Source: Henricia sp. BOLD:AAB3569
Taxonomy: Eukaryota > Echinodermata > Asteroidea > Spinulosida > Echinasteridae
Direction: 5' to 3'
DNA: 64,000 nt
NCBI GenBank assembly: GCA_037783545.1
Contig: JBBELK010001061.1
Coordinates: forward strand, 1-64,000
The notes beneath the pieces are model-generated. The model saw only the letters and a program-made list of their open reading frames with translations. It was not told the origin of the DNA and searched no databases. The translations under genes were made by a program, and so were the position numbers. Numbering within the stretch: the first letter of the stretch is position 1; each line of letters opens with the position of its first letter. Positions 1-64,000 of this stretch are shown in pieces.

Positions 1-3000
1 CACGCAAACCGTGGCTGTCTGTACACACCTCTTTGGGGTACTCCTGAGTTGTGCGCATGCTCAGTCATTCGGACTGTCGTTAACGCACCGCAGTTTGGCT
101 CGGCAATTTGGTCAAAGTGTGGTCCAAACGTCGGCAAATTTGGAGGTCGAAAAATGTTCCGACGAACTTCAAATTTTGCATGCCCTAAACTCTCTATATT
201 GCGCACTTGTCATAAAAAATTGACAGACTTTCGCCGGGAAATGGCAGAGAAATTTCAAAGTTTAGAAAAAACTGGGTTGAGGCTTCCTGACTGCTCTCAC
301 GCAAACCGTGGCTGTCTGTACACACCTCTTTGGGGTACTCCTGAGTTGTGCGCATGCTCAGTCATTCGGACTGTCGTTAACGCACCGCAGTTTGGCTCGG
401 CAATTTGGTCAAAGTGTGGTCCAAACGTCGGCAAATTTGGAGGTCGAAAAATGTTCCGACGAACTTCAAATTTTGCATGCCCTAAACTCTCTATATTGCG
501 CACTTGTCATAAAAAATTGACAGACTTTCGCCGGGAAATGGCAGAGAAATTTCAAAGTTTAGAAAAAACTGGGTTGAGGCTTCCTGACTGCTCTCACGCA
601 AACCGTGGCTGTCTGTACACACCTCTTTGGGGTACTCCTGAGTTGTGCGCATGCTCAGTCATTCGGACTGTCGTTAACGCACCGCAGTTTGGCTCGGCAA
701 TTTGGTCAAAGTGTGGTCCAAACGTCGGCAAATTTGGAGGTCGAAAAATGTTCCGACGAACTTCAAATTTTGCATGCCCTAAACTCTCTATATTGCGCAC
801 TTGTCATAAAAAATTGACAGACTTTCGCCGGGAAATGGCAGAGAAATTTCAAAGTTTAGAAAAAACTGGGTTGAGGCTTCCTGACTGCTCTCACGCAAAC
901 CGTGGCTGTCTGTACACACCTCTTTGGGGTACTCCTGAGTTGTGCGCATGCTCAGTCATTCGGACTGTCGTTAACGCACCGCAGTTTGGCTCGGCAATTT
1001 GGTCAAAGTGTGGTCCAAACGTCGGCAAATTTGGAGGTCGAAAAATGTTCCGACGAACTTCAAATTTTGCATGCCCTAAACTCTCTATATTGCGCACTTG
1101 TCATAAAAAATTGACAGACTTTCGCCGGGAAATGGCAGAGAAATTTCAAAGTTTAGAAAAAACTGGGTTGAGGCTTCCTGACTGCTCTCACGCAAACCGT
1201 GGCTGTCTGTACACACCTCTTTGGGGTACTCCTGAGTTGTGCGCATGCTCAGTCATTCGGACTGTCGTTAACGCACCGCAGTTTGGCTCGGCAATTTGGT
1301 CAAAGTGTGGTCCAAACGTCGGCAAATTTGGAGGTCGAAAAATGTTCCGACGAACTTCAAATTTTGCATGCCCTAAACTCTCTATATTGCGCACTTGTCA
1401 TAAAAAATTGACAGACTTTCGCCGGGAAATGGCAGAGAAATTTCAAAGTTTAGAAAAAACTGGGTTGAGGCTTCCTGACTGCTCTCACGCAAACCGTGGC
1501 TGTCTGTACACACCTCTTTGGGGTACTCCTGAGTTGTGCGCATGCTCAGTCATTCGGACTGTCGTTAACGCACCGCAGTTTGGCTCGGCAATTTGGTCAA
1601 AGTGTGGTCCAAACGTCGGCAAATTTGGAGGTCGAAAAATGTTCCGACGAACTTCAAATTTTGCATGCCCTAAACTCTCTATATTGCGCACTTGTCATAA
1701 AAAATTGACAGACTTTCGCCGGGAAATGGCAGAGAAATTTCAAAGTTTAGAAAAAACTGGGTTGAGGCTTCCTGACTGCTCTCACGCAAACCGTGGCTGT
1801 CTGTACACACCTCTTTGGGGTACTCCTGAGTTGTGCGCATGCTCAGTCATTCGGACTGTCGTTAACGCACCGCAGTTTGGCTCGGCAATTTGGTCAAAGT
1901 GTGGTCCAAACGTCGGCAAATTTGGAGGTCGAAAAATGTTCCGACGAACTTCAAATTTTGCATGCCCTAAACTCTCTATATTGCGCACTTGTCATAAAAA
2001 ATTGACAGACTTTCGCCGGGAAATGGCAGAGAAATTTCAAAGTTTAGAAAAAACTGGGTTGAGGCTTCCTGACTGCTCTCACGCAAACCGTGGCTGTCTG
2101 TACACACCTCTTTGGGGTACTCCTGAGTTGTGCGCATGCTCAGTCATTCGGACTGTCGTTAACGCACCGCAGTTTGGCTCGGCAATTTGGTCAAAGTGTG
2201 GTCCAAACGTCGGCAAATTTGGAGGTCGAAAAATGTTCCGACGAACTTCAAATTTTGCATGCCCTAAACTCTCTATATTGCGCACTTGTCATAAAAAATT
2301 GACAGACTTTCGCCGGGAAATGGCAGAGAAATTTCAAAGTTTAGAAAAAACTGGGTTGAGGCTTCCTGACTGCTCTCACGCAAACCGTGGCTGTCTGTAC
2401 ACACCTCTTTGGGGTACTCCTGAGTTGTGCGCATGCTCAGTCATTCGGACTGTCGTTAACGCACCGCAGTTTGGCTCGGCAATTTGGTCAAAGTGTGGTC
2501 CAAACGTCGGCAAATTTGGAGGTCGAAAAATGTTCCGACGAACTTCAAATTTTGCATGCCCTAAACTCTCTATATTGCGCACTTGTCATAAAAAATTGAC
2601 AGACTTTCGCCGGGAAATGGCAGAGAAATTTCAAAGTTTAGAAAAAACTGGGTTGAGGCTTCCTGACTGCTCTCACGCAAACCGTGGCTGTCTGTACACA
2701 CCTCTTTGGGGTACTCCTGAGTTGTGCGCATGCTCAGTCATTCGGACTGTCGTTAACGCACCGCAGTTTGGCTCGGCAATTTGGTCAAAGTGTGGTCCAA
2801 ACGTCGGCAAATTTGGAGGTCGAAAAATGTTCCGACGAACTTCAAATTTTGCATGCCCTAAACTCTCTATATTGCGCACTTGTCATAAAAAATTGACAGA
2901 CTTTCGCCGGGAAATGGCAGAGAAATTTCAAAGTTTAGAAAAAACTGGGTTGAGGCTTCCTGACTGCTCTCACGCAAACCGTGGCTGTCTGTACACACCT

Positions 3001-6000
3001 CTTTGGGGTACTCCTGAGTTGTGCGCATGCTCAGTCATTCGGACTGTCGTTAACGCACCGCAGTTTGGCTCGGCAATTTGGTCAAAGTGTGGTCCAAACG
3101 TCGGCAAATTTGGAGGTCGAAAAATGTTCCGACGAACTTCAAATTTTGCATGCCCTAAACTCTCTATATTGCGCACTTGTCATAAAAAATTGACAGACTT
3201 TCGCCGGGAAATGGCAGAGAAATTTCAAAGTTTAGAAAAAACTGGGTTGAGGCTTCCTGACTGCTCTCACGCAAACCGTGGCTGTCTGTACACACCTCTT
3301 TGGGGTACTCCTGAGTTGTGCGCATGCTCAGTCATTCGGACTGTCGTTAACGCACCGCAGTTTGGCTCGGCAATTTGGTCAAAGTGTGGTCCAAACGTCG
3401 GCAAATTTGGAGGTCGAAAAATGTTCCGACGAACTTCAAATTTTGCATGCCCTAAACTCTCTATATTGCGCACTTGTCATAAAAAATTGACAGACTTTCG
3501 CCGGGAAATGGCAGAGAAATTTCAAAGTTTAGAAAAAACTGGGTTGAGGCTTCCTGACTGCTCTCACGCAAACCGTGGCTGTCTGTACACACCTCTTTGG
3601 GGTACTCCTGAGTTGTGCGCATGCTCAGTCATTCGGACTGTCGTTAACGCACCGCAGTTTGGCTCGGCAATTTGGTCAAAGTGTGGTCCAAACGTCGGCA
3701 AATTTGGAGGTCGAAAAATGTTCCGACGAACTTCAAATTTTGCATGCCCTAAACTCTCTATATTGCGCACTTGTCATAAAAAATTGACAGACTTTCGCCG
3801 GGAAATGGCAGAGAAATTTCAAAGTTTAGAAAAAACTGGGTTGAGGCTTCCTGACTGCTCTCACGCAAACCGTGGCTGTCTGTACACACCTCTTTGGGGT
3901 ACTCCTGAGTTGTGCGCATGCTCAGTCATTCGGACTGTCGTTAACGCACCGCAGTTTGGCTCGGCAATTTGGTCAAAGTGTGGTCCAAACGTCGGCAAAT
4001 TTGGAGGTCGAAAAATGTTCCGACGAACTTCAAATTTTGCATGCCCTAAACTCTCTATATTGCGCACTTGTCATAAAAAATTGACAGACTTTCGCCGGGA
4101 AATGGCAGAGAAATTTCAAAGTTTAGAAAAAACTGGGTTGAGGCTTCCTGACTGCTCTCACGCAAACCGTGGCTGTCTGTACACACCTCTTTGGGGTACT
4201 CCTGAGTTGTGCGCATGCTCAGTCATTCGGACTGTCGTTAACGCACCGCAGTTTGGCTCGGCAATTTGGTCAAAGTGTGGTCCAAACGTCGGCAAATTTG
4301 GAGGTCGAAAAATGTTCCGACGAACTTCAAATTTTGCATGCCCTAAACTCTCTATATTGCGCACTTGTCATAAAAAATTGACAGACTTTCGCCGGGAAAT
4401 GGCAGAGAAATTTCAAAGTTTAGAAAAAACTGGGTTGAGGCTTCCTGACTGCTCTCACTGCAAACCGTGGCTGTCTGTACACACCTCTTTGGGGTACTCC
4501 TGAGTTGTGCGCATGCTCAGTCATTCGGACTGTCGTTAACGCACCGCAGTTTGGCTCGGCAATTTGGTCAAAGTGTGGTCCAAACGTCGGCAAATTTGGA
4601 GGTCGAAAAATGTTCCGACGAACTTCAAATTTTGCATGCCCTAAACTCTCTATATTGCGCACTTGTCATAACAAATTGACAGACTTTCGCCGGGAAATGG
4701 CAGAGAAATTTCAAAGTTTAGAAAAAACTGGGTTGAGGCTTCCTGACTGCTCTCACGCAAACCGTGGCTGTCTGTACACACCTCTTTGGGGTACTCCTGA
4801 GTTGTGCGCATGCTCAGTCATTCGGACTGTCGTTAACGCACCGCAGTTTGGCTCGGCAATTTGGTCAAAGTGTGGTCCAAACGTCGGCAAATTTGGAGGT
4901 CGAAAAATGTTCCGACGAACTTCAAATTTTGCATGCCCTAAACTCTCTATATTGCGCACTTGTCATAAAAAATTGACAGACTTTCGCCGGGAAATGGCAG
5001 AGAAATTTCAAAGTTTAGAAAAAACTGGGTTGAGGCTTCCTGACTGCTCTCACGCAAACCGTGGCTGTCTGTACACACCTCTTTGGGGTACTCCTGAGTT
5101 GTGCGCATGCTCAGTCATTCGGACTGTCGTTAACGCACCGCAGTTTGGCTCGGCAATTTGGTCAAAGTGTGGTCCAAACGTCGGCAAATTTGGAGGTCGA
5201 AAAATGTTCCGACGAACTTCAAATTTTGCATGCCCTAAACTCTCTATATTGCGCACTTGTCATAAAAAATTGACAGACTTTCGCCGGGAAATGGCAGAGA
5301 AATTTCAAAGTTTAGAAAAAACTGGGTTGAGGCTTCCTGACTGCTCTCACGCAAACCGTGGCTGTCTGTACACACCTCTTTGGGGTACTCCTGAGTTGTG
5401 CGCATGCTCAGTCATTCGGACTGTCGTTAACGCACCGCAGTTTGGCTCGGCAATTTGGTCAAAGTGTGGTCCAAACGTCGGCAAATTTGGAGGTCGAAAA
5501 ATGTTCCGACGAACTTCAAATTTTGCATGCCCTAAACTCTCTATATTGCGCACTTGTCATAAAAAATTGACAGACTTTCGCCGGGAAATGGCAGAGAAAT
5601 TTCAAAGTTTAGAAAAAACTGGGTTGAGGCTTCCTGACTGCTCTCACGCAAACCGTGGCTGTCTGTACACACCTCTTTGGGGTACTCCTGAGTTGTGCGC
5701 ATGCTCAGTCATTCGGACTGTCGTTAACGCACCGCAGTTTGGCTCGGCAATTTGGTCAAAGTGTGGTCCAAACGTCGGCAAATTTGGAGGTCGAAAAATG
5801 TTCCGACGAACTTCAAATTTTGCATGCCCTAAACTCTCTATATTGCGCACTTGTCATAAAAAATTGACAGACTTTCGCCGGGAAATGGCAGAGAAATTTC
5901 AAAGTTTAGAAAAAACTGGGTTGAGGCTTCCTGACTGCTCTCACGCAAACCGTGGCTGTCTGTACACACCTCTTTGGGGTACTCCTGAGTTGTGCGCATG

Positions 6001-9000
6001 CTCAGTCATTCGGACTGTCGTTAACGCACCGCAGTTTGGCTCGGCAATTTGGTCAAAGTGTGGTCCAAACGTCGGCAAATTTGGAGGTCGAAAAATGTTC
6101 CGACGAACTTCAAATTTTGCATGCCCTAAACTCTCTATATTGCGCACTTGTCATAAAAAATTGACAGACTTTCGCCGGGAAATGGCAGAGAAATTTCAAA
6201 GTTTAGAAAAAACTGGGTTGAGGCTTCCTGACTGCTCTCACGCAAACCGTGGCTGTCTGTACACACCTCTTTGGGGTACTCCTGAGTTGTGCGCATGCTC
6301 AGTCATTCGGACTGTCGTTAACGCACCGCAGTTTGGCTCGGCAATTTGGTCAAAGTGTGGTCCAAACGTCGGCAAATTTGGAGGTCGAAAAATGTTCCGA
6401 CGAACTTCAAATTTTGCATGCCCTAAACTCTCTATATTGCGCACTTGTCATAAAAAATTGACAGACTTTCGCCGGGAAATGGCAGAGAAATTTCAAAGTT
6501 TAGAAAAAACTGGGTTGAGGCTTCCTGACTGCTCTCACGCAAACCGTGGCTGTCTGTACACACCTCTTTGGGGTACTCCTGAGTTGTGCGCATGCTCAGT
6601 CATTCGGACTGTCGTTAACGCACCGCAGTTTGGCTCGGCAATTTGGTCAAAGTGTGGTCCAAACGTCGGCAAATTTGGAGGTCGAAAAATGTTCCGACGA
6701 ACTTCAAATTTTGCATGCCCTAAACTCTCTATATTGCGCACTTGTCATAAAAAATTGACAGACTTTCGCCGGGAAATGGCAGAGAAATTTCAAAGTTTAG
6801 AAAAAACTGGGTTGAGGCTTCCTGACTGCTCTCACGCAAACCGTGGCTGTCTGTACACACCTCTTTGGGGTACTCCTGAGTTGTGCGCATGCTCAGTCAT
6901 TCGGACTGTCGTTAACGCACCGCAGTTTGGCTCGGCAATTTGGTCAAAGTGTGGTCCAAACGTCGGCAAATTTGGAGGTCGAAAAATGTTCCGACGAACT
7001 TCAAATTTTGCATGCCCTAAACTCTCTATATTGCGCACTTGTCATAAAAAATTGACAGACTTTCGCCGGGAAATGGCAGAGAAATTTCAAAGTTTAGAAA
7101 AAAACTGGGTTGAGGCTTCCTGACTGCTCTCACGCAAACCGTGGCTGTCTGTACACACCTCTTTGGGGTACTCCTGAGTTGTGCGCATGCTCAGTCATTC
7201 GGACTGTCGTTAACGCACCGCAGTTTGGCTCGGCAATTTGGTCAAAGTGTGGTCCAAACGTCGGCAAATTTGGAGGTCGAAAAATGTTCCGACGAACTTC
7301 AAATTTTGCATGCCCTAAACTCTCTATATTGCGCACTTGTCATAAAAAATTGACAGACTTTCGCCGGGAAATGGCAGAGAAATTTCAAAGTTTAGAAAAA
7401 ACTGGGTTGAGGCTTCCTGACTGCTCTCACGCAAACCGTGGCTGTCTGTACACACCTCTTTGGGGTACTCCTGAGTTGTGCGCATGCTCAGTCATTCGGA
7501 CTGTCGTTAACGCACCGCAGTTTGGCTCGGCAATTTGGTCAAAGTGTGGTCCAAACGTCGGCAAATTTGGAGGTCGAAAAATGTTCCGACGAACTTCAAA
7601 TTTTGCATGCCCTAAACTCTCTATATTGCGCACTTGTCATAAAAAATTGACAGACTTTCGCCGGGAAATGGCAGAGAAATTTCAAAGTTTAGAAAAAACT
7701 GGGTTGAGGCTTCCTGACTGCTCTCACGCAAACCGTGGCTGTCTGTACACACCTCTTTGGGGTACTCCTGAGTTGTGCGCATGCTCAGTCATTCGGACTG
7801 TCGTTAACGCACCGCAGTTTGGCTCGGCAATTTGGTCAAAGTGTGGTCCAAACGTCGGCAAATTTGGAGGTCGAAAAATGTTCCGACGAACTTCAAATTT
7901 TGCATGCCCTAAACTCTCTATATTGCGCACTTGTCATAAAAAATTGACAGACTTTCGCCGGGAAATGGCAGAGAAATTTCAAAGTTTAGAAAAAACTGGG
8001 TTGAGGCTTCCTGACTGCTCTCACGCAAACCGTGGCTGTCTGTACACACCTCTTTGGGGTACTCCTGAGTTGTGCGCATGCTCAGTCATTCGGACTGTCG
8101 TTAACGCACCGCAGTTTGGCTCGGCAATTTGGTCAAAGTGTGGTCCAAACGTCGGCAAATTTGGAGGTCGAAAAATGTTCCGACGAACTTCAAATTTTGC
8201 ATGCCCTAAACTCTCTATATTGCGCACTTGTCATAAAAAATTGACAGACTTTCGCCGGGAAATGGCAGAGAAATTTCAAAGTTTAGAAAAAAACTGGGTT
8301 GAGGCTTCCTGACTGCTCTCACGCAAACCGTGGCTGTCTGTACACACCTCTTTGGGGTACTCCTGAGTTGTGCGCATGCTCAGTCATTCGGACTGTCGTT
8401 AACGCACCGCAGTTTGGCTCGGCAATTTGGTCAAAGTGTGGTCCAAACGTCTGCAAATTTGGAGGTCGAAAATGTTCCGACGAACTTCAAATTTTGCATG
8501 CCCTAAACTCTCTATATTGCGCACTTGTCATAAAAAATTGACACGACTTTCGCCGGGAAATGGCAGAGAAATTTCAAAGTTTAGAAAAAACTGGGTTGAG
8601 GCTTCCTGACTGCTCTCACGCAAACCGTGGCTGTCTGTACACACCTCTTTGGGGTACTCCTGAGTTGTGCGCATGCTCAGTCATTCGGACTGTCGTTAAC
8701 GCACCGCAGTTTGGCTCGGCAATTTGGTCAAAGTGTGGTCCAAACGTCGGCAAATTTGGAGGTCGAAAAATGTTCCGACGAACTTCAAATTTTGCATGCC
8801 CTAAACTCTCTATATTGCGCACTTGTCATAAAAAATTGACAGACTTTCGCCGGGAAATGGCAGAGAAATTTCAAAGTTTAGAAAAAAACTGGGTTGAGGC
8901 TTCCTGACTGCTCTCACGCAAACCGTGGCTGTCTGTACACACCTCTTTGGGGTACTCCTGAGTTGTGCGCATGCTCAGTCATTCGGACTGTCGTTAACGC

Positions 9001-12000
9001 ACCGCAGTTTGGCTCGGCAATTTGGTCAAAGTGTGGTCCAAACGTCGGCAAATTTGGAGGTCGAAAAATGTTCCGACGAACTTCAAATTTTGCATGCCCT
9101 AAACTCTCTATATTGCGCACTTGTCATAAAAAATTGACAGACTTTCGCCGGGAAATGGCAGAGAAATTTCAAAGTTTAGAAAAAAACTGGGTTGAGGCTT
9201 CCTGACTGCTCTCACGCAAACCGTGGCTGTCTGTACACACCTCTTTGGGGTACTCCTGAGTTGTGCGCATGCTCAGTCATTCGGACTGTCGTTAACGCAC
9301 CGCAGTTTGGCTCGGCAATTTGGTCAAAGTGTGGTCCAAACGTCGGCAAATTTGGAGGTCGAAAAATGTTCCGACGAACTTCAAATTTTGCATGCCCTAA
9401 ACTCTCTATATTGCGCACTTGTCATACAAAATTGACAGACTTTCGCCGGGAAATGGCAGAGAAATTTCAAAGTTTAGAAAAAACTGGGTTGAGGCTTCCT
9501 GACTGCTCTCACGCAAACCGTGGCTGTCTGTACACACCTCTTTGGGGTACTCCTGAGTTGTGCGCATGCTCAGTCATTCGGACTGTCGTTAACGCACCGC
9601 AGTTTGGCTCGGCAATTTGGTCAAAGTGTGGTCCAAACGTCGGCAAATTTGGAGGTCGAAAAATGTTCCGACGAACTTCAAATTTTGCATGCCCTAAACT
9701 CTCTATATTGCGCACTTGTCATAAAAAATTGACAGACTTTCGCCGGGAAATGGCAGAGAAATTTCAAAGTTTAGAAAAAACTGGGTTGAGGCTTCCTGAC
9801 TGCTCTCACGCAAACCGTGGCTGTCTGTACACACCTCTTTGGGGTACTCCTGAGTTGTGCGCATGCTCAGTCATTCGGACTGTCGTTAACGCACCGCAGT
9901 TTGGCTCGGCAATTTGGTCAAAGTGTGGTCCAAACGTCGGCAAATTTGGAGGTCGAAAAATGTTCCGACGAACTTCAAATTTTGCATGCCCTAAACTCTC
10001 TATATTGCGCACTTGTCATAAAAAATTGACAGACTTTCGCCGGGAAATGGCAGAGAAATTTCAAAGTTTAGAAAAAACTGGGTTGAGGCTTCCTGACTGC
10101 TCTCACGCAAACCGTGGCTGTCTGTACACACCTCTTTGGGGTACTCCTGAGTTGTGCGCATGCTCAGTCATTCGGACTGTCGTTAACGCACCGCAGTTTG
10201 GCTCGGCAATTTGGTCAAAGTGTGGTCCAAACGTCGGCAAATTTGGAGGTCGAAAAATGTTCCGACGAACTTCAAATTTTGCATGCCCTAAACTCTCTAT
10301 ATTGCGCACTTGTCATAAAAAATTGACAGACTTTCGCCGGGAAATGGCAGAGAAATTTCAAAGTTTAGAAAAAACTGGGTTGAGGCTTCCTGACTGCTCT
10401 CACGCAAACCGTGGCTGTCTGTACACACCTCTTTGGGGTACTCCTGAGTTGTGCGCATGCTCAGTCATTCGGACTGTCGTTAACGCACCGCAGTTTGGCT
10501 CGGCAATTTGGTCAAAGTGTGGTCCAAACGTCGGCAAATTTGGAGGTCGAAAAATGTTCCGACGAACTTCAAATTTTGCATGCCCTAAACTCTCTATATT
10601 GCGCACTTGTCATAAAAAATTGACAGACTTTCGCCGGGAAATGGCAGAGAAATTTCAAAGTTTAGAAAAACTGGGTTGAGGCTTCCTGACTGCTCTCACG
10701 CAAACCGTGGCTGTCTGTACACACCTCTTTGGGGTACTCCTGAGTTGTGCGCATGCTCAGTCATTCGGACTGTCGTTAACGCACCGCAGTTTGGCTCGGC
10801 AATTTGGTCAAAGTGTGGTCCAAACGTCGGCAAATTTGGAGGTCGAAAAATGTTCCGACGAACTTCAAATTTTGCATGCCCTAAACTCTCTATATTGCGC
10901 ACTTGTCATAAAAAATTGACAGACTTTCGCCGGGAAATGGCAGAGAAATTTCAAAGTTTAGAAAAAACTGGGTTGAGGCTTCCTGACTGCTCTCACGCAA
11001 ACCGTGGCTGTCTGTACACACCTCTTTGGGGTACTCCTGAGTTGTGCGCATGCTCAGTCATTCGGACTGTCGTTAACGCACCGCAGTTTGGCTCGGCAAT
11101 TTGGTCAAAGTGTGGTCCAAACGTCGGCAAATTTGGAGGTCGAAAAATGTTCCGACGAACTTCAAATTTTGCATGCCCTAAACTCTCTATATTGCGCACT
11201 TGTCATAAAAAATTGACAGACTTTCGCCGGGAAATGGCAGAGAAATTTCAAAGTTTAGAAAAAAACTGGGTTGAGGCTTCCTGACTGCTCTCACGCAAAC
11301 CGTGGCTGTCTGTACACACCTCTTTGGGGTACTCCTGAGTTGTGCGCATGCTCAGTCATTCGGACTGTCGTTAACGCACCGCAGTTTGGCTCGGCAATTT
11401 GGTCAAAGTGTGGTCCAAACGTCGGCAAATTTGGAGGTCGAAAAATGTTCCGACGAACTTCAAATTTTGCATGCCCTAAACTCTCTATATTGCGCACTTG
11501 TCATAAAAAATTGACAGACTTTCGCCGGGAAATGGCAGAGAAATTTCAAAGTTTAGAAAAAACTGGGTTGAGGCTTCCTGACTGCTCTCACGCAAACCGT
11601 GGCTGTCTGTACACACCTCTTTGGGGTACTCCTGAGTTGTGCGCATGCTCAGTCATTCGGACTGTCGTTAACGCACCGCAGTTTGGCTCGGCAATTTGGT
11701 CAAAGTGTGGTCCAAACGTCGGCAAATTTGGAGGTCGAAAAATGTTCCGACGAACTTCAAATTTTGCATGCCCTAAACTCTCTATATTGCGCACTTGTCA
11801 TAAAAAATTGACAGACTTTCGCCGGGAAATGGCAGAGAAATTTCAAAGTTTAGAAAAAACTGGGTTGAGGCTTCCTGACTGCTCTCACGCAAACCGTGGC
11901 TGTCTGTACACACCTCTTTGGGGTACTCCTGAGTTGTGCGCATGCTCAGTCATTCGGACTGTCGTTAACGCACCGCAGTTTGGCTCGGCAATTTGGTCAA

Positions 12001-13372
12001 AGTGTGGTCCAAACGTCGGCAAATTTGGAGGTCGAAAAATGTTCCGACGAACTTCAAATTTTGCATGCCCTAAACTCTCTATATTGCGCACTTGTCATAA
12101 AAAATTGACAGACTTTCGCCGGGAAATGGCAGAGAAATTTCAAAGTTTAGAAAAAACTGGGTTGAGGCTTCCTGACTGCTCTCACGCAAACCGTGGCTGT
12201 CTGTACACACCTCTTTGGGGTACTCCTGAGTTGTGCGCATGCTCAGTCATTCGGACTGTCGTTAACGCACCGCAGTTTGGCTCGGCAATTTGGTCAAAGT
12301 GTGGTCCAAACGTCGGCAAATTTGGAGGTCGAAAAATGTTCCGACGAACTTCAAATTTTGCATGCCCTAAACTCTCTATATTGCGCACTTGTCATAAAAA
12401 ATTGACAGACTTTCGCCGGGAAATGGCAGAGAAATTTCAAAGTTTAGAAAAAACTGGGTTGAGGCTTCCTGACTGCTCTCACGCAAACCGTGGCTGTCTG
12501 TACACACCTCTTTGGGGTACTCCTGAGTTGTGCGCATGCTCAGTCATTCGGACTGTCGTTAACGCACCGCAGTTTGGCTCGGCAATTTGGTCAAAGTGTG
12601 GTCCAAACGTCGGCAAATTTGGAGGTCGAAAAATGTTCCGACGAACTTCAAATTTTGCATGCCCTAAACTCTCTATATTGCGCACTTGTCATAAAAAAAT
12701 TGACAGACTTTCGCCGGGAAATGGCAGAGAAATTTCAAAGTTTAGAAAAAACTGGGTTGAGGCTTCCTGACTGCTCTCACGCAAACCGTGGCTGTCTGTA
12801 CACACCTCTTTGGGGTACTCCTGAGTTGTGCGCATGCTCAGTCATTCGGACTGTCGTTAACGCACCGCAGTTTGGCTCGGCAATTTGGTCAAAGTGTGGT
12901 CCAAACGTCGGCAAATTTGGAGGTCGAAAAATGTTCCGACGAACTTCAAATTTTGCATGCCCTAAACTCTCTATATTGCGCACTTGTCATAAAAAATTGA
13001 CAGACTTTCGCCGGGAAATGGCAGAGAAATTTCAAAGTTTAGAAAAAAACTGGGTTGAGGCTTCCTGACTGCTCTCACGCAAACCGTGGCTGTCTGTACA
13101 CACCTCTTTGGGGTACTCCTGAGTTGTGCGCATGCTCAGTCATTCGGACTGTCGTTAACGCACCGCAGTTTGGCTCGGCAATTTGGTCAAAGTGTGGTCC
13201 AAACGTCGGCAAATTTGGAGGTCGAAAAATGTTCCGACGAACTTCAAATTTTGCATGCCCTAAACTCTCTATATTGCGCACTTGTCATAAAAAATTGACA
13301 GACTTTTCGCCGGGAAATGGCAGAGAAATTTCAAAGTTTAGAAAAAACTGGGTTGAGGCTTCCTGACTGCTC
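1..13372 (+). repeat. Homogeneous array domain (about 45 units)
   Basis: Units here are almost all identical. The first 15 (to about 4,455) show no difference that I could find. After that the changes are few: an inserted T near 4,459, A to C near 4,672, one extra A in the pre-CTGGG A-run near 7,100, 8,290, 8,887, 9,185, 11,263 and 13,047, one A fewer near 10,670, and an extra T near 13,303. One unit (8,319-8,615) carries several changes. Such near-identity implies very recent amplification or efficient homogenisation, or assembly collapse and replication of reads. Confidence 0.93.
297..593 (+). repeat. Representative 297-bp monomer
   Basis: This is one consensus unit, identical to its neighbours. 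It has no obvious similarity to tRNA, 5S rRNA or a known satellite that I can recognise by eye. Landmarks in order are an NRF1-like TGCGCATGCTCA (349-360), an initiator-like TCAGTC (358-363), an HpaI-type GTTAAC, and two related stretches (TCGGCAATTTGG and TCGGCAAATTTGG) about 30 bp apart that look like an old internal duplication. These are followed by a TATATT (492-497), an A-run after TTGTCAT and a second A-run before CTGGGTTGAGG. The length is exactly 99 codons and one forward frame has no stop, so frames run from unit to unit. Base composition is mixed, not simple-sequence. Confidence 0.95.
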
Positions 13373-16300
13373 TCACGCAAACCGTGGCTGTCTGTACACA
13401 CCTCTTTGGGGTACTCCTGAGTTGTGCGCATGCTCAGTCATTCGGACTGTCGTTAACGCACCGCAGTTTGGCTCGGCAATTTGGTCAAAGTGTGGTCCAA
13501 ACGTCGGCAAATTTGGAGGTCGAAAAATGTTCCGACGAACTTCAAATTTTGCATGCCCTAAACTCTCTATATTGCGCACTTGTCATAAAAAATTGACAGA
13601 CTTTCGCCGGGAAATGGCAGAGAAATGTCAAAGTTTAGAAAAAACTGGGTTGAGGCTTCCTGACTGCTCTCATGCAAACAGTGGCTGTCTGTACACACCT
13701 CTTTGGGGTACTCCTGAGTTGTGCGCATGCTCAGTCATTCGGAATGTCGTTAACGCACCGCAGTTTGGCTCGGCAATTTGGTCAAAGTGTGGTCCAAACG
13801 TCGGCAAATTTGGAGGTCGAAAAATGTTCCGACGAACTTCAAATTTTGCATGCCCTAAACTCTCTATATTGCGCACTTGTCATAAAAAATTGACAGACTT
13901 TCGCCGGGAAATGGCAGAGAAATTTCAAAGTTTAGAAAAAACTGGGTTGAGGCTTCCTGACTGCTCTCACGCAAACCGTGGCTGTCTGTACACACCTCTT
14001 TGGGGTACTCCTGAGTTGTGCGCATGCTCAGTCATTCGGACTGTCGTTAACGCACCGCAGTTTGGCTCGGCAATTTGGTCAAAGTGTGGTCCAAACGTCG
14101 GCAAATTGGGAGGTCGAAAAATGTTCCGACGAACTTCAAATTTTGCATGCCCTAAACTCTCTATATTGCGCACTTGTCATAAAAAATTGACAGACTTTCG
14201 CCGGGAAATGGCAGAGAAATTTCAAAGTTTAGAAAAAACTGGGTTGAGGCTTCCTGACTGCTCTCACGCAAACCGTGGCTGTCTGTACACACCTCTTTGG
14301 GGTACTCCTGAGTTGTGCGCATGCTCAGTCATTCGGACTGTCGTTAACGCACCGCAGTTTGGCTCGGCAATTTGGTCAAAGTGTGGTCCAAACGTTTTTG
14401 CAAATTTGGAGGTCGAAAAATGTTCCGACGAACTTCAAATTTTGCATGCCCTAAACTCTCTATATTGCGCACTTGTCATAAAAAATGGACAGACTTTCGC
14501 CGGGAAATGGCAGAGAAATTTCAAAGTTTAGAAAAAACTGGGTTGAGGCTTCCTGACTGCTCTCACGCAAACCGTGGCTGTCTGTACACACCTCTTTGGG
14601 GTACTCCTGAGTTGTGCGCATGCTCAGTCATTCGGACTGTCGTTAACGCACCGCAGTTTGGCTCGGCAATTTGGTCAAAGTGTGGTCCAAACGTCGGCAA
14701 ATTTGGAGGTCGAAAAATGTTCCGACGAACTTCAAATTTTGCATGCCCTAAACTCTCTATATTGCGCACTTGTCATAAAAAATTGACAGACTTTCGCCGG
14801 GAAATGGCAGAGAAATTTCAAAGTTTAGAAAAAACTGGGTTGAGGCTTCCTGACTGCTCTCACGCAAACCGTGGCTGTCTGTACACACCTCTTTGGGGTA
14901 CTCCTGAGTTGTGCGCATGCTCAGTCATTCGGACTGTCGTTAACGCACCGCAGTTTGGCTCGGCAATTTGGTCAAAGTGTGGTCCAAACGTCGGCAAATT
15001 TGGAGGTCGAAAAATGTTCCGACGAACTTCAAATTTTGCATGCCCTAAACTCTCTATATTGCGCACTTGTCATAAAAAAATTGACAGACTTTCGCCGGGA
15101 AATGGCAGAGAAATTTCAAAGTTTAGAAAAAACTGGGTTGAGGCTACCTGACTGCTCTCACGCAAACCGTGGCTGTCTGTACACACCTCTTTGGGGTACT
15201 CCTGAGTTGTGCGCATGCTCAGTCATTCGGACTGTCGTTAACGCACCGCAGTTTGGCTCGGCAATTTGGTCAAAGTGTGGTCCAAACGTCGGCAAATTTG
15301 GAGGTCGAAAAATGTTCCGACGAACTTCAAATTTTGCATGCCCTAAACTCTCTATATTGCGCACTTGTCATAAAAAATTGACAGACTTTCGCCGGGAAAT
15401 GGCAGAGAAATTTCAAAGTTTAGAAAAAACTTGGTTGAGGCTTCCTGACTGCTCTCATGCAAACCGTGGCTGTCTGTACACACCTCTTTGGGGTACTCCT
15501 GAGTTGTGCGCATGCTCAGTCATTCGGACTGTCGTTAACGCACCGCAGTTTGGCTCGGCAATTTGGTCAAAGTGTGGTCCAAACGTCGGCAAATTTGGAG
15601 GTCGAAAAATGTTCCGACGAACTTCAAATTTTGCATGCCCTAAACTCTCTATATTGCGCACTTGTCATAAAAAAATTGACAGACTTTCGCCGGGAAATGG
15701 CAGAGAAATTTCAAAGTTTAGAAAAAACTGGGTTGAGGCTTCCTGACTGCTCTCACGCAAACCGTGGCTGTCTGTACACACTTCTTTGGGGTACTCCTGA
15801 GTTGTGCGCATGCTCAGTCATTCGGACTGTCGTTAACGCACCGCAGTTTGGCTCGGCAATTTGGTCAAAGTGTGGTCCAAACGTCGGCAAATTTGGAGGT
15901 CGAAAAATGTTCCGACGAACTTCAAATTGTGCATGCCCTAAACTCTCTATATTGCGCACTTGTCATAAAAAATTGACAGACTTTCGCCGGGAAATGGCAG
16001 AGAAATTTCAAAGTTTAGAAAAAAACTGGGTTGAGGCTTCCTGACTGCTCTCACGCAAACCGTGGCTGTCTGTACACACCTCTTTGGGGTACTCCTGAGT
16101 TGTGCGCATGCTCAGTCATTCGGACTGTCGTTAACGCACCGCAGTTTGGCTCGGCAATTTGGTCAAAGTGTGGTCCAAACGTCGGCAAATTTGGAGGTCG
16201 AAAAATGTTCCGACGAACTTCAAATTTTGCATGCCCTAAACTCTCTATATTGCGCACTTGTCATACAAAATTGACAGACTTTCGCCTGGAAATGGCAGAG

Positions 16301-16940
16301 AAATTTCAAAGTTTAGAAAAAACTGGGTTGAGGCTTCCTGACTGCTCTCACGCAAACCGTGGCTGTCTTTACACACCTCTTTGGGGTACTCCTGAGTTGT
16401 GCGCATGCTCAGTCATTCGGACTGTCGTTAACGCACCGCAGTTTGGCTCGGCAATTTGGTCAAAGTGTGGTCCAAACGTCGGCAAATTTGGAGGTCGAAA
16501 AATGTTTCGACGAACTTCAAATTTTGCATGCCCTAAACTCTCTATATTGCGCACTTGTCATAAAAAATTGACAGACTTTCGCCGGGAAATGGCAGAGAAA
16601 TGTCAAAGTTTAGAAAAAACTGGGTTGAGGCTTCCTGACTGCTCTCATGCAAACAGTGGCTGTCTGTACACACCTCTTCGGGGTACTCCTGAGTTGTGCG
16701 CATGCTCAGTCATTCGGACTGTCGTTAACGCACCGCAGTTTGGCTCGGCAATTTGGTCAAAGTGTGGTCCAAACGTCGGCAAATTTGGAGGTCGAAAAAT
16801 GTTCCGACGAACTTCAAATTTTGCATGCCCTAAACTCTCTATATTGCGCACTTGTCATAAAAAATTGACAGACTTTCGCCGGGAAATGGCAGATAAATTT
16901 CAAAGTTTAGAAAAACTGGGTTGAGGCTTCCTGACTGCTC
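13373..16940 (+). repeat. 12-unit higher-order block, copy 1
   Basis: Twelve units carry a distinctive series of variants in fixed order: AGAAATGTC (about 13,624), CATGCAAACAG (13,672), CGGAATGTC (13,741), AAATTGGGAGG (14,103), AACGTTTTTGC (14,393), AAAATGGACAG (14,482), GAGGCTACC (15,140), AAAACTTGG (15,426), CACTTCTTTGG (15,779), CATACAAAATTG (16,263) and CTCTTCGGGG (16,674). The same series recurs at an offset of +3,568 bp in the adjacent copy, which shows a block duplication instead of independent mutations. The length is 12 x 297 plus 4 bp of net insertion. Confidence 0.95.
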
Positions 16941-19900
16941 TCACGCAAACCGTGGCTGTCTGTACACACCTCTTTGGGGTACTCCTGAGTTGTGCGCATG
17001 CTCAGTCATTCGGACTGTCGTTAACGCACCGCAGTTTGGCTCGGCAATTTGGTCAAAGTGTGGTCCAAACGTCGGCAAATTTGGAGGTCGAAAAATGTTC
17101 CGACGAACTTCAAATTTTGCATGCCCTAAACTCTCTATATTGCGCACTTGTCATAAAAAATTGACAGACTTTCGCCGGGAAATGGCAGAGAAATGTCAAA
17201 GTTTAGAAAAAACTGGGTTGAGGCTTCCTGACTGCTCTCATGCAAACAGTGGCTGTCTGTACACACCTCTTTGGGGTACTCCTGAGTTGTGCGCATGCTC
17301 AGTCATTCGGAATGTCGTTAACGCACCGCAGTTTGGCTCGGCAATTTGGTCAAAGTGTGGTCCAAACGTCGGCAAATTTGGAGGTCGAAAAATGTTCCGA
17401 CGAACTTCAAATTTTGCATGCCCTAAACTCTCTATATTGCGCACTTGTCATAAAAAATTGACAGACTTTCGCCGGGAAATGGCAGAGAAATTTCAAAGTT
17501 TAGAAAAAACTGGGTTGAGGCTTCCTGACTGCTCTCACGCAAACCGTGGCTGTCTGTACACACCTCTTTGGGGTACTCCTGAGTTGTGCGCATGCTCAGT
17601 CATTCGGACTGTCGTTAACGCACCGCAGTTTGGCTCGGCAATTTGGTCAAAGTGTGGTCCAAACGTCGGCAAATTGGGAGGTCGAAAAATGTTCCGACGA
17701 ACTTCAAATTTTGCATGCCCTAAACTCTCTATATTGCGCACTTGTCATAAAAAATTGACAGACTTTCGCCGGGAAATGGCAGAGAAATTTCAAAGTTTAG
17801 AAAAAACTGGGTTGAGGGTTCCTGACTGCTCTCACGCAAACCGTGGCTGTCTGTACACACCTCTTTGGGGTACTCCTGAGTTGTGCGCATGCTCAGTCAT
17901 TCGGACTGTCGTTAACGCACCGCAGTTTGGCTCGGCAATTTGGTCAAAGTGTGGTCCAAACGTTTTTGCAAATTTGGAGGTCGAAAAATGTTCCGACGAA
18001 CTTCAAATTTTGCATGCCCTAAACTCTCTATATTGCGCACTTGTCATAAAAAATGGACAGACTTTCGCCGGGAAATGGCAGAGAAATTTCAAAGTTTAGA
18101 AAAAACTGGGTTGAGGCTTCCTGACTGCTCTCACGCAAACCGTGGCTGTCTGTACACACCTCTTTGGGGTACTCCTGAGTTGTGCGCATGCTCAGTCATT
18201 CGGACTGTCGTTAACGCACCGCAGTTTGGCTCGGCAATTTGGTCAAAGTGTGGTCCAAACGTCGGCAAATTTGGAGGTCGAAAAATGTTCCGACGAACTT
18301 CAAATTTTGCATGCCCTAAACTCTCTATATTGCGCACTTGTCATAAAAAATTGACAGACTTTCGCCGGGAAATGGCAGAGAAATTTCAAAGTTTAGAAAA
18401 AACTGGGTTGAGGCTTCCTGACTGCTCTCACGCAAACCGTGGCTGTCTGTACACACCTCTTTGGGGTACTCCTGAGTTGTGCGCATGCTCAGTCATTCGG
18501 ACTGTCGTTAACGCACCGCAGTTTGGCTCGGCAATTTGGTCAAAGTGTGGTCCAAACGTCGGCAAATTTGGAGGTCGAAAAATGTTCCGACGAACTTCAA
18601 ATTTTGCATGCCCTAAACTCTCTATATTGCGCACTTGTCATAAAAAAATTGACAGACTTTCGCCGGGAAATGGCAGAGAAATTTCAAAGTTTAGAAAAAA
18701 CTGGGTTGAGGCTACCTGACTGCTCTCACGCAAACCGTGGCTGTCTGTACACACCTCTTTGGGGTACTCCTGAGTTGTGCGCATGCTCAGTCATTCGGAC
18801 TGTCGTTAACGCACCGCAGTTTGGCTCGGCAATTTAGTCAAAGTGTGGTCCAAACGTCGGCAAATTTGGAGGTCGAAAAATGTTCCGACGAACTTCAAAT
18901 TTTGCATGCCCTAAACTCTCTATATTGCGCACTTGTCATAAAAAATTGACAGACTTTCGCCGGGAAATGGCAGAGAAATTTCAAAGTTTAGAAAAAACTT
19001 GGTTGAGGCTTCCTGACTGCTCTAATGCAAACCGTGGCTGTCTGTACACACCTCTTTGGGGTACTCCTGAGTTGTGCGCATGCTCAGTCATTCGGACTGT
19101 CGTTAACGCACCGCAGTTTGGCTCGGCAATTTGGTCAAAGTGTGGTCCAAACGTCGGCAAATTTGGAGGTCGAAAAATGTTCCGACGAACTTCAAATTTT
19201 GCATGCCCTAAACTCTCTATATTGCGCACTTGTCATAAAAAAATTGACAGACTTTCGCCGGGAAATGGCAGAGAAATTTCAAAGTTTAGAAAAAACTGGG
19301 TTGAGGCTTCCTGACTGCTCTCACGCAAACCGTGGCTGTCTGTACACACTTCTTTGGGGTACTCCTGAGTTGTGCGCATGCTCAGTCATTCGGACTGTCG
19401 TTAACGCACCGCAGTTTGGCTCGGCAATTTGGTCAAAGTGTGGTCCAAACGTCGGCAAATTTGGAGGTCGAAAAATGTTCCGACGAACTTCAAATTGTGC
19501 ATGCCCTAAACTCTCTATATTGCGCACTTGTCATAAAAAATTGACAGACTTTCGCCGGGAAATGGCAGAGAAATTTCAAAGTTTAGAAAAAAACTGGGTT
19601 GAGGCTTCCTGACTGCTCTCACGCAAACCGTGGCTGTCTGTACACACCTCTTTGGGGTACTCCTGAGTTGTGCGCATGCTCAGTCATTCGGACTGTCGTT
19701 AACGCACCGCAGTTTGGCTCGGCAATTTGGTCAAAGTGTGGTCCAAACGTCGGCAAATTTGGAGGTCGAAAAATGTTCCGACGAACTTCAAATTTTGCAT
19801 GCCCTAAACTCTCTATATTGCGCACTTGTCATACAAAATTGACAGACTTTCGCCGGGAAATGGCAGAGAAATTTCAAAGTTTAGAAAAAACTGGGTTGAG

Positions 19901-20491
19901 GCTTCCTGACTGCTCTCACGCAAACCGTGGCTGTCTTTACACACCTCTTTGGTGTACTCCTGAGTTGTGCGCATGCTCAGTCATTCGGACTGTCGTTAAC
20001 GCACCGCAGTTTGGCTCGGCAATTTGGTCAAAGTGTGGTCCAAACGTCGGCAAATTTGGAGGTCGAAAAATGTTCCGACGAACTTCAAATTGTGCATGCC
20101 CTAAACTCTCTATATTGCGCACTTGTCATAAAAAATTGACAGACTTTCGCCGGGAAATGGCAGAGAAATGTCAAAGTTTAGAAAAAACTGGGTTGAGGCT
20201 TCCTGACTGCTCTCATGCAAACAGTGGCTGTCTGTACACACCTCTTCGGGGTACTCCTGAGTTGTGCGCATGCTCAGTCATTCGGACTGTCGTTAACGCA
20301 CCGCAGTTTGGCTCGGCAATTTGGTCAAAGTGTGGTCCAAACGTCGGCAAATTTGGAGGTCGAAAAATTGTGCATGCCCTAAACTCTCTATATTGTGCAC
20401 TTGTCATAAAAAATTGACAGACTTTCGCCGGGAAATGGCAGAGAAATTTCAAAGTTTAGAAAAAAACTGGGTTGAGGCTTCCTGACTGCTC
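16941..20491 (+). repeat. 12-unit higher-order block, copy 2
   Basis: This block follows copy 1 directly and repeats its variant series at +3,568 bp. The copies differ at only about ten places by eye: GAGGGTTCC at 17,817; AATTTAGTC, a stop in the open frame, at 18,836; CTCTAATGC at 19,021; CGCCGGG restored at 19,854; CTTTGGTGTAC at 19,949; AAATTGTGC at 20,090; and an 18-bp deletion near 20,368. Both copies being in tandem and this alike indicates one recent unequal exchange or replication-slippage event spanning about 3.57 kb. Confidence 0.95.
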
Positions 20492-23400
20492 TCACGCAAA
20501 CCGTGGCTGTCTGTACACACCTTTTTGGGGTACTCCTGAGTTGTGCGCATGCTCAGTCATTCGGACTGTCGTTAACGCACCGCAGTTTGGCTCGGCAATT
20601 TGGTCAAAGTGTGGTCCAAACGTCGGCAAATTTGGAGGTCGAAAAATGTTCCGACGAACTTTAAATTTTGCATGCCCTAAACTCTCTATATTGCGCACTT
20701 GTCATAAAAAATTGACAGACTTTCGCCGGGAAATGGCAGAGAAATTTCAAAGTTTAGAAAAAACTGGGTTGAGGCTTCCTGACTGCTCTCACGCAAACCG
20801 TGGCTGTCTGTACACACCTCTTTGGGGTACTCCTGAGTTGTGCGCATGCTCAGTCATTCGGACTGTCGTTAACGCACCGCAGTTTGGCTCGGCAATTTGG
20901 TCAAAGTGTGGTCCAAACGTCGGCAAATTTGGAGGTCGAAAAATGTTCCGACGAACTTCAAATTTTGCATGCCCTAAACTCTCTATATTGCGCACTTGTC
21001 ATAAAAAATTGACAGACTTTCGCCGGGAAATGGCAGAGAAATTTCAAAGTTTAGAAAAAAAATGGATTGAGGCTTCCTGACTGCTCTCACGCAAACCGTG
21101 GCTGTCTGTACACACCTCTTTGGGGTACTCCTGAGTTGTGCGCATGCTCAGTCATTCGGACTGTCGTTAACGCACCGCAGTTTGGCTCGGCAATTTGGTC
21201 AAAGTGTGGTCCAAACGTCGGCAAATTTGGAGGTCGAAAAATGTTCCGACGAACTTCAAATTTTGCATGCCCTAAACTCTCTATATTGCGCACTTGTCAT
21301 AAAAAATTGACAGACTTTCGCCGGGAAATGGCAGAAAAATTTCAAAGTTTAGAAAAAAACTGGGTTGAGGCTTCCTGACTGCTCTCACGCAAACCGTGGC
21401 TGTCTGTACACACCTCTTTGGGGTACTCCTGAGTTGTGCGCATGCTCAGTCATTCGGACTGTCGTTAACGCACCGCAGTTTGGCTCGGCAATTTGGTCAA
21501 AGTGTGGTCCAAACGTCGGCAAATTTGGAGGTCGAAAAATGTTCAGACGAACTTCAAATTTTGCATGCCCTAAACTCTCTATATTGCGCACTTGTCATAA
21601 AAAATTGACAGACTTTCGCCGGGAAATGGCAGAGAAATTTCAAAGTTTAGAAAAAAACTGGGTTGAGGCTTCCTGACTGCTCTCACGCAAACCGTGGCTG
21701 TCTGTACACACCTCTTTGGGGTACTCCTGAGTTGTGCGCATGCTCAGTCATTCGGACTGTCGTTAACGCACCGCAGTTTGGCTCGGCAATTTGGTCAAAG
21801 TGTGGTCCAAACGTCGGCAAATTTGGAGGTCGAAAAATGTTCCGACGAACTTCAAATTTTGCATGCCCTAAACTCTCTATATTGCGCACTTGTCATAAAA
21901 AATTGACAGACTTTCGCCGGGAAATGGCAGAGAAATTACAAAGTTTAGAAAAAACTGGGTTGAGGCTTCCTGGCTGCTCTCACGCAAACCGTGGCTGTCT
22001 GTACACACCTCTTTGGGGTACTCCTGAGTTGTGCGCATGCTCAGTCATTCGGACTGTCGTTAACGCACCGCAGTTTGGCTCGGCAATTTGGTCAAAGTGT
22101 GGTCCAAACGTCGGCAAATTTGGAGGTCGAAAAATGTTCCGACGAACTTCAAATTTTGCATGCCCTAAACTCTCTATATTGCGCACTTGTCATAAAAAAT
22201 TGACACACTTTCGCCGGGAAATGGCAGAGAAATTTCAAAGTTTAGAAAAAACTGGGTTGAGGCTTCCTGACTGCTCTCACGCAAACCGTGGCTGTCTGTA
22301 CACACCTCTTTGGGGTACTCCTGAGTTGTGCGCATGCTCAGTCATTCGGACTGTCGTTAACGCACCGCAGTTTGGCTCGGCAATTTGGTCAAAGTGTGGT
22401 CCAAACGTCGGCAAATTTGGAGGTCGAAAAATGTTCCGACGAACTTCAAATTTTGCATGCCCTAAACTCTCTATATTGCGCACTGGTCATAAAAAGTTGA
22501 CAGACTTTCGCCGGGAAATGGCAGAGAAATTTCAAAGTTTAGAAAAAACTGGGTTGAGGCTTCCTGACTGCTCTCACGCAAACCGTGGCTGTCTGTACAC
22601 ACCTCTTTGGGGTACTCCTGAGTTGTGCGCATGCTCAGTCATTCGGACTGTCGTTAACGCACCGCAGTTTGGCTCGGCAATTTGGTCAAAGTGTGGTCCA
22701 AACGTCGGCAAATTTGGAGGTCGAAAAATGTTCCGACGAACTTCAAATTTTGCATGCCCTAAACTCTCTATATTGCGCACTTGTCATAAAAAATTGACAG
22801 ACTTTCGCCGGGAAATGGCAGAGAAATTTCAAAGTTTAGAAAAAAACTGGGTTGAGGCTTCCTGACTGCTCTCACGCAAACCGTGGCTGTCTGTACACAC
22901 CTCTTTGGGGTACTCCTGAGTTGTGCGCATGCTCAGTCATTCGGACTGTCGTTAACGCACCGCAGTTTGGCTCGGCAATTTGGTCAAAGTTTGGTCCAAA
23001 CGTCGGCAAATTTGGAGGTCGAAAAATGTTCCGACGAACTTCAAATTTTGCATGCCCTAAACTCTCTATATTGCGCACTTGTCATACCAAAATTGACAGA
23101 CTTTCGCCGGGAAATGGCAGAGAAATTTCAAAGTTTAGAAAAAACTGGGTTGAGGCTTCCTGACTGCTCTCACGCAAACCGTGGCTGTCTGTACACACCT
23201 CTTTGGGGTACTCCTGAGTTGTGCGCATGCTCAGTCATTCGGACTGTCGTTAACGCACCGCAGTTTGGCTCGGCAATTTGGTCAAAGTGTGGTCCAAACG
23301 TCGGCAAATTTGGAGGTCGAAAAATGTTCCGACGAACTTCAAATGTTGCATGCCCTCAACCCTCTATATTGCGCACTTGTCATAAAAAATTAACAGACTT

Positions 23401-26400
23401 TCGCCGGGAAATGGCAGAGAAATTTCAAAGTTTAGAAAAAACTGGGTTGAGGCTTCCTGACTGCTCCCACGCAAACCGTGGCTGTCTGTACACACCTCTT
23501 TGGGGTATTCCTGAGTTGTGCGCATGCTCAGTCATTCGGACTGTCGTTAACGCACCGCAGTTTGGCTCGGCAATTTGGTCAAAGTGTGGTCCAAACGTCG
23601 GCAAATTTGGAGGTCGAAAAATGTTCCGACGAACTTCAAATTTTGCATGCCCTAAACTCTCTATATTGCGCACTTGTCATAAAAAATTGACAGACTTTCG
23701 CCGGGAAATGGCAGAGAAATTTCAAAGTTTAGAAAAAAACTGGGTTGAGGCTTCCTGACTGCTCTCACGCAAACCGTGGCTGTCTGTACACACCTCTTTG
23801 GGGTACTCCTGAGTTGTGCGCATGCTCAGTCATTCGGACTGTCGTTAACGCACCGCAGTTTGGCTCGGCAATTTGGTCAAAGTGTGGTCCAAACGTAGGC
23901 AAATTTGGAGGTCGAAAAATGTTCCGACGAACTTCAAATTTTGCATGCCCTAAACTCTCTATATTGCGCACTTGTCATAAAAAATTGACAGACTTTCGCC
24001 GGGAAATGGCAGAGAAATTTCAAAGTTGAGAAAAAACTGGGTTGAGGCTTCCTGACTGCTCTCACGCAAACCGTGGCTGTCTGTACACACCTCTTTGGGG
24101 TACTCCTGAGTTGTGCGCATGCTCAGTCATTCGGACTGTCGTTAACGCACCGCAGTTTGGCTCGGCAATTTGGTCAAAGTGTGATCCAAACGTCGGCAAA
24201 TTTGGAGGTCGAAAAATGTTCCGACGAACTTCAAATTTTGCATGCCCTAAACTCTCTATATTGCGCACTTGTCATAAAAAATTGACAGACTTTCGCCGGG
24301 AAATGGCAGAGAAATTTCAAAGTTTAGAAAAAACTGGGTTGAGGCTTCCTGACTGCTCTCACGCAAACCGTGGCTGTCTGTACACACCTCTTTGGGGTAC
24401 TCCTGAGTTGTGCGCATGCTCAGTCATTCGGACTGTCGTTAACGCTCCGCAGTTTGGCTCGGCAATTTGGTCAAAGTGTGGTCCAAACGTCGGCAAATTT
24501 GGAGGTCGAAAAATGTTCCAACGAACTTCAAATTTTGCATGCCCTAAACTCTCTATATTGCGCACTTGTCATAAAAAATTGACAGACTTTTGCCGGTAAA
24601 TGGCAGAGAAATTTCAAAGTTTAAAAAAAACTGGGTTGAGGCTTCCTGACTGCTCTCACGCAAACCGTGGCTGTCTGTACACACCTCTTTGGGGTACTCC
24701 TGAGTTGTGCGCATGCTCAGTCATTCGGACTGTCGTTAACGCACCGCAGTTTGGCTCGGCAATTTGGTCAAAGTGTGGTCCAAACGTCGGCAAATTTGGA
24801 GGTCGAAAAATGTTCCGACGAACTTCAAATTTTGCATGCCCTAAACTCTCTATATTGCGCACTTGTCATAAAAAATTGACAGACTTTCGCCGGGAAATGG
24901 CAGAGAAATTTCAAAGTTTAGAAAAAACTGGGTTGAGGCTTCCTGACTGCTCTCACGCAAACCGTGGCTGTCTGTACACACCTCTTTGGGGTACTCCTGA
25001 GTTGTGCGCATGCTCAGTCATTCGGACTGTCGTTAACGCACCGCAGTTTGGCTCGGCAATTTGGTCAAAGTGTGGTCCAAACGTCGGCAAATTTGGAGGT
25101 CGAAAAATGTTCCGACGAACTTCAAATTTTGCATGCCCTAAACTCTCTATATTGCGCACTTGTCATAAAATATTGACAGACTTTCGCCAGGAAATGGCAG
25201 AGAAATTTCAAAGTTTAGAAAAAACTGGGTTGAGGCTTCCTGACTGCTCTCACGCAAACCGTGGCTGTCTGTACACACCTCTTTGGGGTACTCCTGAGTT
25301 GTGCGCATGCTCAGTCATTCGGACTGTCGTTAACGCACCGCAGTTTGGCTCGGCAATTTGGTCAAAGTGTGGTCCAAACGTCGGCTAATTTGGAGGTCGA
25401 AAAATGTTCCGACGAACTTCAAATTTTGCATGCCCTAAACTCTCTATATTGCGCACTTGTCATAAAAAATTGACAGACTTTCGCCGGGAAATGGCAGAGA
25501 AATTTCAAAGTTTAGAAAAAACTGGGTTGAGGCTTCCTGACTGCTCTCACGCAAACCGTGGCTGTCTGTACACACCTCTTTGGGGTACTCCTGAGTTGTG
25601 CGCATGCTCAGTCATTCGGACTGTCGTTAACGCACCGCAGTTTGGCTCGGCAATTTGGTCAAAGTGTGGTCCAAACGTCGGCAAATTTGGAGGTCGAAAA
25701 ATGTTCCGACGAACTTCAAATTTTGCATGCCCTAAACTCTCTATATTGCGCACTTGTCATAAGATATTGACAGACTTTCGCCAGGAAATGGCAGAGAAAT
25801 TTCAAAGTTTAGAAAAAACTGGGTTGAGGCTTCCTGACTGCTCTCACGCAAACCGTGGCTGTCTGTACACACCTCTTTGGGGTACTCCTGAGTTGTGCGC
25901 ATGCTCAGTCATTCGGACTGTCGTTAACGCACCGCAGTTTGGCTCGGCAATTTGGTCAAAGTGTGGTCCAAACGTCGGCAAATTTGGAGGTCGAAAAATG
26001 TTCCGACGAACTTTAAATTTTGCATGCCCTAAACTCTCTATATTGCGCACTTGTCATAAAATATTGACAGACTTTCGCCAGGAAATGGCAGAGAAATTTC
26101 AAAGTTTAGAAAAAACTGGGTTGAGGCTTCCTGACTGCTCTCACGCAAACCGTGGCTGTCTGTACACACCTCTTTGGGGTACTCCTGAGTTGTGCGCATG
26201 CTCAGTCATTCGGACTGTCGTTAACGCACCGCAGTTTGGCTCGGCAATTTGGTCAAAGTGTGGTCCAAACGTCGGCAAATTTGGAGGTCGAAAAATGTTC
26301 CGACGAACTTCAAATTTTGCATGTCCTAAACTCTCTATATTGCGCACTTGTCATAAAAAATTGACAGACTTTCGCCGGGAAATGGCAGAGAAATTTCAAA

Positions 26401-26735
26401 GTTTAGAAAAAAACTGGGTTGAGGCTTCCTGACTGCTCTCACGCAAACCGTGGCCGTCTGTACACACCTCTTTGGGGTACTCCTGAGTTGTGCGCATGCT
26501 CAGTCATTCGGACTGTCGTTAACGCACCGCAGTTTGGCTCGGCAATTTGGTCAAAGTGTGGTCCAAACGTCGGCAAATTTGGAGGTCGAAAAATGTTCCG
26601 ACGAACTTCAAATTTTGCATGCCCTAAACTCTCTATATTGCGCACTTGTCATAAAAAATTGACAGACTTTCGCCGGGAAATGGCAGAGAAATTTCAAAGT
26701 TGAGAAAAAACTGGGTTGAGGCTTCCTGACTGCTC
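20492..26735 (+). repeat. Mixed array domain (21 units)
   Basis: Twenty-one units carry scattered private variants and no clear higher-order period. Several have one extra A before CTGGG. A CAAAGTTGAG variant, which gives an in-frame stop, appears near 24,024 and 26,697. Units with CATAAAATATTG or CATAAGATATTG plus CGCCAGG begin to appear at 25,167, 25,760 and 26,056, and these are components of the 8-unit repeat that follows. The domain therefore looks transitional between homogenised and higher-order regions. Confidence 0.9.
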
Positions 26736-29111
26736 TCACGCAAACCGTGGCTGTCTGTACACACCTCTTTGGGGTACTCCTGAGTTGTGCGCATGCTCAG
26801 TCATTCGGACTGTCGTTAACGCACCGCAGTTTGGCTCGGCAATTTGGTCAAAGTGTGGTCCAAACGTCGGCAAATTTGGAGGTCGAAAAATGTTCCGACG
26901 AACTTCAAATTTTGCATGCCCTAAACTCTCTATATTGCGCACTTGTCATAAAAAATTGACAGACTTTCGCCTGGAAATGGCAGAGAAATTTCAAAGTTTA
27001 CAAAAAACTGGGTTGAGGCTTCCTGACTGCTCTCACGCAAACCGTGGCTGTCTGTACACACCTCTTTGGGGTACTCCTGAGTTGTGCGCATGCTCAGTCA
27101 TTCGGACTGTCGTTAACGCACCGCAGTTTGGCTCGGCAATTTGGTCAAAGTGTGGTCCAAACGTCGGCAAATTTGGAGGTCGAAAAATGTTCCGACGAAC
27201 TTCAAATTTTGCATGCCCTAAACTCTCTATATTGCGCACTTGTCATAAAAAATTGACAGACTTTCGCCGGGAAATGGCAGAGAAATTTCAAAGTTTAGAA
27301 AAAACTGGGTTGAGGCTTCCTGACTGCTCTCACGCAAACCGTGGCTGTCTGTACACACCTCTTTGGGGTACTCCTGAGTTGTGCGCATGCTCAGTCATTC
27401 GGACTGTCGTTAACGCACCGCAGTTTGGCTCGGCAATTTGGTCAAAGTGTGGTCCAAACGTCGGCAAATTTGGAGGTCGAAAAATGTTCCGACGAACTTC
27501 AAATTTTGCATGCCCTAAACTCTCTATATTGCGCACTTGTCATAAAAAATTGACAGACTTTTGCCGGGAAATGGCAGAGAAATTTCAAAGTTTAGAAAAA
27601 ACTGGGTTGAGGCTTCCTGACTGCTCTCACGCAAACCGTGGCTGTCTGTACACACCTCTTTGGGGTACTCCTGAGTTGTGCGCATGCTCAGTCATTCGGA
27701 CTGTCGTTAACGCACCGCAGTTTGGCTCGGCAATTTGGTCAAAGTGTGGTCCAAACGTCGGCAAATTTGGAGGTCGAAAAATGTTCCGACGAATTTCAAA
27801 TTTTGCATGCCCTAAACTCTCTATATTGCGCACTTGTCATAAAAAATTGACAGACTTTCGCCGGGAAATGGCAGAGAAATTTCAAAGTTTAGAAACAACT
27901 GGGTTGAGGCTTCCTGACTGCTCTCACGCAAACCGTGGCTGTCTGTACACACCTCTTTGGGGTACTCCTGAGTTGTGCGCATGCTCAGTCATTCGGACTG
28001 TCGTTAACGCACCGCAGTTTGGCTCGGCAATTTGGTCAAAGTGTGGTCCAAACGTCGGCAAATTTGGAGGTCGAAAAATGTTCCGACGAACTTCAAATTT
28101 TGCATGCCCTAAACTCTCTATATTGCGCCCTTGTCATAAAATATTGACAGACTTTCGCCAGGAAATGGCAGAGAAATTTCAAAGTTTAGAAAAAACTGGG
28201 TTGAGGCTTCCTGACTGCTCTCACGCAAACCGTGGCTGTCTGTACACACCTCTTTGGGGTACTCCTGAGTTGTGCGCATGCTCAGTCATTCGGACTGTCG
28301 TTAACGCACCGCAGTTTGGCTCGGCAATTTGGTCAAAGTGTGGTCCAAACGTCGGCAAATTTGGAGGTCGAAAAATGTTCCGACGAACTTCAAATTTTGC
28401 ATGCCCTAAACTCTCTATATTGCGCACTTGTCATAAAAAATTTACAGACTTTCGCCGGGAAATGGCAGAGAAATTTCAAAGTTTAGAAAAAACTGGGTTG
28501 AGGCTTCCTGACTGCTCTCACGCAAACCGTGGCTGTCTGTACACACCTCTTTGGGGTACTCCTGAGTTGTGCGCATGCTCAGTCATTCGGACTGTCGTTA
28601 ACGCACCGCAGTTTGGCTCGGCAATTTGGTCAAAGTGTGGTCCAAACGTCGGCAAATTTGGAGGTCGAAAAATGTTCCGACGAACTTCAAATTTTGCATG
28701 CCCTAAACTCTCTATATTGCGCACTTGTCATAAGATATTGACAGACTTTCGCCAGGAAATGGCAGAGAAATTTCAAAGTTTAGAAAAAACTGGGTTGAGG
28801 CTTCCTGACTGCTCTCACGCAAACCGTGGCTGTCTGTACACACCTCTTTGGGGTACTCCTGAGTTGTGCGCATGCTCAGTCATTCGGACTGTCGTTAACG
28901 CACCGCAGTTTGGCTCGGCAATTTGGTCAAAGTGTGGTCCAAACGTCGGCAAATTTGGAGGTCGAAAAATGTTCCGACGAACTTCAAATTTTGCATGCCC
29001 TAAACTCTCTATATTGCGCACTTGTCATAACAAATTGACAGACTTTCGCCGGGAAATGGCAGAGAAATTTCAAAGTTTAGAAAAAACTGGGTTGAGGCTT
29101 CCTGACTGCTC
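26736..29111 (+). repeat. 8-unit higher-order repeat, full copy (A B C D E F G H)
   Basis: Eight successive units are distinguishable by diagnostic variants. A has CGCCTGG and GTTTACAAAA. B is the consensus. C has CTTTTGCCGGG. D has CGAATTTCAAAT. E has GCGCCCTTG, CATAAAATATTG and CGCCAGG. F has AAATTTACAG. G has CATAAGATATTG and CGCCAGG. H has CATAACAAATTG. Unit starts are 26,736, 27,033, 27,330, 27,627, 27,924, 28,221, 28,518 and 28,815. The period is 2,376 bp. This is the most complete and least rearranged example in the window. Confidence 0.95.
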
Positions 29112-30596
29112 TCACGCAAACCGTGGCTGTCTGTACACACCTCTTTGGGGTACTCCTGAGTTGTGCGCATGCTCAGTCATTCGGACTGTCGTTAACGCAC
29201 CGCAGTTTGGCTCGGCAATTTGGTCAAAGTGTGGTCCAAACGTCGGCAAATTTGGAGGTCGAAAAATGTTCCGACGAACTTCAAATTTTGCATGCCCTAA
29301 ACTCTCTATATTGCGCACTTGTCATACAAAATTGACAGACTTTCGCCTGGAAATGGCAGAGAAATTTCAAAGTTTACAAAAAACTGGGTTGAGGCTTCCT
29401 GACTGCTCTCACGCAAACCGTGGCTGTCTGTACACAACTCTTTGGGGTACTCCTGAGTTGTGCGCATGCTCAGTCATTCGGACTGTCGTTAACGCACCGC
29501 AGTTTGGCTCGGCAATTTGGTCAAAGTGTGGTCCAAACGTCGGCAAATTTGGAGGTCGAAAAATGTTCCGACGAACTTCAAATTTTGCATGCCCTAAACT
29601 CTCTATATTGCGCACTTGTCATAAAAAATTGACAGACTTTCGCCGGGAAATGGCAGAGAAATTTCAAAGTTTAGAAAAAACTGGGTTGAGGCTTCCTGAC
29701 TGCTCTCACGCAAACCGTGGCTGTCTGTACACACCTCTTTGGGGTACTCCTGAGTTGTGCGCATGCTCAGTCATTCGGACTGTCGTTAACGCACCGCAGT
29801 TTGGCTCGGCAATTTGGTCAAAGTGTGGTCCAAACGTCGGCAAATTTGGAGGTCGAAAAATGTTCCGACGAACTTCAAATTTTGCATGCCCTAAACTCTC
29901 TATATTGCGCACTTGTCATAAAAAATTTACAGACTTTCGCCGGGAAATGGCAGAGAAATTTCAAAGTTTAGAAAAAACTGGGTTGAGGCTTCCTGACTGC
30001 TCTCACGCAAACCGTGGCTGTCTGTACACACCTCTTTGGGGTACTCCTGAGTTGTGCGCATGCTCAGTCATTCGGACTGTCGTTAACGCACCGCAGTTTG
30101 GCTCGGCAATTTGGTCAAAGTGTGGTCCAAACGTCGGCAAATTTGGAGGTCGAAAAATGTTCCGACGAACTTCAAATTTTGCATGCCCTAAACTCTCTAT
30201 ATTGCGCACTTGTCATAAGATATTGACAGACTTTCGCCAGGAAATGGCAGAGAAATTTCAAAGTTTAGAAAAAACTGGGTTGAGGCTTCCTGACTGCTCT
30301 CACGCAAACCGTGGCTGTCTGTACACACCTCTTTGGGGTACTCCTGAGTTGTGCGCATGCTCAGTCATTCGGACTGTCGTTAACGCACCGCAGTTTGGCT
30401 CGGCAATTTGGTCAAAGTGTGGTCCAAACGTCGGCAAATTTGGAGGTCGAAAAATGTTCCGACGAACTTCAAATTTTGCATGCCCTAAACTCTCTATATT
30501 GCGCACTTGTCATAACAAATTGACAGACTTTCGCCGGGAAATGGCAGAGAAATTTCAAAGTTTAGAAAAAACTGGGTTGAGGCTTCCTGACTGCTC
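29112..30596 (+). repeat. Higher-order repeat, shortened copy (A B F G H)
   Basis: Five units carry the A, B, F, G and H diagnostic variants, with C-D-E missing. The A unit also has CATACAAAATTG and the B unit has a private CACAACTC change near 29,435. Loss of exactly three whole units with register kept is what unequal crossing-over between misaligned monomers produces. Confidence 0.93.
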
Positions 30597-33566
30597 TCAC
30601 GCAAACCGTGGCTGTCTGTACACACCTCTTTGGGGTACTCCTGAGTTGTGCGCATGCTCAGTCATTCGGACTGTCGTTAACGCACCGCAGTTTGGCTCGG
30701 CAATTTGGTCAAAGTGTGGTCCAAACGTCGGCAAATTTGGAGGTCGAAAAATGTTCCGACGAACTTCAAATTTTGCATGCCCTAAACTCTCTATATTGCG
30801 CACTTGTCATAAAAAATTGACAGACTTTCGCCTGGAAATGGCAGAGAAATTTCAAAGTTTACAAAAAACTGGGTTGAGGCTTCCTGACTGCTCTCACGCA
30901 AACCGTGGCTGTCTGTACACACCTCTTTGGGGTACTCCTGAGTTGTGCGCATGCTCAGTCATTCGGACTGTCGTTAACGCACCGCAGTTTGGCTCGGCAA
31001 TTTGGTCAAAGTGTGGTCCAAACGTCGGCAAATTTGGAGGTCGAAAAATGTTCCGACGAACTTCAAATTTTGCATGCCCTAAACTCTCTATATTGCGCAC
31101 TTGTCATAAAAAATTGACAGACTTTCGCCGGGAAATGGCAGAGAAATTTCAAAGTTTAGAAAAAACTGGGTTGAGGCTTCCTGACTGCTCTCACGCAAAC
31201 CGTGGCTGTCTGTACACACCTCTTTGGGGTACTCCTGAGTTGTGCGCATGCTCAGTCATTCGGACTGTCGTTAACGCACCGCAGTTTGGCTCGGCAATTT
31301 GGTCAAAGTGTGGTCCAAACGTCGGCAAATTTGGAGGTCGAAAAATGTTCCGACGAACTTCAAATTTTGCATGCCCTAAACTCTCTATATTGCGCACTTG
31401 TCATAAAAAATTGACAGACTTTTGCCGGGAAATGGCAGAGAAATTTCAAAGTTTAGAAAAAACTGGGTTGAGGCTTCCTGACTGCTCTCACGCAAACCGT
31501 GGCTGTCTGTACACACCTCTTTGGGGTACTCCTGAGTTGTGCGCATGCTCAGTCATTCGGACTGTCGTTAACGCACCGCAGTTTGGCTCGGCAATTTGGT
31601 CAAAGTGTGGTCCAAACGTCGGCAAATTTGGAGGTCGAAAAATGTTCCGACGAATTTCAAATTTTGCATGCCCTAAACTCTCTATATTGCGCACTTGTCA
31701 TAAAAAATTGACAGACTTTCGCCGGGAAATGGCAGAGAAATTTCAAAGTTTAGAAAAAACTGGGTTGAGGCTTCCTGACTGCTCTCACGCAAACCGTGGC
31801 TGTCTGTACACACCTCTTTGGGGTACTCCTGAGTTGTGCGCATGCTCAGTCATTCGGACTGTCGTTAACGCACCGCAGTTTGGCTCGGCAATTTGGTCAA
31901 AGTGTGGTCCAAACGTCGGCAAATTTGGAGGTCGAAAAATGTTCCGACGAACTTCAAATTTTGCATGCCCTAAACTCTCTATATTGCGCCCTTGTCATAA
32001 AATATTGACAGACTTTCGCCAGGAAATGGCAGAGAAATTTCAAAGTTTAGAAAAAACTGGGTTGAGGCTTCCTGACTGCTCTCACGCAAACCGTGGCTGT
32101 CTGTACACACCTCTTTGGGGTACTCCTGAGTTGTGCGCATGCTCAGTCATTCGGACTGTCGTTAACGCACCGCAGTTTGGCTCGGCAATTTGGTCAAAGT
32201 GTGGTCCAAACGTCGGCAAATTTGGAGGTCGAAAAATGTTCCGACGAATTTCAAATTTTGCATGCCCTAAACTCTCTATATTGCGCACTTGTCATAAAAA
32301 ATTGACAGACTTTCGCCGGGAAATGGCAGAGAAATTTCAAAGTTTAGAAAAAACTGGGTTGAGGCTTCCTGACTGCTCTCACGCAAACCGTGGCTGTCTG
32401 TACACACCTCTTTGGGGTACTCCTGAGTTGTGCGCATGCTCAGTCATTCGGACTGTCGTTAACGCACCGCAGTTTGGCTCGGCAATTTGGTCAAAGTGTG
32501 GTCCAAACGTCGGCAAATTTGGAGGTCGAAAAATGTTCCGACGAACTTCAAATTTTGCATGCCCTAAACTCTCTATATTGCGCCCTTGTCATAAAATATT
32601 GACAGACTTTCGCCAGGAAATGGCAGAGAAATTTCAAAGTTTAGAAAAAACTGGGTTGAGGCTTCCTGACTGCTCTCACGCAAACCGTGGCTGTCTGTAC
32701 ACACCTCTTTGGGGTACTCCTGAGTTGTGCGCATGCTCAGTCATTCGGACTGTCGTTAACGCACCGCAGTTTGGCTCGGCAATTTGGTCAAAGTGTGGTC
32801 CAAACGTCGGCAAATTTGGAGGTCGAAAAATGTTCCGACGAACTTCAAATTTTGCATGCCCTAAACTCTCTATATTGCGCACTTGTCATAAAAAATTTAC
32901 AGACTTTCGCCGGGAAATGGCAGAGAAATTTCAAAGTTTAGAAAAAACTGGGTTGAGGCTTCCTGACTGCTCTCACGCAAACCGTGGCTGTCTGTACACA
33001 CCTCTTTGGGGTACTCCTGAGTTGTGCGCATGCTCAGTCATTCGGACTGTCGTTAACGCACCGCAGTTTGGCTCGGCAATTTGGTCAAAGTGTGGTCCAA
33101 ACGTCGGCAAATTTGGAGGTCGAAAAATGTTCCGACGAACTTCAAATTTTGCATGCCCTAAACTCTCTATATTGCGCACTTGTCATAAGATATTGACAGA
33201 CTTTCGCCAGGAAATGGCAGAGAAATTTCAAAGTTTAGAAAAAACTGGGTTGAGGCTTCCTGACTGCTCTCACGCAAACCGTGGCTGTCTGTACACACCT
33301 CTTTGGGGTACTCCTGAGTTGTGCGCATGCTCAGTCATTCGGACTGTCGTTAACGCACCGCAGTTTGGCTCGGCAATTTGGTCAAAGTGTGGTCCAAACG
33401 TCGGCAAATTTGGAGGTCGAAAAATGTTCCGACGAACTTCAAATTTTGCATGCCCTAAACTCTCTATATTGCGCACTTGTCATAACAAATTGACAGACTT
33501 TCGCCGGGAAATGGCAGAGAAATTTCAAAGTTTAGAAAAAACTGGGTTGAGGCTTCCTGACTGCTC
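30597..33566 (+). repeat. Higher-order repeat, expanded copy (A B C D E D E F G H)
   Basis: Ten units read A, B, C, D, E, D, E, F, G, H by the same diagnostic variants. The D-E pair is duplicated (31,488-32,081 and 32,082-32,675). This is the reciprocal type of event to the three-unit loss in the preceding copy. Register and unit length are preserved throughout. Confidence 0.93.
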
Positions 33567-36500
33567 TCACGCAAACCGTGGCTGTCTGTACACACCTCTT
33601 TGGGGTACTCCTGAGTTGTGCGCATGCTCAGTCATTCGGACTGTCGTTAACGCACCGCAGTTTGGCTCGGCAATTTGGTCAAAGTGTGGTCCAAACGTCG
33701 GCAAATTTGGAGGTCGAAAAATGTTCCGACGAACTTCAAATTTTGCATGCCCTAAACTCTCTATATTGCGCACTTGTCATAAAAAATTGACAGACTTTCG
33801 CCTGGAAATGGCAGAGAAATTTCAAAGTTTACAAAAAACTGGGTTGAGGCTTCCTGACTGCTCTCACGCAAACCGTGGCTGTCTGTACACACCTCTTTGG
33901 GGTACTCCTGAGTTGTGCGCATGCTCAGTCATTCGGACTGTCGTTAACGCACCGCAGTTTGGCTCGGCAATTTGGTCAAAGTGTGGTCCAAACGTCGGCA
34001 AATTTGGAGGTCGAAAAATGTTCCGACGAACTTCAAATTTTGCATGCCCTAAACTCTCTATATTGCGCACTTGTCATAAAAAATTGACAGACTTTCGCCG
34101 GGAAATGGCAGAGAAATTTCAAAGTTTAGAAAAAACTGGGTTGAGGCTTCCTGACTGCTCTCACGCAAACCGTGGCTGTCTGTACACACCTCTTTGGGGT
34201 ACTCCTGAGTTGTGCGCATGCTCAGTCATTCGGACTGTCGTTAACGCACCGCAGTTTGGCTCGGCAATTTGGTCAAAGTGTGGTCCAAACGTCGGCAAAT
34301 TTGGAGGTCGAAAAATGTTCCGACGAACTTCAAATTTTGCATGCCCTAAACTCTCTATATTGCGCACTTGTCATAAAAAATTTACAGACTTTCGCCGGGA
34401 AATGGCAGAGAAATTTCAAAGTTTAGAAAAAACTGGGTTGAGGCTTCCTGACTGCTCTCACGCAAACCGTGGCTGTCTGTACACACCTCTTTGGGGTACT
34501 CCTGAGTTGTGCGCATGCTCAGTCATTCGGACTGTCGTTAACGCACCGCAGTTTGGCTCGGCAATTTGGTCAAAGTGTGGTCCAAACGTCGGCAAATTTG
34601 GAGGTCGAAAAATGTTCCGACGAACTTCAAATTTTGCATGCCCTAAACTCTCTATATTGCGCACTTGTCATAAGATATTGACAGACTTTCGCCAGGAAAT
34701 GGCAGAGAAATTTCAAAGTTTAGAAAAAACTGGGTTGAGGCTTCCTGACTGCTCTCACGCAAACCGTGGCTGTCTGTACACACCTCTTTGGGGTACTCCT
34801 GAGTTGTGCGCATGCTCAGTCATTCGGACTGTCGTTAACGCACCGCAGTTTGGCTCGGCAATTTGGTCAAAGTGTGGTCCAAACGTCGGCAAATTTGGAG
34901 GTCGAAAAATGTTCCGACGAACTTCAAATTTTGCATGCCCTAAACTCTCTATATTGCGCACTTGTCATAACAAATTGACAGACTTTCGCCTGGAAATGGC
35001 AGAGAAATTTCAAAGTTTACAAAAAACTGGGTTGAGGCTTCCTGACTGCTCTCACGCAAACCGTGGCTGTCTGTACACACCTCTTTGGGGTACTCCTGAG
35101 TTGTGCGCATGCTCAGTCATTCGGACTGTCGTTAACGCACCGCAGTTTGGCTCGGCAATTTGGTCAAAGTGTGGTCCAAACGTCGGCAAATTTGGAGGTC
35201 GAAAAATGTTCCGACGAACTTCAAATTTTGCATGCCCTAAACTCTCTATATTGCGCACTTGTCATAAAAAATTGACAGACTTTCGCCGGGAAATGGCAGA
35301 GAAATTTCAAAGTTTAGAAAAAACTGGGTTGAGGCTTCCTGACTGCTCTCACGCAAACCGTGGCTGTCTGTACACACCTCTTTGGGGTACTCCTGAGTTG
35401 TGCGCATGCTCAGTCATTCGGACTGTCGTTAACGCACCGCAGTTTGGCTCGGCAATTTGGTCAAAGTGTGGTCCAAACGTCGGCAAATTTGGAGGTCGAA
35501 AAATGTTCCGACGAACTTCAAATTTTGCATGCCCTAAACTCTCTATATTGCGCACTTGTCATAAAAAATTGACAGACTTTTGCCGGGAAATGGCAGAGAA
35601 ATTTCAAAGTTTAGAAAAAACTGGGTTGAGGCTTCCTGACTGCTCTCACGCAAACCGTGGCTGTCTGTACACACCTCTTTGGGGTACTCCTGAGTTGTGC
35701 GCATGCTCAGTCATTCGGACTGTCGTTAACGCACCGCAGTTTGGCTCGGCAATTTGGTCAAAGTGTGGTCCAAACGTCGGCAAATTTGGAGGTCGAAAAA
35801 TGTTCCGACGAATTTCAAATTTTGCATGCCCTAAACTCTCTATATTGCGCACTTGTCATAAAAAATTGACAGACTTTCGCCGGGAAATGGCAGAGAAATT
35901 TCAAAGTTTAGAAAAAACTGGGTTGAGGCTTCCTGACTGCTCTCACGCAAACCGTGGCTGTCTGTACACACCTCTTTGGGGTACTCCTGAGTTGTGCGCA
36001 TGCTCAGTCATTCGGACTGTCGTTAACGCACCGCAGTTTGGCTCGGCAATTTGGTCAAAGTGTGGTCCAAACGTCGGCAAATTTGGAGGTCGAAAAATGT
36101 TCCGACGAACTTCAAATTTTGCATGCCCTAAACTCTCTATATTGCGCCCTTGTCATAAAATATTGACAGACTTTCGCCAGGAAATGGCAGAGAAATTTCA
36201 AAGTTTAGAAAAAACTGGGTTGAGGCTTCCTGACTGCTCTCACGCAAACCGTGGCTGTCTGTACACACCTCTTTGGGGTACTCCTGAGTTGTGCGCATGC
36301 TCAGTCATTCGGACTGTCGTTAACGCACCGCAGTTTGGCTCGGCAATTTGGTCAAAGTGTGGTCCAAACGTCGGCAAATTTGGAGGTCGAAAAATGTTCC
36401 GACGAACTTCAAATTTTGCATGCCCTAAACTCTCTATATTGCGCACTTGTCATAAAAAATTTACAGACTTTCGCCGGGAAATGGCAGAGAAATTTCAAAG

Positions 36501-37130
36501 TTTAGAAAAAACTGGGTTGAGGCTTCCTGACTGCTCTCACGCAAACCGTGGCTGTCTGTACACACCTCTTTGGGGTACTCCTGAGTTGTGCGCATGCTCA
36601 GTCATTCGGACTGTCGTTAACGCACCGCAGTTTGGCTCGGCAATTTGGTCAAAGTGTGGTCCAAACGTCGGCAAATTTGGAGGTCGAAAAATGTTCCGAC
36701 GAACTTCAAATTTTGCATGCCCTAAACTCTCTATATTGCGCACTTGTCATAAGATATTGACAGACTTTCGCCAGGAAATGGCAGAGAAATTTCAAAGTTT
36801 AGAAAAAACTGGGTTGAGGCTTCCTGACTGCTCTCACGCAAACCGTGGCTGTCTGTACACACCTCTTTGGGGTACTCCTGAGTTGTGCGCATGCTCAGTC
36901 ATTCGGACTGTCGTTAACGCACCGCAGTTTGGCTCGGCAATTTGGTCAAAGTGTGGTCCAAACGTCGGCAAATTTGGAGGTCGAAAAATGTTCCGACGAA
37001 CTTCAAATTTTGCATGCCCTAAACTCTCTATATTGCGCACTTGTCATAACAAATTGACAGACTTTCGCCGGGAAATGGCAGAGAAATTTCAAAGTTTAGA
37101 AAAAACTGGGTTGAGGCTTCCTGACTGCTC
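33567..37130 (+). repeat. Higher-order repeat, recombinant copies (A B F G H/A B C D E F G H)
   Basis: Twelve units read A, B, F, G, then a hybrid unit (34,755-35,051), then B, C, D, E, F, G, H. The hybrid carries the H marker CATAACAAATTG followed within a few bases by the A markers CGCCTGG and GTTTACAAAA, so it joins the end of one higher-order copy to the start of the next within a single monomer. The exchange point lies in about 10 bp between the two marker sets, near 34,977-34,990. Confidence 0.93.
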
Positions 37131-40100
37131 TCACGCAAACCGTGGCTGTCTGTACACACCTCTTTGGGGTACTCCTGAGTTGTGCGCATGCTCAGTCATT
37201 CGGACTGTCGTTAACGCACCGCAGTTTGGCTCGGCAATTTGGTCAAAGTGTGGTCCAAACGTCGGCAAATTTGGAGGTCGAAAAATGTTCCGACGAACTT
37301 CAAATTGTGCATGCCCTAAACTCTCTATATTGCGCACTTGTCATAAAAAATTGACAGACTTTCGCCGGGAAATGGCAGAGAAATTTCAAAGTTTAGAAAA
37401 AACTGGGTTGAGGCTTCCTGACTGCTCTCACGCAAACCGTGGCTGTCTGTACACACCTCTTTGGGGTACTCCTGAGTTGTGCGCATGCTCAGTCATTCGG
37501 ACTGTCGTTAACGCACCGCAGTTTGGCTCGGCAATTTGGTCAAAGTGTGGTCCAAACGTCGGCAAATTTGGAGGTCGACAAATGTTCCGACGAACTTCAA
37601 ATTTTGCATGCCCTAAACTCTCTATATTGCGCACTTGTCATAAAAAATTGACAGACTTTTGCCGGGAAATGGCAGAGAAATTTCAAAGTTTAGAAAAAAC
37701 TGGGTTGAGGCTTCCTGACTGCTCTCACGCAAACCGTGGCTGTCTGTACACACCTCTTTGGGGTACTCCTGAGTTGTGCGCATGCTCAGTCATTCGGACT
37801 GTCGTTAACGCACCGCAGTTTGGCTCGGCAATTTGGTCAAAGTGTGGTCCAAACGTCGGCAAATTTGGAGGTCGAAAAATGTTCCGACGAATTTCAAATT
37901 TTGCATGCCCTAAACTCTCTATATTGCGCACTTGTCATAAAAAATTGACAGACTTTCGCCGGGAAATGGCAGAGAAATTTCAAAGTTTAGAAAAAACTGG
38001 GTTGAGGCTTCCTGACTGCTCTCACGCAAACCGTGGCTGTCTGTACACACCTCTTTGGGGTACTCCTGAGTTGTGCGCATGCTCAGTCATTCGGACTGTC
38101 GTTAACGCACCGCAGTTTGGCTCGGCAATTTGGTCAAAGTGTGGTCCAAACGTCGGCAAATTTGGAGGTCGAAAAATGTTCCGACGAACTTCAAATTGTG
38201 CATGCCCTAAACTCTCTATATTGCGCACTTGTCATAAAAAATTGACAGACTTTCGCCGGGAAATGGCAGAGAAATTTCAAAGTTTAGAAAAAACTGGGTT
38301 GAGGCTTCCTGACTGCTCTTACGCAAACCGTGGCTGTCTGTACACACCTCTTTGGGGTACTCCTGAGTTGTGCGCATGCTCAGTCATTCGGACTGTCGTT
38401 AACGCACCGCAGTTTGGCTCGGCAATTTGGTCAAAGTGTGGTCCAAACGTCGGCAAATTTGGAGGTCGAAAAATGTTCCGACGAACTTCAAATTTTGCAT
38501 GCCCTAAACTCTCTATATTGCGCACTTGTCATAAAAAATTGACAGACTTTTGCCGGGAAATGGCAGAGAAATTTCAAAGTTTAGAAAAAACTGGGTTGAG
38601 GCTTCCTGACTGCTCTCACGCAAACCGTGGCTGTCTGTACACACCTCTTTGGGGTACTCCAGAGTTGTGCGCATGCTCAGTCATTCGGACTGTCGTTAAC
38701 GCACCGCAGTTTGGCTCGGCAATTTGGTCAAAGTGTGGTCCAAACGTCGGCAAATTTGGAGGTCGAAAAATGTTCCGACGAATTTCAAATTTTGCATGCC
38801 CTAAACTCTCTATATTGCGCACTTGTCATAAAAAATTGACAGACTTTCGCCGGGAAATGGCAGAGAAATTTCAAAGTTTAGAAAAAACTGGGTTGAGGCT
38901 TCCTGACTGCTCTCACGCAAACCGTGGCTGTCTGTACACACCTCTTTGGGGTACTCCTGAGTTGTGCGCATGCTCAGTCATTCGGACTGTCGTTAACGCA
39001 CCGCAGTTTGGCTCGGCAATTTGGTCAAAGTGTGGTCCAAACGTCGGCAAATTTGGAGGTCGAAAAATGTTCCGACGAACTTCAAATTTTGCATGCCCTA
39101 AACTCTCTATATTGCGCCCTTGTCATAAAATATTGACAGACTTTCGCCAGGAAATGGCAGAGAAATTTCAAAGTTTAGAAAAAACTGGGTTGAGGCTTCC
39201 TGACTGCTCTCACGCAAACCGTGGCTGTCTGTACACACCTCTTTGGGGTACTCCTGAGTTGTGCGCATGCTCAGTCATTCGGACTGTCGTTAACGCACCG
39301 CAGTTTGGCTCGGCAATTTGGTCAAAGTGTGGTCCAAACGTCGGCAAATTTGGAGGTCGAAAAATGTTCCGACGAACTTCAAATTTTGCATGCCCTAAAC
39401 TCTCTATATTGCGCACTTGTCATAAAAAATTGACAGACTTTCGCCGGGAAATGGCAGAGAAATTTCAAAGTTTAGAAAAAACTGGGTTGAGGCTTCCTGA
39501 CTGCTCTCACGCAAACCGTGGCTGTCTGTACACACCTCTTTGGGGTACTCCTGAGTTGTGCGCATGCTCAGTCATTCGGACTGTCGTTAACGCACCGCAG
39601 TTTGGCTCGGCAATTTGGTCAAAGTGTGGTCCAAACGTCGGCAAATTTGGAGGTCGAAAAATGTTCCGACGAACTTCAAATTTTGCATGCCCTAAACTCT
39701 CTATATTGCGCACTTGTCATAAAAAATTGACAGACTTTCGCCGGGAAATGGCAGAGAAATTTCAAAGTTTAGAAAAAACTGGGTTGAGGCTTCCTGACTG
39801 CTCTCACGCAAACCGTGGCTGTCTGTACACACCTCTTTGGGGTACTCCTGAGTTGTGCGCATGCTCAGTCATTCGGACTGTCGTTAACGCACCGCAGTTT
39901 GGCTCGGCAATTTGGTCAAAGTGTGGTCCAAACGTCGGCAAATTTGGAGGTCGAAAAATGTTCCGACGAACTTCAAATTGTGCATGCCCTAAACTCTCTA
40001 TATTGCGCACTTGTCATAAAAAATTGACAGACTTTCGCCGGGAAATGGCAGAGAAATTTCAAAGTTTAGAAAAAACTGGGTTGAGGCTTCCTGACTGCTC

Positions 40101-42180
40101 TCACGCAAACCGTGGCTGTCTGTACACACCTCTTTGGGGTACTCCTGAGTTGTGCGCATGCTCAGTCATTCGGACTGTCGTTAACGCACCGCAGTTTGGC
40201 TCGGCAATTTGGTCAAAGTGTGGTCCAAACGTCGGCAAATTTGGAGGTCGAAAAATGTTCCGACGAACTTCAAATTTTGCATGCCCTAAACTCTCTATAT
40301 TGCGCACTTGTCATAAAAAATTGACAGACTTTTGCCGGGAAATGGCAGAGAAATTTCAAAGTTTAGAAAAAACTGGGTTGAGGCTTCCTGACTGCTCTCA
40401 CGCAAACCGTGGCTGTCTGTACACACCTCTTTGGGGTACTCCTGAGTTGTGCGCATGCTCAGTCATTCGGACTGTCGTTAACGCACCGCAGTTTGGCTCG
40501 GCAATTTGGTCAAAGTGTGGTCCAAACGTCGGCAAATTTGGAGGTCGAAAAATGTTCCGACGAATTTCAAATTTTGCATGCCCTAAACTCTCTATATTGC
40601 GCACTTGTCATAAAAAATTGACAGACTTTCGCCGGGAAATGGCAGAGAAATTTCAAAGTTTAGAAAAAACTGGGTTGAGGCTTCCTGACTGCTCTCACGC
40701 AAACCGTGGCTGTCTGTACACACCTCTTTGGGGTACTCCTGAGTTGTGCGCATGCTCAGTCATTCGGACTGTCGTTAACGCACCGCAGTTTGGCTCGGCA
40801 ATTTGGTCAAAGTGTGGTCCAAACGTCGGCAAATTTGGAAGTCGAAAAATGTTCCGACGAACTTCAAATTTTGCATGCCCTAAACTCTCTATATTGCGCC
40901 CTTGTCATAAAATATTGACAGACTTTCGCCAGGAAATGGCAGAGAAATTTCAAAGTTTAGAAAAAACTGGGTTGAGGCTTCCTGACTGCTCTCACGCAAA
41001 CCGTGGCTGTCTGTACACACCTCTTTGGGGTACTCCTGAGTTGTGCGCATGCTCAGTCATTCGGACTGTCGTTAACGCACCGGAGTTTGGCTCGGCAATT
41101 TGGTCAAAGTGTGGTCCAAACGTCGGCAAATTTGGAGGTCGAAAAATGTTCCGACGAACTTCAAATTTTGCATGCCCTAAACTCTCTATATTGCGCACTT
41201 GTCATAAAACATTGACAGACTTTCGCCGGGAAATGGCAGAGAAATTTCAAAGTTTAGAAAAAACTGGGTTGAGGCTTCCTGACTGCTCTCACGCAAACCG
41301 TGGCTGTCTGTACACACCTCTTTGGGGTACTCCTGAGTTGTGCGCATGCTCAGTCATTCGGACTGTCGTTAACGCACCGCAGTTTGGCTCGGCAATTTGG
41401 TCAAAGTGTGGTCCAAACGTCGGCAAATTTGGAGGTCGAAAAATGTTCCGACGAACTTCAAATTTTGCATGCCCTAAACTCTCTATATTGCGCACTTGTC
41501 ATAACAAATTGACAGACTTTCGCCGGGAAATGGCAGAGAAATTTCAAAGTTTAGAAAAAACTGGGTTGAGGCTTCCTGACTGCTCTCACGCAAACCGTGG
41601 CTGTCTGTACACACCTCTTTGGGGTACTCCTGAGTTGTGCGCATGCTCAGTCATTCGGACTGTCGTTAACGCACCGCAGTTTGGCTCGGCAATTTGGTCA
41701 AAGTGTGGTCCAAACGTCGGCAAATTTGGAGGTCGAAAAATGTTCCGACGAACTTCAAATTTTGCATGCCCTAAACTCTCTATATTGCGCACTTGTCATA
41801 AAATATTGACAGACTTTCGCCAGGAAATGGCAGAGAAATTTCAAAGTTTAGAAAAAACTGGGTTGAGGCTTCCTGACTGCTCTCACGCAAACCGTGGCTG
41901 TCTGTACACACCTCTTTGGGGTACTCCTGAGTTGTGCGCATGCTCAGTCATTCGGACTGTCGTTAACGCACCGCAGTTTGGCTCGGCAATTTGGTCAAAG
42001 TGTGGTCCAAACGTCGGCAAATTTGGAGGTCGAAAAATGTTCCGACGAACTTCAAATTTTGCATGTCCTAAACTCTCTATATTGCGCACTTGTCATAAAA
42101 AATTGACAGACTTTCGCCGGGAAATGGCAGAGAAATTTCAAAGTTTAGAAAAAAACTGGGTTGAGGCTTCCTGACTGCTC
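37131..42180 (+). repeat. Shuffled derivative of the 8-unit repeat (17 units)
   Basis: In order the units read I C D I C D E B B I C D E J H G-like B. I is a new type with CAAATTGTGC. J (40,992) has ACCGGAG and CATAAAACATTG. C-D and C-D-E modules recur, but the A and F units are absent. Private changes include CTCTTACGC at 38,316 and AATTTGGAAGTC at 40,834. The last unit has GCATGTCC, also found at 26,320, which links this end to the start of the higher-order domain 15,742 bp upstream. Confidence 0.9.
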
Positions 42181-45151
42181 TCACGCAAACCGTGGCCGTC
42201 TGTACACACCTCTTTGGGGTACTCCTGAGTTGTGCGCATGCTCAGTCATTCGGACTGTCGTTAACGCACCGCAGTTTGGCTCGGCAATTTGGTCAAAGTG
42301 TGGTCCAAACGTCGGCAAATTTGGAGGTCGAAAAATGTTCCGACGAACTTCAAATTTTGCATGCCCTAAACTCTCTATATTGCGCACTTGTCATAAAAAA
42401 TTGACAGACTTTCGCCGGGAAATGGCAGAGAAATTTCAAAGTTGAGAAAAAACTGGGTTGAGGCTTCCTGACTGCTCTCACGCAAACCGTGGCTGTCTGT
42501 ACACACCTCTTTGGGGTACTCCTGAGTTGTGCGCATGCTCAGTCATTCGGACTGTCGTTAACGCACCGCAGTTTGGCTCGGCAATTTGGTCAAAGTGTGG
42601 TTCAAACGTCGGCAAATTTGGAGGTCGAAAAATGTTCCGACGAACTTCAAATTTTGCATGCCCTAAACTCTCTATATTGCGCACTTGTCATAAAAAATTG
42701 ACAGACTTTCGCCTGGAAATGGCAGAGAAATTTCAAAGTTTACAAAAAACTGGGTTGAGGCTTCCTGACTGCTCTCACGCAAACCGTGGCTGTCTGTACA
42801 CACCTCTTTGGGGTACTCCTGAGTTGTGCGCATGCTCAGTCATTCGGACTGTCGTTAACGCACCGCAGTTTGGCTCGGCAATTTGGTCAAAGTGTGGTCC
42901 AAACGTCGGCAAATTTGGAGGTCGAAAAATGTTCCGACGAACTTCAAATTTTGCATGCCCTAAACTCTCTATATTGCGCACTTGTCATAAAAAATTGACA
43001 GACTTTCGCCGGGAAATGGCAGAGAAATTTCAAAGTTTAGAAAAAACTGGGTTGAGGCTTCCTGACTGCTCTCACGCAAACCGTGGCTGTCTGTACACAC
43101 CTCTTTGGGGTACTCCTGAGTTGTGCGCATGCTCAGTCATTCGGACTGTCGTTAACGCACCGCAGTTTGGCTCGGCAATTTGGTCAAAGTGTGGTCCAAA
43201 CGTCGGCAAATTTGGAGGTCGAAAAATGTTCCAACGAACTTCAAATTTTGCATGCCCTAAACTCTCTATATTGCGCACTTGTCATAAAAAATTGACAGAC
43301 CTTCGCCGGGAAATGGCAGAGAAATTTCAAAGTTTAGAAAAAACTGGGTTGAGGCTTCCTGACTGCTCTCACGCAAACCGTGGCTGTCTGTACACACCTC
43401 TTTGGGGTACTCCTGAGTTGTGCGCATGCTCAGTCATTCGGACTGTCGTTAACGCACCGCAGTTTGGCTCGGCAATTTGGTCAAAGTGTGGTCCAAACGT
43501 CGGCAAATTTGGAGGTCGAAAAATGTTCCGACGAACTTCAAATTTTGCATGCCCTAAACTCTCTATATTGCGCACTTGTCATAAAAAATTGACAGACTTT
43601 CGCCGGGAAATGGCAGAGAAATTTCAAAGTTTAGAAAAAACTGGGTTGAGGCTTCCTGACTGCTCTCACGCAAACCGTGGCTGTCTGTACACACCTCTTT
43701 GGGGTACTCCTGAGTTGTGCGCATGCTCAGTCATTCGGACTGTCGTTAACGCACCGCAGTTTGGCTCGGCTATTTGGTCAAAGTGTGGTCCAAACGTCGG
43801 CAAATTTGGAGGTCGAAAAATGTTCCGACGAACTTCAAATTTTGCATGCCCTAAACTCTCTATATTGCGCACTTGTCATACAAAATTGACAGACTTTCGC
43901 CGGGAAATGGGAGATAAATTTCAAAGTTTAGAAAAAAACTGGGTTGAGGCTTCCTGACTGCTCTCACGCAAACCGTGGCTGTCTGTACACACCTCTTTGG
44001 GGTACTCCTGAGTTGTGCGCATGCTCAGTCATTCGGACTGTCGTTAACGCACCGCAGTTTGGCTCGGCAATTTGGTCAAAGTGTGGTCCAAACGTCGGCA
44101 AATTTGGAGGTCGAAAAATGTTCCGACGAACTTCAAATTTTGCATGCCCTAAACTCTCTATATTGCGCACTTGTCATAAAAAATTGACAGACTTTCGCCG
44201 GGAAATGGCAGAGAAATTTCAAAGTTTAGAAAAAACTGGGTTGAGGCTTCCTGACTGCTCTCACGCAAACCGTGGCTGTCTGTACACACCTCTTTGGGGT
44301 ACTCCTGAGTTGTGCGCATGCTCAGTCATTCGGACTGTCGTTAACGCACCGCAGTTTGGCTCGGCAATTTGGTCAAAGTGTGGTCCAAACGTCGGCAAAT
44401 TTGGAGGTCGAAAAATCTTCCGACGAACTTCAAATTTTGCATTCCCTAAACTCTCTATATTGCGCACTTGTCATAAAAAATTGACAGACTTTCGCCGGGA
44501 AATGGCAGAGAAATTTCAAAGTTTAGAAAAAACTGGGTTGAGGCTTCCTGACTGCTCTCACGCAAACCGTGGCTGTCTGTACACACCTCTTTGGGGTACT
44601 CCTGAGTTGTGCGCATGCTCAGTCATTCGGACTGTCGTTAACGCACCGCAGTTTGGCTCGGCAATTTGGTCAAAGTGTGGTCCAAACGTCGGCAAATTTG
44701 GAGGTCGAAAAATGTTCCGACGAACTTCAAATTTTGCATGCCCTAAACTCTCTATATTGCGCACTTGTCATAAAAAATTGACAGACTTTCGCCGGGAAAT
44801 GGAAGAGAAATTTCAAAGTTTAGAAAAAACTGGGTTGAGGCTTCCTGACTGCTCTCACGCAAACCGTGGCTGTCTGTACACACCTCTTTGGGGTACTCCT
44901 GAGTTGTGCGCATGCTCAGTCATTCGGACTGTCGTTAACGCACCGCAGTTTGGCTCGGCAATTTGGTCAAAGTGTGGTCCAAACGTCGGCAAATTTGGAG
45001 GTCGAAAAATGTTCCGACGAACTTCAAATTGTGCATGCCCTAAACTCTCTATATTGCGCACTTGTCATAACAAATTGACAGACTTTCGCCGGGAAATGGC
45101 AGAGAAATTTCAAAGTTTAGAAAAAACTGGGTTGAGGCTTCCTGACTGCTC
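42181..45151 (+). repeat. Mixed array domain (10 units)
   Basis: The first units (GGCCGTCTG near 42,193; CAAAGTTGAG near 42,439; then an A-type unit with CGCCTGG and GTTTACAAAA) duplicate the series at 26,439-27,032 at an offset of +15,742 bp. Correspondence is then lost: the unit at 43,072 has TTCCAACG, matching one at 24,359. Later units carry private changes such as CGGCTATTTGG (43,769), GGGAGATAAA (43,909), AAAATCTTCCG with GCATTCCC (44,414 and 44,439) and a CAAATTGTGC unit at 44,855. Confidence 0.88.
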
Positions 45152-48100
45152 TCACGCAAACCGTGGCTGTCTGTACACACCTCTTTGGGGTACTCCTGAG
45201 TTGTGCGCATGCTCAGTCATTCGGACTGTCGTTAACGCACCGCAGTTTGGCTCGGCAATTTGGTCAAAGTGTGGTCCAAACGTCGGCAAATTTGGAGGTC
45301 GAAAAATGTTCCGACGAACTTTAAATTTTGCATGCCCTAAACTCTCTATATTGCGCACTTGTCATAAAAAATTGACAGGCTTTCGCCGGGAAATGGCAAA
45401 GAAATTTCAAAGTTTAGAAAAAACTGGGTTGAGGCTTCCTGACTGCTCTCACGCAAACCGTGGCTGTCTGTACACACCTCTTTGGGGTACTCCTGAGTTG
45501 TGCGCATGCTCAGTCATTCGGACTGTCGTTAACGCACCGCAGTTTGGCTCGGCAATTTGGTCAAAGTGTGGTCCAAACGTCGGCAAATTAGAAGGTCGAA
45601 AAATGTTCCGACGAACTTCAAATTTTGCATGCCCTAAACTCTCTATATTGTGCACTTGTCATAAAAAATTGACAGGCTTTCGCCGGGAAATGGCAAAGAA
45701 ATTTCAAAGTTTAGAAAAAACTGGGTTGAGGCTTCCTGACTGCTCTCACGCAAACCGTGGCTGTCTGTACACACCTCTTTGGGGTACTCCTGAGTTGTGC
45801 GCATGCTCAGTCATTCGGACTGTCGATAACGCACCGCAGTTTGGCTCGGCAATTTGGTCAAAGTGTGGTCCAAACGTCGGCAAATTTGGAGATCGAAAAA
45901 TGTTCCGACGAACTTCAAATTTTGCATGCCCTAAACTCTCTATATTGCGCACTTGTCATAAAAAATTGACAGACTTTCGCCGGGAAATGGCAGAGATATT
46001 TCAAAGTTTGAAAAAAACTGGGTTGAGGCTTCCTGACTGCTCTCACGCAAACCGTGGCTGTCTGTACACACCTCTTTGGGGTACTCCTGAGTTGTGCGCA
46101 TGCTCAGTCATTCGGACTGTCGTTAACGCACCGCAGTTTGGCTCGGCAATTTGGTCAAAGTGTGGTCCAAACGTCGGCAAATTTGGAGGTCGAAAAATGT
46201 TCCGACGAACTTCAAATTTTGCATGCCCTAAACTCTCTATATTGCGCACTTGTCATAAAAAATTGACAGACTTTCGCCGGAAATGGCAGAGAAATTTCAA
46301 AGTTTAGAAAAAACTGGGTTGAGGCTTCCTGACTGCTCTCACGCAAACCGTGGCTGTCTGTACACACCTCTTTGGGGTACTCCTGAGTTGTGCGCATGCT
46401 CAGTCATTCGGACTGTCGTTAACGCACCGCAGTTTGGCTCGGCAATTTAGTCAAAGTGTGGTCCAAACGTCGGCAAATTTGGAGGTCGAAAAATGTTCCG
46501 ACGAACTTCAAATTTTGCATGCCCTAAACTCTCTATATTGAGCACTTGTCATAAAAAAATGACAGACTTTCGCCGGGAAATGGCAGAGATATTTCAAAGT
46601 TTGAAAAAAACTGGGTTGAGGCTTCCTGACTGCTCTCACGCAAACCGTGGCTGTCTGTACACACCTCTTTGGGGTACTCCTGAGTTGTGCGCATGCTCAG
46701 TCATTCGGACTGTCGTTAACGCACCGCAGTTTGGCTCGGCAATTTGGTCAAAGTGTGGTCCAAACGTCGGCAAATTTGGAGATCGAAAAATGTTCCGACG
46801 AACTTCAAATTTTGCATGCCCTAAACTCTCTATATTGCGCACTTGTCATAAAAAATTGACAGACTTTCGCCGGGAAATGGCAGAGATATTTCAAAGTTTG
46901 AAAAAAACTGGGTTGAGGCTTCCTGACTGCTCTCACGCAAACCGTGGCTGTCTGTACACACCTCTTTGGGGTACTCCTGAGTTGTGCGCATGCTCAGTCA
47001 TTCGGACTGTCGTTAACGCACCGCAGTTTGGCTCGGCAATTTGGTCAAAGTGTGGTCCAAACGTCGGCAAATTTGGAGGTCGAAAAATGTTCCGACGAAC
47101 TTCAAATTTTGCATGCCCTAAACTCTCTATATTGCGCACTTGTCATAAAAAATTGACAGACTTTCGCCGGAAATGGCAGAGAAATTTCAAAGTTTAGAAA
47201 AAACTGGGTTGAGGCTTCCTGACTGCTCTCACGCAAACCGTGGCTGTCTGTACACACCTCTTTGGGGTACTCCTGAGTTGTGCGCATGCTCAGTCATTCG
47301 GACTGTCGTTAACGCACCGCAGTTTGGCTCGGCAATTTAGTCAAAGTGTGGTCCAAACGTCGGCAAATTTGGAGGTCGAAAAATGTTCCGACGAACTTCA
47401 AATTTTGCATGCCCTAAACTCTCTATATTGAGCACTTGTCATAAAAAAATGACAGACTTTCGCCGGGAAATGGCAAAGAAATTTCAAAGTTTAGAAAAAA
47501 CTGGGTTGAGGCTTCCTGACTGCTCTCACGCAAACCGTGGCTGTCTGTACACACCTCTTTGGGGTACTCCTGAGTTGTGCGCATGCTCAGTCATTCGGAC
47601 TGTCGTCAACGCACCGCAGTTTGGCTCGGCAATTTGGTCAAAGTGTGGTCCAAACGTCGGCAAATTTGGAGGTCGAAAAATGTTCCGACGAACTTCAAAT
47701 TTTGCATGCCCTAAACTCTCTATATTGCGCACTTGTCATAAAAAATTGACAGGCTTTCGCCGGGAAATGGCAAAGAAATTTCAAAGTTTAGAAAAAACTG
47801 GGTTGAGGCTTCCTGACTGCTCTCACGCAAACCGTGGCTGTCTGTACACACCTCTTTGGGGTACTCCTGAGTTGTGCGCATGCTCAGTCATTCGGACTGT
47901 CGTTAACGCACCGCAGTTTGGCTCGGCAATTTGGTCAAAGTGTGGTCCAAACGTCGGCAAATTTGGAGGTCGAAAAATGTTCCGACGAACTTCAAATTTT
48001 GCATGCCCTAAACTCTCTATATTGCGCACTTGTCATAAAAAATTGACAGGCTTTCGCCGGGAAATGGCAAAGAAATTTCAAAGTTTAGAAAAAACTGGGT

Positions 48101-51100
48101 TGAGGCTTCCTGACTGCTCTCACGCAAACCGTGGCTGTCTGTACACACCTCTTTGGGGTACTCCTGAGTTGTGCGCATGCTCAGTCATTCGGACTGTCGA
48201 TAACGCACCGCAGTTTGGCTCGGCAATTTGGTCAAAGTGTGGTCCAAACGTCGGCAAATTTGGAGGTCGAAAAATGTTCCGACGAACTTCAAATTTTGCA
48301 TGCCCTAAACTCTCTATATTGCGCACTTGTCATAAAAAATTGACAGACTTTCGCCGGGAAATGGCAGAGATATTTCAAAGTTTGAAAAAAACTGGGTTGA
48401 GGCTTCCTGACTGCTCTCACGCAAACCGTGGCTGTCTGTACACACCTCTTTGGGGTACTCCTGAGTTGTGCGCATGCTCAGTCATTCGGACTGTCGTTAA
48501 CGCACCGCAGTTTGGCTCGGCAATTTGGTCAAAGTGTGGTCCAAACGTCGGCAAATTTGGAGGTCGAAAAATGTTCCGACGAACTTCAAATTTTGCATGC
48601 CCTAAACTCTCTATATTGCGCACTTGTCATAAAAAATTGACAGACTTTCGCCGGAAATGGCAGAGAAATTTCAAAGTTTAGAAAAAACTGGGTTGAGGCT
48701 TCCTGACTGCTCTCACGCAAACCGTGGCTGTCTGTACACACCTCTTTGGGGTACTCCTGAGTTGTGCGCATGCTCAGTCATTCGGACTGTCGTTAACGCA
48801 CCGCAGTTTGGCTCGGCAATTTAGTCAAAGTGTGGTCCAAACGTCGGCAAATTTGGAGGTCGAAAAATGTTCCGACGAACTTCAAATTTTGCATGCCCTA
48901 AACTCTCTATATTGAGCACTTGTCATAAAAAAATGACAGACTTTCGCCGGGAAATGGCAAAGAAATTTCAAAGTTTAGAAAAAACTGGGTTGAGGCTTCC
49001 TGACTGCTCTCACGCAAACCGTGGCTGTCTGTACACACCTCTTTGGGGTACTCCTGAGTTGTGCGCATGCTCAGTCATTCGGACTGTCGATAACGCACCG
49101 CAGTTTGGCTCGGCAATTTGGTCAAAGTGTGGTCCAAACGTCGGCAAATTTGGAGGTCGAAAAATGTTCCGACGAACTTCAAATTTTGCATGCCCTAAAC
49201 TCTCTATATTGCGCACTTGTCATAAAAAATTGACAGACTTTCGCCGGGAAATGGCAGAGATATTTCAAAGTTTGAAAAAAACTGGGTTGAGGCTTCCTGA
49301 CTGCTCTCACGCAAACCGTGGCTGTCTGTACACACCTCTTTGGGGTACTCCTGAGTTGTGCGCATGCTCAGTCATTCGGACTGTCGTTAACGCACCGCAG
49401 TTTGGCTCGGCAATTTGGTCAAAGTGTGGTCCAAACGTCGGCAAATTTGGAGGTCGAAAAATGTTCCGACGAACTTCAAATTTTGCATGCCCTAAACTCT
49501 CTATATTGCGCACTTGTCATAAAAAATTGACAGACTTTCGCCGGAAATGGCAGAGAAATTTCAAAGTTTAGAAAAAACTGGGTTGAGGCTTCCTGACTGC
49601 TCTCACGCAAACCGTGGCTGTCTGTACACACCTCTTTGGGGTACTCCTGAGTTGTGCGCATGCTCAGTCATTCGGACTGTCGTTAACGCACCGCAGTTTG
49701 GCTCGGCAATTTGGTCAAAGTGTGGTCCAAACGTCGGCAAATTTAGAGGTCGAAAAATGTTCCGACGAACTTCAAATTTTGCATGCCCTAAACTCTCTAT
49801 ATTGAGCACTTGTCATAAAAAAATGACAGACTTTCGCCGGGAAATGGCAGAGAAATTTCAAAGTTTAGAAAAAACTGGGTTGAGGCTTCCTGACTGCTCT
49901 CACGCAAACCGTGGCTGTCTGTACACACCTCTTTGGGGTACTCCTGAGTTGTGCGCATGCTCAGTCATTCGGACTGTCGTCAACGCACCGCAGTTTGGCT
50001 CGGCAATTTGGTCAAAGTGTGGTCCAAACGTCGGCAAATTTGGAGGTCGAAAAATGTTCCGACGAACTTCAAATGTTGCATGCCCTAAACTCTCTATATT
50101 GCGCACTTGTCATAAAAAATTGACAGGCTTTCGCCGGGAAATGGCAAAGAAATTTCAAAGTTTAGAAAAAACTGGGTTGAGGCTTCCTGACTGCTCTCAC
50201 GCAAACCGTGGCTGTCTGTACACACCTCTTTGGGGTACTCCTGAGTTGTGCGCATGCTCAGTCATTCGGACTGTCGTTAACGCACCGCAGTTTGGCTCGG
50301 CAATTTGGTCAAAGTGTGGTCCAAACGTCGGCAAATTTGGAGGTCGAAAAATGTTCCGACGAACTTCAAATTTTGCATGCCCTAAACTCTCTATATTGCG
50401 CACTTGTCATAAAAAATTGACAGGCTTTCGCCGGGAAATGGCAAAGAAATTTCAAAGTTTAGAAAAAACTGGGTTGAGGCTTCCTGACTGCTCTCACGCA
50501 AACCGTGGCTGTCTGTACACACCTCTTTGGGGTACTCCTGAGTTGTGCGCATGCTCAGTCATTCGGACTGTCGTTAACGCACCGCAGTTTGGCTCGGCAA
50601 TTTGGTCAAAGTGTGGTCCAAACGTCGGCAAATTTGGAGGTCGAAAAATGTTCCGACGAACTTCAAATTTTGCATGCCCTAAACTCTCTATATTGAGCAC
50701 TTGTCATAAAAAAATGACAGACTTTCGCCGGGAAATGGCAGAGAAATTTCAAAGTTTAGAAAAAACTGGGTTGAGGCTTCCTGACTGCTCTCACGCAAAC
50801 CGTGGCTGTCTGTACACACCTCTTTGGGGTACTCCTGAGTTGTGCGCATGCTCAGTCATTCGGACTGTCGTCAACGCACCGCAGTTTGGCTCGGCAATTT
50901 GGTCAAAGTGTGGTCCAAACGTCGGCAAATTTGGAGGTCGAAAAATGTTCCGACGAACTTCAAATTTTGCATGCCCTAAACTCTCTATATTGCGCACTTG
51001 TCATAAAAAATTGACAGACTTTCGCCGGGAAATGGCAGAGAAATTTCAAAGTTTAGAAAAAACTGGGTTGAGGCTTCCTGACTGCTCTCACGCAAACCGT

Positions 51101-51978
51101 GGCTGTCTGTACACACCTCTTTGGGGTACTCCTGAGTTGTGCGCATGCTCAGTCATTCGGACTGTCGTTAACGCACCGCAGTTTGGCTCGGCAATTTGGT
51201 CAAAGTGTGGTCCAAACGTCGGCAAATTTGGAGGTCGAAAAATGTTCCGACGAACTTCAAATTTTGCATGCCCTAAACTCTCTATATTGCGCACTTGTCA
51301 TAAAAAATTGACAGACTTTCGCCGGGAAATGGCAGAGAAATTTCAAAGTTTGAAAAAAACTGGGTTGAGGTTTCCTGACTGCTCTCACGCAAACCGTGGC
51401 TGTCTGTACACACCTCTTTGGGGTACTCCTGAGTTGTGCGCATGCTCAGTCATTCGGACTGTCGTTAACGCACCGCAGTTTGGCTCGGCAATTTGGTCAA
51501 AGTGTGGTCCAAACGTCGGCAAATTTGGAGGTCGAAAAATGTTCCGACGAACTTCAAATTTTGCATGCCCTAAACTCTCTATATTGCGCACTTGTCATAA
51601 AAAAATTGACAGACTTTCGCCGGGAAATGGCAAAGAAATTTCAAAGTTTAGAAAAAACTGGGTTGAGGCTTCCTGACTGCTCTCACGCAAACCGTGGCTG
51701 TCTGTACACACCTCTTTGGGGTACTCCTGAGTTGTGCGCATGCTCAGTCATTCGGACTGTCGTTAACGCACCGCAGTTTGGCTCGGCAATTTGGTCAAAG
51801 TGTGGTCCAAACGTCGGCAAATTTGGAGGTCGAAAAATGTTCCGACGAACTTCAAATTTTGCATGCCCTAAACTCTCTATATTGCGCACTTGTCATAAAA
51901 AATTGACAGACTTTCGCCGGAAATGGCAGAGAAATTTCAAAGTTTAGAAAAAACTGGGTTGAGGCTTCCTGACTGCTC
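45152..51978 (+). repeat. Divergent subfamily domain with short higher-order periods (23 units)
   Basis: Variants not seen further left define this stretch: GACAGGCTTTCGC with GGCAAAGAAA, GAGATATTTCAAAGTTTGAAA, GTCGATAACG, GTCGTCAACG, ATTGAGCACTTG with AAAAAAATGACAG, AATTTAGTC and the 1-bp deletion CGCCGGAAATGG. The unit carrying CGCCGGAAATGG starts at 46,043, 46,933, 48,417 and 49,307, at spacings of 890, 1,484 and 890 bp (3, 5 and 3 units, each less one base). It is followed at the first three positions by a unit with AATTTAGTC and ATTGAGCAC. Another CGCCGGAAATGG unit lies at 51,683. Confidence 0.9.
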
Positions 51979-52573
51979 TCACGCAAACCGTGGCTGTCTG
52001 TACACACCTCTTTGGGGTACTCCTGAGTTGTGCGCATGCTCAGTTATTCGGACTGTCGTCAACGCACCGCAGTTTGGCTCGGCAATTTGGTCAAAGTGTG
52101 GTCCAAACGTCGGCAAATTTGGAGGTCGAAAAATGTTCCGACGAACTTCAAATTTTGCATGCCCTAAACTCTCTATATTGCGCACTTGTCATAAAAAAAT
52201 TGACAGACTTTCGCAGGGAAATGGCAGAGAAATTTCAAAGTTTAGAAAAAACTGGGTTGAGGCTTCCTGACTGCTCTCACGCAAACCGTGGCTGTCTGTA
52301 CACACCTCTTTGGGGTACTCCTGAGTTGTGCGCATGCTTTGTCATTCGGACTGTCGTTAACGCACCGCAGTTTGGCTCGGCAATTTGGTCAAAGTGTGGT
52401 CCAAACGTCGGCAAATTTGGAGGTCGAAAAATATTCCGACGAACTTCAAATTTTGCATGCCCTAAACTCTCTATATTGCGCACTTGTCATAAAAAATTGA
52501 CAGACTTTCGCCGGGAAATGGCAGAGAATTTTCAAAGTTTAGAAAAAACTGGGTTGAGGCTTCCTGACTGCTC

Positions 52574-54654
52574 TCACGCAAACCGTGGCTGTCTGTACAC
52601 AGCTCTTTGGGGTACTCCTGAGTTGTGCGCATGCTCAGTCATTCGGACTGTCGTTAACGCACCGCAGTTTGGCTCGGCAATTTGGTCAAAGTGTGGTCCA
52701 AACGTCGGCAAATTTGGAGGTCGAACAATTTTCCGACGAACTTCAAATTTTGCATGCCCTAAACTCTCTATATTGCGCACTTGTCATAAAAAATTGACAG
52801 ACTTTCGCCGGGAAATGGCAGAGAAATTTTTAAAGTTTGAAAAAAACTGGGTTGAGGCTTCCTGACTGCTCTCACGCAAACCGTGGCTGTCTGTACACAC
52901 CTCTTTGGGGTACTCCTGAGTTGTGCGCATGCTCAGTCATTCGGACTGTCGTTAACGCACCGCAGTTTGGCTCGGCAATTTGGTCAAAGTGTGGTCCAAA
53001 CGTCGGCAAATTTGGAGGTCGAAAAATGTTCCGACGAACTTCAAATTTTGCATGCCCTAAACTCTCTATATTGCGCACTTGTCATAAAAAATTGACAGAC
53101 TTTCGCCGGGAAATGGCAAAGAAATTTCAAAGTTTAGAAAAAACTGGGTTGAGGCTTCCTGACTGCTCTCACGCAAACCGTGGCTGTCTGTACACACCTC
53201 TTTGGGGTACTCCTGAGTTGTGCGCATGCTCAGTCATTCGGACTGTCGTTACCGCACCGCAGTTTGGCTCGGCAATTTGGTCAAAGTGTAGTCCAAACGT
53301 CGGCAAATTTGGAGGTCGAAAAATGTTCCGACGAACTTCAAATTTTGCATGCCCTAAACTCTCTATATTGCGCACTTGTCATACAAAATTGACAGACTTT
53401 CGCCGGGAAATGGCAGAGAAATTTCAAAGTTTGAAAAAAACTGGGTTGAGGCTTCCTGACTGCTCTCACGCAAACCGTGGCTGTCTGTACACACCTCTTT
53501 GGGGTACTCCTGAGTTGTGCGCATGCTCAGTCATTCGGACTGTCGTTAACGCACCGCAGTTTGGCTCGGCAATTTGGTCAAAGTGTGGTCCAAACGTCGG
53601 CAAATTTGGAGGTCGAAAAATGTTCCGACGAACTTCAAATTTTGCATTCCCTAAACTCTCTATATTGCGCACTTGTCATAAAAAATTGACAGACTTTCGC
53701 CGGGAAATGGCAGAGAAATTTCAAAGTTTAGAAAAAACTGGGTTGAGGCTTCCTGACTGCTCTCACGCAAACCGTGGCTGTCTGTACACACCTCTTTGGG
53801 GTACTCCTGAGTTGTGCGCATGCTCAGTCATTCGGACTGTCGTTAACGCACCGCAGTTTGGCTCGGCAATTTGGTCAAAGTGTGGTCCAAACGTCGGCAA
53901 ATTTGGAGGTCGAAAAATGTTCCGACGAACTTCAAATTTTGCATGCCCTAAACTCTCTATATTGCGCACTTGTCATAAAAAATTGACAGACTTTCGCCAT
54001 GAAATGGCAGAGAAATTTCAAAGTTTAGAAAAAACTGGGTTAAGGCTTCCTGACTGCTCTCACGCAAACCGTGGCTGTCTGTACACACCTCTTTGGGTAC
54101 TCCTGAGTTGTGCGCATGCTCAGTCATTCGGACTGTCGTTAACGCACCGCAGTTTGGCTCGGCAATTTGGTCAAAGTGTGGTCCAAACGTCGGCAAATTT
54201 GGAGGTCGAAAAATGTTCCGACGAACTTCAAATTTTGCATGCCCTAAACTCTCTATATTGCGCACTTGTCATAAAAAATTGACAGACTTTCGCCGGGAAA
54301 TGGCAGAGAAATTTCAAAGTTTAGAAAAAAACTGGGTTGAGGCTTCCTGACTGCCTTCACGCAAACCGTGGCTGTCTGTACACACCTCTTTGGGGTACTC
54401 CTGAGTTGTGCGCATGCTCAGTCATTCGGACTGTCGTTAACGCACCGCAGTTTGGCTCGGCAATTTGGTCAAAGTGTGGTCCAAACGTCGGCAAATTTGG
54501 AGGTCGAAAAATGTTCCGACGAACTTCAAATTTTGCATGCCCTAAACTCTCTATATTGCGCACTTGTCATAAAAAATTGACAGACTTTCGCCGGGAAATG
54601 GCAGAGAAATTTTCAAAGTTTAGAAAAAACTGGGTTGAGGCTTCCTGACTGCTC
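52574..54654 (+). repeat. 19-unit-spaced segmental duplication, copy 1
   Basis: This run carries, in order, GAACAATTTTCCG, TTTTTAAAGTTTGAAA, GGCAAAGAAA, GTTACCGC with CATACAAAATTG, GCATTCCC, CTTTGGGTACTCC (one G lost) and CTGCCTTCACG. The same order recurs at 58,219 onward with a constant +5,645 bp offset. Shared rare variants in the same order are strong evidence of block duplication. Copy-specific differences include CACAGCTC (52,600), GTGTAGTCC (53,288) and CGCCATGAAATGG (53,997). Confidence 0.93.
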
Positions 54655-57600
54655 TCACGCAAACCGTGGCTGTCTGTACACACCTCTTTGGGGTACTCCT
54701 GAGTTGTGCGCATGCTCAGTCATTCGGACTGTCGTTAACGCACCGCAGTTTGGCTCGGCAATTTGGTCAAAGTGTGGTCCAAACGTCGGCAAATTTGGAG
54801 GTCGAAAAATGTTCCGACGAACTTCAAATTTTGCATGCCCTAAACTCTCTATATTGCGCACTTGTCATAAAAAATTGACAGACTTTCGCCGGGAAATGGC
54901 AGAGAAATTTCAAAGTTTAGAAAAAACTGGGTTGAGGCTTCCTGACTGCTCTCACGCAAACCGTGGCTGTCTGTACACACCTCTTTGGAGTACTCCTGAG
55001 TTGTGCGCATGCTCAGTCATTCGGACTGTCGTTAACGCACCGCAGTTTGGCTCGGCAATTTGGTCAAAGTGTGGTCCAAACGTCGGCAAATTTGGAGGTC
55101 GAAAAATGTTCCGACGAACTTCAAATTGTGCATTCCCTAAACTCTCTATATTGCGCACTTGTCATAAAAAATTGACAGACTTTCGCCGGGAAATGGCAGA
55201 GAAATTTCAAAGTTTAGAAAAAACTGGGTTGAGGCTTCCTGACTGCTCTCACGCAAACCGTGGCTGTCTGTACACACCTCTTTGGGGTACTCCTGAGTTG
55301 TGCGCATGCTCAGTCATTCGGACTGTCGTTAACGCACCGCAGTTTGGCTCGGCAATTTGGTCAAAGTGTGGTCCAAACGTCGGCAAATTTGGAGGTCGAA
55401 AAATGTTCCGACGAACTTCAAATTTTGCATGCCCTAAACTCTCTATATTGCGCACTTGTCATAACAAATTGACAGACTTTCGCCGGGAAATGGCAGAGAA
55501 ATTTCAAAGTTTAGAAAAAACTGGGTTGAGGCTTCCTGACTGCTCTCACGCAAACCGTGGCTGTCTGTACACACCTCTTTGGGGTACTCCTGAGTTGTGC
55601 GCATGCTCAGTCATTCGGACTGTCGTTAACGCACCGCAGTTTGGCTCGGCAATTTGGTCAAAGTGTGGTCCAAACGTCGGCAAATTTGGAGGTCGAAAAA
55701 TGTTCCGACGAACTTCAAATTTTGCATGCCCTAAACTCTCTATATTGCGCACTTGTCATAAAAAATTGACAGACTTTCGCCGGGAAATGGCAGAGAAATT
55801 TCAAAGTTTAGAAAAAACTGGGTTGAGGCTTCCTGACTGCTCTCACGCAAACCGTGGCTGTCTGTACACACCTCTTTGGGGTACTCCTGAGTTGTGCGCA
55901 TGCTCAGTCATTCGGACTGTCGTTAACGCACCGCAGTTTGGCTCGGCAATTTGGTCAAAGTGTGGTCCAAACGTCGGCAAATTTGGAGGTCGAAAAATGT
56001 TCAGACGAACTTCAAATTTTGCATGCCCTAAACTCTCTATATTGCGCACTTGTCATAAAAAATTGACAGACTTTCGCCGGGAAATGGCAGAGAAATTTCA
56101 AAGTTTAGAAAAAACTGGGTTGAGGCTTCCTGACTGCTCTCACGCAAACCGTGGCTGTCTGTACACACCTCTTTGGGGTACTCCTGAGTTGTGCGCATGC
56201 TCAGTCATTCGGACTGTCGTTAACGCACCGCAGTTTGGCTCGGCAATTTGGTCAAAGTGTGGTCCAAACGTCGGCAAATTTGGAGGTCGAAAAATGTTCC
56301 GACGAACTTCAAATTTTGCATGCCCTAAACTCTCTATATTGCGCACTTGTCATAAAAAATTGACAGACTTTCGCCGGGAAATGGCAGAGAAATTTCAAAG
56401 TTTAGAAAAAACTGGGTTAAGGCTTCCTGACCGCTCTCACGCAAACCGTGGCTGTCTGTACACACCTCTTTGGGTACTCCTGAGTTGTGCGCATGCTCAG
56501 TCATTCGGACTGTCGTTAACGCACCGCAGTTTGGCTCGGCAATTTGGTCAAAGTGTGGTCCAAACGTCGGCAAATTTGGAGGTCGAAAAATGTTCCGACG
56601 AACTTCAAATTTTGCATGCCCTAAACTCTCTATATTGCGCACTTGTCATAAAAAATTGACAGACTTTCGCCGGGAAATGGCAGAGAAATTTCAAAGTTTA
56701 GAAAAAAACTGGGTTGAGGCTTCCTGACTGCCTTCACGCAAACCGTGGCTGTCTGTACACACCTCTTTGGGGTACTCCTGAGTTGTGCGCATGCTCAGTC
56801 ATTCGGACTGTCGTTAACGCACCGCAGTTTGGCTCGGCAATTTGGTCAAAGTGTGGTCCAAACGTCGGCAAATTTGGAGGTCGAAAAATGTTCCGACGAA
56901 CTTCAAATTTTGCATGCCCTAAACTCTCTATATTGCGCACTTGTCATAAAAAATTGACAGACTTTCGCCGGGAAATGGCAGAGAAATTTCAAAGTTTAGA
57001 AAAAACTGGGTTGAGGCTTCCTGACTGCTCTCACGCAAACCGTGGCTGTCTGTACACACCTCTTTGGGGTACTCCTGAGTTGTGCGCATGCTCAGTCATT
57101 CGGACTGTCGTTAACGCACCGCAGTTTGGCTCGGCAATTTGGTCAAAGTGTGGTCCAAACGTCGGCAAATTTGGAGGTCGAAAAATGTTCCGACGAACTT
57201 CAAATTTTGCATGCCCTAAACTCTCTATATTGCGCACTTGTCATAAAAAATTGACAGACTTTCGCCGGGAAATGGCAGAGAAATTTCAAAGTTTAGAAAA
57301 AACTGGGTTGAGGCTTCCTGACTGCTCTCACGCAAACCGTGGCTGTCTGTACACACCTCTTTGGAGTACTCCTGAGTTGTGCGCATGCTCAGTCATTCGG
57401 ACTGTCGTTAACGCACCGCAGTTTGGCTCGGCAATTTGGTCAAAGTGTGGTCCAAACGTCGGCAAATTTGGAGGTCGAAAAATGTTCCGACGAACTTCAA
57501 ATTGTGCATTCCCTAAACTCTCTATATTGCGCACTTGTCATAAAAAAATGACAGACTTTCGCCGGGAAATGGCAGAGAAATTTCAAAGTTTAGAAAAAAC

Positions 57601-58218
57601 TGGGTTGAGGCTTCCTGACTGCTCTCACGCAAACCGTGGCTGTCTGTACACACCTCTTTGGGGTACTCCTGAGTTGTGCGCATGCTCAGTCATTCGGACT
57701 GTCGTTAACGCACCGCAGTTTGGCTCGGCAATTTGGTCAAAGTGTGGTCCAAACGTCGGCAAATTTGGAGGTCGAAAAATGTTCCGACGAACTTCAAATT
57801 TTGCATGCCCTAAACTCTCTATATTGCGCACTTGTCATAAAAAATTGACAGACTTTCGCCGGGAAATGGCAGAGAAATTTCAAAGTTTAGAAAAAACTGG
57901 GTTGAGGCTTCCTGACTGCTCTCACGCAAACCGTGGCTGTCTGTACACACCTCTTTGGGGTACTCCTGAGTTGTGCGCATGCTCAGTCATTCGGACTGTC
58001 GTTAACGCACCGCAGTTTGGCTCGGCAATTTGGTCAAAGTGTGGTCCAAACGTCGGCAAATTTGGAGGTCGAAAAATGTTCCGACGAACTTCAAATTTTG
58101 CATGCCCTAAACTCTCTATATTGCGCACTTGTCATAAAAAATTGACAGACTTTCGCCGGGAAATGGCAGAGAAATTTCAAAGTTTAGAAAAAACTGGGTT
58201 GAGGCTTCCTGACTGCTC

Positions 58219-60279
58219 TCACGCAAACCGTGGCTGTCTGTACACACCTCTTTGGGGTACTCCTGAGTTGTGCGCATGCTCAGTCATTCGGACTGTCGTT
58301 AACGCACCGCAGTTTGGCTCGGCAATTTGGTCAAAGTGTGGTCCAAACGTCGGCAAATTTGGAGGTCGAACAATTTTCCGACGAACTTCAAATTTTGCAT
58401 GCCCTAAACTCTCTATATTGCGCATTTGTCATAAAAAATTGACAGACTTTCGCCGGGAAATGGCAGAGAAATTTTTAAAGTTTGAAAAAAACTGGGTTGA
58501 GGCTTCCTGACTGCTCTCACGCAAACCGTGGCTGTCTGTACACACCTCTTTGGGGTACTCCTGAGTTGTGCGCATGCTCAGTCATTCGGACTGTCGTTAA
58601 CGCACCGCAGTTTGGCTCGGCAATTTGGTCAAAGTGTGGTCCAAACGTCGGCAAATTTGGAGGTCGAAAAATGTTCCGACGAACTTCAAATTTTGCATGC
58701 CCTAAACTCTCTATATTGCGCACTTGTCATAAAAAATTGACAGACTTTCGCCGGGAAATGGCAAAGAAATTTCAAAGTTTAGAAAAAACTGGGTTGAGGC
58801 TTCCTGACTGCTCTCACGCAAACCGTGGCTGTCTGTACACACCTCTTTGGGGTACTCCTGAGTTGTGCGCATGCTCAGTCATTCGGACTGTCGTTACCGC
58901 ACCGCAGTTTGGCTCGGCAATTTGGTCAAAGTGTGGTCCAAACGTCGGCAAATTTGGAGGTCGAAAAATGTTCCGACGAACTTCAAATTTTGCATGCCCT
59001 AAACTCTCTATATTGCGCACTTGTCATACAAAATTGACAGACTTTCGCCGGGAAATGGCAGAGAAATTTCAAAGTTTGAAAAAAACTGGGTTGAGGCTTC
59101 CTGACTGCTCTCACGCAAACCGTGGCTGTCTGTACACACCTCTTTGGGGTACTCCTGAGTTGTGCGCATGCTCAGTCATTCGGACTGTCGTTAACGCACC
59201 GCAGTTTGGCTCGGCAATTTGGTCAAAGTGTGGTCCAAACGTCGGCAAATTTGGAGGTCGAAAAATGTTCCGACGAACTTCAAATTTTGCATTCCCTAAA
59301 CTCTCTATATTGCGCACTTGTCATAAAAAATTGACAGACTTTCGCCGGGAAATGGCAGAGAAATTTCAAAGTTTAGAAAAAACTGGGTTGAGGCTTCCTG
59401 ACTGCTCTCACGCAAACCGTGGCTGTCTGTACACACCTCTTTGGGGTACTCCTGAGTTGTGCGCATGCTCAGTCATTCGGACTGTCGTTAACGCACCGCA
59501 GTTTGGCTCGGCAATTTGGTCAAAGTGTGGTCCAAACGTCGGCAAATTTGGAGGTCGAAAAATGTTCCGACGAACTTCAAATTTTGCATGCCCTAAACTC
59601 TCTATATTGCGCACTTGTCATAAAAAATTGACAGACTTTCGCCGGGAAATGGCAGAGAAATTTCAAAGTTTAGAAAAAACTGGGTTAAGGCTTCCTGACT
59701 GCTCTCATGCAAACCGTGGCTGTCTGTACACACCTCTTTGGGTACTCCTGAGTTGTGCGCATGCTCAGTCATTCGGACTGTCGTTAACGCACCGCAGTTT
59801 GGCTCGGCAATTTGGTCAAAGTGTGGTCCAAACGTCGGCAAATTTGGAGGTCGAAAAATGTTCCGACGAACTTCAAATTTTGCATGCCCTAAACTCTCTA
59901 TATTGCGCACTTGTCATAAAAAATTGACAGACTTTCGCCGGGAAATGGCAGAGAAATGTCAAAGTTTAGAAAAAAACTGGGTTGAGGCTTCCTGACTGCC
60001 TTCACGCAAACCGTGGCTGTCTGTACACACCTCTTTGGGGTACTCCTGAGTTGTGCGCATGCTCAGTCATTCGGACTGTCGTTAACGCACCGCAGTTTGG
60101 CTCGGCAATTTGGTCAAAGTGTGGTCCAAACGTCGGCAAATTTGGAGGTCGAAAAATGTTGCATGCCCTAAACTCTCTATATTGCGCACTTGTCATAAAA
60201 AATTGACAGACTTTCGCCGGGAAATGGCAGAGAAATTTCAAAGTTTAGAAAAAACTGGGTTGAGGCTTCCTGACTGCTC
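58219..60279 (+). repeat. 19-unit-spaced segmental duplication, copy 2
   Basis: This is the counterpart of 52,574-54,654 at +5,645 bp, with the same ordered series of rare variants. Its own changes include GCGCATTTGTC (58,423), CTCTCATGC (59,705), AGAAATGTC (59,957) and a 19-bp deletion near 60,158 that shortens the last unit to 278 bp. Matching markers continue past this segment into the CTTTGGAGTAC unit at 60,577. Confidence 0.93.
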
Positions 60280-61467
60280 TCACGCAAACCGTGGCTGTCT
60301 GTACACACCTCTTTGGGGTACTCCTGAGTTGTGCGCATGCTCAGTCATTCGGACTGTCGTTAACGCACCGCAGTTTGGCTCGGCAATTTGGTCAAAGTGT
60401 GGTCCAAACGTCGGCAAATTTGGAGGTCGAAAAATGTTCCGACGAACTTCAAATTTTGCATGCCCTAAACTCTCTATATTGCGCACTTGTCATAAAAAAT
60501 TGACAGACTTTCGCCGGGAAATGGCAGAGAAATTTCAAAGTTTAGAAAAAACTGGGTTGAGGCTTCCTGACTGCTCTCACGCAAACCGTGGCTGTCTGTA
60601 CACACCTCTTTGGAGTACTCCTGAGTTGTGCGCATGCTCAGTCATTCGGACTGTCGTTAACGCACCGCAGTTTGGCTCGGCAATTTGGTCAAAGTGTGGT
60701 CCAAACGTCGGCAAATTTGGAGGTCGAAAAATGTTCCGACGAACTTCAAATTTTGCATGCCCTAAACTCTCTATATTGCGCACTTGTCATAAAAAATTGA
60801 CAGACTTTCGCCGGGAAATGGCAGAGAAATTTCAAAGTTTAGAAAAAACTGGGTTGAGGCTTCCTGACTGCTCTCACGCAAACCGTGGCTGTCTGTACAC
60901 ACCTCTTTGGGGTACTCCTGAGTTGTGCGCATGCTCAGTCATTCGGACTGTCGTTAACGCACCGCAGTTTGGCTCGGCAATTTGGTCAAAGTGTGGTCCA
61001 AACGTCGGCAAATTTGGAGGTCGAAAAATGTTCCGACGAACTTCAAATTTTGCATGCCCTAAACTCTCTATATTGCGCACTTGTCATAAAAAATTGACAG
61101 ACTTTCGCCGGGAAATGGCAGAGAAATTTCAAAGTTTAGAAAAAACTGGGTTGAGGCTTCCTGACTGCTCTCACGCAAACCGTGGCTGTCTGTACACACC
61201 TCTTTGGGGTACTCCTGAGTTGTGCGCATGCTCAGTCATTCGGACTGTCGTTAACGCACCGCAGTTTGGCTCGGCAATTTGGTCAAAGTGTGGTCCAAAC
61301 GTCGGCAAATTTGGAGGTCGAAAAATGTTCCGACGAACTTCAAATTTTGCATTCCCTAAACTCTCTATATTGCGCACTTGTCATAAAAAATTGACAGACT
61401 TTCGCCGGGAAATGGCAGAGAAATTTCAAAGTTTAGAAAAAACTGGGTTGAGGCTTCCTGACTGCTC

Positions 61468-61562
61468 TCACGCAAACCGTGGCTGTCTGTACACACCTCT
61501 TTGGGGTACTCCTGAGTTGTGCGCATGCTCAGTCATTCGTACTGTCGTTGACGCACCCCAGT
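61468..61562 (+). repeat. Terminal partial monomer abutting the LINE
   Basis: The last copy starts normally and follows the consensus for about 95 bp. It then shows three substitutions close together, at 61,540 (G to T), 61,550 (A to G) and 61,558 (G to C). Homology ends after CAGT at 61,562. The remaining two thirds of the unit is absent and is replaced by a 10-nt unique stretch (61,563-61,572) and the ORF1 start codon. The extra divergence in the last 25 bp fits a boundary that does not exchange with the rest of the array. Confidence 0.9.
61520..61534 (+). promoter_or_regulatory. Candidate promoter core in the terminal monomer (NRF1-like plus initiator-like)
   Basis: TGCGCATGCTCA at 61,520-61,531 matches the NRF1 consensus YGCGCAYGCGCR at 11 of 12 positions. 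It overlaps TCAGTC at 61,529-61,534, which fits the arthropod-type initiator TCAKTY. The same pair occurs in nearly every unit of the array. This copy ends 42 bp upstream of the ORF1 start codon, so initiation at the A of TCAGTC would leave a leader of about 42 nt. NRF1-family proteins occur across animals. Promoter function is inferred from motif matches and position only. Confidence 0.35.
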
Positions 61563-61572
61563 GCCGTGAACC

Positions 61573-62910
61573 ATGAACGACGCTAATTCAACGCTGAAGA
61601 GGGAGCTGACTGTGACTTTGGACCTGCCCAGCAAGTTGAACTACCAGGATGTCTGCCGAACCATTGCGTCTACCCTTCCCGACGGCGAGATCAAGTGCCT
61701 CCAACAACTCGGAGACCTGCGATGGCTTGTGACGCCGAGGACCGCCGCCGGGAGGAAGAAGATCCTGGAAACTCAACTTGCCGCGGGGAATGTCAGGTTT
61801 AACGCCAGCCCGGTGCAGCGACCAGTAGACTACGTTACCGTTAGTTACGCACCCTACGAAATGGAGGATCGGCCTATCATCACACTTCTTGGACAGTACG
61901 GTACGGTGTTGGGAGTACGACGGGGACACTGGGTATTGCATCCAACGTGGGAAAACGGCATGCGGCATATCCGCATGCATGTCGACAAGGCCATCCCGTC
62001 GTACGTGTGGGTCGGGGGTTACCAATTAAAGGTACGTTACAACGGCCAAGTAGAGACCTGCCGGCGGTGTGGAGCGCCCGGGCATAAGGCGGCTTTTTGT
62101 GTCCAGATTCGCTGCTATAACTGCGGTGAAGCTGGGCACCGCAGCAACATTTGCCCGAAGCCGCCTCGACACCAACAGACCTGGGCGCAGAGAGTCGGCA
62201 ATAACATCCAGCATAGAGACAATGTAAGCATTCATTCAGACACCGACTCCGATGATACCGCCGACACCCCGACCCCCACCACAACCCCAACACCGGCAGC
62301 CCGCACCGTGCCTGGCCCGGGACCGCAACGCGCTGGACCGAGCAATGCTGCGCAACCAAAACCCGCAGGAACCAGCGCGGAACGTACCCCGGGACCACAG
62401 AACGCCGGTCCTCCATCAGCCGCTGCACCGGGACAAAAATCCGCGCCCCGTCCAGTTCCACGCAAGAACACTCCTGTGAGAAAACCAAACATGGGACGAG
62501 GCTCGGCTCTGCCTGGCCGGACAGCTCCCTCTTCACCACCCGGCAAGACCGCACCCAAGGCCCCACCACCAACCAAGCCTGCACCGCCCCCGCCATTGGC
62601 ACCCGCCACGACTCCTGCTCCGGCAAAAGGACCGCGTCCGCCCAGGAAAGGAATAAACAAGGCAGACGCAACGCGTTCCTGGGCGGAACGGTCTATGTTT
62701 GAAGTACTTTTGGACGAAATGGACTCAATTATAACTTCGGGGCCTCTTGTCATCAACGAGACCCCGTTGTCGGAGCGGGAGTCCACGGACTCGGACAAGG
62801 ACTCAGTCGTCTCAATGATTTCAAGCAAGCGGGGGCGGTCGTCGTCTGACGAACAGCAGGGTGGTGTGTGGGAAACCAAAAAGAACTGCCGTAAGGCCAA
62901 GAAGAAATGA
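61573..62910 (+). CDS. LINE ORF1: gag-like RNA-binding protein with two CCHC zinc knuckles
   Basis: This is a 445-residue protein, probably the nucleic-acid-binding chaperone that packages LINE RNA in the cytoplasm. Residues about 10-158 form a folded region of alternating strands and helices, possibly RRM-like, similar in layout to Tx1-type ORF1 proteins. Two zinc knuckles of the form CX2CX4HX4C follow: C163, C166, H171, C176 and C181, C184, H189, C194. Residues about 225-360 are low-complexity, rich in Pro, Ala, Thr and Gly, and likely disordered. A short acidic and serine-rich part (about 375-415) precedes a basic tail containing KRGRSSS and ending in KAKKK. The ATG at 61,573 is chosen because it is the first in frame, has A at -3, and lies 10 nt after the repeat ends. 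The frame is uninterrupted. The coding sequence looks clearly more GC-rich than ORF2. Confidence 0.92.
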   Translation: MNDANSTLKRELTVTLDLPSKLNYQDVCRTIASTLPDGEIKCLQQLGDLRWLVTPRTAAGRKKILETQLAAGNVRFNASPVQRPVDYVTVSYAPYEMEDRPIITLLGQYGTVLGVRRGHWVLHPTWENGMRHIRMHVDKAIPSYVWVGGYQLKVRYNGQVETCRRCGAPGHKAAFCVQIRCYNCGEAGHRSNICPKPPRHQQTWAQRVGNNIQHRDNVSIHSDTDSDDTADTPTPTTTPTPAARTVPGPGPQRAGPSNAAQPKPAGTSAERTPGPQNAGPPSAAAPGQKSAPRPVPRKNTPVRKPNMGRGSALPGRTAPSSPPGKTAPKAPPPTKPAPPPPLAPATTPAPAKGPRPPRKGINKADATRSWAERSMFEVLLDEMDSIITSGPLVINETPLSERESTDSDKDSVVSMISSKRGRSSSDEQQGGVWETKKNCRKAKKK

Positions 62911-62946
62911 GAATTGGTTTGGGGTTTTTAACAAATCCTATAAATA
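62911..62946 (+). other. ORF1-ORF2 intercistronic spacer
   Basis: Thirty-six nucleotides separate the ORF1 stop (TGA, 62,908-62,910) from the ORF2 start. Both ORFs are in the same frame, but the spacer holds two more in-frame stops (TAA at 62,929 and 62,941), so simple readthrough or a frameshift would not make a fusion. ORF2 is therefore probably translated by reinitiation or internal initiation, as known for other bicistronic LINEs. The spacer is AT-rich and ends in TATAAATA directly before the ATG. Confidence 0.85.
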
Positions 62947-64000
62947 ATGGAATTTTTAATTTCCAGTGTGAATGTTAACGGTTTGAGAAATCACGATAAG
63001 CGCCGTCGAATTTTCGGCTCGTGCAACGGCAAGAATACCGATATTCTACTGTTGCAGGAGACCCACGCATCTGGTTTCCACGAAGCCAGATCGTGGACCC
63101 GGGAATTCGACGGTAAAGGGTTTTGGTGTTTTGGGAATAGTTCCAGTAGAGGTGTGGCTATTTTGCTTTCAAAGCGCCACTCGTGGAAACCCACGGACCT
63201 CTTTCGGGATGACAACGGTCGAATTTTGTCCCTTACAATTACTTTACCAAACACTGATAAAAAGGTTCGTATCATTAATGTCTATGCCCCCAATGACCGG
63301 GGGGAAAGAAAATCCTTTTTTTCAACTGAGTTGCCACACCATTTTCACGGCTTTCGTCATGTTATTTTGGGGGGAGATTTTAATTGTGTTCCAGAACCTG
63401 GCATAGATTCAAAGGGAGATTCTGTTCTTGGAAAATCCGGTATAAAGGAATTTAATAAATCAGTTGCAAATTTTAATTTAGTAGACTGCTGGCGGGAGCA
63501 AAACCCCGACCAGCAGCGTTTCACCTGGCACAATAGTGCACAAAACCAAGGGACAAGAATCGACCGTATTTATCTATCGAGGGAGTTGTCTGTGGGTTCC
63601 CTTAGTGAAATTGCCGCTTTTCCGTGGTCCGACCACGACATGGTATGCACTAAAATAATGGGGGGGATTTCAAACATTGGAAAGGGGTTTTGGAAATTGA
63701 ATTCTAGTCTTTTTGGAAATGTTTTGTTTCAAGACACTATTAAAAGGGAGTGGGATTTTTGGCGAACGCAAAAAGGGGAATTTCGAAATTTAAGTGACTG
63801 GTGGGAGGAGGGGAAATCGGGCCTAAAACGAGCGGCAATTTCTTTTTCCGTCGGTTTAGCGCGTCGACGTAACTCTGAACGTAAAGACCTATTACGTAAA
63901 CTAAATGATTATCAATGTAATTTAGACAAAGGTGACGCTTCATATGGTGTTAAAGTTAAAGATATTCGTTTTAAGTTGACACAATTAGAGAAAAACCAGC
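62947..64000 (+). CDS. LINE ORF2, N-terminal part: apurinic-type endonuclease (3' end beyond window)
   Basis: An open frame of 351 codons runs to the window edge. In a complete LINE, ORF2 encodes endonuclease plus reverse transcriptase and performs target-primed reverse transcription: the endonuclease nicks DNA and the 3'-OH primes cDNA synthesis. The exonuclease/endonuclease/phosphatase domain spans about residues 1-235, and all its usual motifs are present: NVNGL (N9), LLLQETH (E38), RGVAIL (68-73), INVYAPN (Y113), GGDFN (D144, N146), RIDRIY (D206) and SDHD (D229, H230). The following GFWKLNSSL is typical of the endonuclease-RT linker in L1/Tx1-type proteins. The rest of the visible linker is charged, and the RT core is not reached. 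The ATG at 62,947 has A at -3 and G at +4, and leaves the normal short lead before the NVNGL motif. No frameshift or stop is seen, so catalytic competence is plausible. Confidence 0.92.
   Translation, partial: MEFLISSVNVNGLRNHDKRRRIFGSCNGKNTDILLLQETHASGFHEARSWTREFDGKGFWCFGNSSSRGVAILLSKRHSWKPTDLFRDDNGRILSLTITLPNTDKKVRIINVYAPNDRGERKSFFSTELPHHFHGFRHVILGGDFNCVPEPGIDSKGDSVLGKSGIKEFNKSVANFNLVDCWREQNPDQQRFTWHNSAQNQGTRIDRIYLSRELSVGSLSEIAAFPWSDHDMVCTKIMGGISNIGKGFWKLNSSLFGNVLFQDTIKREWDFWRTQKGEFRNLSDWWEEGKSGLKRAAISFSVGLARRRNSERKDLLRKLNDYQCNLDKGDASYGVKVKDIRFKLTQLEKNQ

Follow-up and report, generated by a model that had tools for sequence, protein, structure and literature searches.

An L1/Tx1-like LINE family in a 297-bp satellite of Henricia sp.: evidence for target-specific retrotransposition into a pre-existing array

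Mouse L1 carries tandem 5' monomers directly before ORF1. Elements of the Tx1 clade, to which Keno, Mutsu, and Dewa belong, have an ORF1 with zinc knuckles. Among target-specific non-LTR retrotransposons, the cited accounts place Keno in U2 genes, Mutsu in 5S genes, and Dewa in the tRNA-Leu spacer (PMC3706591, PMC4640811). For R1 and R2, which insert in 28S genes, the accounts consulted describe an RNA that retains a short upstream stretch of the target (28 to 29 nt in some R2), which is thought to anneal to the target, giving uniform 5' junctions, and whose changes are heritable; some R1 lineages produce a target duplication and some do not (PMC2718515, PMC3774820). Here, we describe a LINE family whose target is a satellite.

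Satellite array and LINE in the window

The window (the whole 64,000-nucleotide stretch of Henricia sp. DNA analyzed here) is occupied from position 1 to 61562 by a single tandem array with a period of 297 bp and 207.3 copies (Table 1). On the + strand, the 207 full units (167 of exactly 297 bp, the others 278 to 299 bp; 52/207 identical) and one partial unit agree with the first-pass annotation, which had counted about 207 same-orientation units of about 297 bp upstream of ORF1. A coding role for the array was ruled out: despite long open frames, there was no excess of silent variants (amino-acid-changing, 80 versus 76.7 expected; silent, 24 versus 26.0; stop-creating, 5 versus 6.3). The last partial unit ends at unit position 94, differs from the array consensus at positions 72, 82, and 90; the 10 bases between it and the ATG, GCCGTGAACC, are not unit sequence. 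These three differences are common to copies of the element and foreign to the window array. The earlier description of units running straight into ORF1 needs correction on both points, the altered last unit and the 10 bases after it.

The zinc knuckles of ORF1 matched PF00098 in two stretches (E 1.6e-07), and ORF2 contains the Pfam domains Exo_endo_phos and RVT_1, with LINE-1 ORF2p as its best solved match (best E 2.8e-82; best R2, 8.6e-21). By this domain content (L1-type endonuclease and reverse transcriptase, CCHC ORF1), the family, designated A, is classified as L1/Tx1-like. Only about 33 to 44 nt of 5' UTR precede ORF1, in two leader types (type 1 in 16/30 copies, type 2 in 14/30) of which type 1 is 11 nt shorter, and no similarity between unit and LINE was detected beyond the leader at E values up to 1. 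ORF2 is broken in the window (477 open codons), while the copy on contig C2026 has a 1106-aa ORF2; the window copy is a dead member of family A lying within its target satellite. The element ends outside the window, at position 66389 of contig C1061, and the array restarts directly after it at 66390, 2.4 kb past the window end, reaching at least position 94000 (the limit of the sequence read) on this 98470-bp contig. That the array precedes the LINE, as first noted, is correct for the 5' side, but the same array continues 3' of it.

Table 1. Positions of the array and of the LINE parts within the window
Feature	Position	Strand	Basis
Target satellite array (297-bp period): 207 full units and unit positions 1-71 of the last	1..61539	+	Repeat detection, unit search, local-array identity
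LINE 5' end: element-borne target copy, unit positions 72-94 (to ~101 in type 2), with inherited differences at 72, 82, and 90	61540..61562	+	Copy comparison
Remaining 5' UTR, GCCGTGAACC; window copy is type 1	61563..61572	+	Leader comparison
ORF1, 445 aa, CCHC zinc knuckles, ATG at 61573	61573..62910	+	ORF and profile match
ORF2 start, L1-type endonuclease; reverse transcriptase past window	62947..64000	+	ORF and profile match

Junctions and flanking units across the host genome

We surveyed family A in the host assembly (740.7 Mb, 2104 contigs), reading 30 ORF1 copies among the 40 best of 73 candidates and 30 3' ends among the 40 best of 118. Satellite lay directly upstream of ORF1, within 10 to 17 bases of the ATG, in 30/30 copies read, and 30/30 3' ends read entered satellite at the junction. 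The first-pass annotation had proposed checking upstream of other ORF1 copies and 3' of the window copy; the presence of the array on the 3' side as well counts against its monomer reading. Exclusivity of family A to the satellite was checked in these 30 of the 40 best-listed copies per end, all of which are in satellite; one interrupted relative (on contig C356) ends elsewhere. Read by eye, the 3' flank starts at unit position 102 to 103 in 29/30 ends (five bases earlier in L069). Such recurrence at a single site within a repeated target is the pattern of target-specific non-LTR elements. Insertions share the orientation of the satellite and lie at unit position 101/102 (...CAGTTTGGNNC / GGNAWTTTGGTCAAAG...); units of the arrays concerned diverge from one another by up to 12.5%. 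The family A 5' UTR starts with an inherited stretch of its own, 23 to 30 bp long, that copies the target upstream of the cut. One copy, L073, retains approximately the last 1.49 kb only: its 3' junction is the usual one, and its 5' junction lies close to unit position 32. Among the 30 3' ends, it was the one 5'-truncated copy.

We then asked which parts of the last upstream unit belong to the locus and which to the element. Positions 1 to 71 followed the local array in 63/72 informative cells, and from position 72 on the element was followed in 72/95 cells; the 23 exceptions there fell at positions 72 (8 cells), 95 (14 cells, corresponding to the two leader types), and 85 (1 cell). Among positions 1 to 71, 8/72 cells matched the element and 1 matched neither, in 6 loci (3 in L034) whose local consensuses comprise only 2 to 5 units, local array consensuses having few units each throughout. 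The element-like cells indicate that some carry-over or exchange extends beyond position 72. The last unit of L034 is of a subfamily other than its array's. Across 29 loci, the median distance was 0.62% between elements and 7.5% between flanking units, and the two were uncorrelated (Mantel r = -0.03; P(>=) = 0.62; L011, the first 2.1 kb of which is ~19% off the rest, was excluded; r = -0.16 for all 30 loci). Elements less than 0.6% apart stood beside units more than 6% apart in 140/406 locus pairs.

Two further LINE families, B and C (~52% identity in the endonuclease), occupy the same satellite zone as family A and have other 5' UTRs. Their 3' junction patterns matched 54 (B) and 32 (C) times; one further B match, on C342, was a family A copy and was excluded, and both patterns include satellite letters and so detect in-satellite junctions only. 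A target-site duplication, which had been expected, is absent in family A, whose copies join at the element-borne target copy, but was found in the single copy read of each of B (15 bp) and C (11 bp). In addition, a SINE-like element with a family A tail lies at the family A site. The C356 relative (76% endonuclease identity; 3' part 78% identical in DNA) has its end outside the satellite, indicating that the satellite tie is not universal across the wider group.

Three explanations other than targeting were weighed against these data. The headline of the first-pass annotation was that the unit, like the monomers of mouse L1, is a promoter repeat belonging to the 5' end of the LINE and has expanded into a satellite. 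Units do abut the ORF1 leader in every copy read, and the element itself carries the unit-like final 23 to 30 bp in front of the leader; however, the units are neither restricted to the 5' side nor carried with the element, since the 3' ends enter the same array, positions 1 to 71 are locus-owned, flank and element distances are uncorrelated, and B and C share the satellite behind different 5' UTRs. We regard this explanation as very improbable, and the exact landing spot of family A, with nearly the same spot used by B, C, and the SINE-like element, makes the array before the window copy look like a target rather than an enlarged promoter of its own.

Alternatively, one ancient insertion could have been amplified with the array by unequal exchange, the fixed junction then reflecting descent. 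The copies on C1061 and C1728 are 99.7% identical, similar in length from ATG to 3' A-run (4812 and 4815 bp, versus ~4945 bp in C2026), and identical in their two nearest upstream units, and several contigs carry at least two family A copies; single pairs of copies may have arisen in this way. However, in register these two loci differ at upstream units 3 to 54 and at 29/29 downstream units, the truncated copy keeps the 3' junction, and B and C copies bear target duplications. For the family as a whole, array exchange is contradicted by the uncorrelated distances, including the 140 discordant locus pairs, and we consider it improbable; these distances and the truncated copy point to insertion by retrotransposition. 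An assembly artifact, in which collapsed or misjoined repeats yield an array with a constant junction, is the most remote of the three. Long near-identical arrays are hard to assemble, as the identical units of the window illustrate, and the unit number and the length variants of A-runs may be unreliable, but the same junctions are found on many contigs, where the sequence to either side varies locally, and other repeats, including four SINE insertions (L030, L065, L027, and L015; by eye), occupy the same arrays at other unit positions. Sequence comparison thus traces the arrangement to target-specific retrotransposition into a satellite that was already present, and not to an expanded promoter monomer, as the first-pass annotation had allowed in its alternative of a LINE with Tx1-like specificity.

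Proposed mechanism and promoter

We consider it very likely that family A is a target-specific LINE sitting in its satellite target, with B, C, and the SINE-like element sharing the zone. In the mechanism proposed here, ORF2p would nick the bottom strand at unit position 101/102, and element RNA would be reverse transcribed from that nick. The target copy at the cDNA end would then anneal to the upstream target strand and begin second-strand synthesis, so that the 5' junction is uniform and no target duplication arises. The RNA itself would begin close to unit position 72, driven by a promoter within the satellite unit upstream, given that the element has so little sequence before ORF1; for the same reason, it is plausible that the array supplies serial promoters.

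The same insertion history is compatible with a 71/72 boundary set by a second-strand nick ~30 bp upstream of the first rather than by RNA start, the element then having its own internal promoter. Short internal promoters occur in some LINEs. The short leader offers scant space for one, but nick and RNA start would leave the same sequence, and the cited account of melanogaster-group R1 describes upstream top-strand cleavage, upstream target in the RNA, and a precise target deletion (PMC2718515). We give this version a chance only somewhat below even.

An HDV-like ribozyme at the 5' end was also considered and rejected. There is a candidate 7-bp helix, but it starts three bases past position 72, and folding of the 5' end did not exceed that of shuffled sequences (z-scores, 0.04 and -0.74). 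The three weak matches at E values up to 10 (L021, L078, and L079) include no HDV-like ribozyme, and all fall far below family cutoffs. Over window positions 60300 to 64000, neither a ribozyme nor any known structured RNA, as target or otherwise, matched at E values up to 1, although Rfam may miss a divergent ribozyme.

More tentatively, the satellite may be an old conserved habitat whose zone is shared by at least three LINE families and a SINE-like hitchhiker, the upstream unit serving as promoter, an idea we hold as possible rather than probable. If true, transcription of each LINE would depend on its landing in phase with a satellite promoter upstream, and LINE traffic would in turn help to maintain the transcribed satellite.

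Comparison with known systems

Here, several related LINE families target a complex satellite that has no recognized RNA family. These provide natural replicates for how an endonuclease stays specific as its target evolves, for how 5' junctions form (with a target copy in A, and with duplications in the copies of B and C that were read), and for whether satellite transcription drives retrotransposons. They also caution that an array plus a LINE cannot be read as a LINE promoter turned satellite unless the other flank is checked. Like mouse L1 monomers, the tandem units adjoin ORF1; unlike them, they lie on both sides, are owned by the locus, and are older than the insertions. Celine, a centromeric LINE of poplar, is likewise concentrated in one chromosomal compartment, but as described it is enriched in CENH3 chromatin, and the sequence preference named in the cited account is for common short motifs, with no fixed satellite-unit site named there (PMC11288735). 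YURE is a target-preferring LINE found in a satellite of sea squirts; in the cited description, however, the repeats of that satellite originated from the U2 gene, insertions are termed occasional, and YURE groups with Utopia, which has a restriction-like endonuclease (PMC4640811).

As with R1 and R2 in the accounts cited above, family A has an inherited upstream target copy and a uniform 5' junction, and the presence or absence of duplications among R1 lineages parallels the contrast between family A and the B and C copies read. R2 differs in its endonuclease type and in its HDV-like ribozyme, of which none was found here, R1 belongs to another clade, and the target of both is the 28S genes rather than a satellite. 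Closest are the target-specific Tx1 elements, which as described share an apurinic-type endonuclease, an L1-type reverse transcriptase, and an exact site in a multicopy sequence; in Henricia sp., the target is instead a 297-bp satellite without a recognized RNA family, and three LINE families and a SINE-like element share its zone.

One satellite on both sides of the LINE

Contig C1061 (98470 bp, within a 740.7-Mb assembly), whose bases 1-64000 are the window, carries the 297-bp satellite together with a LINE of the target-specific family A (see table). The first-pass annotation had only the 5′ array in view; the array also resumes 3′ of the LINE, where we read 90 units. The flanks are a single satellite split by the LINE. 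The window array holds 207 full units, 167 of them exactly 297 bp long, with 101 distinct sequences and 52 mutually identical units; downstream, 66 of the 90 were distinct, and four variants were common to both sides. One of the unit's six reading frames is open, but no coding constraint was seen in the unit variants. The commonest unit made up 32 of the first 45 units (window 1-13400) versus 20 of the other 162 (13400-61500), and exact blocks were repeated in the array at lags such as 2970, 3564 and 4158 bp. We read the array as having probably undergone recent block expansion at the side away from the LINE (1-13400). Judged by its sequence, the window copy of the LINE is dead; its ORF2 is open for 477 codons, and two stretches present in the copy on contig C2026 are missing. 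Among other copies, nine matches from an endonuclease search had a stop-free open frame of 1107 codons.

Coordinates of the satellite array, the LINE and related elements
Feature	Location	Detail
Tandem array, period 297	window 1-61562	one array
ORF1	window, starts 61573	445 aa, zinc knuckles
ORF2	3′ of ORF1	L1-type endonuclease
LINE end	C1061 66389	
Array restart	C1061 66390	GGCAATTTGG, unit position 102
Downstream array	C1061, read to 94000	extends to at least 94000
Family B junctions	C1155:28007-101430	seven
SINE-like element, L056	C897, ~290-1030 bases past LINE end	
SINE-like element, L070	C101, at locus end	
Diverged relative of family A	C356:153497-157899 (L080, L081) plus three further sites on C356	end ..AATAAAACATTTTATAAAAA, then unrelated sequence

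Junctions and origin of family A copies

Searches with the ORF1 DNA and with the LINE 3′ end yielded 73 and 118 candidates, respectively; the best 40 of each were listed and 30 copies of each were read. Satellite reached to 10-17 bases before the ATG in 30/30 copies on the 5′ side and adjoined the LINE end in 30/30 on the 3′ side, where the junction lay at unit position 102-103 in 29 (by eye) and five bases earlier, at a second GGGA, in locus L069 (C342). The bases just past this junction differed as satellite subfamilies do (CAATTTGG, GATTTTGG, AAATTGG, AATTTGC) and, in a side-by-side comparison of the two flanks at 18 loci, mostly equaled the local upstream unit. At one locus (L064, C48), the array stopped 509 bases past the LINE, followed by other sequence with internal repetition (..AAATTCAAGGAATATCATCTAAGGGTCCTAAG..).

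For the 5′ boundary, we aligned the last partial unit with the upstream units of its own locus at 30 loci and counted informative cells. At unit positions 1-71, the last unit agreed with its own array in 63/72 cells, with the element consensus in 8/72 and with neither in 1/72; the nine exceptions were spread over six loci, three of them in L034. From position 72 on, it agreed with the element in 72/95 cells, and the 23 exceptions fell at positions 72 (8), 95 (14; two leader types) and 85 (1). Mean differences of the last unit at positions 1-71 were 0.63 from its own array and 3.75 from arrays of other loci; at 72-94, they were 2.0 from its own array, 2.05 from other arrays and 0.74 from other last units. 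Agreement thus switches from local array to element at about position 72, so the LINE begins there, with a target copy that belongs to the element. This copy spans 72-94 in type 1 (16 copies, the window's included) and runs to ~101 in type 2 (14 copies). After it come the leader, GCCGTGAACC or TTGTGCCGTGAACC (the latter by eye), and the ATG.

Family A copies might instead be explained by array exchange. Against this, element and flank distances were uncorrelated (Mantel r = -0.03, P(≥) = 0.62, 29 loci; r = -0.16, P(≥) = 0.95, all 30 loci). Median differences were 0.62% for elements and 7.5% for neighbouring units, and 140 of 406 pairs had elements <0.6% apart, yet units >6% apart. Also against exchange, locus L073 contains only the last ~1.49 kb of the LINE, with an upstream join near unit position 32 and the usual downstream join, a structure as expected of target-primed reverse transcription and the sole copy of such a truncated kind seen. 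Even close relatives, the C1061 and C1728 copies (99.7% identical), share in register only the nearest two of 54 upstream units and 0/29 downstream. For the family as a whole, we therefore reject exchange; family A copies appear to arise by retrotransposition. The same arrays contain four (ACA)n-tailed SINE insertions at other unit positions (L030, L065, L027 and L015, by eye; the last two were seen headless), so insertion in general is not limited to family A's phase.

Families B and C and a SINE-like element

The endonuclease protein search (117 matches; 116 of 605 candidates scored) returned, besides family A, two large groups at 51-54% identity, families B and C. In the one copy of each read at both ends (positions by eye), the 5′ flank ran to unit position 111 and the 3′ flank began at 97 in family B (C1155; 15-bp target duplication), and the corresponding positions were 114 and 104 in family C (C601; 11-bp duplication). 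Both copies have the leader motif CGGACGTGTTTTTC, which is missing from the family A leader. Junction patterns that include satellite letters, and are thus blind to copies outside the satellite, matched 55 places for the B 3′ junction; 54 were B copies, of which 38 matched exactly. For the C 3′ junction there were 32 places (22 exact), and the reversed control gave 0. Mismatches were confined to the satellite half in 15/16 inexact B places and 9/10 inexact C places, as local subfamilies would give. Landing contigs include C1155, C601, C101, C330, C388 and C192.

A SINE-like element occupies family A's site at L056 and, by its visible part, at L070. Its tail is 90% identical to family A over 41 bases (the last 36 of the LINE plus 5 of satellite); its head shares 35-39 bp with a common SINE, and its internal repeats are spaced ~113 bp. 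C356 carries a diverged relative of family A with 76% endonuclease identity. It is interrupted by other sequence, is presumably a single copy and ends in non-satellite DNA, which argues against the satellite tie as a universal rule; it perhaps represents a lineage lacking the target.

Proposed mechanism and known systems

Family A copies have a fixed site and orientation, flanks of local origin and a target copy borne by the element. The bottom strand would be nicked at unit position 101/102, reverse transcription would be primed from this nick, and the target copy in the cDNA would anneal to the upstream strand. With less confidence, we infer that the RNA may start near position 72, driven by a promoter within the satellite unit just upstream. 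Candidates for this supposed promoter are GTGCGCATGCTCAG (unit positions 51-64), which is similar to an NRF-1 site, and TTTCGCCGGGAAA (229-241), similar to an E2F site. An RNA family search and folding of the 5′ end found no ribozyme.

Some LINEs of the Tx1 group are already known to target RNA genes (passages in PMC3706591 and PMC4640811); YURE in U2-derived satellites (passages in PMC4640811) and enrichment of a LINE in poplar centromeres (passages in PMC11288735) are described too. Among the papers listed from the open-licence literature (titles and abstract starts), none described an exact-site LINE in a satellite without RNA-gene origin. The nearest described mechanisms are those of R2 and of R1 in the melanogaster group. 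In R2, according to part of PMC3774820, uniform 5′ junctions accompany RNA whose cleavage point lies as far as 36 nt upstream, within the 28S sequence. Melanogaster-group R1 has 28S sequence from upstream of the site in its transcripts and a precise deletion of target (PMC2718515), whereas ancestral R1 makes duplications. Family A on one side and the B and C copies on the other show the same contrast within an L1-type lineage.
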